From: Frankia alni ACN14a
GTDB lineage: Bacteria > Actinomycetota > Actinomycetes > Frankiales > Frankiaceae
Direction: 5' to 3'
Assembly (NCBI RefSeq): GCF_000058485.1
Contig: NC_008278.1
Coordinates: forward strand, 800,962 to 864,961
DNA: 64,000 nt
In this document: piece by piece, positions 1 through 64,000 of the stretch
How positions within the stretch are numbered: the first letter of the stretch is position 1
Layout of the letters: each line of letters starts with the position of its first letter
Position numbers and translations under genes: made by a program
The notes under the pieces: model-generated
The model's input: only the letters and a program-made list of their open reading frames with translations
Database searches by the model: none
What the model was told of the DNA's origin: nothing

Positions 1-467
1 GCGGTGCGCCGCAGCGCCCGGGCGGTGGCGGGATCCGTGCCGGGGGCGCGACCGATCCCCAGGTCGATCCGACCCGGAAACAGGGCGCCGAGCGTGCCGA
101 ACTGCTCGGCGACCGCCAGCGGCGCATGGTTGGGCAGCATCACGCCACCGGACCCCACCCGGATCGTGCCCGTGGCCGCGGCGACCTGACCGATGAGGAT
201 CGCCGTCGCCGAACTGGCGATGCCGGGCATGCCGTGGTGCTCCGCCAACCAGTACCGGATGAAGCCGAGCCGTTCGGCGTGCCGGGCGAGCTCGAGCGAC
301 CCGCGGACCGCATCGGTCGGGGTTGTTCCGGTGCCGACCGGCACGAGGTCCAGCACGGACAGGGGGACGCGTCGGGTCAGGTTCACGGCATGGTGCAACG
401 ACCTGGCACGGCCGCTGTCTTCCCCGCCCGCCACGTCGGAGCCCGGGCCCGAGCCGGTGTCGGTCAC
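1..467 (-). CDS. LLM-class flavin-dependent oxidoreductase, 3' end beyond window
   Basis: N-terminal ~155 residues of a luciferase-like monooxygenase; the gene runs off the left edge. After a ~30-residue polar leader the protein shows [13 protein letters not shown], then [11 protein letters not shown] and [12 protein letters not shown], and ends near [17 protein letters not shown]. These blocks are typical of the 'luciferase family oxidoreductase, group 1' (MsnO8-like) subgroup, which binds FMN or F420 in a TIM barrel. The substrate is unknown. The start is taken as GTG at 467, only 3 nt after the TGA of the upstream TPR-like gene (471-473), so the two genes are probably co-transcribed and translationally coupled. 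Family assignment is firm; cofactor preference cannot be told from this fragment. Confidence 0.85.
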
Positions 468-470
468 GTC

Positions 471-1043
471 TCAGCCGCCCACGGTCTCCATGTAGTCCTC
501 GGCGACCTCGTCGAGGGCGTCGCTGGGATGGCCGAGCGCCACGCGCACCCGGCGGCGCCCGACGAGCAGGAGATCGAGCAGGAAGTCCGGCACCGGGGCC
601 CGCTCGCAGCGGTGGTAGCCCATCGTGAACCAGGTGTGGGCGTCGTCGAGCCGACCGACCGCCTCCAGGCTCTCGGCCACCGCCTCGTACACCCCCGGAT
701 CGGCCGACTTCGCCGCCTTCAGCTCCGCCCGCAGCGCGTCGGCCTCCTCGGCCTGCCCCTCGCGCAGCAGCCCGTCGTGCAGCCAGACGCGGGGATCGAC
801 GGGGCAGGCGCTGCCGTCGGCCACGGCCGCGCGGTAGCAGCGGATGGCCTCGCTCCAGTCCTGGGCGAGCCCGTACTGGCTGCCCGCGTCGACCAACAGG
901 GAGGCGCGGGTGATCGTCTCGCTGTGGGTGTCCGGCCGCTCGGCCAGTGCCTCCAGGGTGCCCGCCGCGCCACGGTGATCGCCGCTGCCCGCCGCCCTGA
1001 AGACGATCTCATCCACGTCGTCGTCCGAAAGCATGCCGCTCAT
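471..1043 (-). CDS. TPR-like hypothetical protein
   Basis: A 190-residue acidic, alpha-helical protein with degenerate tetratricopeptide-like helical pairs, for example around residues 50-75 (DWSEAIRCYRAA) and 120-140 (LEAVGRLDDAHTWFTMGY). No catalytic motif is visible; a protein-interaction or scaffolding role is inference. Two in-frame ATGs compete as start: 1043 and 1034. The purine-rich GGGGAG at about 1046-1051 is better spaced (about 10 nt) for ATG 1034. That Shine-Dalgarno sequence lies inside the 3' arm of a strong hairpin (1047-1078). The gene is followed after 3 nt by the LLM oxidoreductase. Confidence 0.7.
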   Translation of the reverse strand: MSGMLSDDDVDEIVFRAAGSGDHRGAAGTLEALAERPDTHSETITRASLLVDAGSQYGLAQDWSEAIRCYRAAVADGSACPVDPRVWLHDGLLREGQAEEADALRAELKAAKSADPGVYEAVAESLEAVGRLDDAHTWFTMGYHRCERAPVPDFLLDLLLVGRRRVRVALGHPSDALDEVAEDYMETVGG

Positions 1044-1046
1044 TCT

Positions 1047-1078
1047 CCCCGTCCGGGGTCGCTCCGCGACGGACGGGG
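1047..1078 (-). promoter_or_regulatory. Hairpin overlapping the ribosome binding site of the TPR-like gene
   Basis: Read on the minus strand, arms CCCCGTCC and GGACGGGG (1071-1078 with 1047-1054) enclose a second perfect stem GTCGC/GCGAC (1066-1070 with 1058-1062), separated by a GGG/CCC-side bulge. The 3' arm contains the GGGG of the likely Shine-Dalgarno for the gene starting at 1034/1043. In mRNA this would occlude ribosome entry. No minus-strand gene lies upstream, so a terminator role is less natural than a 5'-UTR regulatory role. Confidence 0.45.
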
Positions 1079-1289
1079 ACCGGTGGCGTGGCTGCGCCTG
1101 CCCCGCCCAGGGCGCAGGGATACCGTGCCGGCTTCGGTCGGGCGGAGTGTGACGGCCGACGATCCGGCTGCGGACGGGTCGGCCGGCCCGGATCGGGGAA
1201 GGAGGTGATCGATCGCCGCCACGGACAGCGAGCGCGAGCCGTGGGCACAGGACCGGCGGTTCGGTGGATGCGGCGCTTCGGCGGATGGG

Positions 1290-2477
1290 ATGTGGGTGGA
1301 CGCGAAATCGGCGGGTCGGGATGAGCGGCCGTGGCCCTGGCCCGAGCCGGCGGCGAGCGGGCAGGTGGATGCGGCCCGCGGCGGGGATGCGGCCGGCGTC
1401 GGGGATGCGGCCCGCGGCGGGGATGCGGCCGGCGTCGGGGATGCGGCCGGCGTCGGGGATGCGGCTCGTGGTGCTGATTCAGGCCGTGGGGCGGATTCAG
1501 GCCGTGGTGCTGATTCAGGCCGTGGTGCTGATTCAGGCCGTGGTGCTGATTCAGGCCGTGGTGCTGATTCAGGCCGTGGTGCGGATGCGGCTCACCGGGC
1601 GGATGCAGCTCGAGGTGCGGGGGCGGCTCGTGGGGCGGGGGTGGCCTTCGTTCTCGGCGGGGGTGGCATCCTCGGTGCGAGCGAGGTCGGCATGCTCGCC
1701 GCCCTGTTCGACGCCGACATCCTGCCCGACCTGGTGGTAGGCACCTCCGTCGGCGCGATCAACGGGGCCGCGGTGGCGGCCGAACCCGCGCCCGCGACGA
1801 TCGACCGGCTGACCGATCTGTGGTCGCAGCTTGGCGTCTCCGACGTGTTCGCGGGGGGCCCGGCCCGGCGGCTGGCCACCGTCGTCCAGCACGGTCACCT
1901 GCACTCCAACGCCCCGCTGCGCGCGCTGCTGCGCACGCACCTGCCGGCCGGGCCGATCGAGGACCTGCCGGTGCGGTTCCAGTGTGTCGCGGCGAGCATC
2001 GAACGGGCCGCTGCGCACTGGTTCGACCGCGGACCGCTCGTCGAGGCGGTGCTGGCCTCCTGCGCGGTTCCGGCGCTGCTGCCGCCGGTGCGCATCGGGG
2101 AGGAGCACTTCATCGACGGCGGGATCGTCGACAGCAACCCCGTCGGACGGGCGGTGGAGCTTGGGGCACACACGGTCTACGTCCTGCACGTCGGCCGGAT
2201 CGAACGGCCGCTACGGCCGCCGCGCTGGCCCTGGGAGGCCGGTCTGGTCGCCTTCGAGATCGCCCGCCGGCGCGGCTTCACCGAGGCGATGGCCCGGCTT
2301 CCCAGCGGGGTCGCCGTCCACGTGCTGCCGGTCGGGGAGCGCGGCGCCCCGCTGGTGCCGCTGCGCTACCGCTCCACCTCGGGCCTGAACCGGCGCATCC
2401 AGCAGGCCCGGCAGGCCACCGCGGCCTACCTCGACCTCACCGCCGGCGACCGTACCCGGTCGCTGGATGTGCTCTGA
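1290..2477 (+). CDS. Patatin-like phospholipase with repetitive N-terminus
   Basis: A 395-residue frame. Residues 118-320 are a patatin domain: oxyanion loop FVLGGGGILGASE, nucleophile elbow GTSVGAI (catalytic Ser) and the catalytic Asp in FIDGGIVDSNP. The family hydrolyses acyl esters of (phospho)lipids through a Ser-Asp dyad. The first ~117 residues are low-complexity, built from fourteen 18-bp repeats encoding GDAARG/GDAAGV and GADSGR. GTG 1641, right before the domain, is a credible alternative start, in which case the repeats would be leader DNA. A PlsC-type acyltransferase follows after 17 nt, so a joint role in removing and re-adding acyl chains is plausible. Confidence 0.85.
   Translation: MWVDAKSAGRDERPWPWPEPAASGQVDAARGGDAAGVGDAARGGDAAGVGDAAGVGDAARGADSGRGADSGRGADSGRGADSGRGADSGRGADSGRGADAAHRADAARGAGAARGAGVAFVLGGGGILGASEVGMLAALFDADILPDLVVGTSVGAINGAAVAAEPAPATIDRLTDLWSQLGVSDVFAGGPARRLATVVQHGHLHSNAPLRALLRTHLPAGPIEDLPVRFQCVAASIERAAAHWFDRGPLVEAVLASCAVPALLPPVRIGEEHFIDGGIVDSNPVGRAVELGAHTVYVLHVGRIERPLRPPRWPWEAGLVAFEIARRRGFTEAMARLPSGVAVHVLPVGERGAPLVPLRYRSTSGLNRRIQQARQATAAYLDLTAGDRTRSLDVL
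1368..1619 (+). repeat. Minisatellite, 14 units of 18 bp
   Basis: GAT recurs exactly every 18 bp from 1368 to 1602. The first six units follow GATGCGGCCCGCGGCGGG or its GGCGTC variant, the next six follow GATTCAGGCCGTGGTGCT, and the last two are degenerate. In the patatin frame each unit is six codons. Confidence 0.95.
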
Positions 2478-2494
2478 CCTGGAGGGCTGACGCC

Positions 2495-3745
2495 GTGGGC
2501 GTTCCACCGTGGGCGATCCGCCGGTTCCTGGTCGACCCGCTGTTCGTGCCGCTGGCGGCGGCGCTGGCCCTGCTCGCCGTCGCCGTCGCCGCGCTCGGCC
2601 TGCTGGCCGCTCCGGTGGACCGCCGGCTGCGGGTGCCGCGCGCGGCCCTGCTCGTCGCGATCTACCTGACCGCCGAGATGGTGCTGATCGTCGCCATGTT
2701 CGGGCTGTGGCTGGCCCGGCCGGCCCTCGACGGGCGTTGGGAGGCCGCCCACCTGTGGCTGCTGCGCCGCACGCTCGCCGTGCTGGTCGCGGCCGCCCGG
2801 CGGCTCGTCGGGCTGCGCCTGGAGGTCACCGAGCCGCCCGTGGGGACGGTCGACGCCGGTTCGGGGCCCGTCCTCGTGCTCAGCCGGCACGCCGGGCCGG
2901 GGGACTCCTTCGTGCTCATCCACCTGCTGCTCAACCGTTACCACCGGACCCCACGGGTGGTGCTGATCAATCGGCTCCAGCTCGATCCGGCGATCGACAT
3001 CCTGCTCGGCCGGCTCGGCGCCTGCTTCCTGCGCAACGACGGCTCGGACGACCATGCTGCCGCTCGGATCGGCGACCTCGCCAACAGCCTGACCGCCGGT
3101 GAGGCGCTGGTGATCTTCCCGGAGGGGGCGAACTTCACCCCGTCACGCCGCCGGCGGCTGATCGCCCGGCTGCGTGCCCGCGGCCAGTGGGACCGGGCGG
3201 CGATCGCGGAGGATCTTGACGCCGTGCTGCCGCCGCGACCGGCCGGGGTGCTCGCCGCACTCGCCACCGGCCGCATCGCCGCCACGATGATCGTGGCGCA
3301 CGCCGGCCTGGACGAGCTCAGCGCGCCCGGCGAGGTCTGGCAGGCCCTGCCGTTCGCGTCGCCGCTGCTGCTGCGCTGGTGGTGGGTGCCGGCGGCGGAG
3401 ATCCCGGGCCCCGAGCGGGCCAGGCGGCAGTGGCTGACGATGCACTGGGCAGTGGTGAACGCCTGGATCGGCGCTCAGCGCGCCGTAAGCCTCAGCGATG
3501 GTGGCGGTGGCGTTGCCGTCCGAGGCGGCGGCATTGTCGGCGATGGTGTCGGCGGTGGCGGTGGCGGTGGCGGTGGCAATGGCGGCGACGGCGTTGTCGG
3601 CGATGGTGTCGTCCGTGGTGGTGGTGGCGATGGTGGCGGCGGTGGTGGTGGCGTTGGTGTTGTCAGCGGCGGTGGTGTCGGCGCGGCCCAGCCAGCGGCG
3701 GGCGACCCGCCGTCGCCAACGGACCCGGCCAATCCCGTGCTGTAG
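2495..3745 (+). CDS. PlsC-type 1-acylglycerol-phosphate acyltransferase family protein
   Basis: Start GTG 2495 is set by GGAGGG at 2481-2486; the product has 416 residues. Two hydrophobic segments (about residues 10-35 and 48-70) precede the acyltransferase domain. Motif I is RHAGPGD (HX4D, with the catalytic His) and the acceptor-phosphate motif is FPEGANFTP. The family transfers acyl chains from acyl-CoA/ACP to lysophospholipids or similar glycerol acceptors at the membrane. The last ~90 residues are a Gly/Val-rich low-complexity tail encoded by GGT/GGC runs (3495-3690), not part of the enzyme fold. Its TAG (3743-3745) abuts an in-frame GTG of the next gene. Confidence 0.85.
   Translation: MGVPPWAIRRFLVDPLFVPLAAALALLAVAVAALGLLAAPVDRRLRVPRAALLVAIYLTAEMVLIVAMFGLWLARPALDGRWEAAHLWLLRRTLAVLVAAARRLVGLRLEVTEPPVGTVDAGSGPVLVLSRHAGPGDSFVLIHLLLNRYHRTPRVVLINRLQLDPAIDILLGRLGACFLRNDGSDDHAAARIGDLANSLTAGEALVIFPEGANFTPSRRRRLIARLRARGQWDRAAIAEDLDAVLPPRPAGVLAALATGRIAATMIVAHAGLDELSAPGEVWQALPFASPLLLRWWWVPAAEIPGPERARRQWLTMHWAVVNAWIGAQRAVSLSDGGGGVAVRGGGIVGDGVGGGGGGGGGNGGDGVVGDGVVRGGGGDGGGGGGGVGVVSGGGVGAAQPAAGDPPSPTDPANPVL
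3495..3690 (+). repeat. GGT/GGC-rich degenerate simple repeat
   Basis: Imperfect runs of GGTGGC, GTCGGCGATGGTGTC and GGTGGTGGC encode the glycine-rich tail of the acyltransferase. Two copies of GTCGGCGATGGTGTC stand about 60 bp apart. No single clean period was found. Confidence 0.75.
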
Positions 3746-3850
3746 GTGGCTTTTCCTCGGGGGCGGTGCGAGTTGGTTCCCGTGTCGTCTCCGCCCACAG
3801 CGTACGAACAGGTGTTCGACATTGGGTGGATGTTGTTCTACCGTTACCCC

Positions 3851-5296
3851 ATGGATCTCAACGACTTCGGGGACGGCCCTGACCCGCCGACCCGCCTCGC
3901 CACAATCTCCCGCCAGCTCGACGGGCTCCTCACCGCCCAGGCCTGGCAGCTGTCCGACACGGAGCTGGACGGGCTGCTCGAGGGGGTCTGCCGGCTGACC
4001 AGCCGCGTCGCCGCCGTCCGAGGGCTGCTGTTCGTCGAGGCCCAGGACCGCGGATTCGCCGTGCGCCACGGCGCCACCGACCTCACCGGCTGGCTGCGCG
4101 ACCGGCTACGCCTGACCACCCGCGACGCCCGCCGCCAGGTCACCCTCGCCCACGACACCACCACCGTCCACACCGCCACCGGCACCGCGTTGGCCGACGG
4201 AACGATCACCGTCGAACAGGCGATGGTCATCAGCGACGCGCTACGCACCCTGCCCACCGCCACCACCCCCGACCAGCAGACCGCCGCCGAACAGGCCCTC
4301 CTACGCTTCGCCGACCAGTTCGACCCCCACCACCTCGTCAAACTCGCCGCCCGCCTCCGCGAAACACTCACCACCACCGACACCTCCCCCGGCGGCGACG
4401 ACCCCCACACCGACAGCCACACCGGCGAACACACCAACCCCAGCACCCGCACCGGCAAGACCGGCAAGACCGGCAACGATGGCACCGGCACCGGTGGCAA
4501 CGGCGGCCTCGGCGGTCACGGGAACGACGGCCGCGACACCCCCACCCCGGACCCGGCCGACATCCGCCGCCTCACCCTCACCGACACCCCCACCGGCGCC
4601 ACCCTCATCCACGGCGAACTCGACGCCGAAGGCGCCGCCCTCCTACGCACCGCCCTCGACAGCCTCGCCGCCCCCCACCCCGCGGCGGACGGCACCCCCG
4701 ACCGGCGCAGCCCCACCCGCCGCCGCGCCGACGCCCTGCTCGACCTCACCACCCGCGCCCTCGGCGCCGCCACCCTCCCGCAGAGCGGCGGGGTGCGCCC
4801 GCACCTCACCATCACCATCGACTGGAACACCCTGCTCGCCACCGGCACCACCCCCGCCACCACCGACTGGGGACTCCCCCTACCCCACAGCGTCCTGACC
4901 CGACTGTCCTGCGACGCCGACATCACCCGCATCATCCTCAACCCCGCCGGCGTCCCCCTCGACATCGGACGATCAACCCGCGTCGTGCCCCCACAGCTAC
5001 GCCGCGCCCTCGCCGCCCGCGACCGCGGATGCAGCTTCCCCGGCTGCGACCGACCCCCGTCCTGGTGCGAAGCACACCACGTCATCCACTGGACACACGG
5101 CGGAACCACTGCCCTCCACAACCTCGTCCTGCTCTGCGGCCACCACCACCGCCAAGTCCACCACGACGGCTGGACCATCATCTTCACCGACGACGGCCAC
5201 CCCGCCTACACCCCACCCTGGCGCATCGACCCCCACCAACGCCCCCGCCGCAACCCCTACACCCACCTACCCGACCTCCTCACCAGCGCCACCTGA
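3851..5296 (+). CDS. DUF222 / HNH endonuclease domain protein (13E12 repeat family)
   Basis: About 481 residues from ATG 3851. The N-terminal two thirds are a DUF222-type helical domain (ARRQVTLAHDT, LADGTITVEQA), interrupted by a Thr/Gly-rich insert at about residues 180-235. The C-terminus is an HNH nuclease: CSFPGCDRPPSWCEAHH, IHWTHGGTTALHNLVLLC and GHHHRQVHHDGW. These proteins are multicopy in many actinobacteria and are suspected mobile or selfish nucleases; the target is unknown. The frame is open upstream to GTG 3746, immediately after the PlsC stop, with ATG 3830 in between; no start has a good Shine-Dalgarno. From about 4140 on nearly every third base is C, unlike the G/C mix of neighbours, which hints at separate ancestry. 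Confidence 0.85.
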   Translation: MDLNDFGDGPDPPTRLATISRQLDGLLTAQAWQLSDTELDGLLEGVCRLTSRVAAVRGLLFVEAQDRGFAVRHGATDLTGWLRDRLRLTTRDARRQVTLAHDTTTVHTATGTALADGTITVEQAMVISDALRTLPTATTPDQQTAAEQALLRFADQFDPHHLVKLAARLRETLTTTDTSPGGDDPHTDSHTGEHTNPSTRTGKTGKTGNDGTGTGGNGGLGGHGNDGRDTPTPDPADIRRLTLTDTPTGATLIHGELDAEGAALLRTALDSLAAPHPAADGTPDRRSPTRRRADALLDLTTRALGAATLPQSGGVRPHLTITIDWNTLLATGTTPATTDWGLPLPHSVLTRLSCDADITRIILNPAGVPLDIGRSTRVVPPQLRRALAARDRGCSFPGCDRPPSWCEAHHVIHWTHGGTTALHNLVLLCGHHHRQVHHDGWTIIFTDDGHPAYTPPWRIDPHQRPRRNPYTHLPDLLTSAT

Positions 5297-5304
5297 CAAG
5301 GGGT

Positions 5305-5327
5305 GGTCGGCCCAGCCTCCGCCGACC
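5305..5327 (+). terminator. Hairpin after the HNH gene
   Basis: GGTCGGC (5305-5311) and GCCGACC (5321-5327) form a perfect 7-bp stem with a 9-nt loop, 9 nt after the TGA. No U-tract, as is usual in high-GC actinobacteria. The rest of 5297-5530, between convergent genes, shows nothing else. Confidence 0.45.
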
Positions 5328-5530
5328 GCCTGCTGGCTTCCCCTCGCAGGTCGTGGGGAGACGCGCAGCCGGCCGGCAGCGCCGGGAGCCGTGCCGACCG
5401 GCAGACCACCGTGGGCTGGTCGTCCCAGCCGGGCCCTGCCTCCCCGGTGCGGCGGCATCCGTCGGCCCCACGCGGGCGGGCGAGGGCTGTGAAGGCCGCC
5501 CCGGTCACCATGATCTGGAGATGCGGCTGG

Positions 5531-6607
5531 CTAGGATCGACGGGCCATCTTGATGGTCTTCTCGAGCTGGTCGCGGTCCACCTCGGCGACTCGCCCGTTC
5601 GTCGGCATGGTCGGGATGTGGCCGCCGCCGAGCACCAGGTCGGTGGTGTGGCGCAGGCCCATGTCCTTCTGCTCGACGTCGAGGATGGCCTCCTCGACCC
5701 GGTATAGCTTCTCGATCTGCGACACCTTCGCCTCGACCTGGGCGGCGACGATGCGCAGCCGGCGCTCGGCCTTGGCCAGGCGCCGCTCCAGCCGTCGGTC
5801 GACGATGTTCGGCATAGGCTCGTCGCGCTCCGTCGGATCGTGCAGGTACAGCTCGACCGCCACGGCGACCAGCGGGATCAGCGCCTGGAACAGGATCACC
5901 GCGCCGCCGGTGCTCTCGCCGGCCGTGCCCTGCGTGCGCACGAGCACCCCGGCGATCGACAGCAGCAGGAAGATCGCCGTGGTCAGGCTCAGCGCCAGCG
6001 GGGACGATTTCGACTCGACGAGCTGTTCGCGGATGTCCAGGTCGATCTTGAAGCGGCCGGCGTCGGCATCGGCGAGCATCTGCTTCTGGGCGCGGGCGAG
6101 GATGGACGCCTTGATCCCGTGGGCGAGCGCCACCCCGGCGATGAAGACGGCGACGCCGAGCAGGCCGCCGAGCCACCACTCCGGGCCGTAGCCGCCGACG
6201 TCGGCGAGCACCGCATAGGACTGCGCGAACACGTAGAAGTCCAGCGCCGCGAGCAACGTCAGGACGACCGTGCGGGCCGGTCCCGCCAGCGCCATCTGCG
6301 GGATGCGCTCCTGCACCCCGACGCTGCGCCACAACCGGCCCTGCTCGACCTTGTTCTTGATCAGTTCGGTCCGCCGCTCGCGGCGCTCGGCCCGGGAGTC
6401 GATCTCCATGCGGAGCTCGGCGATCAACTCCTCCAGGGTCCGCCCGTCGGCCCGGACGGCCGCCCGGACCTCCTGGACCTCCGCGTCCTCCAGGCTCTTG
6501 AGGACCTTGGGGCGGGTCTCCGCACCCGCCAGCGCGATGTCGGCGTCTCCCACCCGGCGGATGAGCTGCTTGGCCAGACGCCCTGGCTGGTTTCCCCTGC
6601 GCAGCAC
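5531..6607 (-). CDS. Polytopic membrane protein with cytoplasmic coiled coils
   Basis: Start GTG 6607 with AGGAG about 8 nt upstream; 358 residues. The charged N-terminal ~105 residues are strongly helical (LEELIAELRMEIDSRAERRE). Four hydrophobic segments follow at about 108-130, 145-166, 214-232 and 244-262, and then a charged helical region (RRLERRLAKAERRLRIVAAQ) and a soluble tail. I do not recognise the family. The arrangement of four TM helices flanked by coiled coils suggests an oligomeric membrane scaffold or channel-like component. It is the last gene of a minus-strand cluster with an OmpA lipoprotein, a VWA-like lipoprotein and another four-TM protein. Confidence 0.75.
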   Translation of the reverse strand: MLRRGNQPGRLAKQLIRRVGDADIALAGAETRPKVLKSLEDAEVQEVRAAVRADGRTLEELIAELRMEIDSRAERRERRTELIKNKVEQGRLWRSVGVQERIPQMALAGPARTVVLTLLAALDFYVFAQSYAVLADVGGYGPEWWLGGLLGVAVFIAGVALAHGIKASILARAQKQMLADADAGRFKIDLDIREQLVESKSSPLALSLTTAIFLLLSIAGVLVRTQGTAGESTGGAVILFQALIPLVAVAVELYLHDPTERDEPMPNIVDRRLERRLAKAERRLRIVAAQVEAKVSQIEKLYRVEEAILDVEQKDMGLRHTTDLVLGGGHIPTMPTNGRVAEVDRDQLEKTIKMARRS

Positions 6608-6692
6608 CGTTTCAGGCTCCTACTTTTCCGATGTCGGTCCCGATGGGCGGTCAGTGGACGGGGACGGCGGTCAGCCGATGGGGATGAGCGGT

Positions 6693-7178
6693 TCAGTCGA
6701 TGGGGCGGGCAAAGGTGCCGCCGACGAAGCAGAGCATGGCGCAGACGATGCCGAGCACCGAGGCGACCATGGCCTCGCGCGCCCCCTGCTGTTCGTCGCC
6801 GGAAAAGACCATGGTCAGCACGAGGGTGCCGACGCCGACCACGGCGCCGACGGCGCCGAGCATGAAGCGGCGGGCGATCGTCTCCCGCGGCGGCAGGGTG
6901 GACAACGCGTCGATCGGAGCGATGCGGCCGGCCCGAGCACGGTTGCCCACCCGGCGCCGGATGTCGCGCAGCCGGAAGGTGTTGCCGGTGATGAAGAAGC
7001 TGAGCGCGGTCACGATCATCGATCCGGTGACCGAGACCTTCGCGAACGGGGACGACAGGGTCAACCAGACCCAGATCTCCAGTACCGCGAGCATCACCAG
7101 GCAGCCGGTGATCACGACCGTCGAGCGCATCAGTGCCGGGCTGAAGTGCTGGTCCTCGGGCTCGTGCAGGACGCCCAT
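6693..7178 (-). CDS. Four-TM hypothetical membrane protein
   Basis: 161 residues from ATG 7178, which has GAGGAG about 9 nt upstream. Four hydrophobic segments are visible: about 16-40, 48-70, 104-126 and 136-157. A short cytoplasmic-type basic stretch (RLRDIRRRVGNRARAG) lies in the middle. The frame is open upstream to GTG 7460, overlapping the end of the preceding lipoprotein gene by 14 nt; that extension is a Thr/Ser/Pro-rich, lower-GC3 stretch and is probably untranslated leader, though a disordered N-terminus cannot be excluded. No family recognised. 85 nt separate it from the coiled-coil membrane protein downstream. Confidence 0.65.
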   Translation of the reverse strand: MGVLHEPEDQHFSPALMRSTVVITGCLVMLAVLEIWVWLTLSSPFAKVSVTGSMIVTALSFFITGNTFRLRDIRRRVGNRARAGRIAPIDALSTLPPRETIARRFMLGAVGAVVGVGTLVLTMVFSGDEQQGAREAMVASVLGIVCAMLCFVGGTFARPID

Positions 7179-7446
7179 CGGTCGTCTCCTCGGCTTGAGT
7201 TCCACCGGCGCCGTCGTGGCCAGTAGCGGTTCGGATGGATCGGCGTGGTGCGTGCCGCGGCGGTTGCGGACGGGATGCTCCGGGAGCTCGGGGGCTGCCG
7301 CGACGGGCGCGGGCGGACGGGCGGCCGGGACGGTCGAAGCGGCCGGATGAATCGGATGAATCTGGTCTGTCGGGTCTGTCGGGGTGGATGAAATGGGTGA
7401 CGTCGTCGTAGGGGTTGTGTCGGTCGAGATGGTGCGGATGGTCGAG

Positions 7447-8499
7447 CTAGCTGCAGTCACTGCTGATCCGTCGACACAGTTCGCCCTTGAGGTACCGGGC
7501 GAGATCCTGCTGCGGCCGATCCGCCGCGCCCTCGTTGACCCCGAGGAACCGAACCTTGTCGTTGCCCACCGTGGTGATCTGCTGGGTCTCGAAGCACCGC
7601 TTGACCAGCGCCTCGGCGATGGACGCGGACGCCTTCTTGCCGTCGACGTTGAGGCAGTCGGAGTCCTGACCGGTGCCGAGCAGGTCGCTCCAGACGAGAA
7701 CGGTCACGTCGGTGACCTTCACGTCCGGTGTGGACCGGACGGTGTTGAGCTCGTCGTTGATGCCGGCGAGCAGGCCCGTGGCACTGCCCTTCGCGCTGAC
7801 CCGCTCGGTCTGGACGACGTGGTCGATCTCCGTGCCGAGGGCCTTGGCGGCGGCGACCCGGTCCTTCTCCTCGCGCCGGTTGTTGTTCCGTTTGATCTGG
7901 AACATCCGGTCACCGTGGAAGCAGTCCGAGTACGTCATGGCCGTGCCGCCGCTGGCGACGAGCCGGATGTAGGCGCCGTCCTTCAGCGCTGTGTCGAGAT
8001 AGGGCTGGACCCGGGTCGCGACGCGCTGCGCGGTGGCGGCCGAGTTGTCGGTCACGTCGAGCAGCACCAGCAGCAGCGGCGCGCCGGCCGAGGGCGTGGA
8101 CTCCTGGTACTTGGAGCAGTCGAGCGGACCGTCCGCCTTGGACGTGCCGAGCAGGCCGCCGGCGTCACAGGCAGCGAGCATCGGCGTCGCCAGCATGGCC
8201 GCAGCCACCAGCCCGGCCAGTCGGCTGTGCAGGCGGCGGCCCCGGCCCCGGCGTCGGTCCTGGCTCTGGCCGCCCTGGCCCGGACGTCGGTCCTGGCCAG
8301 GGTCCTGGCCAGGACGTCGGTCCTGGCCCTGGCCCGGATGGTCCTGGCCTCGGTCCTGGGTCCGGCCTCGGTCCTGGGTCCGGCGTCGGTCCTGGGTCCG
8401 GCGTCGGTCCTGGGTCCGGCGTCGGGCTGCGGGCTCACCCGTTCCGGCCGCGCCCGGAGGCAGGGGCACCGGCGGACCGGCGGAAACGTCGCACGTCAT
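7447..8499 (-). CDS. VWA-like substrate-binding lipoprotein
   Basis: 350 residues. The start ATG 8499 overlaps the TGA of the OmpA-like gene by 4 bp (ATGA), implying coupled translation. Residues 25-75 are Arg/Gln/Asp-rich repeats (RRTQDR). A lipoprotein signal follows (hydrophobic core, then LAAC as lipobox). The exported part has a Rossmann/VWA-like layout: strand LLLVLLDVTDNS (a MIDAS-like D-x-T-x-S), strand AYIRLVASGG and strand VTVLVWSDLLGTG. The unusually long region before the lipobox suggests the true start may lie inside the repeats. VWA assignment is by pattern only. Likely partner of the OmpA lipoprotein at the cell envelope. Confidence 0.7.
   Translation of the reverse strand: MTCDVSAGPPVPLPPGAAGTGEPAARRRTQDRRRTQDRRRTQDRGRTQDRGQDHPGQGQDRRPGQDPGQDRRPGQGGQSQDRRRGRGRRLHSRLAGLVAAAMLATPMLAACDAGGLLGTSKADGPLDCSKYQESTPSAGAPLLLVLLDVTDNSAATAQRVATRVQPYLDTALKDGAYIRLVASGGTAMTYSDCFHGDRMFQIKRNNNRREEKDRVAAAKALGTEIDHVVQTERVSAKGSATGLLAGINDELNTVRSTPDVKVTDVTVLVWSDLLGTGQDSDCLNVDGKKASASIAEALVKRCFETQQITTVGNDKVRFLGVNEGAADRPQQDLARYLKGELCRRISSDCS
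8351..8422 (-). repeat. Minisatellite, 4 units of 18 bp plus degenerate flank
   Basis: CGGTCC recurs every 18 bp (8351, 8369, 8387, 8405) in units of CGGTCCTGGGTCCGGCGT. Degenerate related units extend left to about 8255. Encodes the RRTQDR hexapeptides of the lipoprotein. Confidence 0.9.
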
Positions 8500-9056
8500 C
8501 GAAGCACGATCTCCACTCGGCGTCGGCTCGCGTCGGCGACGCCGTCCTGCGCGCCTTGTTCGCCCCTGCCCTCGACATCCAGCACGGAGCTGGGGATGTT
8601 CTGCGTCGCCAGCCACGCCTCGACGGACTTTGCCCGTTCCAGCGACAGCTTCTGGTTGTCCTCGGTTCGCCCCAGCCCATCGCTGTAGCCGATCACCGAG
8701 ATGGGGCCGGGATGCTCCCGGATCGCGGGCAGGACCTGCTGCAACGCCGTCATCGCCTCCCCCCGCAGTTCGCTGCTGTTCGAGTCGAACAGGTAGTCGG
8801 CGCTGACCGTCGTCACCTGGCTGCCGTCCGGCTGGGTGATGAACTTGCTCAGCGGTGGCAGCGGGTCGGCCTCGACGGCGGGCGCGACCCGCGTCGCGTG
8901 CGGCGCCGGGGTGAACGAGGCGGTGTCGCTGCTGGCCGAGCAACCGGCCGTGAGGCCGACCAGGGCCAGCGCGAGCGCCGCCCCCGTGCACGCGCGAACC
9001 CCCGGAATGCCGCGCCTGAACGTGGCATCTCCGGGTGCGGAGTGAGCGTGATACAC
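8496..9056 (-). CDS. OmpA-family lipoprotein
   Basis: 186 residues from GTG 9056. The N-terminus is a lipoprotein signal with lipobox LTAGC (about residues 35-39). Residues 75-186 are an OmpA/MotB-type peptidoglycan-binding domain: YLFDSNSSELR, then ISVIGYSDGLGRTEDNQKLS, LERAKSVEAWL and VEGRGEQ. The Asp and Arg expected to contact diaminopimelate are present (YSDG...; SRRRVEIVLR). The family tethers envelope complexes to peptidoglycan. First gene of the cluster 5531-9056; its TGA overlaps the ATG of the VWA-like lipoprotein. Confidence 0.85.
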   Translation of the reverse strand: MYHAHSAPGDATFRRGIPGVRACTGAALALALVGLTAGCSASSDTASFTPAPHATRVAPAVEADPLPPLSKFITQPDGSQVTTVSADYLFDSNSSELRGEAMTALQQVLPAIREHPGPISVIGYSDGLGRTEDNQKLSLERAKSVEAWLATQNIPSSVLDVEGRGEQGAQDGVADASRRRVEIVLR

Positions 9057-9258
9057 GGTCTGCCCCCAACGGCGAATGCGGGGCTCACCATAACGGGGGC
9101 GATCGGGGTACCTCGCCGCGCCCTAGGGCGTTGTGTGCACCGTGGGACAGAACGGCGTCGCGTTGAGCAGGATGTTCCTCGCTCGCCGCATCCGGGCCGA
9201 CCGCCGTTCGTGTTCGCCGGCCGCGGCGGCTCGCCGTGGGAGACCCTCGGACAGCAGA

Positions 9259-9304
9259 CGACCCCGGGGTTCTGGACGGGCGCCCGTCCAGAACCCCGGG
9301 GTCG
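9259..9304. terminator. 46-bp perfect palindrome
   Basis: Bases 9259-9281 are the exact reverse complement of 9282-9304, with no spacer; the arms begin CGACCCCGGGGTTC. It lies between the 47-residue peptide gene (3' end 9462) and the start of the OmpA gene (9056), so it could terminate minus-strand transcription. The lack of a loop and the length are unusual for a terminator; a dispersed palindromic element is an alternative. The remainder of 9057-9461 holds short imperfect repeats of GCCGAGCAGT/GATCAGTAG (9346-9475) and no gene. Confidence 0.6.
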
Positions 9305-9461
9305 CCCGGGTTCGTCGCCGCCGCCGAGATCGGCGGCGGCTATCGATCAGTAGGGGGTGCGACCCGCAGCGGGTGCCGGTCAGCAAGGGGTGCCGAGCGA
9401 TTGCGACTGCTCGGCAGTAGTGGGGCCGAGCAGTCGCGGGGCCGAGCAGTAGCGGGGCTGA

Positions 9462-9605
9462 TCAGTAGCGGGTGCCGGTGGTCGTGGTGGTGGAGGCGGT
9501 CCGGCTGCGACGGCGGCGCAGGCGGCGCAGCCCGCGGGCGGCGGAACGGTCCGCCTGGTTGACGTCGTGCCGAACCTCGTGTCGCATGCGGCGCAGAATC
9601 TTCAT
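9462..9605 (-). CDS. Small basic peptide, 47 residues
   Basis: ATG 9605 is preceded by a strong AGGGGAGG at a 7-nt spacing, and the frame ends at TGA 9462-9464. The product begins MKILRRMRHEVRHDV, is rich in Arg (about 14 of 47) and ends in a Ser/Thr stretch. It has no signal peptide or TM segment. A nucleic-acid-binding or ribosome-associated role is only a guess from charge. It stands alone, 120 nt beyond the methyltransferase stop on the same strand. Confidence 0.6.
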   Translation of the reverse strand: MKILRRMRHEVRHDVNQADRSAARGLRRLRRRRSRTASTTTTTGTRY

Positions 9606-9724
9606 GATGGTGCCTCCCCTTCGTCGGTTTCCGGACCGGTGTTCGTGCTAATTCCGGCTTGTCCGGTGACGTCTGAGGGGGGTTTGCCCGGAGTCGTCGT
9701 CCTCACACCTCCCCGAGGGCGAAA

Positions 9725-10645
9725 CTAGCGGGCCGGCGGCCGGCTCGTGACAAAGATGGAGGTCGAGGGCACATACCCGCCGCGCACAGGCCCCCACTGC
9801 CCCCAGGTCCGCTCCTGGCCGGCCGGCCATTCCGGCTCGATGATGTCGTGCAGGATCAGTCCGGCCGCGACGATCTCCCGGACCCGGTCGCCGATCGTGC
9901 GATGCGTCTCCGTGTAAATCGCCTGGCCCTGTTCATCGTGCTCGGTGTAGGCGCGCCGGTCGAAGTAGCTGTGGAACACCCGCAGCCCGTTCTCGTCCGG
10001 ATCGTCCGGCAGGCACCACACGAACGGATGAGTCGTCGAGAACACCCAGCGCCCGCCGGGCCGCAGCACCCGGGCGACCTCGCGCATCACCGCCCCGCTG
10101 TCGGCCACGAACGGGACCGCGCCGAACGCGGAGCAGGCCACGTCGACGCTCTCGTCCGCGAACGGGAGCGCGACCGCGTCGGCCTGGACCAGCGCCACCT
10201 CGATGCCGGTGCGGGCCGCGTAGGCGCGGGCCTGGGCAAGCTGGCCGCCGGACAGGTCGAAGCCGACCACCCGGGCACCCTGACGCCGCAGCCACCGCGC
10301 GCACTGGGCGCCGCCGCATCCGACCTCCAGGACGGTGCGGCCGGCCACGTCCCCGAGCAGCCGGAGCTCGGACTCGCGCAGTCCCTCGGGGCTCCAGCAG
10401 AAGTCGCTGTCTCCGAGGAAGGCACCATGTTCGGCCTGGTAGTCAGCGGCCGCGTCGTCCCAGTAGATGCGGCTGGCCCGCCGGGCGGTCTCGGGATCAA
10501 TATCGAGGTACCCGTAGGCGGGTGGCTGCTCCTCGCCGTCCCCGCCGTCGATCGTGCCTGTGCTGTCGATCGTGCCTGTGCTGTCGATCGTGTCTGTGCT
10601 GTCGATCGTGCCGCTGGTCGCGGCGTCGTTTTCTGGGCTGCCCAC
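9725..10645 (-). CDS. Class I SAM-dependent methyltransferase
   Basis: 306 residues from GTG 10645 (no clear Shine-Dalgarno). Residues 1-40 are a disordered leader with TIDSTG repeats. The Rossmann methyltransferase core follows: motif I VLEVGCGGAQCARWL (SAM binding), motif II VVGFDLSGGQL, motif III ALVQADAVALPF and post-motif VLRPGGRWVFSTTHP. The C-terminal part (FHSYFDRRAY, HRTIGDRVREIVAAG) resembles the Methyltransf_11 proteins common in actinobacteria whose substrates are mostly unknown. It is transcribed divergently from an IclR-type regulator across a 303-nt gap that contains GGTCGGAGCGGTC direct repeats (10832-10875), so regulation by that protein is possible. Confidence 0.85.
   Translation of the reverse strand: MGSPENDAATSGTIDSTDTIDSTGTIDSTGTIDGGDGEEQPPAYGYLDIDPETARRASRIYWDDAAADYQAEHGAFLGDSDFCWSPEGLRESELRLLGDVAGRTVLEVGCGGAQCARWLRRQGARVVGFDLSGGQLAQARAYAARTGIEVALVQADAVALPFADESVDVACSAFGAVPFVADSGAVMREVARVLRPGGRWVFSTTHPFVWCLPDDPDENGLRVFHSYFDRRAYTEHDEQGQAIYTETHRTIGDRVREIVAAGLILHDIIEPEWPAGQERTWGQWGPVRGGYVPSTSIFVTSRPPAR
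10549..10620 (-). repeat. Minisatellite, 4 units of 18 bp
   Basis: CGATCG recurs at 10549, 10567, 10585 and 10603; unit CGATCGTGCCTGTGCTGT. Encodes the TIDSTG/TIDSTD hexapeptides near the methyltransferase N-terminus. Confidence 0.95.
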
Positions 10646-10948
10646 GGTGGCTCATGCTGGCATCCGGGCGCGCGCCGCCACCCGCCGGGGCGCCCGCCAC
10701 CGGCAGGACTCCTCGCCGCGCAGTGGCCCGCGCGCCCGGGCGCCCTCCGGCGGCTGGCTCGGCCGGCGCGGTCGGGGGATGATCCGGGTCATACCGCAAC
10801 ATCACTGACGATGGGGAGGCCCGCTGATGGCGGTCGGGGTCGGAGCGGTCGAGGTCGGAGCGGTCGGGATCGGTGTGCGAGCTGTGGGTGGGGCGCGTAC
10901 GGGCGGGGTGTCCGTAGCGGCCGGTGGCGCGGTGGTGAGGTCGTCACG

Positions 10949-11995
10949 GTGGGCGTGAAGCCGTCCGGGTCCGCCGCCCGGGTCGGCCGCCTGCTGCGGT
11001 TCCTCGGCGGGCACGGCGAGACCGGTTACTCGCTCTCGGAGCTGGCCCGGGCCGTCGGCATCGACAAGAGCACCTGCCAGGCGATGCTGCTCGCCCTGGT
11101 CGAGCAGGGGTTCGTCCACCGCGACGACGGGCACCGCACGTATGCCCTGGGCCCCTCGGCGCTGGCGGTCGCCGCCGCAGACGGGGACCGGGCGCGGCTG
11201 GTGCGGCTGGCCCGTGCGGAGCTGGAATCGCTGACCGCGGACCTCGACCTCGAGACGTTCGCGACCACGACCTTCGCCGGCAGTCTGCTCGTCCTGGCAC
11301 GCGTCCCCCGCTCCGCCCTGTTCGGGTTGTCCATGCGGGTCGGCCAGACGCTGCCGTTACGCCCGCCGGTCGGCGCCGTGCACCTGGCCTGGGCGCCCCC
11401 TGCCGCCGTCGACGTCTGGCTCCCCGCCGCCGGCCCCACCCCTGCCTCTGGCTTCCTCGCCGACGTCACCCCCGAGACCTGCGCAGACACCGCCCCGGCG
11501 GGCGAGGCGGAGAGGGCGGCCGGGGCGGGCGGGGTGTCGGCGGGCGAGGTCCGGGCGGACGCGTTCGCGGCGGGCGTCGTGCCGGACCCCGCCTGGGCGG
11601 TGGAGCCGGCGTGCCGGCATCGGCGGGTCCTCGACGCAGTGCGCGCACGGGGCTACTCGGTGACGGCGGACGACGCGCTGCGTTGGCGGTTGCGAGACGT
11701 GGTCGACCAGGTCGCGGACGCCCCGGCCGACCCGGGCCCGCGTCGGGAGCGGGACGAGCTGCTGCGGACCCTCGCCGAGCGGGAATACGAGATTCTGGAT
11801 CCGGACGAGGCGAAGTCGTGGCCCGTGGGGGAGATCTGCGCGCCGGTGTTCGGTCGCGACGGTCGGGTCGCCGTGGCCGTCGGTCTGGTCGCCGCGCGAA
11901 CCCTGGACACGGCCGGGCGCGCGGCCATGGTCGACCGGCTGCTGCTCGCGTCGACCCGGCTCACGGCGCTGACCGGCGGCCGCCCGCCGGACTGA
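10949..11995 (+). CDS. IclR-family transcriptional regulator
   Basis: 348 residues from GTG 10949 (GTGAGG 8 nt upstream; GTG 10955 two codons later is an alternative). Residues 5-70 are a winged helix: VGRLLRFLGGHGETGYSLSELARAVGIDKST as helix-turn-helix, then FVHRDDGHRTYALGP as wing. The C-terminal IclR-type effector domain is recognisable (VGQTLPLRPPVGAVHLAW; GEICAPVFGRDGRVAVAVGL), with a 45-residue Ala/Gly-rich insertion around residues 175-215. Such regulators bind small aromatic or carboxylic effectors and often repress divergent genes. Here the divergent neighbour is the methyltransferase. Confidence 0.8.
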   Translation: MGVKPSGSAARVGRLLRFLGGHGETGYSLSELARAVGIDKSTCQAMLLALVEQGFVHRDDGHRTYALGPSALAVAAADGDRARLVRLARAELESLTADLDLETFATTTFAGSLLVLARVPRSALFGLSMRVGQTLPLRPPVGAVHLAWAPPAAVDVWLPAAGPTPASGFLADVTPETCADTAPAGEAERAAGAGGVSAGEVRADAFAAGVVPDPAWAVEPACRHRRVLDAVRARGYSVTADDALRWRLRDVVDQVADAPADPGPRRERDELLRTLAEREYEILDPDEAKSWPVGEICAPVFGRDGRVAVAVGLVAARTLDTAGRAAMVDRLLLASTRLTALTGGRPPD

Positions 11996-12033
11996 CGCCG
12001 GCCCCGCCGGACTGACGCCGGCTCCGGCGGTGG

Positions 12034-14256
12034 TCAGAGCTCGCTGTGGCTGACCGCCGCGCCGATCACGGCCCGGTCCTCGGCGATGGTGATCGGCGTG
12101 TAGACGACCGTGTCGGTTGCCTGCCGGTCGACGAGGCGTCCGCGGCGGCTCTCCCCGACCAGTCGGGCCCGGCCCTCCAGCGAGCCCACGCCGACCTCGT
12201 GGTCGGCTGGGCCGAACGGGCCGGTTCCGGCCAGCCCGGCCTGCTCGGGGGCCTCCGTTGCGTAGATCCGGACGATGGCGCCGGGCACGGTCGTCCACCG
12301 CAGCACGGTCCCGCCGAGCGTGGTGCGCGCCTCGAGGTCGAGCACCGGCCGCGGACGGGCGACGACCCTGACCACCACCTCCGCCGCCCCGGAGGGTGCC
12401 AGCGCGTCCGAGCTGTCCGACCCGGCCACCCAGACCCGGTAGCGGTAGACCGCGCCGGGCGCGGTGTCCTCGTCGAGGAAGTAGCCGGCGGTGCCGCGGA
12501 ACCGGCGCTTCGCCCCCGACAACGGCGAGGTCTCGGCGAACGTCCGCTCGATCATCACCTCGTCGCGTTCCGGCATGGGCCGCCAGGACAGCGCGACCGC
12601 GTTGTCGGACATGCTGGCCCGCAGCGCGGTGACCGGCGGCAGCAGCGTGCGGGTCGGCGTGCGGACGGGCGTCGAGCGCAGCCGGCCCGCGGCGCCGGTG
12701 ACCATCGCGACCACCTCGTGCCAGTGCGGGACGCCTCTGGGCGCCCCGGCGTCGAACAGCTCGGTGCCGGTGGTGATGCCCAGGCTGCGTTCGCGGCGGC
12801 CGTTCGGCGCGGACGGATCCGCCAGCACCCGCGACACCCGGTAGGACGCCCCCGGGGTGACCGACGGCGCCCAGCGCAGCAGCACTGCGCCGTCCTGCTC
12901 CACCGCGGTGAGCTCCGCCGGCGCCGCCGGGCGATCCATCGCCGGTTCTGCGGGCATCGCCGGTCCGGTTCCTATCGCCGGTTTGGTAGGCATCGCCGGT
13001 TCGGCTGCCATTGCCGGTTCGGTGGGCATCGCCGGTTCGGCTGCCATTGCCGGTTCGGTGGGCATCGCCGGTTCGGTGGGCCGGGGTAGCGCCTCCGCGT
13101 CGCCGGGATCCGGCGCGACGGCCGACGTCGCTCGTGGGCCGGCGACGCCGGGGGTGTCCGGCGGCTCGGGGAACCGCGTCGGGGGCAGACCGGGGGGTGG
13201 CTGGTGGCTGGTGCGGCCCGCCACCCGCGTCGCCTCGTCGCAGTCGTCGACACCGCCGGGCGGCCCGCCCGCGCCGGTGGGGCTCGCAGCGCGCAGCGAG
13301 CCGGGAGCCGCCGGGGCCTCCGGTAGCGAACCGGTGAACCGGCCCGGCGCCGCACTGCCTCCGCCGGGCGGCGCGGAATACCGCAGGTGCCAGGACAGGG
13401 CGTCCACGCGGCCCACCCCGGGCTGCGGCCGGGAGCGGGCGGCCTGCTCGAGCAGTTCCCGGGCCCGGGCCGGCGTCAACCGCTGGGCGGGATCCTTCGC
13501 CAGAAGGCCGTCGAGCACCGGGCCGAGGGCGCCGGCCCGCCGAGTCGGGGCGGGCGGGTGGAGCAGGATGGCGGCCAGCATCGCGCCGAAGCTGTCCCGC
13601 TCGAACGGCGGGTGCCCCTCCACGGCGTAGTACAGCGTGCCCCCCAGGCTGAACAGGTCCGCCTCGAAGGTCGCCGGCCGGTTGTCGAGCCGTTCCGGAG
13701 CCATGTAGAGGGGGGTTCCCAGCACGCCGGTGACCGTGAGCGTTGGATCGCCGTCGCCGGTGGCGATGCCGAAGTCGGTGAGCACGACCCGGCCGTCCGT
13801 CCCGATCAGCACGTTGGACGGCTTGACGTCGCGGTGGACGATGCCGTGATCGCGGGCGGCGACGAGCGCGTCGAGCATCGCGATCCCGATCCGGGCGACC
13901 TCGGCGCCGGGCAACGGCCCGTCGTCGCGCACGACCTCGAACAGGGAGCGGGACGGCACGAGCTCCATCACGATCCAGGGCAGGCCGTGTTCGAGGACGA
14001 CGTCGAGGATCGTGACGACGTGGGGATGGCCGCGCAGCTTGGCGGCGTGCCGCGCCTCGCGCAACGCCCGCTCGACCCGGTCCGCCCGTTCGGCGCCCGC
14101 GACACCGCCGGCGAACTCGATCTCCTTGAGCGCCGCCTCGGTCTCCAGGACGGAATCGAAGGCGCGCCAGACCGTCCCCATCGCACCCGCACCCAGACGC
14201 GCGACAAGTCGATATCGGCCCGCCACCACGCGGTTGCCTACCGGAACGGCAGCCAC
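12034..14256 (-). CDS. Serine/threonine protein kinase with C-terminal Fn3-like modules
   Basis: 740 residues from GTG 14256. Kinase domain at residues 14-275: glycine loop LGAGAMGTVWRA, catalytic Lys in AALKEI, catalytic loop HRDVKPSN, DFGIA and MAPERL. A ~170-residue Pro/Ala-rich linker follows, with eight 18-bp repeats (PTEPAM/AAEPAM). The C-terminal ~300 residues contain three Fn3-like beta segments (AVLLRWAPSVTPGASYRVSR; AVALSWRPMPERDEVMIERT; TVLRWTTVPGAIVRIY). No TM segment is seen, so it is probably a soluble Hanks-type kinase. A second kinase gene lies 193 nt downstream on the same strand; whether they form one operon is open. Confidence 0.9.
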   Translation of the reverse strand: MAAVPVGNRVVAGRYRLVARLGAGAMGTVWRAFDSVLETEAALKEIEFAGGVAGAERADRVERALREARHAAKLRGHPHVVTILDVVLEHGLPWIVMELVPSRSLFEVVRDDGPLPGAEVARIGIAMLDALVAARDHGIVHRDVKPSNVLIGTDGRVVLTDFGIATGDGDPTLTVTGVLGTPLYMAPERLDNRPATFEADLFSLGGTLYYAVEGHPPFERDSFGAMLAAILLHPPAPTRRAGALGPVLDGLLAKDPAQRLTPARARELLEQAARSRPQPGVGRVDALSWHLRYSAPPGGGSAAPGRFTGSLPEAPAAPGSLRAASPTGAGGPPGGVDDCDEATRVAGRTSHQPPPGLPPTRFPEPPDTPGVAGPRATSAVAPDPGDAEALPRPTEPAMPTEPAMAAEPAMPTEPAMAAEPAMPTKPAIGTGPAMPAEPAMDRPAAPAELTAVEQDGAVLLRWAPSVTPGASYRVSRVLADPSAPNGRRERSLGITTGTELFDAGAPRGVPHWHEVVAMVTGAAGRLRSTPVRTPTRTLLPPVTALRASMSDNAVALSWRPMPERDEVMIERTFAETSPLSGAKRRFRGTAGYFLDEDTAPGAVYRYRVWVAGSDSSDALAPSGAAEVVVRVVARPRPVLDLEARTTLGGTVLRWTTVPGAIVRIYATEAPEQAGLAGTGPFGPADHEVGVGSLEGRARLVGESRRGRLVDRQATDTVVYTPITIAEDRAVIGAAVSHSEL
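12941..13084 (-). repeat. Minisatellite, 8 units of 18 bp
   Basis: GCCGGT recurs every 18 bp from 12941 to 13067 (unit GCCGGTTCGGTGGGCATC, alternating with a GGCTGCCATT variant). Lies in the linker of the kinase. Confidence 0.93.
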
Positions 14257-14449
14257 GACACCCCCTTGGCTTCGTTCATTGTCGCAGGCCAGCTTCCCAG
14301 GTGAACCGAAATATCACGACCGGCGCGGGGCCGCCGCTTGGCACCGGTCGGCGCGTCCATGCTGATCTGCTTCTTCGTCGTGGCGCCATGGTGTCGGTCA
14401 CCCGCGGCACGGGCGCCGGCGGTACCCGTCCCCGGCCGGCCGTCGGCGG

Positions 14450-16303
14450 TCAGGGCGCCGGGCGCAGCAGGGAGCGTCCGGCGTCGTCGGCGTCCTGCCC
14501 CGGCGCCCTCGGATCACGTGCCGGACCCGCGGCGGCCGGACCCGCGGCGGCCGGACCCGCGGCGGCCGGACCCGCGGCCGGGTCGGCGGCCAGCTCCGGG
14601 CGGGCGCCGGTGGTGGCCGGGCGGGGCGGCAGCATCGCGAACGCGCCGGTCGCGGCCACGACCAGGGCCACCGCCACGCACAGCAGCACCCGGCCGGGCT
14701 CGCCGACGTCCAGGGACCGGGCCAGCAGCACACCACCGCCGGACCCGACGAAGGCGGCCAGGACCGTGACCGCGGCACCGATCGCCCGGTTGCTCAGGAA
14801 CAGCAGCTGGGCGCAGACCGCCCCGGTGACGGTGGCGGCCGCGGGGCCGAGAACCGCGTGGCCCGCCCGGGCGGTGCCCGCCGCCCAGATCCCGACCGCG
14901 CCGACGAGCCCGCCGGCGGTGAGCAGCACAACCAGCATCCCGAGCGGCAAGGACGGCGGCCGGACCACCGTCGGCGCAGCCGGTGGGACGGGAAGATCAC
15001 CCTCCGCCCGCTCGTCGTCGGCGGCTCCGGCAGGGACCGGTGGTGGCAACGGAGCGGGTGGTGATGGGACCGGTGGCGGTGACGGGGTGGGTGGTGACGG
15101 GAGCGGTGGTGGCGACGGGGTGGGTCGCGATGGGGTGGGTCGCGGCGAGGTAGGTGATGGCGGGGTGGGTCGCGACGGGGTAGGTGATGGCGGGGTGGGT
15201 CGCGGCGGGGTGGGTCGCGACGGAGTGGGTGGTGGGGTTGGCGGCGGCCCGGGGGGCGCCAACCGGGTCACGTCGTGATCCTCGGGGACGGGTCCGCGAC
15301 TCTCGGGGTTGCGGTCGCGATTCTCGGCGTCCTGCGCGCCGGGCCCTCGGGGATCAGGTTTCGGCGTCTCGATCGTCAGGGGCGTGATCGGCGGGGGATC
15401 GATGATCGGCGGATCGGGCGGTGGGGGATCGGGCGGCGGGGGCGTGATCGTCGGCGGATCGGGCGGCGTTCTTTCGTCGCCGGGGGTCGCGGGCTGGGAG
15501 AACCGGCGGGAGAGCAGGCGGACGAGCTCGCCGGCCGCCGGGCGCCGGGCGGGATCCTTCGCCAGGCAGCGGGAGACCGCGTCGAGCAACCGGTCGGGGG
15601 TGCCGTCAAGATCCGGTTCGGCCGCCCCGATCCGCAGCGCGACGATCTCCTGGGTCTCACCGCGGAACGGGCGGCGCCCGGTCGCGGCGAACACCACGCA
15701 GCAGGCCCAGGCGAAGATGTCCGCGGCGGGGCCCGCGATCTGCCCGTCGAGCTGCTCGGGGGACATCCAGGCGATCGTGCCGACCAGCTCGCCGGCCTGG
15801 GTATAGCCGGTGTACTCGGCGGAGCGGGCGACGCCGAAGTCGATGACCTTCGGTCCCGTCCAGGACATCACGATGTTCGCCGGCTTCAGGTCGCGGTGCA
15901 CCACCCCGGCGTCGTGGATGGCCTCCAGCGCGGCCGCGAGCCCGATCGTGAGGTTGTCGAGATGCCGGTCGACGAGCGGCCCGTGCTCCAACACGGCGGC
16001 GTGCAACGTCGGACCCGGCACGTACTCCGTCGCCAGCCAGGGACGCGAGCCCTCCACCTCGGCATTGATCACTCTGGCGACGGTGCTGGCCTGGACGTGC
16101 CGCGCGGCTGTGACCTCCGACCGGAACCGCGCGCGGAACTCCGGATCGCTGGCGTACGCCTCGTGCGGCACCTTCACCGCGACCGGCCGATCCTCGTCCG
16201 CGAACCCGAGGTAGACGACGCCCATGCCGCCGGCGCCGATGCGGTAGTGCAGGCGGTAGGGCCCCATTATCCGGGGATCGGTGTCGGTCAGTGGTCTCAG
16301 CAC
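14450..16303 (-). CDS. Membrane-anchored serine/threonine protein kinase
   Basis: 617 residues from GTG 16303, with AGAGGA upstream. Kinase domain at about 15-270: IGAGGMGVVYLG, Lys in VAVKVP, HRDLKPAN, DFGVA, MSPEQL. Then a ~180-residue Pro/Thr-rich region (RPTPP/SPTPS repeats) and four hydrophobic segments between about 455 and 575 (for example LGMLVVLLTAGGLVGAVGIW). The tail carries GPAAA repeats. The family phosphorylates Ser/Thr of envelope and regulatory proteins; the output domain here is only membrane helices, so a ligand cannot be predicted. 77 nt separate it from the upstream TAXI receptor gene. Confidence 0.9.
   Translation of the reverse strand: MLRPLTDTDPRIMGPYRLHYRIGAGGMGVVYLGFADEDRPVAVKVPHEAYASDPEFRARFRSEVTAARHVQASTVARVINAEVEGSRPWLATEYVPGPTLHAAVLEHGPLVDRHLDNLTIGLAAALEAIHDAGVVHRDLKPANIVMSWTGPKVIDFGVARSAEYTGYTQAGELVGTIAWMSPEQLDGQIAGPAADIFAWACCVVFAATGRRPFRGETQEIVALRIGAAEPDLDGTPDRLLDAVSRCLAKDPARRPAAGELVRLLSRRFSQPATPGDERTPPDPPTITPPPPDPPPPDPPIIDPPPITPLTIETPKPDPRGPGAQDAENRDRNPESRGPVPEDHDVTRLAPPGPPPTPPPTPSRPTPPRPTPPSPTPSRPTPPSPTSPRPTPSRPTPSPPPLPSPPTPSPPPVPSPPAPLPPPVPAGAADDERAEGDLPVPPAAPTVVRPPSLPLGMLVVLLTAGGLVGAVGIWAAGTARAGHAVLGPAAATVTGAVCAQLLFLSNRAIGAAVTVLAAFVGSGGGVLLARSLDVGEPGRVLLCVAVALVVAATGAFAMLPPRPATTGARPELAADPAAGPAAAGPAAAGPAAAGPARDPRAPGQDADDAGRSLLRPAP
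14523..14582 (-). repeat. Minisatellite, 4 units of 15 bp
   Basis: GGACCC at 14523, 14538, 14553 and 14568; unit GGACCCGCGGCGGCC. Encodes GPAAA pentapeptides at the kinase C-terminus. Confidence 0.95.
15119..15238 (-). repeat. Minisatellite, 8 units of 15 bp
   Basis: GGTGGGT or GGTAGGT recurs every 15 bp from 15119 to 15224. Encodes the RPTPP/SPTPS pentapeptides of the kinase linker. Degenerate units continue to about 15060. Confidence 0.9.
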
Positions 16304-16352
16304 GGTGTGTCCTCTAGCCCCAGTCTCCGGCGGCCCCGCCTTCGGGCACCAT

Positions 16353-16372
16353 GCGTGTGCGTGTGCGTGTGC
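16353..16372. repeat. GTGTGC hexanucleotide microsatellite
   Basis: GTGTGC is repeated three to four times in the 77-nt gap between the TAXI receptor stop and the kinase start. Confidence 0.8.
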
Positions 16373-16380
16373 CGGTCACG

Positions 16381-17544
16381 TCAGGTCGTGCCGCAGCTCG
16401 GTACCCGCCGGAATTCTCGAAGGTAGTATTCCGCGGCTGCCGGATGCAGCGGTATATAGCAGAAAAGTGGGCCTTCGTAAATGGACAGGGCGTCCGGGAT
16501 ACGCCGGTGGGCGGGGTTGGTGCCCCACAGCGCCGCCTCGTAGTCGCCCTGGTCCCGGTACAGCTCGGCGGTCGCCCGGCGGACCAGCGCCGGATCGGTG
16601 TCGGTGCGGGCGATCAGGCCGTTGGGAATCGTGACGGTCTGGATGGGGCGGATCCCCGCGTAGTCCGCGGGGCCCAGGCCGCCGGCGCCGAACACCTCAC
16701 CGGCGTAGAAGTGCTCCCGGTTGCCGTAGAACGTGTTCCAGTCCTTCGTGATCGGGGCCCGGAACTCGGAAAGATCGAGCAGGCGCAGTCGGGCGCCGGC
16801 GCTGATGGCATTCCTGATCTGCCGGGTGCCCGCGCCACCCGCCCAGATGACCGCGTCCACCCGGCCGCCCGACAGCCGCCGCAGTGCGTCGTCGATGGAC
16901 GAGTCGTCGAGGTCGGGGTGGCAGTTGGGCAGCCCGACGCGCAGCAGGACATCGCCGATCTGGCGGACACCGGAGCCCGGCTGGCCCGCCGCGATGGTCC
17001 GGTGACACAGGTCGGCCAGCCTGTCGACCCGCGGGTCGCCGGGCCCGAGCGGGTGGTCCCGGACGATCACGTGCAGCAGGTCGCGGTGCACCGGCCCCAG
17101 GGTGCGCAGGCCCGCCACCGGTTGACCGCCGCGGGTCGGGTCGAACTGGTTCACCCCCTCGGTGGCGTCCACGGTGGTGTTGAGCTGGGCGATTGCCAGC
17201 CCGCAGTGGGGCGGCTCGGGGGATTCCAGGTCGTAGATGTTCTGCGTCGAACCGGCCGTCTCCACCACGTCCACGTCGAAGTGTTCCGGCGCCGCCTCCA
17301 GCCGGGCACGGAGTACCCGGGCAAACTGGTTGTACGGGGAACCGACGCTGCCGGTGAAGATCTGCACGGATTTGCAGGCCGAGCGGCCGGTGGGCGGCCA
17401 GCCGTCCGCCGCCGAGGAACGCGCAGATGTCGTGGCGAGGACGACGGCGACGGCGACGGCGAGCACGACGACGCCGCCCGCGGCGGCGCGTTGGCGTCGG
17501 GTCAGACGTTGCGGCTGGCGGCCCGCCGGTTGATCCGTCGACAC
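16381..17544 (-). CDS. TAXI-family TRAP transporter solute-binding protein
   Basis: 387 residues from GTG 17544. One hydrophobic N-terminal segment (about 22-42) acts as signal or anchor. The mature part has the TAXI signature IFTGSVGSPYNQFARVL, then CGLAIAQLNTTVDATEG and GQPGSGVRQIGDVLL. These are extracytoplasmic receptors for carboxylates of tripartite (TRAP) transporters. No TRAP membrane subunits are seen nearby; instead a kinase gene follows, so a sensing role is possible. Late part: FYGNREHFYAGEVFGAGGL and TVTIPNGLIARTDTD. Confidence 0.8.
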   Translation of the reverse strand: MSTDQPAGRQPQRLTRRQRAAAGGVVVLAVAVAVVLATTSARSSAADGWPPTGRSACKSVQIFTGSVGSPYNQFARVLRARLEAAPEHFDVDVVETAGSTQNIYDLESPEPPHCGLAIAQLNTTVDATEGVNQFDPTRGGQPVAGLRTLGPVHRDLLHVIVRDHPLGPGDPRVDRLADLCHRTIAAGQPGSGVRQIGDVLLRVGLPNCHPDLDDSSIDDALRRLSGGRVDAVIWAGGAGTRQIRNAISAGARLRLLDLSEFRAPITKDWNTFYGNREHFYAGEVFGAGGLGPADYAGIRPIQTVTIPNGLIARTDTDPALVRRATAELYRDQGDYEAALWGTNPAHRRIPDALSIYEGPLFCYIPLHPAAAEYYLREFRRVPSCGTT

Positions 17545-17727
17545 CGGGCGTCCTCCGCTCTGGACTGTTCGCCGCCGACAACCGTGGTCGCGGAATGCGG
17601 GAGATCGTAGAGGAAACCTCGTAGCGGGTTCCCGGCCGGGGCGGCGCGATTGTCCGTCCTTCGGTCAGCTTCTCGCCAAACCCTTCCCGGCGGCGATTCT
17701 TCTGCGTGCTCGGCTTGTCCGCTGGGC

Positions 17728-17817
17728 GACATCGGTGCGGTCGACATCGGTGCGGTCGACATCGGTGCGGTCGACATCGGTGCGGTCGGCGTCGGTGCGG
17801 TCGGCGTCGGTGCGGGC
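17728..17817. repeat. Intergenic minisatellite, 6 units of 15 bp
   Basis: Units of GACATCGGTGCGGTC (four copies, then two GGCGTCGGTGCGGTC) start every 15 bp at 17728-17803. Lies in the 288-nt gap between the GT-C-like gene and the TAXI gene, which otherwise shows no gene. Confidence 0.95.
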
Positions 17818-17832
17818 GGTGCCCGCGGCGGG

Positions 17833-19833
17833 TCACCCGGCGGGCAACCACAGGTCGACCCCGCCGACGTGCCGGGGCGGGTGGCCGACGAGGCTGGCCA
17901 GCAGCGCGCGCAGCTCGGCCGGCCGGCGGGCCGGTCCCAGCACGACGGCGTCCGGCGACAGCCGGTCGTACGCGTCGCGGACCTGGGGTGATCCGGAGAC
18001 GGCCGCCGCCGTCGTGATGCCGTTGTCGATGTCGATGAGGGCCGAGGTCAGGGCGTCGCCGGGGCCGTGGAACGAGGCTCGGCCGGTCGGCCCCGGCACG
18101 GTGCAGTAGCAGCCGGGCATGACGAAGCGGAAGTCCGCCTCGGCCTGCCACAGCATCGCCTGAGCCTGCTGGGGATGCGGGTAGGGGACGACGAGAGCGG
18201 TGGCGTCCGCCGGTATCTGCCGCACCCCGTCGCCGGTGAAGAACGGGGGGGTGTGGGCCGGGGTGGTGAGCAACGGAGCCGGCACGAGCATGGCCAACGC
18301 CCCCGCGGTCACCAGGGCGGCGCCCGATCGAGCGAGCCGGCCGCGCCATCCATCCGGCCCGCCGGCCCGCCACGATCGCCGCGACCGCCACGACCGGTCG
18401 TCGGCCTGATGCCGACCGCGTCCGCCGACGGGGCTGCCCAGGTCCGGGAACGTGCCGTCCGTGGGTGGGACACCCGCCGCGTCGGCCGCGCGCCGGCCTC
18501 GGTCCGCCAGCCGGTCCGCCAGCCGGTCCAGACCGACGGCCGTCACGGCGGCCACGCACAGCATCACGTACAGCGCGAACCGTGAGGGCAGGGCGTTGTG
18601 GAGCACGGGCACCCGCCCGAGCAGCAGCCAGGGCAGCGGGATCGCCGTGGTGCGACCGTCGACGTGCAGATGGTCGCCCAAGGAGAGGATCGCCATCACC
18701 AGGCCGACGGGGGCGAGGATGCCCACGAGCGGGTGGCGCCGCGCGCGGACCGCCGCGGCCAGGGCCAGCAGGATCAGGGGGACACCCAGGTAGCCGCCCA
18801 CCTCGACGGCGTTGCCGGTGAAGCGCAGGCTGTGCCGCAGGGCGAGATCCGGGGCGATCTCCTGTAGCGGTGTCGGGGTGACGAAGCTCCACAGGTCGGT
18901 CACGGCGATGCCGGACGGTTGGATCGAGCCGTGGACCCGCTGCCCGCCGAAGAACTGCACGCCCAGCGGCCAGGCGAGTCCGACGGCGGCGACCAGCCCG
19001 GCCGTCGCGAGGCCGCGCAGCACGGGACCCAGCCGCTCGCGGACCACCGCGAGGTTGCGGGCGGCGAGGACCGCGAGCCCGACCGCCGCCGCCAGCGCCG
19101 TGGTCGCGAGGATCTCCTCGCCGACGAGGGCCTGAGCGGCGACCGCGAGCCCCAGCAGGATCCCCGTGCGTCGCGGGCTGCGGCCGCGGACGACCAGGTC
19201 GTCGAGCAGCAGCAGGACCAGCGGCGGGAACGGAGCGAACGCCAGGTGCAGGTGGCCGTAGGAGCTGCCGATCAGGTAGGGCCCGAAGCCGTAGAGCAGG
19301 CCGGCGAGGGTGGCGGGGCCGTCGCGGACCCAGCGGCGCAGTACCCAGAACAGGGCGAGGCCGCTGGCCACGGGGGCGATCGTCAGCAGCACCGTCAGCG
19401 TGGTCACGGGACCGCCGAGCAGCGTGATCGGCGCCGCGAGCAGGCCGAGCAGCACCACCGGCGTGCTCCAGAGGATGTTCGCGCCGGTGGGAGAGTTGAG
19501 GTGGTGGGTCAGGAACGGGTCGAGTCCGCTGCCGAGCGCGTGCGGCGTCCACCCGAGGAACCAGGAGAACAGGTAGGCGTCATTGCCGCCGTAGGTGACC
19601 TTCCCGAGATGGTGCCAACTCGCGCGGAAGATCCAGACGGACAGGGCCAGGTAGCCGAGCGCCACCGCGAGCGGCACCAGCCGCCGCCGGCTGCGGGCGT
19701 CCGCCGTGGAGAGGTGCCGCTGCCCGGCGGGCGTGACCGTCGGGTATGCGCCGGCGGCCGCGGACCGCGGGCTGCCGGCCTTCGGAGCTCCCCTGGGTGG
19801 GGTTCCGGTACTGCTGATCTCGGAGCTGGTCAC
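17833..19833 (-). CDS. Polytopic membrane protein, GT-C glycosyltransferase-like
   Basis: 666 residues from GTG 19833 with GAGGGGGG about 9 nt upstream. About eleven hydrophobic segments between residues 50 and 440, another at about 500. The first extracytoplasmic loop has WHHLGKVTYGGNDAYLFSWFLGW, with the acidic N-D pair expected of the GT-C catalytic loop, and HHLNSPTGANILW follows. This fits lipid-linked sugar transferases of the PMT/YfhO type. A soluble C-terminal domain (about 515-666) contains ALVVPYPHPQQAQAMLWQ and a CYC pair. Donor and acceptor are unknown. Confidence 0.75.
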   Translation of the reverse strand: MTSSEISSTGTPPRGAPKAGSPRSAAAGAYPTVTPAGQRHLSTADARSRRRLVPLAVALGYLALSVWIFRASWHHLGKVTYGGNDAYLFSWFLGWTPHALGSGLDPFLTHHLNSPTGANILWSTPVVLLGLLAAPITLLGGPVTTLTVLLTIAPVASGLALFWVLRRWVRDGPATLAGLLYGFGPYLIGSSYGHLHLAFAPFPPLVLLLLDDLVVRGRSPRRTGILLGLAVAAQALVGEEILATTALAAAVGLAVLAARNLAVVRERLGPVLRGLATAGLVAAVGLAWPLGVQFFGGQRVHGSIQPSGIAVTDLWSFVTPTPLQEIAPDLALRHSLRFTGNAVEVGGYLGVPLILLALAAAVRARRHPLVGILAPVGLVMAILSLGDHLHVDGRTTAIPLPWLLLGRVPVLHNALPSRFALYVMLCVAAVTAVGLDRLADRLADRGRRAADAAGVPPTDGTFPDLGSPVGGRGRHQADDRSWRSRRSWRAGGPDGWRGRLARSGAALVTAGALAMLVPAPLLTTPAHTPPFFTGDGVRQIPADATALVVPYPHPQQAQAMLWQAEADFRFVMPGCYCTVPGPTGRASFHGPGDALTSALIDIDNGITTAAAVSGSPQVRDAYDRLSPDAVVLGPARRPAELRALLASLVGHPPRHVGGVDLWLPAG

Positions 19834-20068
19834 GACGGTACCCCCCTCGCGTGCCCCGCGGTCCGACGCGCTGCCCGCACACGTCGGGATGCGTGACGTT
19901 GCCGACGATATCCGCCCCGGCTACCTCCATTGGGAGCAAAGCGCACCGGATTCGGTGCGCAGTGTGACCGGCGTTGGTGGGAGTGGTCCCGCAGGAGATA
20001 CCCGTTAGTGGGAGCGTCCCGACCGGCTGGCGGCACATCGGCCGCGGTGGCGCGTTATCTGACCGGAT

Positions 20069-20638
20069 TCACCCGGCTATCTGATCGATGCCCGTCGCCT
20101 CGGACCCGGACGGCGTCCACTCGGCGACGAGGGCGGAAAAAGTGCGATATCTCGCGACGGCGTAGCTGGTGGACACGACGCCGTGGCGGTCGAGCACGGC
20201 GACGGGATAGCCGCGTTCCGCGCGGTAACCCCGCTCGCCGATGATGATCCGGCCGCCCAGCCGGACCACGCCGACCACACAGGGCAGCGCGGTCCAGCGA
20301 GGCCTGCGCGCTGCGGCGAGGATCTCCGGGGTGCGCCAGGCGTACAGGCCACACAGGCAGTGTTCGTCCGGCACCCGGTGATCGTCCGGCACCCGCTGTT
20401 CGTCCGGCAGCCGGCGCTCGTGCGGCCGTCGGTGGTCGTCCGGCACCCGGTGGTGCGCCGGCGGCGGTTCGCCGGCGGCGACCGAATCGGGCCGTTTCGT
20501 CCGCAGGCAGCGAGCCTGGGTGATGCCGTCGGCCCGCCACAGGAGCATGCCCGGCGGAAACGGCGACCACGGCGTCCAGGCCGGGCGGAGCTGCCCCTGG
20601 CCGTCCACCGCCCACTGGCGCCAGCCGAGCAGGCTCAC
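20069..20638 (-). CDS. Hypothetical protein with internal repeats
   Basis: 189 residues; GTG 20638 overlaps the stop of the small upstream gene (GTGA). Residues 1-50 (WRQWAVDGQGQLRPAWTPW, GMLLWRADGITQARC) and 98-189 (GLYAWRTPEILAAARR, VVGVVRLGGRIIIGERGYRAE, YPVAVL, STSYAVARYRTF) look folded. They are split by an Arg/Asp/His-rich repeat (RVPDDH/RLPDEQ). Similar proteins accompany tiny Pro/Glu-rich proteins in other actinomycetes as far as I recall; function unknown. Confidence 0.65.
   Translation of the reverse strand: MSLLGWRQWAVDGQGQLRPAWTPWSPFPPGMLLWRADGITQARCLRTKRPDSVAAGEPPPAHHRVPDDHRRPHERRLPDEQRVPDDHRVPDEHCLCGLYAWRTPEILAAARRPRWTALPCVVGVVRLGGRIIIGERGYRAERGYPVAVLDRHGVVSTSYAVARYRTFSALVAEWTPSGSEATGIDQIAG
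20365..20454 (-). repeat. Minisatellite, 5 units of 18 bp
   Basis: CGTCCGGC (one copy CGTGCGGC) at 20365, 20383, 20401, 20419, 20437; unit CGTCCGGCACCCGGTGAT. In frame in the hypothetical gene. Confidence 0.93.
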
Positions 20639-20763
20639 CCGGGCACCGGCTCCGGTTCCGGCGCGGGGGCAGCCGGGACGGCCGGGATCGTCAACGGCTC
20701 GGCATCGGGGAAGCTGATCGGCTCGTCCTCGACGATCCGTTCGGGTTTGCCCACATCACCCAC
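20635..20763 (-). CDS. Small acidic Pro/Glu-rich protein, 42 residues
   Basis: Begins VGDVGKPERIVEDEP and ends in a PAPEPEPVPG run. GTG 20763 is chosen; GTG 20754, with AGGTGG 6 nt upstream, is an alternative. Its TGA overlaps the GTG of the next gene by 4 bp. Short Pro/Glu-tailed proteins of this style occur in other actinomycetes (recollection, not checked). No function known. Confidence 0.5.
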   Translation of the reverse strand: MGDVGKPERIVEDEPISFPDAEPLTIPAVPAAPAPEPEPVPG

Positions 20764-20963
20764 CTGTCCACGGTGACCGCCGGGGCCTGCCGGCGTCAAT
20801 GGCAACTCGGGACCGGGCGGCCCGCCGCATCGCGGCGTGAGGGTCGGTCTGGCCGCCCCGGACCGGTCGTCCGCTGGTCGGGGGGCCGCGGGGGCGCGGA
20901 CGCCGGTTGTGCAGGATGGCGCGCCCCAGGGAACGCCGGCCGCGCCGGACGGCACCGACGGGT

Positions 20964-20983
20964 GTGTCGGGCTAGTCCGACAC
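20964..20983. promoter_or_regulatory. Operator-like inverted repeat upstream of the thioesterase gene
   Basis: GTGTCGG and CCGACAC arms with the spacer GCTAGT form a 20-bp near-symmetric site centred on CTAG. It lies 35 bp upstream of the thioesterase start in the divergent gap 20764-21018, where a repressor would overlap the promoter. The regulator is unknown. Confidence 0.45.
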
Positions 20984-21018
20984 TGGTGTTCAATGTGGCC
21001 TTCGCATAGTCCTGTGGG

Positions 21019-22329
21019 GTGATGTCGTTGCTGGGCACGTCCGCGGCCGATCGGCTGCCCGATTCCGCGTCACCGAGTCCCGACCGCGCCGATACCGGCA
21101 CGGCTCTCGCCGACGTCCCGGCCTCGGAGGTCGTTGCGGCTCCCGAGGCCGTCGCGTCGTTGGAGGTCGCTGCGTCGTCGGAGGTCGCTGTGGCTGCCGA
21201 GGTCGTCCGGGCTTCTGCGCGTTCCGCCGGGTCGGTCCCGGCGGCCGACCCGTTGGGGGACGGCCCGTACGAGATGGCCGCGACACTGCTGTGGGCCCGC
21301 GTGCTCGGGGTCGCCGCCACCGGCCCGCACGACGACGTCGTGGGAGCCCCCGGCGGGGAGGCGGCCGCGGGCGAGCTCGCGGCGATCCTGCGCGACGAGT
21401 TCGGGGTGGTCCTGGCGGCGTCGGAGATCGTGGCGGCCCGCACGCCGGCCGGGTTTGCCGCGATCTGGGCCGCCCAGCAGGGTGAGGCGGACCGCCATCC
21501 CACCGTGGTGCCACTGACCGCCGCCGCGCCCGGCAGCACCCCGCTGTTCTGCTTCCCCGAGGCCGGCGCACCCGCGATCGCCCTGCTGCCGTTCGCCCGG
21601 CACTTCGCCGCGCAACGCCGCGTCTACGGCCTGCAGGCGCACGCCCTCGAACAGCGTGGCATCCCGGACTGGTCGGTGGCGGCCGCGGCCCGCCGGCACG
21701 TGGCCGAGCTCCGCCTGCTGCAGCCGACCGGCCCGTACCTGCTGGTGGGGCACTCGTTCGGCGGTCTGATCGCACTCGAGGTCGCCCGGCTGCTGCGGCG
21801 GGCGGGCCACGAGGTGGGCCTGCTGGCGTTGATCGACACCTACCTGCCGGGCACCGCCCGGCTGACCCGCACCGGCGCGATCATCCCGACGAGCCAGTTG
21901 GAGGGCCGGCACCCGGACCGGCCGGCCGACATCCCGAGTTCGGCCGGCCCCGGGCCGCTCGCCGCCGACGAGGGCCCCGCGCTGAGCCCGCGGGTGGTGG
22001 CCGACCGGCTGCGGCAGCTCGTCGAGCTCCCGCTCGCCGGTGTCGTCCGCTTCCGCGGGACGCACCGCTACGACATCTTCCACAACCAGGGCCGCATCCT
22101 CACGATGACCTATCGCCCGCACACCTACGAGGGGCGCACGGTCGTCTGGCTCGCCGACGACCACGACGAGATCGAGGCCTGGCGCGGAGTGCTCACCGGT
22201 CCCGCGTCGCTGCGGCGCATTCCCGGGGACCACCGGGCGGTCCTGCGCCAGCCTCTGCTCGCCGAGGTGGTCGCCGGTCTGCGGGCGGAGCTCGCCGCCG
22301 TACCGGGCATCGACACCGCCGGCCACTGA
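21019..22329 (+). CDS. Thioesterase with degenerate carrier-like N-terminal domain
   Basis: 436 residues; GTG 21019 and ATG 21022 are adjacent starts with a weak Shine-Dalgarno. Residues 10-75 are Ala/Val-rich repeats (EVVAAPEAVASLEVAAS). Residues 85-155 look like an acyl/peptidyl carrier fold (TLLWARVLGV, DDVVGAPGGEAAAGELAAIL) but the phosphopantetheine Ser of the usual GGxS motif is absent (GGEAA). Residues 170-430 are an NRPS/PKS-type thioesterase: PLFCFPEAGAPA, GHSFGGLIALE (Ser), LIDTYLPG (Asp) and GDHRAVL (His). No synthetase genes are in the window, so it may act as a stand-alone hydrolase. Confidence 0.8.
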   Translation: MMSLLGTSAADRLPDSASPSPDRADTGTALADVPASEVVAAPEAVASLEVAASSEVAVAAEVVRASARSAGSVPAADPLGDGPYEMAATLLWARVLGVAATGPHDDVVGAPGGEAAAGELAAILRDEFGVVLAASEIVAARTPAGFAAIWAAQQGEADRHPTVVPLTAAAPGSTPLFCFPEAGAPAIALLPFARHFAAQRRVYGLQAHALEQRGIPDWSVAAAARRHVAELRLLQPTGPYLLVGHSFGGLIALEVARLLRRAGHEVGLLALIDTYLPGTARLTRTGAIIPTSQLEGRHPDRPADIPSSAGPGPLAADEGPALSPRVVADRLRQLVELPLAGVVRFRGTHRYDIFHNQGRILTMTYRPHTYEGRTVVWLADDHDEIEAWRGVLTGPASLRRIPGDHRAVLRQPLLAEVVAGLRAELAAVPGIDTAGH

Positions 22330-22393
22330 GCGCCCGCCGAGGTGCTCGCTTCGGCTACGGTGATCCACGCCGGGGACGGGATCGCGCCGGGAC

Positions 22394-22526
22394 GGTGTCC
22401 CACGGCGGCCGAGGTGTCCCACGGCGGCGAAGGTGACCCACGGCGGCGAAGGTGACCCACGGCGGCGAAGGTGACCCACGGCGGCGAAGGTGACCCACGG
22501 CGGCGAAGGTGACCCACGTCGCTCGC
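22394..22526. repeat. Intergenic minisatellite, 7 units of 19 bp
   Basis: GGTG starts exactly every 19 bp at 22394, 22413, 22432, 22451, 22470, 22489 and 22508; unit GGTGACCCACGGCGGCGAA. Fills half of the 261-nt gap between the thioesterase and LLM genes. Confidence 0.97.
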
Positions 22527-22590
22527 CTGGAGCCCACTATGGAAGCGGGGGCTCGGGTGTCGACGGAATCCGGGCCGGGATGGAGAGCTG

Positions 22591-23559
22591 ATGAAGGTCC
22601 GGATCGGCATTGGCTTCGGCAGTGTGGCGCCGGCCGGGTTCGCGGCCCTGGTGGACCGGCTGGAGAAGCTCGAGATCGACTCGCTGTGGCTGTCCGAGCA
22701 GCTCTCCACCCCCGCCGTGGACCCGCTCGCCGGGATGGCCTTCGCCCTGGGCCGCACCAGCCGGCTGAAGGTCGGCACCGGGGTGTCGGTGCTGCCGGGC
22801 CGCAATCCGGTGCTGCTCGCCAAGCAGTTGGCCTCGCTGGCGCTGCTCGCCCCGCGCCGGGTGCTGCCGGTGCTCGGCCTTGCCCCGGGTCGGCCGGGCG
22901 ACCGGCCCGCCTACCCGCTCCCGCCGGGGCGGACCGAGGCCCGGGCCGCGCCGACGGCGGGCCACGGCGAGTCGCGGGCCGCGGGGACACCGGGGACCGT
23001 GGGCCGCCGTGGCGAGGTGTTCGACGAGGCGCTGGAGGTGCTGCGCCGGCTGCTGCGCGAGCCACGGGTGACCTTCCACGGCCGGTTCTTCGACTTCACC
23101 GACGTCGGCATCGGGGAGCTGCCCACCCGACCGCTGGACATCTGGCTCGGCGGCGCGGCCCCGGCCGCCCTGCGCCGGATCGGCCGCTTCGGCGACGGCT
23201 GGCTGGCAAGTCTGGTCAGCCCCGAGCAGGCGGCGGCCGGCATCACCGAGATCAACGCGGCCGCCGCGGCCGCGGGCCGGCGGATCGACGACGATCACTT
23301 CGGGCTGAGCCTGCGCGTCGCTTTCGCGCCACCATCCGCGGAATCGCTGGCGGCACTGCGGGGGCGCTACCCCGACGTCGATCCAGCGCGGCTCCTGCCG
23401 GTCGGGTGGGCCGCGGCGCGGGAGCTGATCGGCGAGTACCTCGCGGTGGGGGTGAGCAAGTTCGTCATCCATCCGATGACGACGCCGGACGGCTGGCCGA
23501 GCTTCCTCGATTCCTTCGCGGCCGAACTGATGCCACTGGAGAATCATCCGGAGAATTGA
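22591..23559 (+). CDS. F420-dependent LLM-class oxidoreductase
   Basis: 322 residues from ATG 22591, with GGAGAG upstream. Begins VRIGIGFGSVAPAGFAALVD. Typical LLM blocks follow: SLWLSEQLSTPAVDPLAGMA, LKVGTGVSVLPGRNPVLLAK, VLPVLGLAPG, GEVFDEALEVLRRLL, VTFHGRFFDF and PLDIWLGGAAPAALRRIGRFGDGWL. The layout matches the TIM-barrel F420-dependent hydride-transfer enzymes of mycobacteria and streptomycetes. The substrate is unknown. An Ala/Gly-rich loop sits at about residues 105-140. The gene is bracketed by two unrelated 19-bp repeat arrays. Confidence 0.85.
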   Translation: MKVRIGIGFGSVAPAGFAALVDRLEKLEIDSLWLSEQLSTPAVDPLAGMAFALGRTSRLKVGTGVSVLPGRNPVLLAKQLASLALLAPRRVLPVLGLAPGRPGDRPAYPLPPGRTEARAAPTAGHGESRAAGTPGTVGRRGEVFDEALEVLRRLLREPRVTFHGRFFDFTDVGIGELPTRPLDIWLGGAAPAALRRIGRFGDGWLASLVSPEQAAAGITEINAAAAAAGRRIDDDHFGLSLRVAFAPPSAESLAALRGRYPDVDPARLLPVGWAAARELIGEYLAVGVSKFVIHPMTTPDGWPSFLDSFAAELMPLENHPEN

Positions 23560-23591
23560 GGCCGCCGGAGAACTGACGCCGTCCCGAGGCC

Positions 23592-23705
23592 GCGACGTCA
23601 TCCGGGGGTTGCGACGTCATCCGGGGACCGCGACATCATCCGGGGACCGCGACATCATCCGGGGACCGCGACATCATCCGGAAAATGCGACTCAGTCCGG
23701 AGAAC
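23592..23705. repeat. Intergenic minisatellite, 6 units of 19 bp
   Basis: GCGAC recurs every 19 bp at 23592, 23611, 23630, 23649, 23668 and 23687; unit GCGACATCATCCGGGGACC. Unrelated in sequence to the array at 22394. The rest of 23706-23917 has scattered partial copies (GTCCGGAGAAC, CCGGAGAACCACGTCC) and no gene. Confidence 0.95.
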
Positions 23706-23917
23706 GGACTCGGTACCGAGAACGCGAGACCGTCCGGAGGGCGGCGAGCCCGGAGAACCACGTCCGCGGAGAACCACGTCCACGGACGATCCGGGCTTGC
23801 CGGACAACCCGGGCGCCTCGTGGTCCGGCCGGCGGTTACCGGCCGGACTCCGATCGGCGGTACACGAACGGTTGACGGAGACGATCCTCCGGGCGCCGCA
23901 TCACGTGTCGCGCTGCA

Positions 23918-24679
23918 TCACGTGATGCTGAATCCGCCGTCCACCACGAGCGTCTGCCCGGTGACGAAACTGCCGGCGTCCGAGGCCAGGAAGAGCAACG
24001 CGGCGGTCAGTTCCGCCGGCTCCCCGAAGCGACCGTCCAGGACCCGCGTCAACTGCGTCTCTATGTAGCCGGGCCGGTACTCGTCCGTCATCTCGCTGCG
24101 GAAGAAGCCGGGGGCGAGAGCGTTCACCCGAATGCCCTGGCGACCGGTCCACTGCTGGGCCAGATCCCGGGTGAGCCCGATCAGTCCGGCCTTGCTGGCC
24201 GTGTAGGCGGCCTGTGGCAGCCCGGCGGTCGTCAGGCCCAGCACGCTGGAGATGTTGACGATGCTGCTGCCCGGCCGCATCACCCGGGCGGCGGCCTGCG
24301 CCATCCAGTAACAGCCGCTGAGGTTGACGTCCAGGACGGTGCGGAACTGCTCGGGCGTCTCCTTCAGGGCCGGCACGGCCGTCCCGATCCCGGCGTTGTT
24401 GACCAGCACGTCCACCCGGCCGAACGCCTCCATCGCGGCCGCCGCGACCCGCTCGGCGCCGGCCGGGTCGGCCACGTCGACGGCGACGGCCAGCGCCCGC
24501 CGGCCGGCCGCCTCCACCAGCTTCGCGGTGGCCTCGAGCCGTTCGACCCGCCGGGCGCCGAGGACCACGTCCGCGCCGGCCTCGGCGAGACCGCGGGCGA
24601 AGTCCACCCCGAGACCGGAGGACGCCCCGGTGACGATCGCGACGCGACCGTCCAGCCGGAACCGGTCCAACACCGACAT
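23918..24679 (-). CDS. Short-chain dehydrogenase/reductase
   Basis: 253 residues from ATG 24679 (AGGAG 6 nt upstream). Classical SDR: cofactor motif VTGASSGLGVDFA (TGxxxGxG), DVADPAG, NNAG in VLVNNAGIGTA, catalytic Ser in IVNISSVLG, YTASKAG (YxxxK) and the FabG-like end FVTGQTLVVDGGF. The ARR after strand 2 favours NADP(H). Substrate unknown. The 3' end contains a 14-bp perfect palindrome GCATCACGTGATGC (23915-23928) spanning the TGA. Confidence 0.9.
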   Translation of the reverse strand: MSVLDRFRLDGRVAIVTGASSGLGVDFARGLAEAGADVVLGARRVERLEATAKLVEAAGRRALAVAVDVADPAGAERVAAAAMEAFGRVDVLVNNAGIGTAVPALKETPEQFRTVLDVNLSGCYWMAQAAARVMRPGSSIVNISSVLGLTTAGLPQAAYTASKAGLIGLTRDLAQQWTGRQGIRVNALAPGFFRSEMTDEYRPGYIETQLTRVLDGRFGEPAELTAALLFLASDAGSFVTGQTLVVDGGFSIT

Positions 24680-24857
24680 CTGCAGCTCCTTTGCGCCGAG
24701 GTTGCCACCGCCGTGCCGGCGGCGGTCGTCACGCCATCCGTGGCCCGTCGGTGCGGACCCGCCGCGAACCGCCGGCGGACCCGGTCCCGCCATGGTGGAA
24801 GCGTCGCAGGTGAGGCCCACCGACGCGCCGGGAGTACCGGAGGTGATCGCCTGCGTC

Positions 24858-24972
24858 TCCTGGGTCACGACCGGCCGGTTCGGCCCACTGGTGGGAGCAC
24901 TCCAGGGCCCATGGGTACCGCGAAGGTCTTCCCCTTTCCGGTCTCGCCCGCCACAATCAACCGGGAACGGTG
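24858..24972 (-). pseudogene. Remnant of a P-loop ATPase gene
   Basis: Minus-strand translation gives RLIVAGETGKGKTFAVPMG, a beta strand followed by a perfect Walker A loop (GETGKGKT at 24925-24948). The frame stops after ~18 more codons, and an upstream-compatible reading (RTTRQPLTVPG) is in another frame. This resembles the start of an FtsK/TraB-type conjugation ATPase, but only this piece survives. It lies in the 509-nt gap between the SDR and the UspA-like gene, where nothing else is recognisable. Chance similarity cannot be excluded. Confidence 0.35.
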
Positions 24973-25188
24973 AGCGGCTGACGGGTGGTGCGGATCCGGC
25001 ATCTGGCGGTATTAGCCCGCCGGAGCGGCCGGCGTCGTGCCCAAACGCGATCCGGAACAGATGATCTGCGGGTAGAGGGGGTACTGACGATGAGTCGGTT
25101 ACCCCGACATCGCAGGCCGTGAAGCGAGACAATCCCGTTCACACCGACAGTCGATCGACGACGCTGGGAAAGCCTCGCGGGAGGAAAC

Positions 25189-25608
25189 GTGGAACGGGCA
25201 GAGCGAACGGAAGTCACTCCCCGGGTTCGGACCGAACGCCATGTGGTGGTCGGCGTTCGCTTCGGGGACCTGTCGGATATGGCTGATGTATTGCTGGCCG
25301 CCGACCTCGCCGCGCGGCTGGACGCCGATCTCGTGCTCATCGCGACGATGGATCGCTGGTCCCGCTGGGCGAGGTGGACCGCGGGGGTGTACTGCGCCTT
25401 CGGCGTCGAGACGGTCATGTGCGCCGCGCGGATCGCCGAGGAGGAGACCCGTGAGGAGCTCCAACGCCGGCTGCGTTCACTGCTCGACCTCGTCGGCGTC
25501 GACTGGAGCGTCCAGTGGGCCACCGGCTCCCCTCGGCGGGCCGCCGTGCGCTACACCCGCCGCCACCCTGACGCGATGGTGATCCTGCGCCCCGAGCGCG
25601 CCCGCTGA
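25189..25608 (+). CDS. UspA-like small protein
   Basis: 139 residues from GTG 25189, with GGGAGGAA as Shine-Dalgarno. The order of secondary structure fits a universal-stress-protein fold: strand HVVVGVRFGD, helix ADVLLAADLAARLD, strand ADLVLIATMDRW, helix IAEEETREELQRRLRSLLD, strand VDWSVQWATG, helix PRRAAVRYTRRH, strand AMVILRP. The ATP-binding G-2x-G-9x-G motif of UspA is not seen, so this is fold-level similarity only. Its 3' half is overlapped antisense by the readthrough tail of the convergent SDR. Confidence 0.55.
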   Translation: MERAERTEVTPRVRTERHVVVGVRFGDLSDMADVLLAADLAARLDADLVLIATMDRWSRWARWTAGVYCAFGVETVMCAARIAEEETREELQRRLRSLLDLVGVDWSVQWATGSPRRAAVRYTRRHPDAMVILRPERAR

Positions 25609-26422
25609 GCCGGCTCGGCACGCCGGTTCGGCACCTGAGCCCACCGCGGCGTCGGCGGCCCGGTCGCCGCCCACCGCTCACGTCCAGCACGGCGCCGGTC
25701 ACGTAGGACGCCGCCGCCGTGCAGAGCCAGGCCACCGCGGCCGCCACCTCGTCGGCCCGGCCCGGCCGGCCCAGTGGCACGGTCGCGCCCAGCCGCCGCG
25801 CCCGATCCGGATCCCCGCCCGAGGCGTGGATCTCGGTGTCGATGTATCCCGGGCGAACGCCGTTCACCCGGATCCCCTCCGCGGCGACCTCCTGGGCGAG
25901 CCCCAGCGTCATCGTGTCGAGGGCCGCCTTGCTCGCCGCGTAGTCGACGTACGTCCCCGGGCTGCCGATGCGCGCGGCCGCGGAGGAGACGTTCACGATC
26001 GAGCCGCCCGGCCCGCCGTGGCGCGTCGACATCCGGCGCACCGCGGCCCCCGCGCACAGGAAGGCGGCGGTGATGTTGACGGTGAACATCGTGTGCAGCC
26101 GCGCGTGGTCCATCTCGTCGATCCTGGCCGCGGGGGCGACCACGCCCGCGTTGTTGACCAGGGCCGTCACCGGGCCGAGCCGGTCCGCGGCGGCGAACAG
26201 GTCGGTGACGGCGCTGGGGTGCGCGAGGTCGGCGGCGGCCGACGCCGCGGTGACGCCGAGGTCCCGGCACGCCCCCACCACCCGCTCGGCGGCGGCGGAG
26301 TCGCTGCGGTAACCCACGCAGACGTCCCAGCCGAGTCGGGCGAGCGCGACCGAGCAGGCCGCCCCGATGCCGCGGCCACCCCCCGTGACGACCGCCACGC
26401 CGCGCGTCCGCAGTTCCGACAT
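25415..26422 (-). CDS. Short-chain dehydrogenase/reductase with readthrough C-terminus
   Basis: ATG 26422 follows GAGGAG. Residues 1-250 are a complete SDR: VVTGGGRGIGAACS, ALVNNAGVVAPA, IVNVSSAAARIG, DYAASKAALDT and the usual terminal SYVTGAVLDVSGGR. Family members stop there. Here the frame runs on for ~83 Arg/Gly/Ser-rich codons to 25415, antisense to the UspA-like gene. The codon right after the normal end is CGA, one transition from TGA, so a lost stop is a simple explanation. The enzyme should still fold; the tail may be deleterious or trimmed. Substrate unknown. Confidence 0.75.
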   Translation of the reverse strand: MSELRTRGVAVVTGGGRGIGAACSVALARLGWDVCVGYRSDSAAAERVVGACRDLGVTAASAAADLAHPSAVTDLFAAADRLGPVTALVNNAGVVAPAARIDEMDHARLHTMFTVNITAAFLCAGAAVRRMSTRHGGPGGSIVNVSSAAARIGSPGTYVDYAASKAALDTMTLGLAQEVAAEGIRVNGVRPGYIDTEIHASGGDPDRARRLGATVPLGRPGRADEVAAAVAWLCTAAASYVTGAVLDVSGGRRPGRRRRGGLRCRTGVPSRLSGRARGAGSPSRQGGGGCSARRPAEGSRWPTGRSSRRRRGRAVNAAGVGAPHGSPPRRSARRT

Positions 26423-26945
26423 GTCGATCACTCCTCGTGCTTGTCGATGGACTACCAGGCCCCGGCCGTCTGCTCGCCGCCCGACGAGGCCGTGGGAGGT
26501 CGGAAGTCTCGTGGTCCGGTAGTCCCCCCGCCGGACAGGGGAGCTACCACTACTGCGCCCGAGCGTGGAACATCCGACACTGACGGTGTCAAATCACGGT
26601 GGAGCCGTCACACGGCCCCTCTCCGGCGCGTCCCTCAGGTGGGTCGGTGTCGTGACGTGACCGGCTCCGTCGTGGCGCGATCGTTCCTGCGACAGATGTC
26701 TGACAGCGCATATCGCGTGGCGTGAACGCGGTTCGAAGGAGCACAGTCGTCATCGACACGGTGACCGGTGGGGTCGCGCCGGCCGATGGTCTGCCCGTAG
26801 CTGCGGGGCATACCGGGCGCTTCGCGATGGTTGTCGGTCTCGTGCGGGTGGCGGGTCCGGTGTGGCCGGGGGTTGGGCCGACCATCCACCGCGGATCGAT
26901 CGGCGTGGCGCGTGTGGTGGCCGCGGGACGTTGGGAGGAACACCG
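26423..26945. other. Divergent intergenic region, no gene seen
   Basis: 523 nt between the SDR and the PAP2 gene. It contains an imperfect hairpin (GGTAGTCCCC with GGGGAGCTACC, about 26518-26548). A weak open frame from 26722 ends in an ATGA overlap with the PAP2 start but has poor codon bias. Promoters for both flanking genes must lie here; none can be pinpointed. Confidence 0.5.
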
Positions 26946-28163
26946 ATGAGCTGGGCCCCATCCACGGACTCGGCCGACGGCCGCCGTCCGGCGGTCAGCT
27001 CGCCCCTGGTCCGGCACGGTCTGGGGACGCTGGGCAGCCCGCCGCCGCGAACCTCCAGCGCGCCGTCCGACCAGCTCGGCGGGATCGACCCGGGCGCCCG
27101 CGCGCCGACGGGGCCGCTCGTCCGGGCGCGCCGGGTGGCCGGGGCGGTGGCCTACGCCGTCAGCCAGCTCCTGCTCATCGCCGTGCTCTACGGGACGTAC
27201 AGCTTCAGCCGCCACCTGGCCAGTGGCCGGGAACCGGCGGCGCTGGCCGCGGCGAAGGACGTCTGGCGGCTCGAACGATTCCTGCACCTGCCCAGCGAGG
27301 TCGCCGTCCAGCGGCTGGCACTGCACTCGCACCTGCTGATCCGGGCCGCGGACTGGTTCTACATCCTGGTTCACTTTCCCTCGGTCATCATGCTGCTGCT
27401 GTGGGTGTTCATTCGGCATCGCCGGCACTGGACGCGTGTCCGCAACGTACTGATCATGACCACGGGTCTGGCGCTGATCATCCATCTGCTGTACCCGTTG
27501 GCGCCGCCGCGTTTCCTGCCGTCGGTGCTGCACGTGCCGCTCGTCGACACCGGCGCGGTCTACGGCCCCTCGCCCTACGGGGAGGGCAGCGGCGGCATCG
27601 CCAACGAGTACGCGGCGATGCCGAGCCTGCACGTCGGGTGGTCGCTGCTCGAGGCCTGGGCGGTGATCACGATCCTGCACCACCGCGCCCGCTGGCTGAT
27701 GGTGCTGCATCCGGTCCTCACCATCATGGTGGTGGTCGTCACCGCCAACCACTACTGGCTCGACGGCATCGTGGGCTCCTCGCTCGTGGTGCTCTCGATC
27801 GTCGTGCTCGACCAGGCCAACCGCGCCTGGGCCCGGCGCGGGCTGAACCGGCACGAGACACCCCTGCGGATCCCCGCACCGGCACCGTCATCGGACGGGC
27901 CGGCGCTGGCCGTGAAGGCACCAGCCGTACCAGCACCAGCGGTACCGGCTCCAGCCCTACCGGCTCCAGCCCTACCGGCTCCAGCCCTACCGGCTCCAGC
28001 CATACCGGCACCAGCCCTACCAGCATCGGCCGTGAAGTCGTCAGCCGTGTCGGCGTCAGCCGTGTCGGCGTCGGCCGTGTCGCCGGACCGGCCGGCAGCA
28101 CCGCCGGAGGCGCGGTCGGTGCCGCACGCGCGTCCGGAGCCCGGCGGTGGGACAGGGCCGTAG
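26946..28163 (+). CDS. PAP2/AUR1-type membrane phosphatase or phosphotransferase
   Basis: 405 residues from ATG 26946, with GGGAGGAA upstream. About six TM segments between residues 60 and 300. Motifs: YPLAPPRFLP, AMPSLHVGWSL (the PSGH-equivalent with catalytic His) and NHYWLDG (HX3D). This is the AUR1-like branch of PAP2 enzymes (inositol phosphotransferases/lipid phosphatases) that act on lipid headgroups at the outer membrane face. The C-terminal ~95 residues are Pro/Ala pentapeptide repeats (PALPA, SAVSA). Lipid substrate unknown. Confidence 0.85.
   Translation: MSWAPSTDSADGRRPAVSSPLVRHGLGTLGSPPPRTSSAPSDQLGGIDPGARAPTGPLVRARRVAGAVAYAVSQLLLIAVLYGTYSFSRHLASGREPAALAAAKDVWRLERFLHLPSEVAVQRLALHSHLLIRAADWFYILVHFPSVIMLLLWVFIRHRRHWTRVRNVLIMTTGLALIIHLLYPLAPPRFLPSVLHVPLVDTGAVYGPSPYGEGSGGIANEYAAMPSLHVGWSLLEAWAVITILHHRARWLMVLHPVLTIMVVVVTANHYWLDGIVGSSLVVLSIVVLDQANRAWARRGLNRHETPLRIPAPAPSSDGPALAVKAPAVPAPAVPAPALPAPALPAPALPAPAIPAPALPASAVKSSAVSASAVSASAVSPDRPAAPPEARSVPHARPEPGGGTGP
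27921..28085 (+). repeat. Minisatellite, about 11 units of 15 bp
   Basis: CCAGCC recurs every 15 bp from 27921 to 28011 (unit CCAGCCCTACCGGCT), then TCAGCCGTGTCGGCG-type units to about 28085. Encodes the PAP2 protein tail. Confidence 0.92.
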
Positions 28164-28253
28164 CCAGGAGGGGCGGGACAGGGCCGTGGCCAGGGGTAGA
28201 TAGAGCGGTGGGAGCACCGCGACCGGCGGGCGCACGGACACGGGGTGGTGGCC

Positions 28254-29756
28254 ATGCAGACGGCCGATGTGGCGATCGTGGGAGCGGGGCTCGCCGGGCT
28301 TTCGGCCGCCACGCTGCTCGCCGAGCAGGGTCTCGGCGTGGTGGTCTGGGAGGCGGCCGACGACGTCGGCGGGCGCGTCCGCACCGATGAGGTCGACGGG
28401 TTCCGCCTGGATCGCGGCTTTCAGGTGCTACTGCCGTCCTACCCCGAGGTCCGGCGCCAGATCGACCTGCCGGCGCTGCGCCCGCGGCCGTTCCTGCGCG
28501 GGCTGGTGCTGCGCGACGGTGTCCGGTCGGTGGTGCTCGGTGATCCGATGGGGGGCGCGGAGGCGCTCGCGGGCCTGATCCCGGGCCGGGCACTGCGGGC
28601 CGCGGACCTGGCCCGGCTGGCGGCCCTCACGGCACGTGACCGCCTGCGGCCGCCGTCGACGCTGGTCGCCGGGCCCGAGCGCAGCACCCGCGAGGAGCTG
28701 CGGGCCCGTGGTCTGTCCGACCACGCGATCGACGGGGTGCTCGCACCGTTGCTGCGTGGCATCTTCCTGGAGGAGGATCTCGCGACCTCGGCCCGGTTCT
28801 TCCACCTCGTCTGGCGCAGCTTCGCCAGCCGGGCGCCGGTGCTACCGGCCGAGGGCATGGCGGCGCTGCCCCGCCAGCTCGCGGCCCGGCTGCGGCCGGG
28901 CACGGTGCGGCTGAACTGTCCCGCCGACATCGTCACCCGCGGCGGCGTACGTTCCCGCGACGGAGAGTCACTACGGGCCAGGGCGGTGATCGTTGCCACC
29001 GACGGCACCACCGCCGCCCGGCTGGTGCCGGGGATCACCGAACCGGCCTGGCACGGCGTGACCACCTACTACTTCCGGGCGGACGAACCGCCGCTGCGCC
29101 GCGGCGCGCTCGTCGTCGAGGGGGCCGTCGACGCCCGGCAGCCGGCGCGCTCGTCCCGGACCGGACCGGTGGTCAACACGGTGGTTCTCAGTGAGGTGGC
29201 GCCCTCGTACGCGCCGCCGGGGTCCGCGCTGATCGCCGCCTCGGTGCTGGGCGTGCCCGAGGACGCCCCGGCCGCCGCGGCGGCGCTCGGGCCGCTCGAC
29301 CTCACCGACCCGCTGCGCGCGACCGGCCCGCTCAGCCTGACCGGCGAGCACAGCCTGACCGACCCGCACAGCCTGACCGACCCGCACGCGACGGCCGCGG
29401 CGCAGTCCGGCAGCGAACGGGCCGTGCGTGCCCATCTCGGCGCCCTCTACGGCGCCGACACCGCCGGGTGGACCCTGCTGGCCACCTATCCGGTGGCGCG
29501 GGCGCTGCCCGACATGACCAGCCCGCGCGTGCTGCGCCGGCCGGTGCGCACCCCGTCCGGCGTCTACGTGTGCGGTGACCATCGGGACACCAGCTCGATC
29601 CAGGGCGCCCTGTTCTCCGGCCGGCGCGCCGCCGAGGCCGTCCTGGCCGACCTCGCCGCCGCCCGCCCCGCCCCCGCCGCGGACGGTACGAGCAGGTGGA
29701 CCGAGGTCAGCGACGCCGACGCGAGCGTCTACGCCGACGTCGCCCGGCGACGGTGA
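28254..29756 (+). CDS. FAD-dependent amine oxidase/desaturase-like oxidoreductase
   Basis: 500 residues from ATG 28254 (GTG 28245 three codons upstream is an alternative). N-terminal Rossmann motif VAIVGAGLAGLSAATLLAEQ, then VWEAADDVGGRVRTDEVDGF and DRGFQVLLPSYPEV, typical of the protoporphyrinogen oxidase/phytoene desaturase/amine oxidase superfamily. The C-terminal FAD motif is YVCGDHRDTSSIQGALFSG. A short hydrophilic insertion of three 18-bp repeats (SLTDPH) falls at about residues 361-378, in a loop. Substrate unknown; the adjacency to the PAP2 gene (90 nt) may mean a shared lipid pathway. Confidence 0.85.
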   Translation: MQTADVAIVGAGLAGLSAATLLAEQGLGVVVWEAADDVGGRVRTDEVDGFRLDRGFQVLLPSYPEVRRQIDLPALRPRPFLRGLVLRDGVRSVVLGDPMGGAEALAGLIPGRALRAADLARLAALTARDRLRPPSTLVAGPERSTREELRARGLSDHAIDGVLAPLLRGIFLEEDLATSARFFHLVWRSFASRAPVLPAEGMAALPRQLAARLRPGTVRLNCPADIVTRGGVRSRDGESLRARAVIVATDGTTAARLVPGITEPAWHGVTTYYFRADEPPLRRGALVVEGAVDARQPARSSRTGPVVNTVVLSEVAPSYAPPGSALIAASVLGVPEDAPAAAAALGPLDLTDPLRATGPLSLTGEHSLTDPHSLTDPHATAAAQSGSERAVRAHLGALYGADTAGWTLLATYPVARALPDMTSPRVLRRPVRTPSGVYVCGDHRDTSSIQGALFSGRRAAEAVLADLAAARPAPAADGTSRWTEVSDADASVYADVARRR

Positions 29757-30263
29757 CGGCTGGCTCTGGACAGCACCCCGTTCCGCCAAGGCGGCCTGGA
29801 GCGGAGTTCGACGTCGGCGCGATGTCCCGCCCTGTCGGGCTCTAGCCCTCGGGTTGGCGGCCGATCGGCGGCCGTGCGCCTCGTCGAGTAGAGAGGAGGC
29901 GATTCGGGCCGCCTCCTCCGGCTCGGGCCGGCCGCCCCGGAGGTAGGCGAGAGCGAGGGTGAGCGCCGCGTGGTGTGACTCCTCGGCCGAGAAGTCGCTA
30001 CCTCGCCGCCGGTAGCCCTCCACTGCGAGGGCGGCCCATCGGCGGGCCTCGTCCGCCTTGATCTCGTGTGCGGTGTGCTCCATCACCGCCTCGCGCCACA
30101 TCGCCAGCAGGCGTCCCTCGGTATGCAGCTGGTCATGGGCGTCGGGGTCGTCGGTGACGTGGGCTCGCCGCGGGCGGCGCCGGCGCGGTTCCGCGGAACC
30201 GTCAGGACCCGTGTCAGGCCCTTGCGGTGGCGGTCGCACCGCAACGCGGCCGACGGTGGGCAC
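28971..30263 (-). CDS. Hypothetical protein; only the first ~165 residues credible
   Basis: GTG 30263 opens a frame whose residues 35-125 look like a genuine soluble helical protein (HDQLHTEGRLLAMWREAVME, HEIKADEARRWAALAVEGYR, EESHHAALTLALAYLRGG, PEEAARIASSLLDEAH). Beyond 29760 the frame continues for ~260 codons antisense to the FAD oxidoreductase with no protein-like character. A TAG in the adjacent frame at 29842-29844 suggests a one-base shift removed the natural stop. Not recognised; function unknown. It is divergent from the histidine kinase. Confidence 0.45.
   Translation of the reverse strand: MPTVGRVAVRPPPQGPDTGPDGSAEPRRRRPRRAHVTDDPDAHDQLHTEGRLLAMWREAVMEHTAHEIKADEARRWAALAVEGYRRRGSDFSAEESHHAALTLALAYLRGGRPEPEEAARIASSLLDEAHGRRSAANPRARARQGGTSRRRRTPLQAALAERGAVQSQPSPSPGDVGVDARVGVADLGPPARTVRGGGGAGGGEVGQDGLGGAPAGEQGALDRAGVPMVTAHVDAGRGAHRPAQHARAGHVGQRPRHRIGGQQGPPGGVGAVEGAEMGTHGPFAAGLRRGRRVRVGQAVRVGQAVLAGQAERAGRAQRVGEVERPERRRGGRGVLGHAQHRGGDQRGPRRRVRGRHLTENHRVDHRSGPGRARRLPGVDGPLDDERAAAQRRFVRPEVVGGHAVPGRFGDPRHQPGGGGAVGGNDHRPGP
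29333..29386 (+). repeat. Minisatellite, 3 units of 18 bp
   Basis: CAGCCTGACC at 29333, 29351 and 29369; unit CAGCCTGACCGACCCGCA. Insertion inside the FAD oxidoreductase. Confidence 0.9.
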
Positions 30264-30337
30264 CGCCCTTGATCACACGTAAGTACACGCTCTGACTGGA
30301 CCTTTGGTGCACACTCGGTCGAGGTCTACCCGCGTGG

Positions 30338-32380
30338 GTGATGATGAAGTCCGGCGTCGGCGCTACGATCTGTCCGTCTGTAGCACGATGTTCACCCCGT
30401 GGGGTGGTTCACCTGGATGAGAGCACGAGTTCCCTGGCCCGCGGCCTGCTGGACGCCGCGCCGGACGCGATCGTGGGCGTCCGGGCGAACGGTCGGATCG
30501 CCCTGGTCAACGCGCAGGCCGAGCGTCTGTTCGGCTACACCCGAGAGGAACTGCACGGCGAGCCCGTCGAGATCCTGATCCCCGAGTCCGGCCGCCACCT
30601 CCACCCGCACCACCGCAGTTCCTACCTGAGCGACCCGCAGCCGCGGCCGATGGGCGCGGGGATGGAGCTCGCCGGCCGTCGGCGCGACGGCAGCGAGTTC
30701 CCGGCGGAGATCTCCCTGTCGGCGATCGAGAGCGGCGACGGGCTCCTCATCACGGCCGCGGTCCGCGACGTCACCGAACGCAAACGAACCGAGGCCAAGT
30801 TCCGCGGCCTGCTGGACTCGGCGCCGGACGCCATCGTCGCCGTCCTGTCCGACGGCCGGATCGCGCTGGTCAACACTCAGGCCGAGCGCCTGTTCGGCTA
30901 CAGCCGCGACGAGCTGCACGGCCAGTCGGTGGAGATCCTCGTGCCGGAGGCCGGCCGGAGTCACCATCCGCAGCATCGTGAACGCTACTTCCATGATCCG
31001 CGGCCACGACCGATGGGCGCCCAGATGCAGCTCGCCGCCCGCCGCCGCGACGGCAGCGAGTTCCCGGCGGAGATCTCGCTGTCCGCCCTGGAGACCGAGG
31101 ACGGCCTGCTCGTCTCGGCGGCGATCCGGGACGTGACCGACCGGCTGGAAGCGCAGGCGGAGCGGGAACGTCTGCGCGCGCAGGCCGAGCGCAAGCGGAT
31201 CGAGGCCCAGCTCCACCAGTCGCAGCGGCTGGAGAGCCTCGGCCAGCTCGCCGGCGGCGTCGCGCACGACTTCAACAACCTGCTCGGTGTGATCATCAAC
31301 TACACCGCGTTCGTCGGCGAGGTGGTCGCGACGGCGGCCGAACGCGACGGCGGCCAGTGGGAGGCGGCCCACCGCGACATCGAACAGGTCCAGCGGGCCG
31401 CCGAACGGGCCACCCAGCTCACCCACCAGCTGCTCGCCTTCGGCCGCCGGGAGGTCGTCCAACCGCGGGTGCTCAACCTCAACGACGTCGTGCACGACAT
31501 CGAGGAGATGCTGCGCCGCACCCTCGGGGAGCACGTCGAGCTGATCACCCTGCCGGCCGCCGATCCCTGGCCGGTCTTCGCCGACGCCGGTCAGCTCGAA
31601 CAGGTGCTGGTCAACCTGGCCGTGAACGCGCGCGACGCGATGCCGGGCGGCGGCAAGCTCACGATCGACACCTCGAACATCCTCGTCCACGAGGACATCG
31701 CCGGCGACCGGCCCGGCCTGAAGGCCGGCCGGCACGTCAACCTGCGCATCAGCGACAGCGGCAGCGGCATGGCCCCGGAGACGGTCAGCCGCGCCTTCGA
31801 GCCGTTCTTCACCACCAAGCGCAAGGGAGAGGGCTCCGGCCTCGGCCTGGCCACCGTGTACGGCATCATCACCCAGGCCGGCGGCCACGCGGAGATCTTC
31901 TCCGACGTGGGTCTGGGGACCACGGTGAGCATCCTGCTGCCGGCGGTGGACAGCGTCGCCGCGACCCCCGAACCGATCTCCGACGGGGCCATTCTCACCG
32001 GCGGCGAGACGATCCTCGTCGTCGAGGACGAGCGGGCGATGCGCGAGGTCACCCGGCGTCTGCTGGCTCGCAACGGCTACCAGGTCATCACCGCCGCGGA
32101 CGGGCACCGCGCCGTCGAGCTCGCCGTGAGCCACCCCGCCGAGATCCATCTGCTGCTGACCGACGTGGTCATGCCGCAGGTCCTCGGCCGGACCGTGGCC
32201 ACACTCGTCCGCCGGCACCGACCGGGCATCCGCGTGCTGTTCATGTCCGGTTACGCCTACCCGGTGCTGGCACACAACGGGACCCTCGATCCGGGCCTGA
32301 CGCTGCTGGGCAAGCCCTTCTCCGAGCAGATGCTGCTCGCGAAGGTGCGCGACGTCCTCGACAACCCGATCGAGCACTGA
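30338..32380 (+). CDS. Hybrid sensor histidine kinase, PAS-PAS-HK-REC
   Basis: 680 residues from GTG 30338; GTG 30404, just before the first PAS, is an alternative start. Two PAS domains (about 35-150 and 155-275) are clear duplicates of each other (LLDxAPDAIV, NGRIALVNAQAERLFGY/DGRIALVNTQAERLFGY, RRRDGSEFPAEISLSA in both). Then a coiled linker, H-box LAGGVAHDFNNLLG, N-box VNLAVNARDAMPGG, G1 DSGSGMAPE and G2 GEGSGLGLATVYG. The C-terminal receiver has ILVVEDERAM, phospho-acceptor Asp in LLTDVVMP and Lys in GKPF. No TM segment, so a cytosolic sensor; PAS ligand unknown. Confidence 0.92.
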   Translation: MMMKSGVGATICPSVARCSPRGVVHLDESTSSLARGLLDAAPDAIVGVRANGRIALVNAQAERLFGYTREELHGEPVEILIPESGRHLHPHHRSSYLSDPQPRPMGAGMELAGRRRDGSEFPAEISLSAIESGDGLLITAAVRDVTERKRTEAKFRGLLDSAPDAIVAVLSDGRIALVNTQAERLFGYSRDELHGQSVEILVPEAGRSHHPQHRERYFHDPRPRPMGAQMQLAARRRDGSEFPAEISLSALETEDGLLVSAAIRDVTDRLEAQAERERLRAQAERKRIEAQLHQSQRLESLGQLAGGVAHDFNNLLGVIINYTAFVGEVVATAAERDGGQWEAAHRDIEQVQRAAERATQLTHQLLAFGRREVVQPRVLNLNDVVHDIEEMLRRTLGEHVELITLPAADPWPVFADAGQLEQVLVNLAVNARDAMPGGGKLTIDTSNILVHEDIAGDRPGLKAGRHVNLRISDSGSGMAPETVSRAFEPFFTTKRKGEGSGLGLATVYGIITQAGGHAEIFSDVGLGTTVSILLPAVDSVAATPEPISDGAILTGGETILVVEDERAMREVTRRLLARNGYQVITAADGHRAVELAVSHPAEIHLLLTDVVMPQVLGRTVATLVRRHRPGIRVLFMSGYAYPVLAHNGTLDPGLTLLGKPFSEQMLLAKVRDVLDNPIEH

Positions 32381-32396
32381 GTGCACCACGAAACGG

Positions 32397-32424
32397 CCGC
32401 CGGGCCGCTCCACCGGCCCGGCGG
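32397..32424 (+). terminator. Strong hairpin after the hybrid kinase
   Basis: CCGCCGGGCCG (32397-32407) and CGGCCCGGCGG (32414-32424) are a perfect 11-bp stem with a 6-nt loop, 17 nt after the stop. Lies between convergent genes, so it may serve both strands. Confidence 0.6.
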
Positions 32425-32586
32425 AGCCGCCCACCAGGTCAGGAAGCGGCGGGCGGGGCGGGTTGCGGTCGTTCTGCACGGTCTGAGCCAGGGGATCGTG
32501 CACACCGCACCGCAACGGCCTCCCGCGCGTCGTGGTCGGCCGTGACCGGGAGGCTTGGCTTGGCTTGGCTACTTGGTTTGGCTCGG

Positions 32587-33318
32587 CTAGGCGCCGGGGC
32601 GGTCGAGTCGGAGCGCGGCGCTCCAGCCGCCGGTGGCGGGGTCGTGGCGCAGCTCGACGCCGAGCAGGTCGGCGACCGGGCGCAGCCGAGCCGCCCGCGC
32701 CGCGTCCGCGGGCGGCTCGTACCCGCCCGGCCGAACCCGCAGCCGCAGGTCGACCGCGGCCGGCGCGGAGCGCACCGCGAGCCAGGCATGCTCGCCGGTG
32801 CCCACCGGATCGCTCGCCATCAGCAGCAGCTGCGCGGCGGCCAGCACCACCGAGATCTCCGCGCGGGTGGGCGGGTGGTCGTCGACCTGGAGATCGGTGT
32901 CCAGGCGGGTGACCAGCAGGCCGGCGATCCGCAGGGCGAAGCCCGCCGCAAGGGACCGGCGCGCGTCGTAGCCGAGTCGGAAGGCGCCCGGCAGGAGCTG
33001 TAAACCACTCGTTGTCGACCGCAGATGGTGCTCGATCCCGGCGACGCGGTCCGCGAGGTCGCCGGACAGCCGCCGCCGGACGCTGGCCAGTTCGAGCAGG
33101 ACGGCGGTGAAGTCCTGCATCGGGCCGTCGTGCAGCCGCTCGGCCAGCGCCCGGTGCCCGCGCTCCTGCAGGGCGACCATCAGGTGGAGCAGGTCGAGCG
33201 CCGGGGCGGACGGGGAGCCGTCCGGTCCCGGTGAGCGGGGGACGGGGCAGGCCGGGGTCCGCGCCGGAGCGGTCTGCGTCGCGGTCGCCGGTTCGTCGCC
33301 GTCGGTCTGTGCCGTCAC
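32587..33318 (-). CDS. Degenerate histidine-kinase-like protein
   Basis: 243 residues; GTG 33318 overlaps the receiver gene stop (GTGA). Residues 50-85 contain a HisKA_3-like phospho-acceptor helix: LAERLHDGPMQDFTAVLLEL, with the His in LHDGPMQ. The C-terminal ~130 residues have the length of an ATPase domain but lack N, G1 and G2 boxes. It may therefore be a phosphotransfer or docking partner for the receiver protein rather than an autokinase. No TM segment. Confidence 0.7.
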   Translation of the reverse strand: MTAQTDGDEPATATQTAPARTPACPVPRSPGPDGSPSAPALDLLHLMVALQERGHRALAERLHDGPMQDFTAVLLELASVRRRLSGDLADRVAGIEHHLRSTTSGLQLLPGAFRLGYDARRSLAAGFALRIAGLLVTRLDTDLQVDDHPPTRAEISVVLAAAQLLLMASDPVGTGEHAWLAVRSAPAAVDLRLRVRPGGYEPPADAARAARLRPVADLLGVELRHDPATGGWSAALRLDRPGA

Positions 33319-33767
33319 CCCCCGTCGGCTCCGTATCCCCCGTCGGCTTCGTATCCCCCGTCGGCTTCGTGTCTCCGGTCGGCTTCGTGTCTCCGGTCGG
33401 CTCCGTGTCCCCGGTCCACGCGGAGGACCTCGCGAACCGCGGCGACCAGCTCGTCGGCGGTGAACGGCTTGGTCACCACCGGGAGCCCGGCCGGCACCGG
33501 ATCCAGCCCGGCGGCCCCGGTCAGGACCAGGCAGCGCGCGGTGACGGCCGGGTCGATCCGGCGCAGCTCGTCGATGAGATCGGCGCCCGAGCGGCCGCCG
33601 AGCCGCAGATCGATGAGCAGCACGTCATGGGCGGCGGCGTCGAGCAGCAACGCCTCCTCGACGGAGCCCGCGGCGCTCACCCGGAACCCCTCCGCGCACA
33701 GGATCCGACCCAGCAGCGCGCGCAGCATCTCGTTGTCGTCGACGACGAGCGCCGTCGGAGCGTCCAT
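33315..33767 (-). CDS. Stand-alone response-regulator receiver protein
   Basis: 150 residues from ATG 33767. Receiver fold: ALVVDDNEMLRALL (acidic pocket), phospho-acceptor Asp in VLLIDLRLGGRSG, Thr in CLVLTGAAG and Lys in VVTKPFTADEL. It has no DNA-binding output domain. The last ~30 residues are RRHEAD/GGYEAD repeats from an 18-bp minisatellite. Its stop overlaps the start of the kinase-like gene by 4 bp, so the two form a co-translated pair. Signal and output unknown. Confidence 0.85.
   Translation of the reverse strand: MDAPTALVVDDNEMLRALLGRILCAEGFRVSAAGSVEEALLLDAAAHDVLLIDLRLGGRSGADLIDELRRIDPAVTARCLVLTGAAGLDPVPAGLPVVTKPFTADELVAAVREVLRVDRGHGADRRHEADRRHEADGGYEADGGYGADGG
33324..33419 (-). 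repeat. Minisatellite, 5-6 units of 18 bp
   Basis: GTCGGCT at 33324, 33342, 33360, 33378 and 33396, with a diverged unit at 33414; unit GTCGGCTTCGTATCCCCC. Encodes the receiver protein tail. Confidence 0.93.
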
Positions 33768-33950
33768 TTCCCCACCAGCCTCAGCCGCCGCATCCGCCCA
33801 GCACACGTCCCCTCCGCCGCAACGGTACCGGTAACCGGCCGGGCACCAGGGGCTCCCGCCGACACTCGCCGGCAGGGGGGCCGGCCGGCCGCGCCGTGGC
33901 CGCGCCCACGGGCGGCGTGTGAGCCGCATCACCCCTGCAGCGGTCGGTCC

Positions 33951-35024
33951 TTATGGGCCGCCGCCGGTCAACAGGTCGTCGAGCTCCGCGCGCGTCGGCA
34001 TCGCGGGTCCGGCGCCCGGACGCTGCACGGCGATGGTGGCGGCGAGGTTCGCGTGGAACAGGGCCGTGGCCGCGGGCAGACCGCCGGCGAGGCCGGCGCC
34101 GAACGCTCCGCAGAAGCAGTCGTCGGCTCCGGCCGTGTCGACGACCGGGACGCGCCGCGCGGCGAGGGTGACGACCGTCCCGGCGATCCGCGCGCACACC
34201 CCGGCGCCGCCGAGGGTGACGACGATGTTGTCGTTCGGCCCGGCGCCGTCGGCGAGCAGGCCGCGCACCTCGACGAGGGCCTGCGGGCCGGGCAGCGAGC
34301 CGACACCGACGGCAGCCGGGACCAGGCCCGCGAACTCGTGCTCGTCGAGCAGGATCACGTCGGCGGCAGCGAGCAGGTCGGCTTCGGTGAACCGGCCGGC
34401 ATCGGTGAACGGGTCGGCCTGGGTGAACCGGCCGGCTTGGGTGAACGGGTCGGCTTCGGTGAAGGGGCCGGCCGCGGTGAACGGGTCGGCCGCGGCGGGC
34501 TGGCGCGGGACCGCGTTCAGCGCGACGGGCCCGCGCGGGGCCGCGTTGAGCACCGTGCGGGCGCCCGCGGCGCGGGCGCGGGTGAGCGCGGTCGCGTTCA
34601 CCGCCGCCGGGATCTCGTTCTGCAGCAGCACCACGTCACCCGGGCCCAGCCGCAGCGCATCCAGGCCGCCCGCCGACACGGCGGCGTTGGCGCCCGGCAC
34701 GATGACGATCACGCTCTCGCCGGCCTCGTCGACCGTCGTCACGGCCGTCCCGCTGGGTCCGTCGACGACCGCCAGCGGGGTGACGTCGACCGCCTCGCCG
34801 CGCAGGAACTCCCGCAGTGCCGAGCCGAAACCGTCGGAGCCGACGGCGCCCACCATGACCGTCTCGGCGCCCAGCCGCCGTGCCGCCACCGCCTGGTTCG
34901 CGCCCCTGCCGCCGGGGGACAGCGTCACGGCGCTCCCCGTCACCGTCTCGCCCGGTCGGGGGATGCGGGCCACGCGGGTCGTCACGTCCATGCTGGTCCA
35001 GCCGACCACCACGACCCGTCCCAC
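33951..35024 (-). CDS. PfkB-family carbohydrate kinase (ribokinase-like)
   Basis: 357 residues from GTG 35024 with GGGAGG 7 nt upstream. Ribokinase-type blocks: VVVVGWTSMDVTTRVARIPRPGET, LSPGGRGANQAVAARRLG, VVLLQNEIP and LLDEHEFAGL. The anion-hole/catalytic motif reads DTAGADDCFCGAFGAGL, where DTTGAGD is usual; the catalytic Asp remains but GAG is GAD. An insertion of six 18-bp repeats (PFTEAD/RFTQAD) falls at about residues 177-212 inside the fold. It probably phosphorylates a sugar or nucleoside with ATP. The neighbouring kinase/receiver pair is on the same strand. Confidence 0.85.
   Translation of the reverse strand: MGRVVVVGWTSMDVTTRVARIPRPGETVTGSAVTLSPGGRGANQAVAARRLGAETVMVGAVGSDGFGSALREFLRGEAVDVTPLAVVDGPSGTAVTTVDEAGESVIVIVPGANAAVSAGGLDALRLGPGDVVLLQNEIPAAVNATALTRARAAGARTVLNAAPRGPVALNAVPRQPAAADPFTAAGPFTEADPFTQAGRFTQADPFTDAGRFTEADLLAAADVILLDEHEFAGLVPAAVGVGSLPGPQALVEVRGLLADGAGPNDNIVVTLGGAGVCARIAGTVVTLAARRVPVVDTAGADDCFCGAFGAGLAGGLPAATALFHANLAATIAVQRPGAGPAMPTRAELDDLLTGGGP
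34386..34493 (-). repeat. Minisatellite, 6 units of 18 bp
   Basis: GGTGAA at 34386, 34404, 34422, 34440, 34458 and 34476; unit GGTGAACCGGCCGGCTTG. Inside the PfkB kinase. Confidence 0.95.
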
Positions 35025-35150
35025 CGCGCGCCTCCCGCGACCTGGTCACCGGCGTGCCGCCTGGGTGTCGCCGGCGGCCGGGCCTGCCCATCGTGGCAGA
35101 GCCGGGCGGCGGCCGGAGGCTGGACGGCCGGGTACCGTCCGGCCGGGCGC

Positions 35151-35270
35151 GTGGCCGAGCGGCGCGTGGCCGAGCGGCGCGTGGCCGAGCGGCGCGTGGC
35201 CGAGCGGTGCGTGGCCGAGCGGTGCGTGGCCGAGCGGTGCGTGGCCGAGCGGCTGGTGGCCGATCAGCGG
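35151..35270. repeat. Minisatellite, 8 units of 15 bp
   Basis: GTGGCC every 15 bp from 35151 to 35256; unit GTGGCCGAGCGGCGC. Occupies the gap between PfkB and the GGDEF gene, and its last copy overlaps the GGDEF stop codon. Confidence 0.95.
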
Positions 35271-38200
35271 GTGGCGGGGAACATCTCCCGCCGGGCCCGG
35301 GCGGCGCGCTTCGCCGCGTACATGTCCGCGTCGGCGTGGCGGACGACGAGAGCGGGATCGCGTGGTTCGGTCCCGCCGCCGACGCTGCGTGAGGACGCCA
35401 GCCCCACGGTCGCCCCGACGACGATGGCGTGGCCGGCCGAGAGGATCGGGGCCGCGACGGTCTCGCGCACGCGCTGGGCGATGTGCCGCAGGTCGTCCGC
35501 GTCGACGTCGGGCAGCACCAGGACGAACTCGTCGCCGCCGAGACGGAACGCCGTGCCGTCCGACGGCTGCGCCCGCAGCACCTCGGTCAGCCGGGCCGCG
35601 ATGATGCGCAGCACGTCGTCGCCCGTCTGGTGGCCGAAGGTGTCGTTCACGGGCTTGAAGTGGTCGAGGTCGACGAGCAGGATCGCGAAGGGCGAGCGCT
35701 GCTCGGTCAGGTGGTCGAGCAGCTCGGTGAGTGCCACCCGGTTCGCCAGTCCCGTCAGCGGGTCGCGGGTCGCCCGTTGCCGCAGTTGTTCCTGGAGCTG
35801 GCGCCGCTCGCCGACCTCGTGGCAGGTCAGCAGCAGGCCGCCGTCCAGGTAACCGGGCCCGGAGGCGGCCCGCCAGGCACCGGCCTCGATGTCGAACCAC
35901 CGGTACCCACCGTCGGCCGTGCACAGTCGGACGTCCAGCAACGACGCGGGGTTCCCTCGAAGCCGCTCGTCGAGGAAGCCCCGTAGCCAGTCCCGGTCCT
36001 CGGGATGGACGAGCTCGAGCAGCGGCAGCCCGATCCTGGACTGGACCGGGTAACCCAGCAGGCTCTCGATCGCGGAGCTGATGAACGTCGGGGAGCCGGC
36101 CCGGTTCAGGTTGATGATGATGTCGTGCGACTCGTGCAGCAGGGTCTGCAGCCGCGCGCCGTCGCGCCGGATCGCCTGGTCCTCCCGCAGGATCGCCCGC
36201 ATCAGCCCCGCCACGGTGACGACGACGATCGAGACGAGCAGCAGGTCGCTGAGGGCGTGGTTCGGCCGCGGCCCCTCCGCCGCCCCGCGGCCGTCGCGCC
36301 GCACGACGAGGTACGCCGGCATGGGGCTGGCGGGGATCCTGGTGGCCGTCGCGACGCGACCGCCGCCGTGGCTGTCCAGCACCGTCACGCGTCGGCTGTG
36401 TCCGGGCGTGATCGGGCGCAGCTCGTCGGGGTCGACGACGGTCCGCCCGACCGTGGCGGCGTCGTTCGACATGACCGCCCGGCCATGCGCGTCGACGACG
36501 CTGATGGTCATGCCAAGGTCCAGCGCGGCCGCGCTGGCGGCCGCCGCGGTTGTTCCCCGGCCGAGGGTGCGGGCCATCTCCGCGGCCGGCGACCCGTGCA
36601 GCGTCCGGCCCAGTACCAGGAACGCGGCGCTGCGTCCGGCACGCCGGACGGGCACGACGCTGTAGATCCGGGCCCCACCGGACTCGTCGAGGGCCGGCAG
36701 GCTCAGGCCGCCGCCGCGGGCGGACGCCCAGATCCGGCTGTGCGCCGGGAACGGCACCGCCGCCCCGGGCGGCTGGACCGCCCGGGGGTGGCCGTCGAGG
36801 TCGACGAGGGCGAGCAGGGTGCCCGGCGTCGACAGGCTCGGCCCGGCGACGGCGGCCAGCGTCCGGGCGTCGGCCGCGGGGTCCGTCAGCGACCACGGCA
36901 GTCGGGAGACCGGGTCGATGAGGTACCGGGGCTGGCTCAGGTCGGCCGCGAACCCGGCGAGACGGAAGGAGAGGGCATCGCTGTCGGTCACCCGCTGGGC
37001 CTCGGCCCGCCGCCGGTTGGCGTTCTCGATCCCCAGGGTGACCACGGTGGTGGTCAGGATCACCGAGCCCAGGACCAGTAGCGGAAGCGCCCGGGTGAGG
37101 TGGGCGCGGACGCTGGTCCGCCGCTGCCGGGACCGCCGCCGCGGGTGCGTCCGGCTCCGCGGCCCGAGCTGGGACGGCGCCGCCGCACCGTCGGCCGTCT
37201 CGCCGGGCTCGGCGCCGGCACGGGGACCGGTCGGCTCGGCCGGGTCCGCTGCGGGCGCCGGCCGAGCCGTAGCGGACTCGATCTCGTCCACGGTGACGTC
37301 GAGGAGCTCGACCAGGAGAGGCTCGGAGATCGCGAACTCCACGGCGTCCACCCCGACCACACCGGATTCCGCGACGACACCGGACTCCGCGACCGAGCCG
37401 GGTGGGCCCGGCGTCGCCACCGCATAACGCCCCGGTCCGACCTGCTTCGCCCGGTACATCGCCTGGTCGGCCGCCCACAGCAGCTGCTCGGGTCCGCACG
37501 GGCAGGCACCCGCCAGGGCGATCCCCACGCTCGCACCGATCCGCACCTCGTCGCCGTCGACGAGGATCGGCTGGCCCAGCGCCTGGATGATCCGGGCGGC
37601 GACCGCCCGCGCGCCGGGCCCGTCGGTGCCTCGCAGCAGGATGCCGAACTCGTCGCCGCCGAACCGTCCGCCGGCGTCGCCCGCGCCGAGTTCGGACCGC
37701 AGCCGTGCGCCCACCGTCTGCAGTACCTGGTCGCCGGCGGCGTGCCCCAGGGTGTCGTTGACCTGTTTGAACCGGTCGAGGTCGACGAACAGGACCGCGA
37801 CCGAGTCGGCCGGCCGCGCAGAGGTGGCAGAGGCAGAGGCGGCAGAGGTGGTGGCGGCAGGAGCAGTGGCGGCAGGAGTGGTGGTCGCAGGAGTGGCGGC
37901 GGCGGTGGCGAGCTCCTCCTCGAAGGCCGACCGGTTGAGCAGCCCGGTCAGCACGTCGTGGCCGGCCTGGTAACCGAGCTGATCGAGCAGCCGCTTGCGT
38001 CTGCCGACGGCGTGGCAGGTGATGAGGATCTCGGGTGCGCCGGCCTGCCGCGGCAGCCGGCGCGCGGCGACGTCGAACCAGCGGTGGGTGCCGGCGGCCC
38101 GCGTGAGCCGGATGTCGAGCAGCGATCCCGCGGTCGGATTCTCGATCAGGCACAGCAGCCGCGCGGCGTCGTCTGGATGGGCCAGCTCGGTCAGCGACCG

Positions 38201-39334
38201 CCCCAGCCAGGGTTCGTCCGGGTGGCCGAGCAGGGGGACGATGGCCGGGCTGACGAAGGTGAGCCGGCCGGCCGGGTCGGTGACGAGGACGATGTCGTGC
38301 GCCGCCGCGAACAGCGCCCGCAGCCCCGCCCGGCTCCGCTGGGCGGCGGCCTCGCGCAGCAGCCCGAGGAAGACGATGCACAGCACGCCGGTCAGCGCGA
38401 CCGCCAGCAGCGTCAGGTTGCGCCGGTCGCCTCTGGCCCGCAGGTCGGCGTAGAGCGATTCGGTGGGCTGCTGGAAGTAGGTGAGATATCCGGTCGCCGG
38501 CTGCAGCGCGGTGATGTGGGTGATCGTCCCGTCGGGGCCGGAGGTGCGCCAGATCCGCGGGCTGCGGCCGGGGGCACGGGAGCGGCGCAGCTCCGCGGCC
38601 GCCAGCATCTGCCGGCCAGGCAGCGCAGGGTCGGTCGAGGCGATCGGGACGCCGTGCTGGTCGATCGTCGACACACTGCCGCTGCCGGCCCCGAGCATGG
38701 TCGCGATGCCGCTCGAGAGCCGAAGATTGATCTCCTGGGTGGAGACGGCCACCAGGACGGCCCAGGGCCGCGGCGACCCGACCGGAACCACGGTGGCGCG
38801 CACCGGCGCGTCGGCGAGCGTGAAGACGGGGGAGACGGCGCCCCTGCCGGCCCATGCCGACGACAGGGCCGGGCCGAGGGCGCGCGGGGTCACGACGCCG
38901 CCCACCGGGTACGCGGCGGTGACGGTGCCGGCCCGGTCGAGCAGGGCCAGCAGCCGGGTGACATCGCCCGACGGCGACAGCTGCAGGCCGGGGAGGAGAT
39001 CCGCGTTGGTGGCGCGGTCGTCCGGGCGGAAGGGGACGCGCGCGACCGCGGCCGACAGCCCCGCGGGGGAGTCGGCGTCGGACTCCCACTGCGCGAGGCG
39101 CTCGACGAGCCTCGCCCGGGCCGCCAGCCGCGATCCCTCCTCCCGGTGCAGCAGGTTGGCACCCACGTGGAGGGCCAGGGTTCCGAGCACCAGAATGGCC
39201 AGCAGGATGGCCAACGACGAGAGGAATCGCCGCCGGTGAGCCCGCCTGCGGTGGGCCGGCCTGGAGTGGACCGCGACCGCGGCCGTGCCGGGGCCGAGTG
39301 ATCGTCGCCCCCCGATCCGGCCACCTCTGATCAT
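35264..39334 (-). CDS. Membrane protein with two sensor-PAS-GGDEF modules in tandem
   Basis: 1356 residues from ATG 39334; the frame is open to 39802 but the extra part is not protein-like. Module 1: TM (~30-52), extracytoplasmic region, TM (~300-320), PAS (~335-440) and GGDEF (GHDVLTGLLNR ... RFGGDEFGILL), with an Ala/Thr-rich insertion between the first helix and LFVDLDRFKQVNDTLGH. Module 2: TM (~700), extracytoplasmic domain, TM (~980), PAS (~1020-1120) and GGDEF (RDPLTGLANRVAL ... FRLGGDEFVLVL). Both active-site GGDEF motifs are intact, so both could make c-di-GMP. The RxxD inhibitory site is missing in both. No EAL domain. Two GGDEFs in cis could pair intramolecularly. Confidence 0.88.
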   Translation of the reverse strand: MIRGGRIGGRRSLGPGTAAVAVHSRPAHRRRAHRRRFLSSLAILLAILVLGTLALHVGANLLHREEGSRLAARARLVERLAQWESDADSPAGLSAAVARVPFRPDDRATNADLLPGLQLSPSGDVTRLLALLDRAGTVTAAYPVGGVVTPRALGPALSSAWAGRGAVSPVFTLADAPVRATVVPVGSPRPWAVLVAVSTQEINLRLSSGIATMLGAGSGSVSTIDQHGVPIASTDPALPGRQMLAAAELRRSRAPGRSPRIWRTSGPDGTITHITALQPATGYLTYFQQPTESLYADLRARGDRRNLTLLAVALTGVLCIVFLGLLREAAAQRSRAGLRALFAAAHDIVLVTDPAGRLTFVSPAIVPLLGHPDEPWLGRSLTELAHPDDAARLLCLIENPTAGSLLDIRLTRAAGTHRWFDVAARRLPRQAGAPEILITCHAVGRRKRLLDQLGYQAGHDVLTGLLNRSAFEEELATAAATPATTTPAATAPAATTSAASASATSARPADSVAVLFVDLDRFKQVNDTLGHAAGDQVLQTVGARLRSELGAGDAGGRFGGDEFGILLRGTDGPGARAVAARIIQALGQPILVDGDEVRIGASVGIALAGACPCGPEQLLWAADQAMYRAKQVGPGRYAVATPGPPGSVAESGVVAESGVVGVDAVEFAISEPLLVELLDVTVDEIESATARPAPAADPAEPTGPRAGAEPGETADGAAAPSQLGPRSRTHPRRRSRQRRTSVRAHLTRALPLLVLGSVILTTTVVTLGIENANRRRAEAQRVTDSDALSFRLAGFAADLSQPRYLIDPVSRLPWSLTDPAADARTLAAVAGPSLSTPGTLLALVDLDGHPRAVQPPGAAVPFPAHSRIWASARGGGLSLPALDESGGARIYSVVPVRRAGRSAAFLVLGRTLHGSPAAEMARTLGRGTTAAAASAAALDLGMTISVVDAHGRAVMSNDAATVGRTVVDPDELRPITPGHSRRVTVLDSHGGGRVATATRIPASPMPAYLVVRRDGRGAAEGPRPNHALSDLLLVSIVVVTVAGLMRAILREDQAIRRDGARLQTLLHESHDIIINLNRAGSPTFISSAIESLLGYPVQSRIGLPLLELVHPEDRDWLRGFLDERLRGNPASLLDVRLCTADGGYRWFDIEAGAWRAASGPGYLDGGLLLTCHEVGERRQLQEQLRQRATRDPLTGLANRVALTELLDHLTEQRSPFAILLVDLDHFKPVNDTFGHQTGDDVLRIIAARLTEVLRAQPSDGTAFRLGGDEFVLVLPDVDADDLRHIAQRVRETVAAPILSAGHAIVVGATVGLASSRSVGGGTEPRDPALVVRHADADMYAAKRAARARREMFPATR

Positions 39335-40238
39335 CTTTCGCGCCCCGCCCGACAACGCTGCCCGGACTCGACGGATCTCACCGTGAGTAAACGTATTCTG
39401 ATTTCCGGGCGGCGAATCCTCCCGGTTGTGGGTGAGCATACGAGTATCCGCGCCGCGAGTTTCATCGGCCGCCGCGCATCCGGTATCGGCCGGGCCCGCG
39501 CGTGTGCGGCGCGCAGCAATGGGATGGATGTCGACGCATGCCGGTCCGCCGGAGCGGATTCCCTGTCGGCAGAATGACGGATACCGAGAGTCGTCTCGTC
39601 GATACCTGCCGTCGCTCCCGAGGGGAGCCGGTCCTGATAGCGTCAACCATGTGTGTTCGACCGTGACGCAAGGTGTCGTGTCGACGGCGAATTGTTGTCG
39701 TGATGCTGCCACCGCTCGCGATCGTGCCGGCGGGGCCGCTGTTACTTTCGGTGTTCCTCGGGACTCTCCGTAGCACCCGGGAGGTCTAGCCCGTTCGAGC
39801 ATCGCACAGCATGATCACGGGATCACGGCGTGCTCCGAGCCTTCGTCGGAGATCCGGTCGGGCCCGGCGGCCTCGCCCCGCGACGGACCCGCGCCGGCGG
39901 GCGGGCGCCCTGGTCCGCGCGCCCCGGGCGGGACGACGCCGGAGTGGGCTGCCCGGCCGCCCGCGTTCGTTCCCGGCGGTTCGGATCCATCGCGCTCCGG
40001 TCGTCCGGTAAATGCGCGATCCGGCCCCCGAAGATGGGCTGCGAATTGTCCGGAAGGCGGTTATATACCGCCGGGAGGGCGGTTTCCCTGGTGGCTGTCG
40101 GGCACCGGCAGCCAATATGTTGTTCTCGTTTGCGGGATCGGTGGACCGTCGAGGGAGGGCACGCCGACCGCCGACCACCGACCACCGGTCTCCCGTGCCG
40201 AGGGAGCGCCGTGGCGGGGCGCGAGAGGAGGAGCGGAG
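39335..40238. other. 904-nt divergent intergenic region, lower GC
   Basis: Stretch 39380-39800 is visibly more AT-rich than the surroundings and has no codon bias typical of the genes here. Short frames exist on both strands, but none has a Shine-Dalgarno plus a recognisable product. It must hold the promoters of the GGDEF gene and of the acyl-CoA dehydrogenase gene. Confidence 0.5.
40056..40072. promoter_or_regulatory. Operator-like inverted repeat upstream of the AidB-like gene
   Basis: GGCGGT and ACCGCC flank TATAT, giving a 17-bp site of the size bound by dimeric repressors, about 165 bp before the ATG. The central TATAT could be part of a -10 element. Confidence 0.4.
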
Positions 40239-41981
40239 ATGAGCTCGTCGATCGAGGCGCGGCTGCCCACCGGGGCCTCACGGTCGTCCCCCGGTCGAAC
40301 GCACGAGGTGACGAACCAGCCCCCGCCGCTGGTCGGCCACGACGCGTCCGCGGACCCGGCGCTGCTGACGGCCCTGGTCCGGGAGGGCGCCGGCTGGCAC
40401 ACGGATGCCCTGCGCCGCCTGGGCCGGCTGGCGGGCACCGAGCAGGCTCGGCGCTGGGCGGAGGAGGCCGACCGTTTCCCGCCCGAGCTGCGCACCCACG
40501 ACCGTTACGGCAACCGCGTCGACGAGGTCGACTTCCACCCGTCCTGGCACGCGCTGCTCGAGGTGGCCGTGCGGGAGGGGCTGACCGGGGCGCCGTGGCG
40601 GGACCCGCGCCCGGGCGCGCACGTCGCGCGGGCGGCGAACATCCTCGTCTGGGGCACCGTCGAACAGGGCCACCTCTGCCCCGTGTCGATGACCTACGCC
40701 GTGGTCCCGGCGCTGCGGGCCGCGCCCGACCTCGCGGCCAGATACGAACCATTGCTCGCCAGCCGGATCTACGACCCGGGGCTGCGCCCGCCGGAGGGCA
40801 AGGCGGGGCTGCTCGCCGGCATGGGCATGACCGAGAAGCAGGGCGGTTCGGACGTCCGGGCGAACACGACGACGGCGACGCCGGCCGCCGACGGCACCTA
40901 TCGGCTACGAGGCCACAAGTGGTTCACAAGTGCGCCGATGAACGACGTCTTTCTGGTCCTGGCGCAGGCACCCGGCGGACTGTCCTGCTTCTGGGTGCCG
41001 CGGGTGCTCCCCGACGGCAGCCGTAACACCTTTCGCATTCAACGGCTGAAGGACAAGCTCGGCAACCGCAGCAATGCCAGCAGCGAACCGGAGTTCGACG
41101 ACACCGTGGCCTGGCTGGTCGGGGCGGAGGGGCGTGGCGTTCGCGTCATCATCGAAATGGTGGCGATGACCCGGCTCGACGCCAGCCTCGGGTCCGCGGC
41201 CGGGATGCGGGCCGCGGTCACGGCGGCCGCGCACCATGTGCGCCATCGCCGGGCCTTTGGGACCCGTTTGATCGACGCCCCGCTGATGCGCAATGTGCTG
41301 GCCGATCTCGCCCTGGAATCCGAGGCGGCGACCACCTTGGTGTTGCGGGTCGCGGGAGCCGTCGACCGGGCGGCGCGCGGCGACCGCGACGAGCAGGCGT
41401 TCAAACGCCTCGCGACGGCCGTGGCGAAGTACTGGGTGTGCAAGCGGGCGCCGGGCGTGGCCGCGGAGGCCCTCGAATGCCTCGGGGGAAACGGCTATGT
41501 GGAGGAGTCGGGCATGCCACGGCTCTACCGGGAGGCGCCCCTCAACGGCATCTGGGAGGGCTCCGGCAACGTCAATGCGCTCGACGTGCTCCGGGCGCTC
41601 GATCGGGAACCGGACGGCCTCGACGCGCTGTCCCGGCAGATCGAGGCGGCCCGCGGCGCGGACGCCCGGCTCGATCGGGCCTGGGACCGGTTGCGCGCGC
41701 AATTGCCGAAGGCGGCGGCCGACCCCTTCGCCGCGCGCCGTGTGGTCGAGCGGTTGGCACTCGTTATGCAGGGTTCTTTGCTTGTCCGGCATGCGCCGCC
41801 CGCCGTTGCGGATGCGTTCTGCGCGAGCCGGTTGGCCGGTGACGGGGGTCTCGCTTTCGGCACGTTGCCGTCGGGGGTTGATGTCGCAGGTATCCTCGAC
41901 CGGATTGCTTCGGTGGATACGCCTACCGATTCAGTCGGTGATATCCGTCACGGGCAGGATGATGGCAGAATCTCTTTGTAA
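40239..41981 (+). CDS. AidB-like acyl-CoA dehydrogenase
   Basis: 580 residues from ATG 40239, with GGAGG/GGAG upstream. Characteristic AidB stretches: WHALLEVAVREGL, MGMTEKQGGSDVRANTT (flavin-contact motif), LRGHKWFTSAPMNDVFLVLA, RLKDKLGNRSNASSE and EALECLGGNGYVEESGMPRLY followed by REAPLNGIWEGSGNVNALD. AidB of E. coli is an adaptive-response flavoprotein that binds DNA and protects against alkylation; it has weak isovaleryl-CoA dehydrogenase activity. Whether this homologue works on acyl-CoA or in alkylation defence is open; no ada/alk genes are nearby. Confidence 0.9.
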   Translation: MSSSIEARLPTGASRSSPGRTHEVTNQPPPLVGHDASADPALLTALVREGAGWHTDALRRLGRLAGTEQARRWAEEADRFPPELRTHDRYGNRVDEVDFHPSWHALLEVAVREGLTGAPWRDPRPGAHVARAANILVWGTVEQGHLCPVSMTYAVVPALRAAPDLAARYEPLLASRIYDPGLRPPEGKAGLLAGMGMTEKQGGSDVRANTTTATPAADGTYRLRGHKWFTSAPMNDVFLVLAQAPGGLSCFWVPRVLPDGSRNTFRIQRLKDKLGNRSNASSEPEFDDTVAWLVGAEGRGVRVIIEMVAMTRLDASLGSAAGMRAAVTAAAHHVRHRRAFGTRLIDAPLMRNVLADLALESEAATTLVLRVAGAVDRAARGDRDEQAFKRLATAVAKYWVCKRAPGVAAEALECLGGNGYVEESGMPRLYREAPLNGIWEGSGNVNALDVLRALDREPDGLDALSRQIEAARGADARLDRAWDRLRAQLPKAAADPFAARRVVERLALVMQGSLLVRHAPPAVADAFCASRLAGDGGLAFGTLPSGVDVAGILDRIASVDTPTDSVGDIRHGQDDGRISL

Positions 41982-42047
41982 TTCCCTTGCGACGAATAGC
42001 GATGGATCGCCCCTAGCCTGGTAGGCGACTGCGCCCGGGGGGTTTCC

Positions 42048-43808
42048 ATGATGTACTTCTGCCTGGCGGTTGCCGGGCTGATACTGATTGCAGGAGTTCT
42101 CGGTCTGCTCCGCGGACGAGCCGAGTGGGCATGGATCCACGATCGCCGTCGGGCCGGGATTGTCACCGGCGCCGGCTCGGTGGCTCTCGTTGCGTTCGGG
42201 TTGCTCGCGACGCACGGTGTCGGGACCGGCGACGGCGGCGATCACGATCCGGCCTCGAACAGCGTCTTCCTGGTTCCGCCCGGGTCCGGCTCGTCCTCGT
42301 CCTCGTCCTCGCCTGGCCGCGGCGGCCAGGCGGACGTCCAGGTGCAGCAGGATCCGACGAAGGGCGACAAGGCCTATGCCCAGCCCACCGACGACGTGAC
42401 CAACGGCCGCGCGCCGGGCGGCTCGAATCACCCGCCGGCCACCCCGGCCAGCCGGGCGCGGGCCGGAGCTGCGGGCCTGGTGGCGGGCGTGCCCCGGGCG
42501 CCCGCCGGACCCCAGCGCGCCGGCGGCGCGAGCACGCCGCAGCGTGGGACGACCGGCCAGCCCCCGAAGACGGACCGGCCACCGGCCGCCTCCCCCGCAC
42601 GCCCCGGTGGCACGGCCGTCCGGACCACCTCGCCGCCGCGCGGCGGCGGGGCGGGCTCCGCACCCTCCACTCCCACCGGGCCCAAGGGCGGCCAGACCCC
42701 GACCGGCAACGGCAACACGGGTGGCTCCGGTGGCTCCGGGGGCTCCGGAAGTGGTGGCTCGGGTGGGTCCGGTGGCTCGGGCGGTTCCGGGTCCGGTGGC
42801 TCGGGTGGGTCCGACGGTTCGAGTGGTTCCGGTGGTTCCGGTGGTTCGACTGGTTCGGGTGGTTCGGGTGGTTCGGGTGGTTCGGGTGGTTCGGGTGGCG
42901 CGGGCGGCGCGGGCGGCGCGGGCGAGTCCGAGGGCCCTGCCAGGCCCGTGCCGAGCAGACCAACCCCGAGAAGGCCCGCAACGAGCAAACCTGCACCGAG
43001 CAAACCTGCCCCAAGCAAGCCCGTGAGCCGGCCCGCACCGACCAAGCCCGCGCCGACCAGGCCTGCAACGAGCAGACCTGCACCGACCAAGCCCGTGAGC
43101 CGGCCCGCACCGACCAGGCCCGTGTCGAGCAAGCCCGCGACGGGGAGACCTGCAGCGGGACGGTCCGAGACGGGCAGTCCCGAGACGAGCAAGCCCGTCA
43201 CAGGGTCTTCCGGCGGTGGGGCGCCTCGCCCCACCGCCGGCTCGTCCATTCCTCGCGCCTCGGCGCGTCCCCAGCCGATCCCGCCGAGCGACGACGGCTC
43301 CCCGCCCGGCCGGTCTGAGGACGAGACCGACGGTCCGTCCTCCACGAGGTCCTCGGCCGGAACCTCCCGTCACGACGGCAACCGCCCCACCTACACCGGG
43401 CGTCCGACACCCCCGCCTGCGCCGACCGGCGGCGGGGGCGTCGGATCTGGCGGTTCGGTCGGATCTGGCGGTGCGGGTGGGTCTGGCGGTTCGGGCGGGT
43501 CCGGCTGGCCCGGCGGCGGAGGTGGGGCGGGTGGCGGAGCTGGATCGGATGGCGGAGCTGGGGCGGGTGGCGGAGCTGGATCGGGTGGCGGAGGTGAGCC
43601 GGATGGCGGAGCTGGATCGGGTGGCGGAGCTGGGGCGGGTGGCGCGGGCAGATCTGGTGGCGCTGGTCGTTCTGGTGGCCTGGGTGATTCTGGGGGCGTT
43701 GGCGCTGGTTCCGATGCCGGGACGGGAGGCTCCTTCGGCGGAGGAACCGGCACGGCCGCCGGTGCATCCGCCGGCGCCGGACGTGCCGGTCTGATCGCGC
43801 GGCGTTAG
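42048..43808 (+). CDS. Two-TM protein with Gly/Ser- and Pro/Lys-rich tail (paralogue A)
   Basis: 586 residues from ATG 42048 (ATG 42051 next to it). Two TM helices (about 3-22 and 38-56) are joined by LRGRAEWAWIHDRRRAG. The rest, ~520 residues, is low-complexity: polar spacer, GGS repeats (~225-290), KPAPS/RPAPT pentapeptides (~305-370) and GGGAGSG repeats (~490-540). The tail topology cannot be told; if extracytoplasmic, it could span the cell wall. The N-terminal module is shared with the gene at 44029. No known family recognised. Confidence 0.7.
   Translation: MMYFCLAVAGLILIAGVLGLLRGRAEWAWIHDRRRAGIVTGAGSVALVAFGLLATHGVGTGDGGDHDPASNSVFLVPPGSGSSSSSSSPGRGGQADVQVQQDPTKGDKAYAQPTDDVTNGRAPGGSNHPPATPASRARAGAAGLVAGVPRAPAGPQRAGGASTPQRGTTGQPPKTDRPPAASPARPGGTAVRTTSPPRGGGAGSAPSTPTGPKGGQTPTGNGNTGGSGGSGGSGSGGSGGSGGSGGSGSGGSGGSDGSSGSGGSGGSTGSGGSGGSGGSGGSGGAGGAGGAGESEGPARPVPSRPTPRRPATSKPAPSKPAPSKPVSRPAPTKPAPTRPATSRPAPTKPVSRPAPTRPVSSKPATGRPAAGRSETGSPETSKPVTGSSGGGAPRPTAGSSIPRASARPQPIPPSDDGSPPGRSEDETDGPSSTRSSAGTSRHDGNRPTYTGRPTPPPAPTGGGGVGSGGSVGSGGAGGSGGSGGSGWPGGGGGAGGGAGSDGGAGAGGGAGSGGGGEPDGGAGSGGGAGAGGAGRSGGAGRSGGLGDSGGVGAGSDAGTGGSFGGGTGTAAGASAGAGRAGLIARR
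42972..43160 (+). repeat. Degenerate minisatellite, about 12 units of 15 bp
   Basis: Units like CCGAGCAAACCTGCC and CCGACCAAGCCCGCG encode KPAPS/KPAPT pentapeptides of paralogue A. Confidence 0.8.
43515..43658 (+). repeat. Minisatellite, 8 units of 18 bp
   Basis: GGCGGA recurs every 18 bp from 43515 (43533, 43551, 43569, 43587, 43605, 43623), with a final diverged unit at 43641; unit GGCGGAGCTGGATCGGGT. Confidence 0.93.
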
Positions 43809-44028
43809 GCGGCCGATCTGTCCCACCGCGCTCGCAGCCGGCGCCGTCGAACCGCCGGTGCGGGCAACGGTCCGCCTGGGGCTCGGCGGGTACGGATCGT
43901 GCCGCGCCGCGTCGGCGGGAGACCGGTTGGGCGCCGGCACCCCGACACGGCATCCACGGTATCGGTGGTACTACTCTGGGTGAGTTACGGTTCGGGCTCC
44001 CGTGGAGACGATGCGACCTGGGGGCCTG

Positions 44029-45378
44029 ATGTCGGTGTTTGCCATGGCCATGGCGCTGCTCGCCGTCGCGGTGATGCTCGTCGGCATCGCCGGCACCCTA
44101 CGCGGGCGGGTGGGTTGGGCCCGCATCTCCGGCCGGCGCCGCGGGTTGACCGTCGCGGCCGGCGGGTTCACGGTCGCCGTGACCGCCTTCGGCTTCTCCG
44201 CCCCCGCCGGTTCGGGCGGGGACGACGTCCGGCTCGGGACGACCAGCGCCGCCGACACCCGGCTCGGGCTCGGCGACCAGCCACAGCGCGACGATCCGCG
44301 CTGGCAGCCGGGCGATCCGCAGATCTCCCCCCTGCCGACGCTGCCACCGTTCCCCGGTTCGCTCTACGGCTCCTCCCCGGAGGCCACGGACGGAGCCACC
44401 GCCGCGGACGGTTCCGAGCAGGCGGCGCCGACGTATCCGGGCTCGTCCCGGGACGGTGCGCTCGACGAGAACGGCCTGGCCGCCGGCGATCCCACCCGCG
44501 TCGACCGGGGCGGGGACACCGACCAGGACGAGGAGCGATTCGCCGCGGACCCGGACGGCGGCGACCGCGACGGGTGGGACGACCGGCCCGGTCGCGGACG
44601 CACCGGTTCCGGCCTGGACGGAGGGTCGGCCGGTGACGACCCGGACGGCTACGCCTACCGGGACGAGACCCGACGCGGCGCCGCCGCTCCCGGGGCCGAC
44701 GGCTATCCCGGAACCGGCGAATATCCCGGAACCGGCGAATATCCCGGAACCGGCGGCCACCGCGGAACCGGCGGAGATCCCGGAATCGGCGGATACTCCG
44801 GAACGGGCGGATATTCGGATACCGGTGGGTACCTCGGCGCGGGCGGCCATCCGGGGGCCGGTGGGAACACGGGGGCAGGCGGGTATTCGGGGGCCGGTGG
44901 GTATTCGGGGACGGGGGGGTACGTGGGAGCCGGCGGGTATCGGGGCGCCGCAGCCCGTCCGGCCGGTGTGGACGCCCCCGCCGGCACCGCGGCGCAGGGC
45001 GCCGCGCCGCGCGCCGGGACGCGACCCGGGTCTCGAGGGCCGACCGGCGCCGGGGGAGCGTCGGAGGCGGGCGCGGGCACCGCGACGAGCGGTCCGGGCG
45101 ACACCACCCCGCGCACGCGGGGGCAGAACCGGCCCCCTGCGGGCTCCGGCTCGACGTCCGCTGCGAGGTCCGTGTCCGGCGCAGGCCCCCGCAGCCCGGA
45201 GGCTCCCGATGGGCGGGCCGCCGCAGGCTCCGCCGGGGCCGGGGCCGGGAGCGGGGCACAGCCCGCGGGTCCGGCGGCGCCGGGCGGCGGTCGGGCGTCG
45301 GCGCAGTCCGGCGTGGTCGTCGGGCAGCTGCCGCAGGTGCGGGTCGACCCCGGGATCGCGGGAGTCGGTCACGGCTGA
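44029..45378 (+). CDS. Two-TM protein with Gly/Tyr-rich repeat tail (paralogue B)
   Basis: 449 residues from ATG 44029 (GGGGG upstream; GTG 44002 is an alternative). Two TM helices (about 2-23 and 38-57) flank LRGRVGWARISGRRRG, matching paralogue A in layout and key residues (LRGR-x2-WA-x-I-x2-RRR, then G-x3-V and FG). The tail has an acidic region and fourteen hexapeptide repeats GYPGTG/EYPGTG/GYSGAG (residues ~225-308). Ends with VVVGQLPQVRVDPGIAGVGHG. Adjacent duplication with diverged tails suggests surface or wall-linked proteins; function unknown. Confidence 0.7.
   Translation: MSVFAMAMALLAVAVMLVGIAGTLRGRVGWARISGRRRGLTVAAGGFTVAVTAFGFSAPAGSGGDDVRLGTTSAADTRLGLGDQPQRDDPRWQPGDPQISPLPTLPPFPGSLYGSSPEATDGATAADGSEQAAPTYPGSSRDGALDENGLAAGDPTRVDRGGDTDQDEERFAADPDGGDRDGWDDRPGRGRTGSGLDGGSAGDDPDGYAYRDETRRGAAAPGADGYPGTGEYPGTGEYPGTGGHRGTGGDPGIGGYSGTGGYSDTGGYLGAGGHPGAGGNTGAGGYSGAGGYSGTGGYVGAGGYRGAAARPAGVDAPAGTAAQGAAPRAGTRPGSRGPTGAGGASEAGAGTATSGPGDTTPRTRGQNRPPAGSGSTSAARSVSGAGPRSPEAPDGRAAAGSAGAGAGSGAQPAGPAAPGGGRASAQSGVVVGQLPQVRVDPGIAGVGHG
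44701..44952 (+). repeat. Minisatellite, 14 units of 18 bp
   Basis: Fourteen in-frame hexacodons of the type GGCTATCCCGGAACCGGC; the early copies are nearly identical, the later ones diverged. Confidence 0.95.
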
Positions 45379-45462
45379 GCCGCGAACGGAGCCGTACCGC
45401 CGGTCGTGGTCGGTGCCGCGGAGTGCTTGATCGACCGCCAGGCCGGGACGACGGTCAGGCGG

Positions 45463-46014
45463 TCAGGCGGACGGCGCCGACACCGCGCGCCGGGCCGCGA
45501 CGAGGGCGCTCACCGCCGGGAGGTTCACCGAGCCCCAGGCGTCGAGCTGCGTGGGGAGCTCGGCGAGCGCCGAGTCGAGGACGAACAGCCCGGTGGTCGG
45601 GCAGGCTGCGCCGATCTCGACGAGCACGGGGCGCAGGTGCACCTCCACCGCCAGGGCATGCTGCGGCGCGGCGGCCACCTGGACCGGGATGGCCGGCAGG
45701 CCGGCGAGCTCACCGCCGCCGATCTGGTCGAGGAGCAACTTCAGCAGCCCGGTGTAGGTCGCCTTGTAGGTGGGCGTGGCGATGATGAGGACGTCGGCCG
45801 CCCGGATGGTGGCCAGGGCCGCCCCGACGGTCGGGTCGCCCCAGCCGAGGAGGCCGGAACCCAGCTCGCCGACCTCGATGACCTCCGCGGACGTCTCGAA
45901 GCCGCTCGCGGCCAGCGAGGTCGCGACGCGGCCGGCCACCGCCTCGGCGACCTGCCTGGTCCGGGACGCCGCCTTCGGGTTCCCCACGACGCTGACGATG
46001 CGGCACGGCTCCAT
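45463..46014 (-). CDS. NADPH-dependent FMN reductase
   Basis: 183 residues from ATG 46014 with GGGAGG about 9 nt upstream. Flavodoxin-like fold: IVSVVGNPKAASRTRQVAEA (phosphate loop GNPxxxSRT), DVLIIATPTYKATYTGLLK and LLDQIGGGELAGLPAIPVQV. Matches the SsuE/MsuE-type NAD(P)H:FMN reductases that feed reduced flavin to two-component monooxygenases. No monooxygenase partner is adjacent; the LLM enzymes of the window lie more than 20 kb away. The 346-nt upstream gap (46015-46360) shows no gene. Confidence 0.85.
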   Translation of the reverse strand: MEPCRIVSVVGNPKAASRTRQVAEAVAGRVATSLAASGFETSAEVIEVGELGSGLLGWGDPTVGAALATIRAADVLIIATPTYKATYTGLLKLLLDQIGGGELAGLPAIPVQVAAAPQHALAVEVHLRPVLVEIGAACPTTGLFVLDSALAELPTQLDAWGSVNLPAVSALVAARRAVSAPSA

Positions 46015-46360
46015 CGGGCTGCCTCCCTGTCCGGTCGCGGGCCCGCCCGCGAGTCGCTGGAACCGACGGCGTCTGTTCCCGGTGTCGGCCGGCCGCAGTC
46101 TATCTGCGATCCGTCGGTACACGGCAACAGTCAGGCCTGCATCAACCCGGACGGTTACACGATGATGGCCGCTTTGTTGCGCCACCCGCGGCACCTCCGG
46201 GACACCCGGTGGCCCGGCCAGATCGGGCCGCGCGGCGCACATGCCGATCCGGCCCAGGCATCGGTGCCGGAGCCGGATGGGCGTGGTGCGGAAATGCCGG
46301 GTTTGGCGTTCGTCGAAGGCGGGAAGGTCGCGTCCGCCATCCTCGATGCCGCGCCGGCGG

Positions 46361-46570
46361 TCAGCGGGTGTGGAGGGCGAAAGTGTAGAAGATGGCGAGC
46401 GGCCACAGCAGGGTCGCGACGAGGGCGGTGAAGAAACTGCTCAGCGCGTGGCCGTCCCAGTCCGTGAAGTTCCAGTAGTCCTGGCTCGCGGTGATGACCA
46501 CGCCAACGATGAGATAGAGAAGCGTACCGAGGCTGATGCTGCTGGTTCGGGTCCCAACCCGGGTGGCCAT
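46361..46570 (-). CDS. Small two-TM hypothetical protein, 69 residues
   Basis: ATG 46570 preceded by AAGGAGC. Two TM helices (about 15-30 and 45-66) separated by DYWNFTDWDGHA. Short cytoplasmic ends. The strong Shine-Dalgarno and clean hydrophobic pattern support a real gene. Family not recognised. Confidence 0.65.
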   Translation of the reverse strand: MATRVGTRTSSISLGTLLYLIVGVVITASQDYWNFTDWDGHALSSFFTALVATLLWPLAIFYTFALHTR

Positions 46571-46648
46571 GACTGCTCCTTCGGCGGGGGCGATATGTGA
46601 CTGTCGCAGGATTACCCGCTATCAGCCCACCTACACGCACCTGTCCGG

Positions 46649-47769
46649 TTAGGCCTTATGCCGGAATACCCCTTCGGGCGCCAGGAGGGCCGGGCCGGCC
46701 GGGGGCCGCTCGGGCGAACCGGCGAGGCGGGGCAGCGCATCGAGTGCACCCCGGTGGCGGACCGTCCAGGCCGCCGCGGCGAGGCCCGCTTCGACGGCGG
46801 CCAGAACGATGCCGGATGGCCGGGTGGCCGAGGCGGGCACGTGGAGCCGGCCGGCGTCGGTGGCCGGAGTGTTGGTGTCCGTCGTGTCGGTGTCGGTGTC
46901 GGTGGCGGTGGCGTGGGTGTCGGTGGCCGGGGCGTCGCCGGCGAACAGGACGTGGGTGAGCGCGGCGGTGAACGCGTCCGAGGCGGCGGTGGTGTCGACG
47001 ACGGTCGTCGGATGGGCCGGACGGGCCCAGGACCGGGTGCCGTCCCAGACGGCGACACCGTGCTCCGCCCGGGTGACGCACACAGTGGCGTCCCGAACCG
47101 ATGACCGAACGCGGCCGCCAGCTGAGCCCCGGGACCGTCGGCCGCCGGATCGCCGGCCGCCGCCAGCAGCAGCCTGGCCTCCTGTTCGTTCGGCGTGGCG
47201 ACACTCACGCGGTCCCAGGGCAGGTCGACGAGGGCCGCCGCGGCTGCCCGCTCGGGCGGCGCGGGATGGACGACCAGCGCCGCGCCGGCCGCCAGGGCGT
47301 GGTCGACGGCCGCCCGCACGGTCGCGGGCGGCGGGTCGAAGGTCACGATGACCGCGCGGGCGGAACGGATGGCCTCCCGAGCGGGGGCCAGGTCGGCGGG
47401 GGTGAGCTCGACCGCCTCCGCCCAGCGGCAGAGGAACGCGGTGCGGCCGTCCGGGTGGGCGAGCACCACGCAGACGGGGGTCGCCGCGCCGGGACGGACG
47501 GCCATCGTGGCTGCGTCGACCCCCTCGGCTCGCAGCGCCGCGAGCAGCTCGCGGCCGGTCGTGTCCCCACCGACGACGCCGACGGCGCGGACCGGCACGC
47601 CGCGGCGGGCGAGCGCCACCGCCTGGTTCAGGCCCTTGCCGCCCGGCCGGGTCCGCACGGCGTCGACCCGAAGATCGTCCCCCCAGGCCGGCAGTGTGTC
47701 CGTGGTGACGATGCAGTCGAGGCAGAACCCGCCGATGACCACCACGCCCGACCCGCTCACCGGGTTCAC
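46649..47769 (-). pseudogene. PfkB-family carbohydrate kinase, frameshifted
   Basis: From GTG 47769 the first frame gives a ribokinase N-terminus: VVVIGGFCLDCIVTTDTLPAWGDD, RPGGKGLNQAVALARRG, ATPNEQEARLLL, up to FGHRFGTPLC. The rest (VTRAEHGVAVWDGTR, VVDTTAASDAFTAALTHVLF) is in another frame ending at 46649. Removing one TG from the (TG)3 tract at 47079-47084 would join them as FGTPLCVTRAEHGV. The catalytic motif is DTTAASDAF rather than DTTGAGD. A TD-repeat loop (46865-46935) sits near the end. It could be a true pseudogene, a slippage variant or a sequencing error. Confidence 0.75.
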
Positions 47770-48131
47770 GGTAGCCGGCCGACCCCGGGGACGGCGTGCA
47801 GATACCGTGCAGTCGGCGCGGAAGCCCGGGGGACAGAGGATACTCAGACCACGGATGAGCCGGAGTCCCGGGGTTGGAGTGTAACCCGGGTGTGGGCTGA
47901 TACGGCCTTCTTTGTGGCCTTCTCCTGTCCCGGTCGGACCTTTTTGTGGGTATGTGCAGTGCCGCTCGGAACCTTTGCCGCGCCCCGACCTGCACACCAT
48001 TGTCGTCCACCCGATAACGTACCGCCGTGCCTATTTCCTATCCCGTCGCCGCGCGGGCGACCCCGCCACCGCTGCCGATCGTCCCGAATATTGCACCATC
48101 AAAATCCGTGTACCTCGGTCCGTCGAACGTC

Positions 48132-48452
48132 ATGCCACATTCCGACATATTCCCGTTCCTGGCCGTTCTGGTCGTCGTCCTGGCCGGCCTGCTCGTCGCC
48201 CGGGCACTGCGAACCGCCCTGGTCCGACGGCGGGCCGGCTGGTCCGTCGGCGGTCAGACCGGTGACCATTCCTCCGCCTGTGCGACCAGCCCGGACCAGT
48301 CCGCTCCCTGGCCTCTGGCCCGCTTCGCGAGCGAGAGAATGCCGTTCGACAACCAACTGCTCGGCCGGACCGCCGAGGCGGCCAGCGCCCTCGTCGCCAG
48401 AATCTCCGCCTCGTCCAGATCACGCGACCGCATCGCCGCCGACGCCTGGTAG
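48132..48452 (+). CDS. Possible small single-TM protein
   Basis: ATG 48132 opens a frame with IFPFLAVLVVVLAGLLVARA, a convincing TM helix followed by basic residues (LRTALVRRRAGW). The minus strand here is not protein-like, but no Shine-Dalgarno is seen, and from 48254 on the frame overlaps the 3' end of the convergent TPR-like pseudogene. The 484-nt gap 47770-48253 holds nothing else. Confidence 0.3.
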   Translation: MPHSDIFPFLAVLVVVLAGLLVARALRTALVRRRAGWSVGGQTGDHSSACATSPDQSAPWPLARFASERMPFDNQLLGRTAEAASALVARISASSRSRDRIAADAW

Positions 48453-49245
48453 AGCCGCACGGCGGCGAGCGCGCCGGACGCCCGGGAGCGGCCGAACAGA
48501 TCGGCGGCCTCATCGAGGCGCTGTTGGCCCTCGTCCACAGCGCCCGCGGCGACGAGCGCCGCACCCCCGAACGTCGGCAGATAGCCCGGATGAATGCCGT
48601 CGAGGCTGTAGCCCAACGAACCCTGGGGCAGCTTCGCGGCGATGGCGTCCGCCGAGCGCAGCACGGCCACGATGCCGTCCGTCGGCATGTGCCGGCGGCC
48701 ATGATGTGCGCCTCGGTGGTGATCGCAAGGATCGCGGTGTGCGCGTGCGGCGCAGCGGCCCGAGCGGTCCGGGCGAGCTGCAGGCCGTCGAAGGTGCTGT
48801 CGAAGGAGTAGGCCGCCAGTTCGGCCAGCACGACTCCGGCGTGGGCGGCGGTGGTGGCGTCCCCGACGTGTTTCGCGAGGACCAGCGCCGCCCGCGCCGC
48901 GATCGTCGCCCGGTTCGGCTGCCCGCTGTCGCCCTGGGCGACCGAGGTCATCAGGAGGATCCGGCCGTGCGCCCGCAGCCAGTCCTGACGCAGGGCCGAA
49001 CCCAGCCGCCAGCGCCCGATGGTGCGGGCGTGGTGCTCGAGGGTGGCGAGCCGTTCGACGAGCTCCGCCGGCGGGGTGGTCTCCCAGCGGCGGGCGAGGG
49101 TCTCCAGCGTGGACTCGACCTGCTCCAGGGCTACCCGGCTGTCCGCCGCCGAGGAACTCATGTCGGCGGCACCGCCACCGAGGAGTGCACCGACGACGAG
49201 CGCGCTCGAGGTGACGAGCGTCCGGCGGTCCGTCGAGGCGTCCAT
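48254..49245 (-). pseudogene. TPR-type protein, frameshifted
   Basis: ATG 49245 (AGGAG upstream) starts a helical-repeat protein: RRTLVTSSALVVGALLGGG, ALEQVESTLETLARRWE, HAGVVLAELAAYSFDSTFDG, up to HIMAAG. From about 48692 the continuation (MPTDGIVAVLRSADAIAAKL, VDEGQQRLDEAADLFGRSRA, DLDEAEILATRALAAS) is in another frame ending at 48254. Restoring one C would read AAGHMPTDGI. It resembles the TPR halves of actinomycete XRE-type regulators but has no HTH. The hydrophobic N-terminus may be a signal or just a helix. Confidence 0.65.
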
Positions 49246-49471
49246 GCGGCACTCCTGACGGTCGCGACCTGGCGGACCCGGCACGTGTACGGCATACCTG
49301 CACGTGCAGCCATGATGTTCTCCGCCCGAGGATCTCAACTCAGTTAGCCAACGATAACCGCTCAAAGCTTGTTATGTCGGCTCGGCGCTCACTTCGGGAC
49401 TTTCGTCGGCCGTTTTCCACCACCGTGGTGGTGTTGTGCACCGGCTTTGCCCGCGCCTGTCCGCGGTGGAG

Positions 49472-50650
49472 CTAAGCGGAACGGGTCGAAAGTCCGTCCA
49501 GGGCGCGGCGCAGATCGGCCGCGAGGTCGTCGGCCGATTCGATGCCGACCGAGAGCCGGACGAGCTCCGCCGGCACGGCGAGCGGCGAGTTTACGACCGA
49601 CGCATGCGTCATGCTGGCCGGATGCTCGATCAGGGATTCCACTCCGCCGAGTGACTCGGCGAGGGTGAACAGCCGGGTCCGCCCGCACAGTTCGACCGCG
49701 GCCCGCGGGCCGTCCCGCAGGGTGAGCGAGACCATCCCGCCGAAGTCGCGCATCTGTTTGGCGGCGATGCCGTGCCCGGCATGACCGGGCAGGCCCGGGT
49801 AGTACACCGTCGAGACGGCCGGATGCGCCGCCAGCAGGGTGGCGACACCGCGGGCGTTGGCGCAGTGCCGGTCCATCCGCACGGCGAGCGTCTTGATGCC
49901 GCGCAGGACGAGCCAGCAGTCGAACGGTCCGGGGACGGCACCGGCCGCGTTCTGCAGGAATCGCAGCTGCGTGCCGAGTTCGGGATCGCTGACCACGATC
50001 GCGCCGCCCACGACGTCGCTGTGGCCGCCGAGGTACTTCGTGGTGGAGTGGACCACGGCGTCGGCGCCGAGGGCCAGCGGCTGCTGAAGGTAGGGCGAGG
50101 CGAACGTGTTGTCCACGGCGAGCAGTGCGCCGGCGTCGTGGGCGAGCGACGCGAGCGCGGCGATGTCGGCGATCGTCAGCAGCGGGTTCGTCGGCGTCTC
50201 GCACCACACCAGCCGGGTCACGCCCGGGCGGACCGCGGCCCGGGTCGCCTCCAGGTCGGTGAGGTCGACGCTGCTGTGCTCGACCCCCCACTCGCCGAGG
50301 ACCCGGGCGATCAGCCGGTAGGTCCCGCCGTAGGCGTCGGCCGGGATGATCACATGATCGCCGGGGCGGCACACCGCCCGCAGCAGTGTGTCGGTCGCCG
50401 CCATGCCCGCGGAGAAGGCGAGGCCCACGCGGCCGCCCTCCAGCGCGGCGAGGCAGGTCTCCAGGGCCGCGCGGGTCGGGTTGCCGGACCGGGAGTACTC
50501 GAATCCGCCGCGCAGGCCGCCCACGCCGTCCTGGGCGAAGGTCGAGGACAGATGGAGGGGGGGCGCCACCGCGCCGGTGCCCGGATCGGGATCCTGCCCG
50601 GCGTGGATCGCGATCGTCTCGAACCCGTCGGCGAACTCGTCGGTGCTCAT
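49472..50650 (-). CDS. metB: Cystathionine gamma-synthase/lyase (PLP)
   Basis: 392 residues from ATG 50650. Cys/Met-metabolism PLP fold: FETIAIHAGQDPDPGTGAV, YSRSGNPTRAALE, FSAGMAATDTL, ETPTNPLLTIADI, VDNTFASPYLQQPLALGAD and the PLP-lysine block VVHSTTKYLGGHSDVVGG. The C-terminal FTLAESLGGVESLIEHPASMTHAS is typical of MetB/CGL enzymes. Synthase and gamma-lyase activities cannot be separated by sequence alone. It follows the cystathionine beta-synthase gene by 9 nt, so both probably form a transsulfuration operon linking homocysteine and cysteine. Confidence 0.9.
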   Translation of the reverse strand: MSTDEFADGFETIAIHAGQDPDPGTGAVAPPLHLSSTFAQDGVGGLRGGFEYSRSGNPTRAALETCLAALEGGRVGLAFSAGMAATDTLLRAVCRPGDHVIIPADAYGGTYRLIARVLGEWGVEHSSVDLTDLEATRAAVRPGVTRLVWCETPTNPLLTIADIAALASLAHDAGALLAVDNTFASPYLQQPLALGADAVVHSTTKYLGGHSDVVGGAIVVSDPELGTQLRFLQNAAGAVPGPFDCWLVLRGIKTLAVRMDRHCANARGVATLLAAHPAVSTVYYPGLPGHAGHGIAAKQMRDFGGMVSLTLRDGPRAAVELCGRTRLFTLAESLGGVESLIEHPASMTHASVVNSPLAVPAELVRLSVGIESADDLAADLRRALDGLSTRSA

Positions 50651-50659
50651 GACGCCACG

Positions 50660-52078
50660 CTACGGCGCCACGGCCAGGAAACTCAGCAGGTCGGCGCGCG
50701 TGAGGATGCCGACCGGGCTGCCCTCGTCGTGGACCAGGACCGCCGGATCGTCGCCGAGGACCGCGACGATCCGGGACAGCGGCTCGCCGACCCCCACCAT
50801 CGGCAGCGGCGGGGACAGGTGCTCGCTCACGGGGGAGTCGACGGCGGACCGGTCGGCGAAGACCGCGGCGAGCAGGTGACGTTCGATCACCGAGCCCGCC
50901 ACCTCGGCCGCGCGCAGAGGTGGTTCGTGGCGGACCACCGGCATCTGCGAGACGTTGTACTCCCGCAGGTAGGAGATGGCCGCGCCGACCGTCTCGTCCG
51001 GATGGACGTGCACGAGGTCGGGCGGCCCACCGCCCCGGCCGCCCTCGTGGCCCTGGTCGGTCGGCCGGCTCTGCTCGCTCTTGTACCGCAGCGCGTCGGC
51101 GACGGTCGGGCCGCTCGACGGCGGCTCCAGGAAGCCGTACTCGTACATCCACTCGTCGTTGAAGATCTTCGACAGGTAGCCGCGGCCCGAGTCGGGGAGC
51201 AGGACCACGACGACGTCGTCGGGCCCGAGACCGCCGGCGACGCGCAGCGCCGCCACCACGGCCAGCCCGCAGGACCCACCGACCAGCAGCCCGCACCGCC
51301 GGGCGAGATCCCGGGTCATCAGGAACGAGTCGCGGTCGCTGACCGCCTCCACCCGGTCGACGACCGTCTTGTCGTAGGTCGTCGGCCAGATGTCCTCACC
51401 GACTCCTTCGACGAGGTAGGGCCGGCCGCTGCCGCCGGAGTAGACCGATCCCTCCGGATCGGCGCCGATGATCTGCACGGCGCCGCCGGACACCTCCTTG
51501 AGGTAGCGGCCCACACCGCTGATCGTGCCGCCCGTGCCGATCCCGGCGACGAAGTGCGTGACGCGGCCGTCGGTCGCCCGCCAGATCTCCGGCCCGGTGG
51601 TCGCCCGGTGCGCGGCCGGGTTGTGGGGGTTGGAGTACTGGTCCGGGCTCCACCCGCCCGGGGTCTCCCGGACCAGCCGGCGGGCCACCTCGTAGTAGGA
51701 GCGGGGATCGTCGGGGGGCACCGCCGTGGGGCAGACGACGACCTCCGCGCCGTACGCGCGCAGGACCGCCCGCTTCTCCTCGCTGATCTTGTCCGGCATC
51801 GTGAACACGCAGTGGTAGCCCCGCCGCGCCGCCACCAGCGCCAGGCCCACCCCCGTGTTGCCGCTGGTCGGTTCGATGATGGTGCCGCCCGGCCGCAGCG
51901 CCCCGGCCTCCTCGGCGGCGGCGACCATCGCCAGCGCCACCCGGTCCTTCACCGAGCCGCCCGGATTCAGGTATTCGAGCTTGCCCAGCACCGGCGCCGG
52001 GGTCTCGGCGATTCCCGGCGTCAACCGGACCAGGGGCGTGTCACCGACGAGGTCGACGACGTGGTCGTACACCTGCAT
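50660..52078 (-). CDS. cbs: Cystathionine beta-synthase with CBS domains
   Basis: 472 residues; ATG 52078 has AGGTGG at a 9-nt spacing, better than ATG 52087. PLP domain at about 5-320: LVGDTPLVRL, YLNPGGSVKDRVAL (PLP Lys), EPTSGNTGVGLALVA, GIGTGGTISGVGRYLKE and GGSCGLAV. Then a linker and a pair of CBS domains (VHPDETVGAAISYLREYNVS; SPVGILTRADLLSFL) that in relatives bind adenosyl ligands and tune activity. Condenses serine with homocysteine to cystathionine. First gene of the cbs-metB pair. Confidence 0.93.
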   Translation of the reverse strand: MQVYDHVVDLVGDTPLVRLTPGIAETPAPVLGKLEYLNPGGSVKDRVALAMVAAAEEAGALRPGGTIIEPTSGNTGVGLALVAARRGYHCVFTMPDKISEEKRAVLRAYGAEVVVCPTAVPPDDPRSYYEVARRLVRETPGGWSPDQYSNPHNPAAHRATTGPEIWRATDGRVTHFVAGIGTGGTISGVGRYLKEVSGGAVQIIGADPEGSVYSGGSGRPYLVEGVGEDIWPTTYDKTVVDRVEAVSDRDSFLMTRDLARRCGLLVGGSCGLAVVAALRVAGGLGPDDVVVVLLPDSGRGYLSKIFNDEWMYEYGFLEPPSSGPTVADALRYKSEQSRPTDQGHEGGRGGGPPDLVHVHPDETVGAAISYLREYNVSQMPVVRHEPPLRAAEVAGSVIERHLLAAVFADRSAVDSPVSEHLSPPLPMVGVGEPLSRIVAVLGDDPAVLVHDEGSPVGILTRADLLSFLAVAP

Positions 52079-52401
52079 ACCGGGCATCCACCTATCGCTG
52101 CGGTCGGAACGCGGGCGGGTCGTGCGTGGTCCGGACCGGTCGGGCGTTGCCCGGGCTGGTCGGGCGAAACCCGGACCCTGCCGTGCCCGGGCCACCACCG
52201 TCGACGGTAGCGAGTCGGGGCCGCCGCCGCCCGCCACCCGCCGGATCCGCCGGGTGCTGACGGTGAACTCGCCCCAAGTGGGGTAAAGGTCGCCGCCCCG
52301 TGGGTAAAGTTCCGCAGGCGCTATCCGCCCGCGTTGCACCCGACGCCGCGGGCCTCGGCGACGACCGGTCCCCGATTCCGGGAGAGAGTGCGGGTGGGTC
52401 A

Positions 52402-52791
52402 ATGCGCGTCCTGCTCAACGTCATCTGGCTGGTGCTCTGCGGCATCTGGCTGGCCATCGGTTATGCCCTGGCGGCGCTGATCTGTTTCATCCTCATCATC
52501 ACCATTCCGTTCGGCATCGCGTCGCTGCGGATGGCCAACTACGCGTTGTGGCCGTTCGGCCGGCGGGTGGTCGATCGTCCGGATGCCGGCGGGGCGTCCC
52601 TGGTGGGCAACATTGTGTGGATCGTTTTCGCCGGCTGGTGGCTGGCCCTCGGGCATCTCACCACCGGGATCGCGCTGTGCCTGACCGTCATCGGTATTCC
52701 GCTCGGCCTGGCGAACTTCAAGCTGATCCCGGTGTCGCTGATGCCGCTGGGCAAGGAGATCGTGGACGTGGACAGCCCCGTCCCCGTCTGA
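52402..52791 (+). CDS. YccF-domain inner-membrane protein
   Basis: 129 residues from ATG 52402. Two internally similar halves, each with TM stretches: NVIWLVLCGIWLAIGYALA and NIVWIVFAGWWLALGHLTT, each followed by a TIPFGI or VIGIPLGLAN turn. This is the conserved YccF pattern (W-L-x2-G-W/I-L plus IPFG). Function of the family is unknown. It is divergent from cbs across a 323-nt gap that contains CCCCAAGTGGGG (52272-52283) and two GTGGG(G)TAAAG direct repeats nearby. Confidence 0.9.
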   Translation: MRVLLNVIWLVLCGIWLAIGYALAALICFILIITIPFGIASLRMANYALWPFGRRVVDRPDAGGASLVGNIVWIVFAGWWLALGHLTTGIALCLTVIGIPLGLANFKLIPVSLMPLGKEIVDVDSPVPV

Positions 52792-52804
52792 GGGGGCCCG
52801 GTGC

Positions 52805-52819
52805 GGCCGGCTCCCGGCC
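52805..52819 (+). terminator. Hairpin between convergent yccF and ferritin genes
   Basis: GGCCGG (52805-52810) and CCGGCC (52814-52819) with a 3-nt loop, inside a GC-rich, further self-complementary stretch (GGGGGCCCGG with CCGGGACCGCCCCC). Confidence 0.45.
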
Positions 52820-52859
52820 GGCCGGGACCGCCCCCGCTCAGGCGGCCCGGCCCAGCGGC

Positions 52860-53276
52860 TCAGCGGCCCAGCGCCGCCTGTAGGTCGCGCACGTGCTCCT
52901 GGGTCTGTTCGAGCAGCGGACGCAGCGCCTCGGCGACGTCGGCCAGGCCCAGCTCGTTGGCCTGGCCGAACCGCTCGCGGTAGCGGTCGAGCTGCTCGGA
53001 CTCCAGCCGCAGATCGTCCCGCAGCGCCTCCTGGGCCCCGCTCGACGGGTGGACCTGGGACACGTCGACGGTCGGTGTCCCGCCGAGGAAGGAGATCTGC
53101 TCGGCGAGGATCTGGGCGTGGCTGAGCTCCTGCGGCAGGTGCCGCTTGATCTCGTCGGCGACGTTGAGGTACTCGGCGCCCGTGATGACCGCGCCGTGCT
53201 GGATGTACTGGACGATCGACTGGTACTCGGAGCTGAGGTCGTCGTTGAGCAGCTTGACGAAGGTCTCCCGATCCAT
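52860..53276 (-). CDS. Ferritin-like four-helix protein
   Basis: 138 residues from ATG 53276 with GGGAGG 10 nt upstream. Four-helix bundle with di-iron-type ligands: NDDLSSEYQSIVQYIQHG (Glu), ADEIKRHLPQELSHAQILAE (Glu and E-x2-H) and DLRLESEQLDRYRERF. The pattern fits bacterioferritin/ferritin-like (DUF455/Dps-like) proteins, for iron storage or oxidative protection. No haem-ligand Met can be assigned. Short, with no TM or signal. Confidence 0.8.
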   Translation of the reverse strand: MDRETFVKLLNDDLSSEYQSIVQYIQHGAVITGAEYLNVADEIKRHLPQELSHAQILAEQISFLGGTPTVDVSQVHPSSGAQEALRDDLRLESEQLDRYRERFGQANELGLADVAEALRPLLEQTQEHVRDLQAALGR

Positions 53277-53452
53277 GCCCTGTGGCCTCCCTGTCTGCAG
53301 TACTCCGCCCGGACGGTGCGTCCGGGCGGTCTGAGCGGGATGCCCGTTCTCGGGCCAGTCATGCCTGCACGGCACCTCGGTGGCCGGCCAGGGACCCGGA
53401 CGGCCGGGCCGCCGGCTCCGGCTCTGGCGGCGGAGCGGGAGCCGGAGCACCG

Positions 53453-54442
53453 TCATCGTCCGCGGCCGCGCCGCTTGCGTTCCGGCCCGGCGAGGATGTC
53501 GGGCTCGGCGCCGGACGCCGTGGCGGCCCGGCGCCCGCGGGCGTTGTCGGCGGGCGCGGCGGCGCGGGTGGCCGCGGCCGCGCGCGTGGCCTCCTGGGCC
53601 CGTCGCTGGAGCGCCTCGATCACGGGGGTGGGGCCGGTCGGCGCCGAGTGCAGGGCGTTTTCCGCTGGGTAGGGCAGCGGGCCCCGCACGTTCCAGCCGG
53701 CGGGACTCGGCTGCTCGGCGACGAGGTCGCTGAACGCGACGATCGGCCGGTCCCGGCGGTGGTGATGGCCCCCGCGGTGGCCCTGCCGCCGCTGGATGGG
53801 CGCCGTGACCGGATCCCCGGACTCGGTCGGCGGGCCCGGCGTCGGCTCGGACTCCTCGGCCGGTCCGCGGGTCTGGAACCAGCCGAAGTGCGCGTTCTTC
53901 CCGCGGAGCACCGCGTTCTCGGAGCGGACGATCACCAGCAGCGCGGTGGCGAAGGCGGCGCGCATACGGGCCTCGACGAGCTGCCGTTCGAGATCGGCGA
54001 CATAGGTCGGATCGATGGTCCCGTCCGACCCCCGGTCGGTCTCCGGGTCGCCCGGCGGGCCGAACGCCTCCAGATGCAGCGGCCGGCACCGTTCGAGCTG
54101 CGCCGCCCGCTGCGACTGATCCTCCGGATAGAGCAGCTCCACGTAGTTCTCGATGACGTTCCAGTCGATCTGTTTCTCGCCCCGGAACTGACGGCTGAGA
54201 TCGCGTGCCCGCGCGCGCCGGATCTTGATGTCCTCGCTGTCGGACCAGACTTTCCGTACCACCATCTCGTAACTCACCCGATAAGGGCGGTTGAGTTCAT
54301 GAAGATGGTGCAGCAGCGTGAGCTGGCTGCTGTTCTCGAGTTCGGGTCTTGGTCCTCGAGGGCGAGCACCGGAAAGAGTCATCGACGGTCCATCCGATTG
54401 TAGTGACGGTGCGCCTGCGAGCGAACTGGCGTCGGCCTCCAT
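53453..54442 (-). CDS. Hypothetical protein, possible degenerate HTH
   Basis: About 329 residues from ATG 54442; ATG 54382 or upstream starts are possible and no site has a clean Shine-Dalgarno. Residues ~25-110 (LTLLHHLHELNRPYRVSYEM, ARDLSRQFRGEKQIDWNVIE, NYVELLYPEDQSQRAAQL) recall the degenerate XRE helix-turn-helix seen in actinomycete regulators. A second helical part (DPTYVADLERQLVEARMRAA) follows, then a disordered, basic C-terminus (RRQGHRGGHHHRRDR ... RKRRGRGR). Role unknown. Confidence 0.6.
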   Translation of the reverse strand: MEADASSLAGAPSLQSDGPSMTLSGARPRGPRPELENSSQLTLLHHLHELNRPYRVSYEMVVRKVWSDSEDIKIRRARARDLSRQFRGEKQIDWNVIENYVELLYPEDQSQRAAQLERCRPLHLEAFGPPGDPETDRGSDGTIDPTYVADLERQLVEARMRAAFATALLVIVRSENAVLRGKNAHFGWFQTRGPAEESEPTPGPPTESGDPVTAPIQRRQGHRGGHHHRRDRPIVAFSDLVAEQPSPAGWNVRGPLPYPAENALHSAPTGPTPVIEALQRRAQEATRAAAATRAAAPADNARGRRAATASGAEPDILAGPERKRRGRGR

Positions 54443-55317
54443 TACCCCTGCGACGTCACTACGGGTCACCGGCGTCCGGTCCCCCCGGGGGGCGGCGCCC
54501 CGGGCATCGGTCGACGCGCAGCTCGCCCTGACACTATCGGTTCCTTTCCGCCATGGACCGGTGGTTGCGCACCTACGACTACGCTCGCCCATGCTCCGGT
54601 GTCAACTGTCCTGGCCCGGTGCTCCCGGGCCGGAATAACATGGCTCGTTGTGCCACTTCACCGAAATCTGTTGCATCGACAACTCTGCTGGCGGGTCGAG
54701 GGGCACGGGGCGAAGTCGCGTATCGGCGGCCCGCGCCGGACCCGGTACGCCGGCGTCGGGCCGGCCGCCGTGGGCCTGCGGAGCATCCGGCCCCGGCGTC
54801 GATCGCCTTCGCTCTTCCGGAGTGGTCGGACGGACCCAGGCTATCGTCGGCCGCCACCATCGACCCGGGAATCACCGCCCGCGCAGGAATGCGGGTCCGG
54901 AATGACATCCGCCGCCGGCCGGCGGCAATTCGGTGTGCGTTGGTCGCGGCAGGTCGTCGCCGGTCGCGGCGGGTCGCGGCGGGGTCGCGGCGGCGTCGCG
55001 GCGGGGCGTGGCGCGCGGGGTCAGTGTTCGGTCGGTCGATCGACGGCGGCCGCGGCTCGCGAGGCGGTCACGCTCGATCGGAAACGCCTTGACCTGACGT
55101 TGGGTTGAGGCCGTAAGGTCGCCACGCGTCCATGGCGCGTCACCCGTCGTCAGGCGGGCTGTGCGACCGCCGTCCCGTCCTCCGCCACCCGGTTGTGGAT
55201 CACGGGGGTCGCCGCCCGTCGTGGCCGTCATGACGGTGGGGGGACCTGCTCGGTGTCCCCGCGACGGCAGCGGGACGCCCTGGTCGACCGGGTATCGCCG
55301 CTGCAGAGAGGGACCGC
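54443..55317. other. 875-nt intergenic region
   Basis: Open frames occur on both strands but none has a start signal or a recognisable product. 54950-55020 is a run of GTCGCGGCGGG-type imperfect repeats. The right end carries the MerR-type promoter of the ABC exporter (see next entry). Confidence 0.5.
55089..55119 (+). promoter_or_regulatory. MerR-type promoter of the ABC exporter operon
   Basis: TTGACC (-35, 55089-55094) and TAAGGT (-10, 55114-55119) are separated by exactly 19 bp, the elongated spacing typical of MerR-family-activated promoters. The spacer contains an imperfect dyad (CCTGAC ... GTTGAGG) like SoxR/TipA operators. The exporter ATG is about 200 nt downstream. No merR-like gene is in the window. 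Confidence 0.6.
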
Positions 55318-57051
55318 ATGCTCATCCGACTTCTGCGGGCGCATCTGGCCCGCTACCGGCGGCCCATCGCGATCCTGGTGACCCTGCAACTGGTCTCGAC
55401 GATCGGCATGCTGTATCTGCCGACCCTGAACGCCGACATCATCGACCACGGGGTCGTGGTCGGCGACACGGGTTACATCCTGCGTATCGGCGGGCTCATG
55501 CTCGGCGTCAGCATCGTGCAGCTCGTGTGCGCAGCCGCGGCGGTGTTCTTCGGCGCGCGCACGGCGATGGCCATCGGCCGTGACCTGCGGGGGGCGGTGT
55601 TCGACCGGGTGCAGGCGTTCTCGGCCCGCGAGGTCGGTCGCTTCGGAGCTCCCTCGCTCATCACCCGGGCGACCAACGACGTCCAGCAGGTGCAGATGCT
55701 GGTGCTGCTCAGCTTCACGCTGATGGTCTCCGCGCCGATCATGTGCATCGGCGGGATCATCCTCGCGGTGAACCAGGACGCCGGGCTGTCCCTGCTCCTG
55801 GTCGTGATCGTCCCGGTCCTCGCGGTCATCATCACGCTGATCGTGCGCCGGATGCGCCCGCTCGGGCGGGCCATGCAGGAACGGCTGGACACGGTCAACC
55901 GGATCCTGCGCGAGCAGATCACGGGGCTGCGGGTCATCCGGGCCTTCGTCCGCGACGACCACGAACGGCAGCGGTTCGGGGTGGCCAACACCGAGCTGAC
56001 CGACGTCTCGCTGCGGTTCGGCCGCCTGATGGCACTGATGTTCCCGCTCGTGCTCACGATCGTGAACTTCTCCAGCGTCGCCGTGCTCTGGTTCGGGGCG
56101 CACCGCATCGACGCGGGCCACATGCAGATCGGCGCGCTGACCGCGTTTCTCAGCTACCTCATGCAGATCCTCATGTCGGTCATGATGGCGACGTTCATGT
56201 TCATGATGATTCCGCGCGCCGAGGTCTGCGCCGAACGCATCCAGGAGGTGCTGGCGACGGACTCCTCGCTGCGGCCGCCGGACAACCCGGTGCGCGAGCT
56301 GCGCGCCCACGGCCTGCTGGAGCTGCGGGGGGTGGGCTTCCACTACCCGGGGGCGGAGGACCCGGTCCTGCGCGGCGTCAGCCTCACCGCCCGCCCCGGC
56401 CAGACCACCGCCGTCATCGGCAGCACGGGCAGCGGGAAGACGACCCTGCTCGGCCTCGTCCCGCGGCTCGCGGAGGCGACCGAGGGCGCGGTGCTGGTCG
56501 ACGGCGTCGACGTGCGCGACATCGATCAGGCCCTGCTGGCCCGCACCGTCGGCGTCGTGCCGCAGCGGCCCTACCTGTTCTCCGGGACCATCGCGTCGAA
56601 CCTGCGCTACGGCAAGCCCGACGCCACCGACGACGAACTCTGGCAGGCCCTGGAGACGGCGCAGGCGAAGGAGTTCGTCGAGGCGATGCCGGACGGGCTC
56701 GACGCGCCGATCGCGCAGGGCGGCACGAACGTCTCCGGCGGGCAGCGCCAGCGGCTCTGCATCGCCCGGCTGCTGGTCCACCGCCCCGAGATCTACCTGT
56801 TCGACGACTCGTTCTCGGCCCTCGACTACGCCACCGACGCCCGCCTGCGCGCGGCGCTCGCCCGGGAGACCGCCGACGCCACCGTCGTGATCGTCGCCCA
56901 GCGGGTGGCCACCATCCGCGACGCCGACCAGATCATCGTGCTGGAGGGTGGAGAGGTGGTCGGGGTGGGCACCCATCACGAGCTCATGGCCGACAACCCG
57001 ACCTACCGCGAGATCGTGCTCTCGCAGCTCACCGAGCAGGAGGCGGCGTGA
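55318..57051 (+). CDS. ABC exporter, fused TMD-NBD (degenerate-site half)
   Basis: 577 residues from ATG 55318 with AGAGGGA upstream. Six-TM exporter domain (about 15-290; LITRATNDVQQVQ is the coupling region). NBD: Walker A IGSTGSGKTT, Q-loop VVPQRPYLF, signature NVSGGQRQRL, Walker B IYLFDDSFSALD and the switch-residue region IVAQRV. Gln replaces the switch His (QRV) and Asp follows the Walker B Asp in place of the catalytic Glu, marking a degenerate ATP site as in TM287/288-type heterodimers. Probably a multidrug or lipid exporter. Confidence 0.93.
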   Translation: MLIRLLRAHLARYRRPIAILVTLQLVSTIGMLYLPTLNADIIDHGVVVGDTGYILRIGGLMLGVSIVQLVCAAAAVFFGARTAMAIGRDLRGAVFDRVQAFSAREVGRFGAPSLITRATNDVQQVQMLVLLSFTLMVSAPIMCIGGIILAVNQDAGLSLLLVVIVPVLAVIITLIVRRMRPLGRAMQERLDTVNRILREQITGLRVIRAFVRDDHERQRFGVANTELTDVSLRFGRLMALMFPLVLTIVNFSSVAVLWFGAHRIDAGHMQIGALTAFLSYLMQILMSVMMATFMFMMIPRAEVCAERIQEVLATDSSLRPPDNPVRELRAHGLLELRGVGFHYPGAEDPVLRGVSLTARPGQTTAVIGSTGSGKTTLLGLVPRLAEATEGAVLVDGVDVRDIDQALLARTVGVVPQRPYLFSGTIASNLRYGKPDATDDELWQALETAQAKEFVEAMPDGLDAPIAQGGTNVSGGQRQRLCIARLLVHRPEIYLFDDSFSALDYATDARLRAALARETADATVVIVAQRVATIRDADQIIVLEGGEVVGVGTHHELMADNPTYREIVLSQLTEQEAA

Positions 57052-59015
57052 GCGGGACCGCTCCCACCCCGGCACCGCGGCGCGGGCCGGCCCCGATGGC
57101 CGGGCCGGCGCGATTCCTCGGCGGTCAGGGTGCCGCCGAGAAGTCCGCGGACTTCGCCGGTTCGAGCCGGCGGCTGCTGCGCCTGCTGCGGCCGCAGCGG
57201 CTGCTGCTGACAGCCGCCGTCGGGTTGGGGGCGGTAAGCGTCGGGCTCACCGTGACCGGGCCGCGGCTGCTCGGCCACGCCACCGACCTGGTGTTCGCGG
57301 GAATCTTCAGCCGGCGGCTGCCCGCCGGGACGACGAAGGAACAGGACGTCGCCGCGCTGCGGGCCGCGGGGCACGGCACCCAGGCCGACCTGCTCGCCTC
57401 GCTGCACCTCACCCCCGGCCGCGGGATGGACTTCGGCGCGATCGGCACGGTGCTGCTGTGGGTCGCCGTGATCTACGCCCTCGCCGGGATCTGCGGGGTG
57501 CTGCAGGCCCGCCTGACCAACCTGGCGATCCAGCGGGTGATCGGCGAGCTGCGCGGGGACGTGCAGCGCAAGATCTCGCGGCTGCCCACCCGCTACTTCG
57601 ACGGCCAGCCACGCGGGGAGGTGCTCAGCCGGGTCACCAACGACATCGACAACCTCGGCCAGAGCCTCCAGCAGAGCGCGTCGCAGATCGTCGCCTCGGG
57701 GCTGACCATCCTCGGCGTGCTGGCGATGATGTTCTGGATCTCCTGGCTGCTCGCCCTGATCGCGCTGGTGACGGTGCCGCTGTCGGTCGTGGTGGCGACG
57801 CGGGTCGGCAGGCTCGCCCAGCCCCAGTTCGTCGCCCAGTGGAAGGTCACCGGACGGCTCAACGCCCACGTCGAGGAGATGTACACCGGGCACACCCTCG
57901 TCCGCGCGTTCGGCCGTCAGGAGGAGTCGGCGCAGGCGTTCCGGGAGTACAACGAGCAGCTGTACGCGGCGAGCTGGCGGGCGCAGTCCATCTCCGGGTT
58001 CATGCAGCCGGCGATGATGTTCATCGGCAACCTCAACTACGTCCTGGTGGCCGTGATCGGCGGGCTTCGGGTGGCCTCGGGGGCGCTGACGATCGGCGAC
58101 GTCCAGGCGTTCATCCAGTACTCGCGCCAGTTCAGCCAGCCGCTGTCGCAGGCGGCCAGCATGGCGAACCTCCTCCAGTCCGGGGTGGCCTCCGCGGAGC
58201 GGGTGTTCGACCTGCTGGACACCGCCGAGCAGGAGCCCGACCCGCCTGCGCCGGCGCGGCCCGAGCGGCTGCGCGGCCGGGTCGCGTTCGAGCACGTCGC
58301 GTTCCGCTACAAGCCGGACAAGCCGCTGATCGAGGACCTCTCCCTGGTCGCCGAGCCGGGCCACACGATCGCGATCGTGGGCCCCACGGGGGCCGGCAAG
58401 ACGACCCTGATCAACCTGCTGCTGCGCTTCTACGACGTGACCTCGGGGCGGATCACCCTCGACGGCGTGGACATCGCGGCCATGACCCGCGACGGGCTGC
58501 GCGCCCAGATCGGCATGGTGCTGCAGGACACCTGGCTGTTCGGCGGCACCATCGCCGAGAACATCGCCTACGGCGCCGAGGGCGCCACCCGGGAGCAGGT
58601 CGTGGCCGCGGCCCGGGCCGCCCACGTCGACCGGTTCGTCCGCACCCTGCCGGCCGGTTACGACACGGTGCTCGACGACGAGGGGACCGGCGTCAGCGGC
58701 GGCGAGAAGCAGCTCATCACCATCGCCCGCGCGTTCCTCGTCGAACCGCTGATCCTGGTCCTCGACGAGGCCACGAGCTCGGTGGACACCCGCACGGAGG
58801 TCCTCATCCAGCAGGCGATGTCGACGCTGCGCGCGGGCCGGACCGCCTTCGTCATCGCCCACCGGCTGTCGACGATCCGCGACGCCGACACCATCCTCGT
58901 GATGGAGCACGGGGCGATCGTCGAACAGGGCGATCACGCCGGCCTGCTCGCCGCGGACGGCCCGTACGCCCGGCTCTACCGGTCTCAGTTCGCCGAGGCC
59001 GCCGTGGAGATCTAG
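57048..59015 (+). CDS. ABC exporter, fused TMD-NBD (catalytic half)
   Basis: 655 residues; GTG 57048 overlaps the stop of the first half (GTGA). A ~40-residue polar leader, TM domain with an insertion between TM1 and TM2 (about 80-120), then NBD: VGPTGAGKTT, MVLQDTWLF, GVSGGEKQLI, LILVLDEATSSVD and IAHRLST. All canonical residues are present (Walker B Glu, switch His), so this subunit carries the active ATPase site of the heterodimer. Co-translated with the upstream subunit, probably under MerR-type control. Confidence 0.93.
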   Translation: MSGTAPTPAPRRGPAPMAGPARFLGGQGAAEKSADFAGSSRRLLRLLRPQRLLLTAAVGLGAVSVGLTVTGPRLLGHATDLVFAGIFSRRLPAGTTKEQDVAALRAAGHGTQADLLASLHLTPGRGMDFGAIGTVLLWVAVIYALAGICGVLQARLTNLAIQRVIGELRGDVQRKISRLPTRYFDGQPRGEVLSRVTNDIDNLGQSLQQSASQIVASGLTILGVLAMMFWISWLLALIALVTVPLSVVVATRVGRLAQPQFVAQWKVTGRLNAHVEEMYTGHTLVRAFGRQEESAQAFREYNEQLYAASWRAQSISGFMQPAMMFIGNLNYVLVAVIGGLRVASGALTIGDVQAFIQYSRQFSQPLSQAASMANLLQSGVASAERVFDLLDTAEQEPDPPAPARPERLRGRVAFEHVAFRYKPDKPLIEDLSLVAEPGHTIAIVGPTGAGKTTLINLLLRFYDVTSGRITLDGVDIAAMTRDGLRAQIGMVLQDTWLFGGTIAENIAYGAEGATREQVVAAARAAHVDRFVRTLPAGYDTVLDDEGTGVSGGEKQLITIARAFLVEPLILVLDEATSSVDTRTEVLIQQAMSTLRAGRTAFVIAHRLSTIRDADTILVMEHGAIVEQGDHAGLLAADGPYARLYRSQFAEAAVEI

Positions 59016-59455
59016 CGCGCGGACGCCGGCAGGCTGGCCCACGACCGGCCGGTCTCCAGGTGCTCCTTCAGGCTGGACAGCGTCGAGGGCCACCCGCCGT
59101 AGAGGTCGTGGTCGGCGCCGTCGCGGATCTGGTCGTGCACGACGGTGAGGCGGCAGGCGTCGCCCACGGTCTCGATCACCCAGGTCACGCGGGTGATGCC
59201 CGCATCGCGCACGTCGTCGCTCCACAGCGCGACCGTGCGCTGGACCAGCCGCCGCGGCGGCACGACCTCCAGGTTGACACCGGAACCGAGCCGCGCCCCG
59301 GTTCCCGGGTGGCGCAGCTCGAAGCCGGAACCGGGGGTCCAGTCCGAGGTCATCCGCGCGCCCAGATCACGGGTGACGCTCGTGTCGGGCGTCGTGATCG
59401 CGGCCCAGAGGCGGCACGGCGTGGTGCGGATGTAGATCTCGAACACCTTCTCCAT
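59012..59455 (-). CDS. SRPBCC/AHSA1-family protein
   Basis: 147 residues from ATG 59455 with GGGAGAG 6 nt upstream. Helix-grip fold: VFEIYIRTTPCRLWAAITTP at the N-terminus, GSGVNLEVVPPRRLVQRTVA, TRVTWVIETVGDACRLTVVH and GGWPSTLSSLKEHLETG at the C-terminal helix. This is the AHSA1 pattern: small-ligand binding or co-chaperone-like, often paired with ArsR regulators; none is adjacent. Its TAG and the ABC exporter's TAG share the palindrome CTAG at 59012-59015. Confidence 0.88.
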   Translation of the reverse strand: MEKVFEIYIRTTPCRLWAAITTPDTSVTRDLGARMTSDWTPGSGFELRHPGTGARLGSGVNLEVVPPRRLVQRTVALWSDDVRDAGITRVTWVIETVGDACRLTVVHDQIRDGADHDLYGGWPSTLSSLKEHLETGRSWASLPASAR

Positions 59456-59680
59456 CGGTCTCTCCCGACTGCGTGCGCGCTCGCTGTGCGTGACGAATCG
59501 GAGCGGCGTCCGCTCCCATCCTCCGGAGATGGCCGGGCGGCGGCAAGGGACCGGCGGGGGGCACCTTCGGGCCATTCGGGCCCCGATCGCCGGCACGACG
59601 GTGTACGAGCCGGAGTGGGGGAATGACGCCTGCGCGCCGAATGTCGGTCTCCGGTCGATTACCGCAGGTCAGGAGGATTC

Positions 59681-61315
59681 ATGGGCCGCCTTCAGGGTTC
59701 GTACCGACCATCGTTGGGGACGCCCGTCGGGCCGGTTCCCGACGATCAGCCGATCGACGTCACGGTCGTGCTGCGCCCCACCGCCGCGGATGACTTCCGC
59801 GCCGACCCGGACGACGTCGCCGCGGTGCGCGCGTTCGCCGGGCGGGCCGGACTGGACGTCGCCGAGGTCGACGAGCCCGCCCGCACCGTCCGCCTGCGGG
59901 GCCCGGCCGCCGCCGCGCGCACCGCCTTCGACACCCCGCTGGCCCTCTACGACTCCGGCGGTCGGGCCATCCGTGGCCGCGAGGGCGACCTCGGCCTGCC
60001 CGACGAGCTCGACGACCGCGTCGTGGCCGTGCTCGGCCTCGACGAGCGTCCCGCCGCCCGGCCACGCTTCCAGCCCGCCGCCTCCGCGCGGCAGGGCCTG
60101 ACCGCCCTGCAGGTCGCGCGGGCCTACGACTTCCCCGCCGCGACCGGCGAGGGCCAGACCATCGCGATCATTGAGCTCGGCGGCGGGTTCGGCCAGGCCG
60201 ACCTCGACACCTACTTCGGCGGCCTGGACCTGCCGACCCCGGCGGTGTCCGCCGTCGGCGTGCAGGGCGCCGCCAACGTCCCCGGCGGTGATCCGGACGG
60301 CGCCGACGGCGAGGTGCTGCTCGACATCGAGGTCGCCGGGGCGGTCGCCCCCGGCGCCGCCCAGGTGGTCTACTTCGCGCCGAACACCGACGCCGGCTTC
60401 CTCGCGGCGATCAACGCGGCCGCCGCCGCCACCCCTCGCCCGGCGGCGATCAGTATCAGCTGGGGCGGCCCCGAGTCGTCCTGGACCGCGCAGGCGATGC
60501 GCGCCTACGACCAGGCATTCGCCGCCGCCCGCGCCGCCGGCATCACCGTCCTCGCGGCCGCCGGGGACGCCGGCGCCGACGACGCCACCGACCGGCTCGT
60601 CGCAGACTTCCCGGCCGGCTCGCCGAACGTGATCGCCTGCGGCGGAACGAAGCTGACCCTCGACGCCGCCGGCGCCCGCGCCAGCGAGGTGGTGTGGAAC
60701 GAGGCCGCCGACTCGGCGACCGGCGGCGGCTACTCGGCGACGTTCACCCGGCCGGCCTGGCAGCCGGCCGCCGTCGGCCGCTACCGCGGCCTGCCCGACA
60801 TCAGCGGCAACGCCGATCCGCAGACGGGCTACCGCGTCGTCGTGGACGGCCAGCCGACGGTCGTCGGCGGTACCTCCGCCGTCGCGCCGCTGCTGGCCGG
60901 ACTCGTCGCCCGCCTCGCGCAGCTCACCGGCGCCCCCGTCGCGGATCTCGCCGCCGTCGCCTACGCCAATCCCGCAGCCTTCACCGACATCACCGCCGGC
61001 GACAACCAGGGCTACCCGGCCCGCTCCGGGTGGGACCCGGCGTCGGGCCTCGGCAGCCCCGTCGGCACGAAGCTCCTCACCGCGGTCGGCGGCCCGACCC
61101 CGCCGCCGACCACTCCGCCCCCCACGACTCCGCCCCCCACGACTCCGCCGCCGACCATCCCGCCGCCGACCACCCCGCCGACGCAGACGGTGGACGCCGC
61201 GGACAGGGCGCTGTGGTCCGCCGTCGCGACCTGGGCGGGCGGCACCCACACGGGGGCAAACGCCAGGGCCGCAAAGGCGGTCCGTGCCTGGGCCCAGGCC
61301 AAGAGCCTCGCCTGA
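59681..61315 (+). CDS. S53 family serine-carboxyl peptidase (kumamolisin-like)
   Basis: 544 residues from ATG 59681 with GGAGG upstream. N-terminal pro-domain (about 1-140; VVLRPTAADDFRADP), then the catalytic domain: DGEVLLDIEVAGAVAPGA with the catalytic Glu and Asp, AAAGDAGADDATD (oxyanion Asp) and GGTSAVAPLLAG with the nucleophile Ser. The Ca-site region near the end reads DITAGDNQGYPARSGWDPASGLGSP. A Pro/Thr linker (PPPTT repeats) and a ~45-residue helical tail follow. There is no signal peptide, although the family is usually secreted. Confidence 0.92.
   Translation: MGRLQGSYRPSLGTPVGPVPDDQPIDVTVVLRPTAADDFRADPDDVAAVRAFAGRAGLDVAEVDEPARTVRLRGPAAAARTAFDTPLALYDSGGRAIRGREGDLGLPDELDDRVVAVLGLDERPAARPRFQPAASARQGLTALQVARAYDFPAATGEGQTIAIIELGGGFGQADLDTYFGGLDLPTPAVSAVGVQGAANVPGGDPDGADGEVLLDIEVAGAVAPGAAQVVYFAPNTDAGFLAAINAAAAATPRPAAISISWGGPESSWTAQAMRAYDQAFAAARAAGITVLAAAGDAGADDATDRLVADFPAGSPNVIACGGTKLTLDAAGARASEVVWNEAADSATGGGYSATFTRPAWQPAAVGRYRGLPDISGNADPQTGYRVVVDGQPTVVGGTSAVAPLLAGLVARLAQLTGAPVADLAAVAYANPAAFTDITAGDNQGYPARSGWDPASGLGSPVGTKLLTAVGGPTPPPTTPPPTTPPPTTPPPTIPPPTTPPTQTVDAADRALWSAVATWAGGTHTGANARAAKAVRAWAQAKSLA
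61101..61175 (+). repeat. Minisatellite, 5 units of 15 bp
   Basis: Units like ACGACTCCGCCCCCC encode PPPTT pentapeptides in the linker of the S53 peptidase. Confidence 0.85.
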
Positions 61316-61333
61316 CCGCACCCGTTCCACGAG

Positions 61334-61382
61334 GCGCCAGGTCCGGCATCAGGGAACTGTCCCGAGATGTCGGACCTGGCGC
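61334..61382. terminator. 49-bp near-perfect hairpin
   Basis: GCGCCAGGTCCGGCATC (61334-61350) pairs with 61366-61382 at 16 of 17 positions plus a G-T wobble, and the interior GGGA/TCCC adds a second stem with a 4-nt loop. Lies 19 nt after the S53 peptidase stop and before the convergent binding-protein gene, so it can act in both directions. The rest of 61383-61518 has CTCGGTCACCTCC direct repeats. Confidence 0.65.
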
Positions 61383-61518
61383 GTAAGGGCAGGAGACTGT
61401 CAGCCGTCCGGCCGCCGGAATCCGCCCACAACCTCCTCCCTCTCGGTCACCTCCCCCTCGGTCACCTCCATCTCGGTCTTCTGTACTTCGGCGACCTCCG
61501 ACTCCGGGCGGCGGGCGG

Positions 61519-62754
61519 TCAGTTGATCAGAGTGATGAGCTGGCGGCCGTCCTGCCAGGTGCCGGTCACGTCGGAGAACGCGTTGTTCTTCCAGTGCAGC
61601 AGCCGCACGGCCGTGTTGCAGATGGCCGGGAAAATGTCGATCTGCTTGTTGTCGCAGGTGTAGGGATGGGCCATGACGCTGGGCTGGTCGTGCGTGGCGC
61701 GCAGCGCGGTGAGCAGGCCTTCCGCGCTCGGCTGCGGGGTCTTCACCAGCAGGGCCCGCAGGTCGAGCACGGTGGAGAAGGCACCCTGCGACGCCGAGGT
61801 GCGATCCGCCTCCGGCACGGCCTTGCGGTAGGCCACCGCGTCGGCGTCCCCGCCGCTGGATCCGACGGGAACGTAGCTGGAGGCGAAGTAGAGGTTGTCG
61901 GTGCGGCCCCCGGCGGCCCGTGGCACCGCGGGCGTGGCGCAGGCGCCGACGAAGTAGATGTCGCTGTGGATGTTCAGTGCGGCCGCGGCCTGTACGATCC
62001 GCGCGCACGCAGCCGCCTGGAACACGACGATGATGGCGTCCGGGTTGCCGGCGGCGGCCTGGGTGAGTGCCGGCGCGAAGTCCGCCGCGTCCGATTTCTC
62101 AGCGATCAGCCGGACGTCGGTGACACCTTTCTTGCGCAGGATGTTCTGGGATCCCTTGATGGCGGCGGTGAGCAGCCCGGGGAGATCGACATACAACGCG
62201 TGTGCGCTGCGGATGTGTCGGGTCGCGGTGAGGTAGTCGGTGATGCCGAGCAGCTCGGCCACGCTGCCACCGGAAAGCGCGAACGCGTTCTTGGAGTCGA
62301 GTTCCCCGCTGAGCTGCGGAGAGCCGGTGACATAGGGGATGCGGGCCGCCTCGTATATCGGCATGGCGGCCTGCGTACCGAAATCGATGCCGCCGACCAC
62401 CGCGATCGGCTTTTCGGCGACCAGTCGGTTGGCGCAGTTCTGGGAGGATTCTGGGGAACCGTCGGTCACACAGGTCGCCAGCCGCAGGGGTCGCCCGCCG
62501 ACGCCGCCGAGCGCGGCATTCGCATGGTCCACGGCAGCCTGCGCCGCGCGCCGGGTCTCCGGGTATGACCCGAGAGTGCTGTTCTCGACGGTGACGAAGC
62601 CCAGGGTCACCGGTGGCCCGCTCAGGGGGGTCGACGAGGCGCCGGCTGCTGCGCCACCCGACGAGCCACCGCGTTGGCTCGTGCATCCGGCGCCGGCGAC
62701 GGCGACGGTCAGGGCGACGGAGAACGCGAACAGGACGCGGGAAGCTTGTCTCAC
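61519..62754 (-). CDS. Branched-chain amino acid ABC transporter substrate-binding lipoprotein
   Basis: 411 residues from GTG 62754. Lipoprotein signal with lipobox VAGAGC at about residues 19-24. Periplasmic-binding fold type I (Peripla_BP_6/LivK): VTLGFVTVENSTLGSYPETR, AVVGGIDFGTQAAMPIYEAA, YVTGSPQLSGEL, HALYVDLPGLLTAAIKGSQ and PDAIIVVFQAAACARIVQAA. Binds a small, often hydrophobic or aromatic compound for import; specificity unknown. The permease gene starts divergently 147 nt away. Confidence 0.88.
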   Translation of the reverse strand: MRQASRVLFAFSVALTVAVAGAGCTSQRGGSSGGAAAGASSTPLSGPPVTLGFVTVENSTLGSYPETRRAAQAAVDHANAALGGVGGRPLRLATCVTDGSPESSQNCANRLVAEKPIAVVGGIDFGTQAAMPIYEAARIPYVTGSPQLSGELDSKNAFALSGGSVAELLGITDYLTATRHIRSAHALYVDLPGLLTAAIKGSQNILRKKGVTDVRLIAEKSDAADFAPALTQAAAGNPDAIIVVFQAAACARIVQAAAALNIHSDIYFVGACATPAVPRAAGGRTDNLYFASSYVPVGSSGGDADAVAYRKAVPEADRTSASQGAFSTVLDLRALLVKTPQPSAEGLLTALRATHDQPSVMAHPYTCDNKQIDIFPAICNTAVRLLHWKNNAFSDVTGTWQDGRQLITLIN

Positions 62755-62901
62755 GGGCGCTCAAGCTACACTCCATCTCACCCGGTTCCTGGGTGAGACC
62801 GCCGGCCGGCGGGACGGGAGTGATTCGGTGACCGCGCGCCCACACTTCCGAGCCACCGCCCGGCCGTCGGCTTCGATGCTGGACATGTGCTCGGGAGCCC
62901 C

Positions 62902-64000
62902 GTGACCACCTATGTAGCCGCAATGCTGCTGGGCCTTGGCCCGGGCGCGGTGTACGCGGCGCTCGGACTCGGCCTGGTGCTCACCTACCGAGCGTCCGGT
63001 GTCGTCAACATCGCGCACGGTGCCTTCGCCATGTACGCCACCTATCAGTATGCCGAGCTGCGCGAGGTCGGTGATCTCGTCCTGCCCGTCGTCGGCCTGC
63101 CACCGCGAATTCACCTTACCGACACCCCCACGTTCGGGTTGGCATTGTCGGTATCCCTCGCGATGGCCGCCCTGCTGGCATTGGCGTCCTATCTGCTGGT
63201 CTTCCGGCCGTTGCGGCGCGCCCAGCCGATGATGACCGTCGTCGCGGCCGTCGGCCTCACCATCGCGTTGCAGGCCGTCGCCGTCGTCCAGTTCGGTTCG
63301 GACAACCGCTTCCTCGCCCCCGTACTGGCCCAGTCGCCGCTGCACCTGCTGGGCGTCACCGTGCCGAGTGACCGGCTGCTGCTGGCGGGCCTCGTCGTCG
63401 TGGCCGCGGCCGGCCTGTGGGCGATGTCGCGCTGGACCATGTTCGGCCTCGCGACCCGGGCCGTGGCGGACGATGCGGAGACCACCGCGCTGCTCGGCCG
63501 CCGGCCGGGCTGGATCGCCGCAACGAACTGGATGCTGGCGGCGGTGCTCGCCGCCCTGGCGGGCATCCTGGTCGCCCCGATCAGCGCGTTGAACCCGACG
63601 AGCTACTCGCTGTTCGTCGTGCCCGCGATCGCCGCGGCCCTGCTCGGCGGGCTGTCCTCGTTCGGCCTGACCGTCGCCGGTGCGCTCGGCCTCGGCGTCG
63701 CGCAGGGGTTCCTGCTTCCGTTGCAGCAGGACGTGGGCTGGCTCAACCAGCCGGGGCTGCGGGCGCTGCTGCCGATGATCCTCGTGCTCGCCGTGGCGGG
63801 TCGGCGCGGGACGCTGATCCCCGGCCGCGCGGCCGCGGCGGTCGTGTCGGTGCCGCTGCCCGTGGTCGAGCCCGCGCGGCGTCCGCTGGGCGGGCTGCTG
63901 CTCGGCGTGCCCGTCGGGGTCGTCGCGCTGCTTCTGCTCACCGGCTCGTGGCGGCTCGGGCTCGAGCGCAGCCTCGCCGGCGCCGTGGTGTGCCTGTCCT
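62902..64000 (+). CDS. Branched-chain amino acid ABC transporter permease (LivH-like), 3' end beyond window
   Basis: 366 residues to the edge from GTG 62902 (GGGAG upstream). LivH pattern: GLGPGAVYAALGLGLVLTYR, ASGVVNIAHGAFAMYATY, GLATRAVADDAETTALLG (EAA-type loop) and ALNPTSYSLFVVPAIAAALL with GGLSSFGLTVAGALGLGVAQ. About eight TM segments. LivH proteins usually end near residue 300; here the frame continues after PGRAAAAVVSVPLPVVEPAR with new TM segments, which suggests a LivH-LivM fusion. Confidence 0.88.
   Translation, partial: MTTYVAAMLLGLGPGAVYAALGLGLVLTYRASGVVNIAHGAFAMYATYQYAELREVGDLVLPVVGLPPRIHLTDTPTFGLALSVSLAMAALLALASYLLVFRPLRRAQPMMTVVAAVGLTIALQAVAVVQFGSDNRFLAPVLAQSPLHLLGVTVPSDRLLLAGLVVVAAAGLWAMSRWTMFGLATRAVADDAETTALLGRRPGWIAATNWMLAAVLAALAGILVAPISALNPTSYSLFVVPAIAAALLGGLSSFGLTVAGALGLGVAQGFLLPLQQDVGWLNQPGLRALLPMILVLAVAGRRGTLIPGRAAAAVVSVPLPVVEPARRPLGGLLLGVPVGVVALLLLTGSWRLGLERSLAGAVVCLS

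What the first reader, a model, noticed from the sequence alone, without database searches (positions are those of the whole stretch)
1368..61175. Proliferation of frame-preserving minisatellites across the window
At least 19 tandem arrays lie in 64 kb. Inside genes every array has a unit of 15 or 18 bp (patatin, VWA lipoprotein, methyltransferase, both kinases, hypothetical at 20069, PAP2, FAD oxidoreductase, receiver protein, PfkB, the two-TM paralogues, S53 peptidase). Unit sequences are unrelated, so this is a process, not a spread element. Units of 5 or 6 codons keep the frame when copy number changes. Arrays fall at termini, linkers or loops. This looks like a mutational mechanism with length preference (replication slippage or repair) plus selection on frame.
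Basis: partly seen in the sequence, partly recalled or inferred. Interest (0 to 1): 0.75.

Follow-up and report, generated by a model that had tools for sequence, protein, structure and literature searches.

The report
Frankia's frame-filtered minisatellite factory
This soil bacterium's genome holds many more short head-to-tail repeats of about 13 to 19 letters than most related bacteria sampled, and inside genes almost only those that keep the reading frame are found, which makes it a natural case for studying how proteins gain new flexible segments.

Summary
The window (a Frankia chromosome of 7,497,934 bp; F. alni ACN14a by recall) has 31 tandem arrays scoring >=80; a shuffled 1.2 Mb genome sample has none. 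That sample has 206 arrays with 13-21 bp units (17.2 per 100 kb) against 33 in 78 control loci (2.0 per 100 kb); 22-45 bp units are not enriched. "15 or 18" is a frame filter on a broader mutation: noncoding exact duplications are flat over 13-18 bp and drop from 19 up, while 191 of 193 coding arrays but 44 of 83 noncoding ones are multiples of three. Window arrays differ in length from orthologous loci of sister species in 51 of 54 comparisons (control segments 53 of 691), often by whole units and down to a single copy in the complete genome G004. Isolated two-copy duplications carry terminal direct repeats (mean 4.7 nt, null 0.86). Best reading: direct-repeat-mediated duplication (slippage or unprocessed flaps, ABA to ABABA) at a raised rate, tolerated in genes if in frame. 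The cause of the raised rate was not found. Similar repeats are known from Borgs; similar duplications from yeast rad27 mutants.

The parts
1367..1645 (+). two adjacent 18-bp arrays (5.5 and 6.7 copies) N-terminal to the patatin domain of ORF 1290-2477 (uncertain 5' part)
3524..3683 (+). imperfect array, unit 60 (also read as 12, 15 or 27), C-terminal to an acyltransferase domain
6646..6705 (.). 20-bp array, 2.9 copies, between two called minus-strand genes; 6.0 units long in G004, 2.0 in G011 and G010, 2.8 in G003
8239..8425 (.). 18-bp array (10.6 copies) just upstream of the called gene 7447-8208; 0.7-1.4 units in G004, G011, G010 and G003
9414..9477 (.). intergenic 16-bp array, 3.9 copies
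10547..10612 (-). 18-bp array, 3.7 copies, N-terminus of a methyltransferase; same length in G011, 2.7-3.2 units in G004, G010, G003
11983..12030 (.). 20-bp duplication, 2.4 copies, at the convergent ends of two genes; 1.4-1.5 units in G011 and G004, 2.7 in G003
12936..13081 (-). 18-bp array, 8.1 copies, C-terminal to a Ser/Thr kinase domain
14520..14578 (-). 15-bp array, 3.9 copies, 100% matches, C-terminus of the second kinase; 0.9-1.1 units in G004, G003 and G009, 2.5 in G011
15033..15230 (-). 15-bp array, 9.8 copies, C-terminal to the kinase domain of the second kinase
17727..17815 (.). 15-bp array, 5.9 copies, outside called genes; 4.8 units long in G011, 11.7 in G009, 0.9 in G004, G010 and G003. 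In G004 a 5-nt direct repeat (GGGCG) recurs at exactly 15 bp
20360..20452 (-). 18-bp array, 5.2 copies, hypothetical protein; 1.2-1.3 units in G004, G010 and G003, 2.2 in G011, 4.0 in G009
21101..21206 (+). 18-bp array, 4.9 copies, N-terminal to a thioesterase domain
22394..22518 (.). intergenic 19-bp array, 6.6 copies, 97% matches; no array found by TRF at the site in G004, G011, G010 and G003, 2.1 copies in G009
23590..23700 (.). intergenic 19-bp array, 4.8 copies
27917..28082 (+). two 15-bp arrays (7.3 and 2.9 copies), C-terminal to a PAP2 domain
29292..29387 (+). 18-bp array, 5.2 copies, after the main stretch of an amine oxidase domain match
33319..33416 (-). 18-bp array, 5.4 copies, C-terminal tail of a receiver-domain protein; 7.4 units in G011, 3.4 in G009, 1.4 in G004 and G010
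34376..34570 (-). 18-bp array (6.7 copies) and 30-bp duplication after the first stretch of a PfkB domain match (loop position inferred)
35146..35275 (.). 15-bp array, 8.7 copies, mostly downstream of the stop of the PAS-GGDEF gene
37818..37903 (-). 15-bp array in the PAS-GGDEF protein, between its first PAS and first GGDEF region
42718..43154 (+). 9-bp and 72-bp arrays in ORF 42048-43808 (not called as a gene by my caller)
43442..43702 (+). 18-bp arrays (3.2 and 7.2 copies)
44688..44950 (+). two 18-bp arrays (6.2 and 5.5 copies) in ORF 44002-45378
54942..55013 (.). 10/11-bp array outside called genes
61094..61182 (+). 15-bp array, 5.6 copies, C-terminal to the pro-kumamolisin and subtilase matches of a peptidase; same length in G011

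Best explanation
The chromosome keeps gaining head-to-tail duplications of roughly 13-19 bp, largely at sites where a short direct repeat happens to recur at that spacing (ABA becomes ABABA), by strand slippage or by re-annealing and ligation of an unprocessed lagging-strand flap. Once two copies exist, further slippage or unequal exchange grows, shrinks and homogenises them. Outside genes any length survives; inside genes almost only 15, 18 and some 21 survive, mostly in tails and linkers, where they are largely tolerated. The size preference seems shared with other actinobacteria; the rate is raised roughly seven- to ninefold in F. alni. Shown: excess, size window, frame filter, length variation in unit steps, single-copy orthologues, terminal microhomology in many cases. 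Inferred: that single copy is ancestral, the replication step, the flap, tolerance in genes. Unknown: why the rate is high.
For: Excess confined to 13-21 bp units: 17.2 against 2.0 per 100 kb (2.4 in GC>=0.725 controls: 10 in 411,070 bp), while 22-45 bp units are 3.3 against 3.1. Noncoding exact duplications in G000 by period: 13:9, 14:9, 15:8, 16:10, 17:10, 18:8, 19:3, 20:1, 21:3, then 7 duplications between 25 and 57 bp. G000 coding 127 of 128 multiples of three, noncoding 22 of 41; pooled Frankia 191 of 193 and 44 of 83, Fisher p 9e-22, orthologous arrays of sister species counted more than once. Isolated two-copy duplications of 13-22 bp in the alni clade: mean terminal match 4.67 nt, 42 of 76 with >=4 nt; the composition-based null gives 3%. 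Single-copy orthologues: a direct repeat of >=5 nt at exactly the unit spacing in 16 of 39 array entries, 7.9% at spacings 1-5 nt off; counting each site once 12 of 32, null 7.5%, binomial p 2e-6. Length differences are exact unit multiples in 80 of 182 pairs, permutation mean 40, maximum 56 in 2000; one pair per site, 23.0 of 50 on average against 10.1. Against the one-contig genome G004 alone, 11 of 11 comparable window arrays differ and 8 have <=1.6 units there. At 6 of the 12 window loci with an orthologue in the G004/G010/G003 clade, every available member has <=1.6 units (clade). Same signature, including a 16-bp unit with an 8-bp direct repeat at 1-4 copies, in yeast rad27 deletion strains (PMC5677150, passages).
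Against: 20 of 32 distinct single-copy sites show no direct repeat of >=5 nt at the unit spacing, and leaving out sites already partly duplicated (run >=8) the count is 7 of 27 against 7.2%; 22 of 76 isolated duplications have 0-1 nt of terminal match. So some births may not use microhomology, or mutation has hidden it. A leading-strand G bias of noncoding arrays in G000 (31 of 41, paired p 0.002) is not clear in coding arrays (71 of 128, p 0.41) nor in relatives (9 of 18 noncoding, 13 of 15 in the uncertain class, together p 0.09), so the link to replication is weak. No significant hairpin excess. No tested repair gene explains the rate. Tolerance in genes rests on a home-made gene caller: exact 15- and 18-bp duplications are 62 and 50 in 1.018 Mb coding and 8 and 8 in 0.171 Mb noncoding, about equal, but 12 and 14 more lie in about 0.075 Mb of uncertain sequence, and if that counts as noncoding the coding density is lower. 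Arrays were picked because they are long in one genome, which favours shorter orthologues.
Confidence: 0.68

Rival explanations
1. Adaptive generator: arrays are kept because length variation in protein tails and linkers is useful (contingency-like tuning), and selection, not mutation, sets their number.
For: 116 of 899 called genes in the own sample carry an array against 44 of 1346 in controls (the caller was trained on this genome); arrays sit mostly in tails and linkers; the Borg authors argue for function (PMC9879509 abstract).
Against: Noncoding DNA carries at least as many per base (24.0 against 12.6 per 100 kb for 13-21 bp units) in the same size window; the host genes in the window are of unrelated kinds; in-gene units almost never break frame (2 of 193), so on-off switching is not the use.
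Confidence: 0.12
2. Paired-nick or staggered-break repair: two nicks 13-19 bp apart are opened, filled in and joined by end joining, giving duplications of a set size without needing homology.
For: The drop above 18 bp is what a limited nick spacing would give; 22 of 76 isolated duplications have 0-1 nt of terminal match; Ku is present in G000.
Against: The excess of terminal matches (42 of 76 with >=4 nt, null 3%) and of direct repeats at single-copy sites (12 of 32, null 7.5%); Ku is in 34 of 40 genomes sampled from the class, among them G044, G067 and G041, whose five sampled 20-kb stretches hold two arrays of 13-21 bp.
Confidence: 0.14
3. Artefact of extreme GC content, codon bias or short-read assembly.
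For: GC is 73% and most relatives are drafts; some draft contigs end at arrays.
Against: GC>=0.725 controls have 10 such arrays in 411,070 bp; a shuffle has none; the one-contig genomes G000 and G004 have similar densities (17.2 and 16.5 per 100 kb) and differ at all 11 and 8 arrays compared in the two directions.
Confidence: 0.03
4. A dispersing repeat element or shared motif seeds the arrays.
For: A slight excess of similar unit pairs (37 of 6780 at >=75% identity against 19 after shuffling).
Against: No unit pair reaches 90% identity; several single-copy orthologous sites already hold one unit of the local array.
Confidence: 0.02

Closest known systems
Tandem repeats of archaeal Borg elements (Schoelmerich et al. 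2023, PMC9879509; seen: abstract, sections 9 and 10, part 1 of 2 of section 6, passages)
   Same: Pervasive arrays with virtually unique units, all in-gene units divisible by three and 14-38% outside, flanking partial repeats, presence or absence between close relatives, examples of 18, 20 and 21 nt.
   Different: Borgs are extrachromosomal and A-rich, and the survey counted perfect repeats; here it is a 73% GC bacterial chromosome with a narrow 13-19 bp spectrum. By the Borg criterion (perfect, >=50 nt, >=3 units) the G000 sample has 27.5 per Mb and the controls 6.1; the Borg table averages 46 per 828,655 bp.
Direct-repeat-mediated insertions in yeast rad27 (FEN1) deletion strains (PMC5677150, passages only)
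   Same: ABA to ABABA insertions at short direct repeats; one locus with a 16-bp unit, an 8-bp direct repeat and 1-4 copies among strains.
   Different: Laboratory mutant; sizes range wider (B 1-91 bp, A 1-21 bp). Frankia keeps genes with the 5'-nuclease domain.
Surveys of prokaryotic satellites (PMC6749651 and PMC8161180, passages only)
   Same: Units that are multiples of three in genes; constant unit size with variable sequence (20-21 or 52 nt) in some bacteria.
   Different: The Bacillus 20-21 and 52 nt classes are in general noncoding and form species-specific sequence families; here units are nearly unrelated and the window is 13-19 bp. The Table 1 rows I saw put the highest bacterium at 23 per Mb (Burkholderia pseudomallei chrII) and Streptomyces coelicolor at 4.2; with TRF (>=4 copies, 10-200 bp, >=80% match) I get 65.8 per Mb in the G000 sample and 9.0 in 26 Streptomyces loci, so methods differ about twofold. 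'Frankia' occurs 0 times in the main text of PMC6749651.
Repeat counts in Frankia genomes, S5 Table of PMC4447401 (methods and table legend seen as passages; the table itself not seen)
   Same: Tandem repeats of ACN14a, CcI3, EAN1pec and Dg1 were counted with MUMmer (matches >=20 bases, >=50 bases in total per unit).
   Different: The two main-text occurrences of 'tandem repeats' are in the methods and that legend; unit sizes, frame or turnover are not discussed in the passages seen.
Bacterial VNTR/MLVA minisatellites
   Same: Copy number varies between relatives.
   Different: Usually far fewer loci are used per genome (recalled); scaling the sample gives about 1,290 arrays of 13-21 bp for this genome (206 in 1.2 Mb).

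Membership tests
Variable minisatellite (VNTR) | Tandem units of about 10-100 bp | tested here: met
Variable minisatellite (VNTR) | Copy number varies between relatives in unit steps | tested here: met
   51 of 54 comparisons from 19 window arrays differ; 80 of 182 differences exact multiples, permutation mean 40
Variable minisatellite (VNTR) | Variation among strains of one species | not testable with these tools
   one genome per species held; the closest pair G003-G010 (97.3%, both drafts) differs at 4 of 5 arrays, all by unit multiples
Borg-like frame-filtered tandem repeats | In-gene units divisible by three, noncoding ones not restricted | tested here: met
   191 of 193 against 44 of 83
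Borg-like frame-filtered tandem repeats | A-enriched units | tested here: not met
   units average 76% GC, the sample 72.9%
FEN1/rad27-type direct-repeat insertions | Single-copy form is ABA with A a short direct repeat | tested here: inconclusive
   enriched (12 of 32 sites against 7.5%) but not at most sites
FEN1/rad27-type direct-repeat insertions | Loss of the 5' flap nuclease | tested here: not met
   PF02739 in 35 of 35 family genomes, two hits in G000; activity not testable here
Sequence-family satellites (Bacillus 20-21/52 nt type) | Arrays share related unit sequences within a genome | tested here: not met
   (15- and 18-bp units only)

The most novel reading that the evidence does not exclude
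The F. alni clade has a heritable change in lagging-strand or repair processing that lets 13-19 nt flaps or loops be ligated in, so the whole chromosome produces in-frame 5- and 6-codon insertions at a high rate with little selection against them: a natural FEN1-mutant-like state that continuously feeds new flexible segments into about one gene in eight.
Probability: 0.3. Interest if true: 0.75.

Novelty: new variant of a known kind. Interest (0 to 1): 0.55.

Why it matters
It separates mutation from selection for short in-frame insertions: the noncoding spectrum gives the mutational input, the coding spectrum the filtered output, and single-copy orthologues show the likely ancestral sites. 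It offers typing markers for Frankia and a testable bacterial counterpart of flap-dependent duplication.

Tried and rejected
Rejected or unsupported: common unit motif or spread element; hairpin-forming units (two-unit DNA folding energy -6.01 against -5.74 for local windows, paired difference -0.26 +- 0.22, n=232); a few chromosomal hot spots (13-21 bp arrays per 20 kb: mean 3.43, variance 5.05, mildly overdispersed).

Repair-gene absence as the cause, judged by eye against the densities: NucS in 27 of 29 order genomes (no hit in G010 and G013), Ku in 34 of 40 class genomes, PF02739 in 35 of 35 family genomes, with one to four hits each, exonuclease VII large subunit in 29 of 29, SbcC_Walker_B in 27 of 29 (no hit in G005 and G015). 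None obviously tracks array density; no formal test was made.

A pairwise indel spectrum between species was too noisy at 5-9% divergence and was not used. A leading-strand G bias seen in G000 noncoding arrays was not clearly repeated in relatives and is kept only as a hint.

Literature: searches listed no paper whose title or abstract start describes this in Frankia (one search listed 25 of 39 papers); only an open-licence library was searched. A count of tandem repeats in ACN14a exists in a supplementary table of PMC4447401 that I could not see. Papers seen: PMC9879509 abstract, sections 9 and 10, part 1 of section 6, passages; PMC5677150, PMC6749651, PMC8161180, PMC4670077, PMC4447401 and PMC2770080 passages only; the others as listings.

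Full report
What it is. The window is G000:C1:800962-864961 of a one-contig genome of 7,497,934 bp. The closest named relative of a window protein in the genome collection is Frankia tisae at 90%. G002 (5,433,628 bp) has the length given for Frankia sp. CcI3 in PMC4670077. G010 is probably F. tisae, from a shared contig length of 16,570.

Observation. TRF gives 60 merged arrays of score >=50 and 31 of best score >=80 in 64 kb. In-gene units are 15 or 18 bp with a few other multiples of three. In a systematic sample of 60 stretches of 20 kb there are 286 arrays >=80 (23.8 per 100 kb); one dinucleotide shuffle gives none; 78 control loci give 137 in 1,641,292 bp (8.3 per 100 kb), and the 18 with GC>=0.725 give 48 in 411,070 bp (11.7 per 100 kb). 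The controls are all taken around one transporter gene, and two of the 78 titles are not actinobacterial (a Deinococcales and a Firmicutes MAG). A small independent control, five 20-kb stretches from three other genomes of the class, had 6 arrays, two with 13-21 bp units. The window is dense even for this genome: about 9.7 arrays per 20 kb, where the highest of the 60 sampled stretches have 10.

The excess is size-specific and lineage-specific. For 13-21 bp units per 100 kb: G000 17.2, G004 16.5 (spread sample of 200 kb), the syntenic blocks of G004 25.8, G011 35.7, G009 37.9, G003 18.9 and G010 9.2; elsewhere in the genus CcI3 8.0, G005 15.1, G006 13.3, G007 13.2, G008 6.7, G012 5.4 and G001 only 2.6; in other genera of the family g4 9.7, G027 3.7, G024 2.5, g5 2.1, and none in two small samples (g3, g2); controls 2.0. 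For 22-45 bp units: 3.3 in G000 against 3.1 in controls. Most samples other than G000 and the controls are under 100 kb, and draft genomes may lose arrays. Counts per locus in G000 and controls differ (Mann-Whitney p 1e-18). 116 of 899 called genes in the sample carry an array, against 44 of 1346 in controls; the gene caller is my own, was trained on this genome, and 899 genes in 1.2 Mb suggests that it misses some.

Mutation spectrum and frame filter. Counting exact duplications (two full copies or more), noncoding DNA of G000 shows a plateau from 13 to 18 bp (9, 9, 8, 10, 10, 8), then 3, 1, 3 at 19, 20, 21 and 7 between 25 and 57; coding DNA shows 15 (62), 18 (50), 21 (5), 36 (3) and a single 13 among units of 13 bp or more. 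Units of 8-12 bp also occur; short ones must include chance matches. In G000 127 of 128 coding arrays of 13-21 bp are multiples of three, against 22 of 41 noncoding; pooled over Frankia, 191 of 193 against 44 of 83 (Fisher p 9e-22), with orthologous arrays of sister species counted more than once. Some noncoding 15s and 18s may sit in genes that my caller missed. Per base, exact 15- and 18-bp duplications are about as frequent in called genes (62 and 50 in 1.018 Mb) as in sure noncoding DNA (8 and 8 in 0.171 Mb); a further 12 and 14 lie in about 0.075 Mb of uncertain 5' sequence, where the start call itself is upset by arrays. So in-frame arrays are tolerated, but strict neutrality is not shown. 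In controls, 15 of the 21 noncoding exact duplications with units of 13 bp or more are 14-18 bp long, so the size preference looks general and the rate special.

Births and turnover. Six genomes of the syntenic region hold 118 array entries (10-45 bp units, score >=70), 80 of which have an anchored orthologue, in 213 pairs. For the 19 G000 arrays among them, 51 of 54 comparisons differ by >=5 bp; random non-array segments differ in 53 of 691. Because arrays were chosen for being long in one genome, some of this is ascertainment. Of all pairs with 13-21 bp units, 182 differ, 80 by exact unit multiples (permutation mean 40, maximum 56 of 2000); with one pair per site, 23.0 of 50 sites against 10.1. 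For 39 of 70 such entries at least one relative has 1.6 units or fewer. A tree of 10 gene segments (10,605 columns; two of 12 segments were dropped for missing species) separates G000, G011 and G009 from G004, G010 and G003 with support 1.0. Of 19 window loci, 12 have an orthologue in the second clade, and at 6 every available member has 1.6 units or fewer; at 17727 the lengths are 5.9, 4.8 and 11.7 units in G000, G011 and G009 and 0.9 in each of the other three. Against G004 alone, a single contig, 11 of 11 comparable G000 arrays differ and 8 are single-copy there; of 8 G004 arrays all differ in G000 and 2 are single-copy. The closest pair, G003 and G010 at 97.3%, differs at 4 of 5 comparable arrays, all by exact multiples, but both are drafts. 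That the single copy is the ancestral state is an inference; contraction is not excluded at each locus.

Mechanism. Isolated two-copy duplications of 13-22 bp (n=76 in the alni clade) extend beyond two copies by 4.67 nt on average, null 0.86; 42 of 76 reach 4 nt or more where the null gives 3% (the null assumes a 0.30 chance of a match per base). Single-copy orthologues have a direct repeat of >=5 nt at exactly the unit spacing in 16 of 39 entries, against 7.9% at spacings 1-5 nt off; counting each site once, 12 of 32 against 7.5% (p 2e-6), and without sites that are already partly duplicated 7 of 27 against 7.2%. This is the ABA to ABABA signature reported for yeast lacking the flap nuclease Rad27 (PMC5677150), and also fits ordinary slippage at short direct repeats. 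I favour slippage or flap misprocessing, with paired-nick repair as the main mechanistic rival for the homology-free cases. No tested repair gene is missing in a way that obviously tracks the rate.

Consequence for proteins. In the window, arrays mostly sit beside folded domains: 15 of 16 arrays scoring >=80 in 12 Pfam-annotated ORFs lie outside the best domain stretch (worked out by hand); two weaker arrays lie inside a DUF222 match. Examples are A(D/G)(P/R)FT(A/E/Q/D) hexapeptides in a PfkB-family kinase and the ADRRHE/ADGGYE tail of a receiver protein. Disorder or flexibility was not tested.

Known or new. Frame-filtered, unrelated, fast-turning arrays are described for Borgs, and in-gene multiples of three for bacteria in general. 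A tandem-repeat count for ACN14a exists in a supplementary table that I could not see (PMC4447401). In the eight searches listed I saw no description of the pattern in Frankia. The points that seem new are the chromosome-wide scale in a bacterium, the narrow 13-19 bp spectrum read from noncoding DNA, and the view of likely births from single-copy sites. I therefore call it a new variant of a known kind.

Noticed in passing
G000:C1:4035007-4035624: The second 5'-nuclease (PF02739) match in G000 spans 618 bp for 162 model positions, so about 130 bp of extra sequence lies inside it; in G004 and G009 the match is split in two. Arrays may have landed in a flap-nuclease-like gene itself.
   Followed up: no
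G000:C1:4545487-4545750: The strongest SbcC_Walker_B match in G000 lies in an open frame of only 336 aa, while the best matches of most relatives lie in frames of about 900-1700 aa; possibly a truncated large SMC-like gene.
   Followed up: no
G000 noncoding arrays: 31 of 41 noncoding arrays are G-rich on the inferred leading strand (p 0.002 against flanks); in relatives 9 of 18 noncoding and 13 of 15 uncertain ones (together p 0.09).
   Followed up: partly
L005 (Actinoplanes sp. DH11): The only one of 78 control loci with as many as 4 arrays of 13-21 bp, in 23.5 kb; a second lineage with a raised rate is possible.
   Followed up: no
window 3746-5296: DUF222-HNH protein gene with several diverged homologous places in the relatives searched.
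   Followed up: no
whole window: The window has about twice the array density of the genome sample (48.4 against 23.8 per 100 kb) and equals the densest 20-kb stretches sampled.
   Followed up: partly
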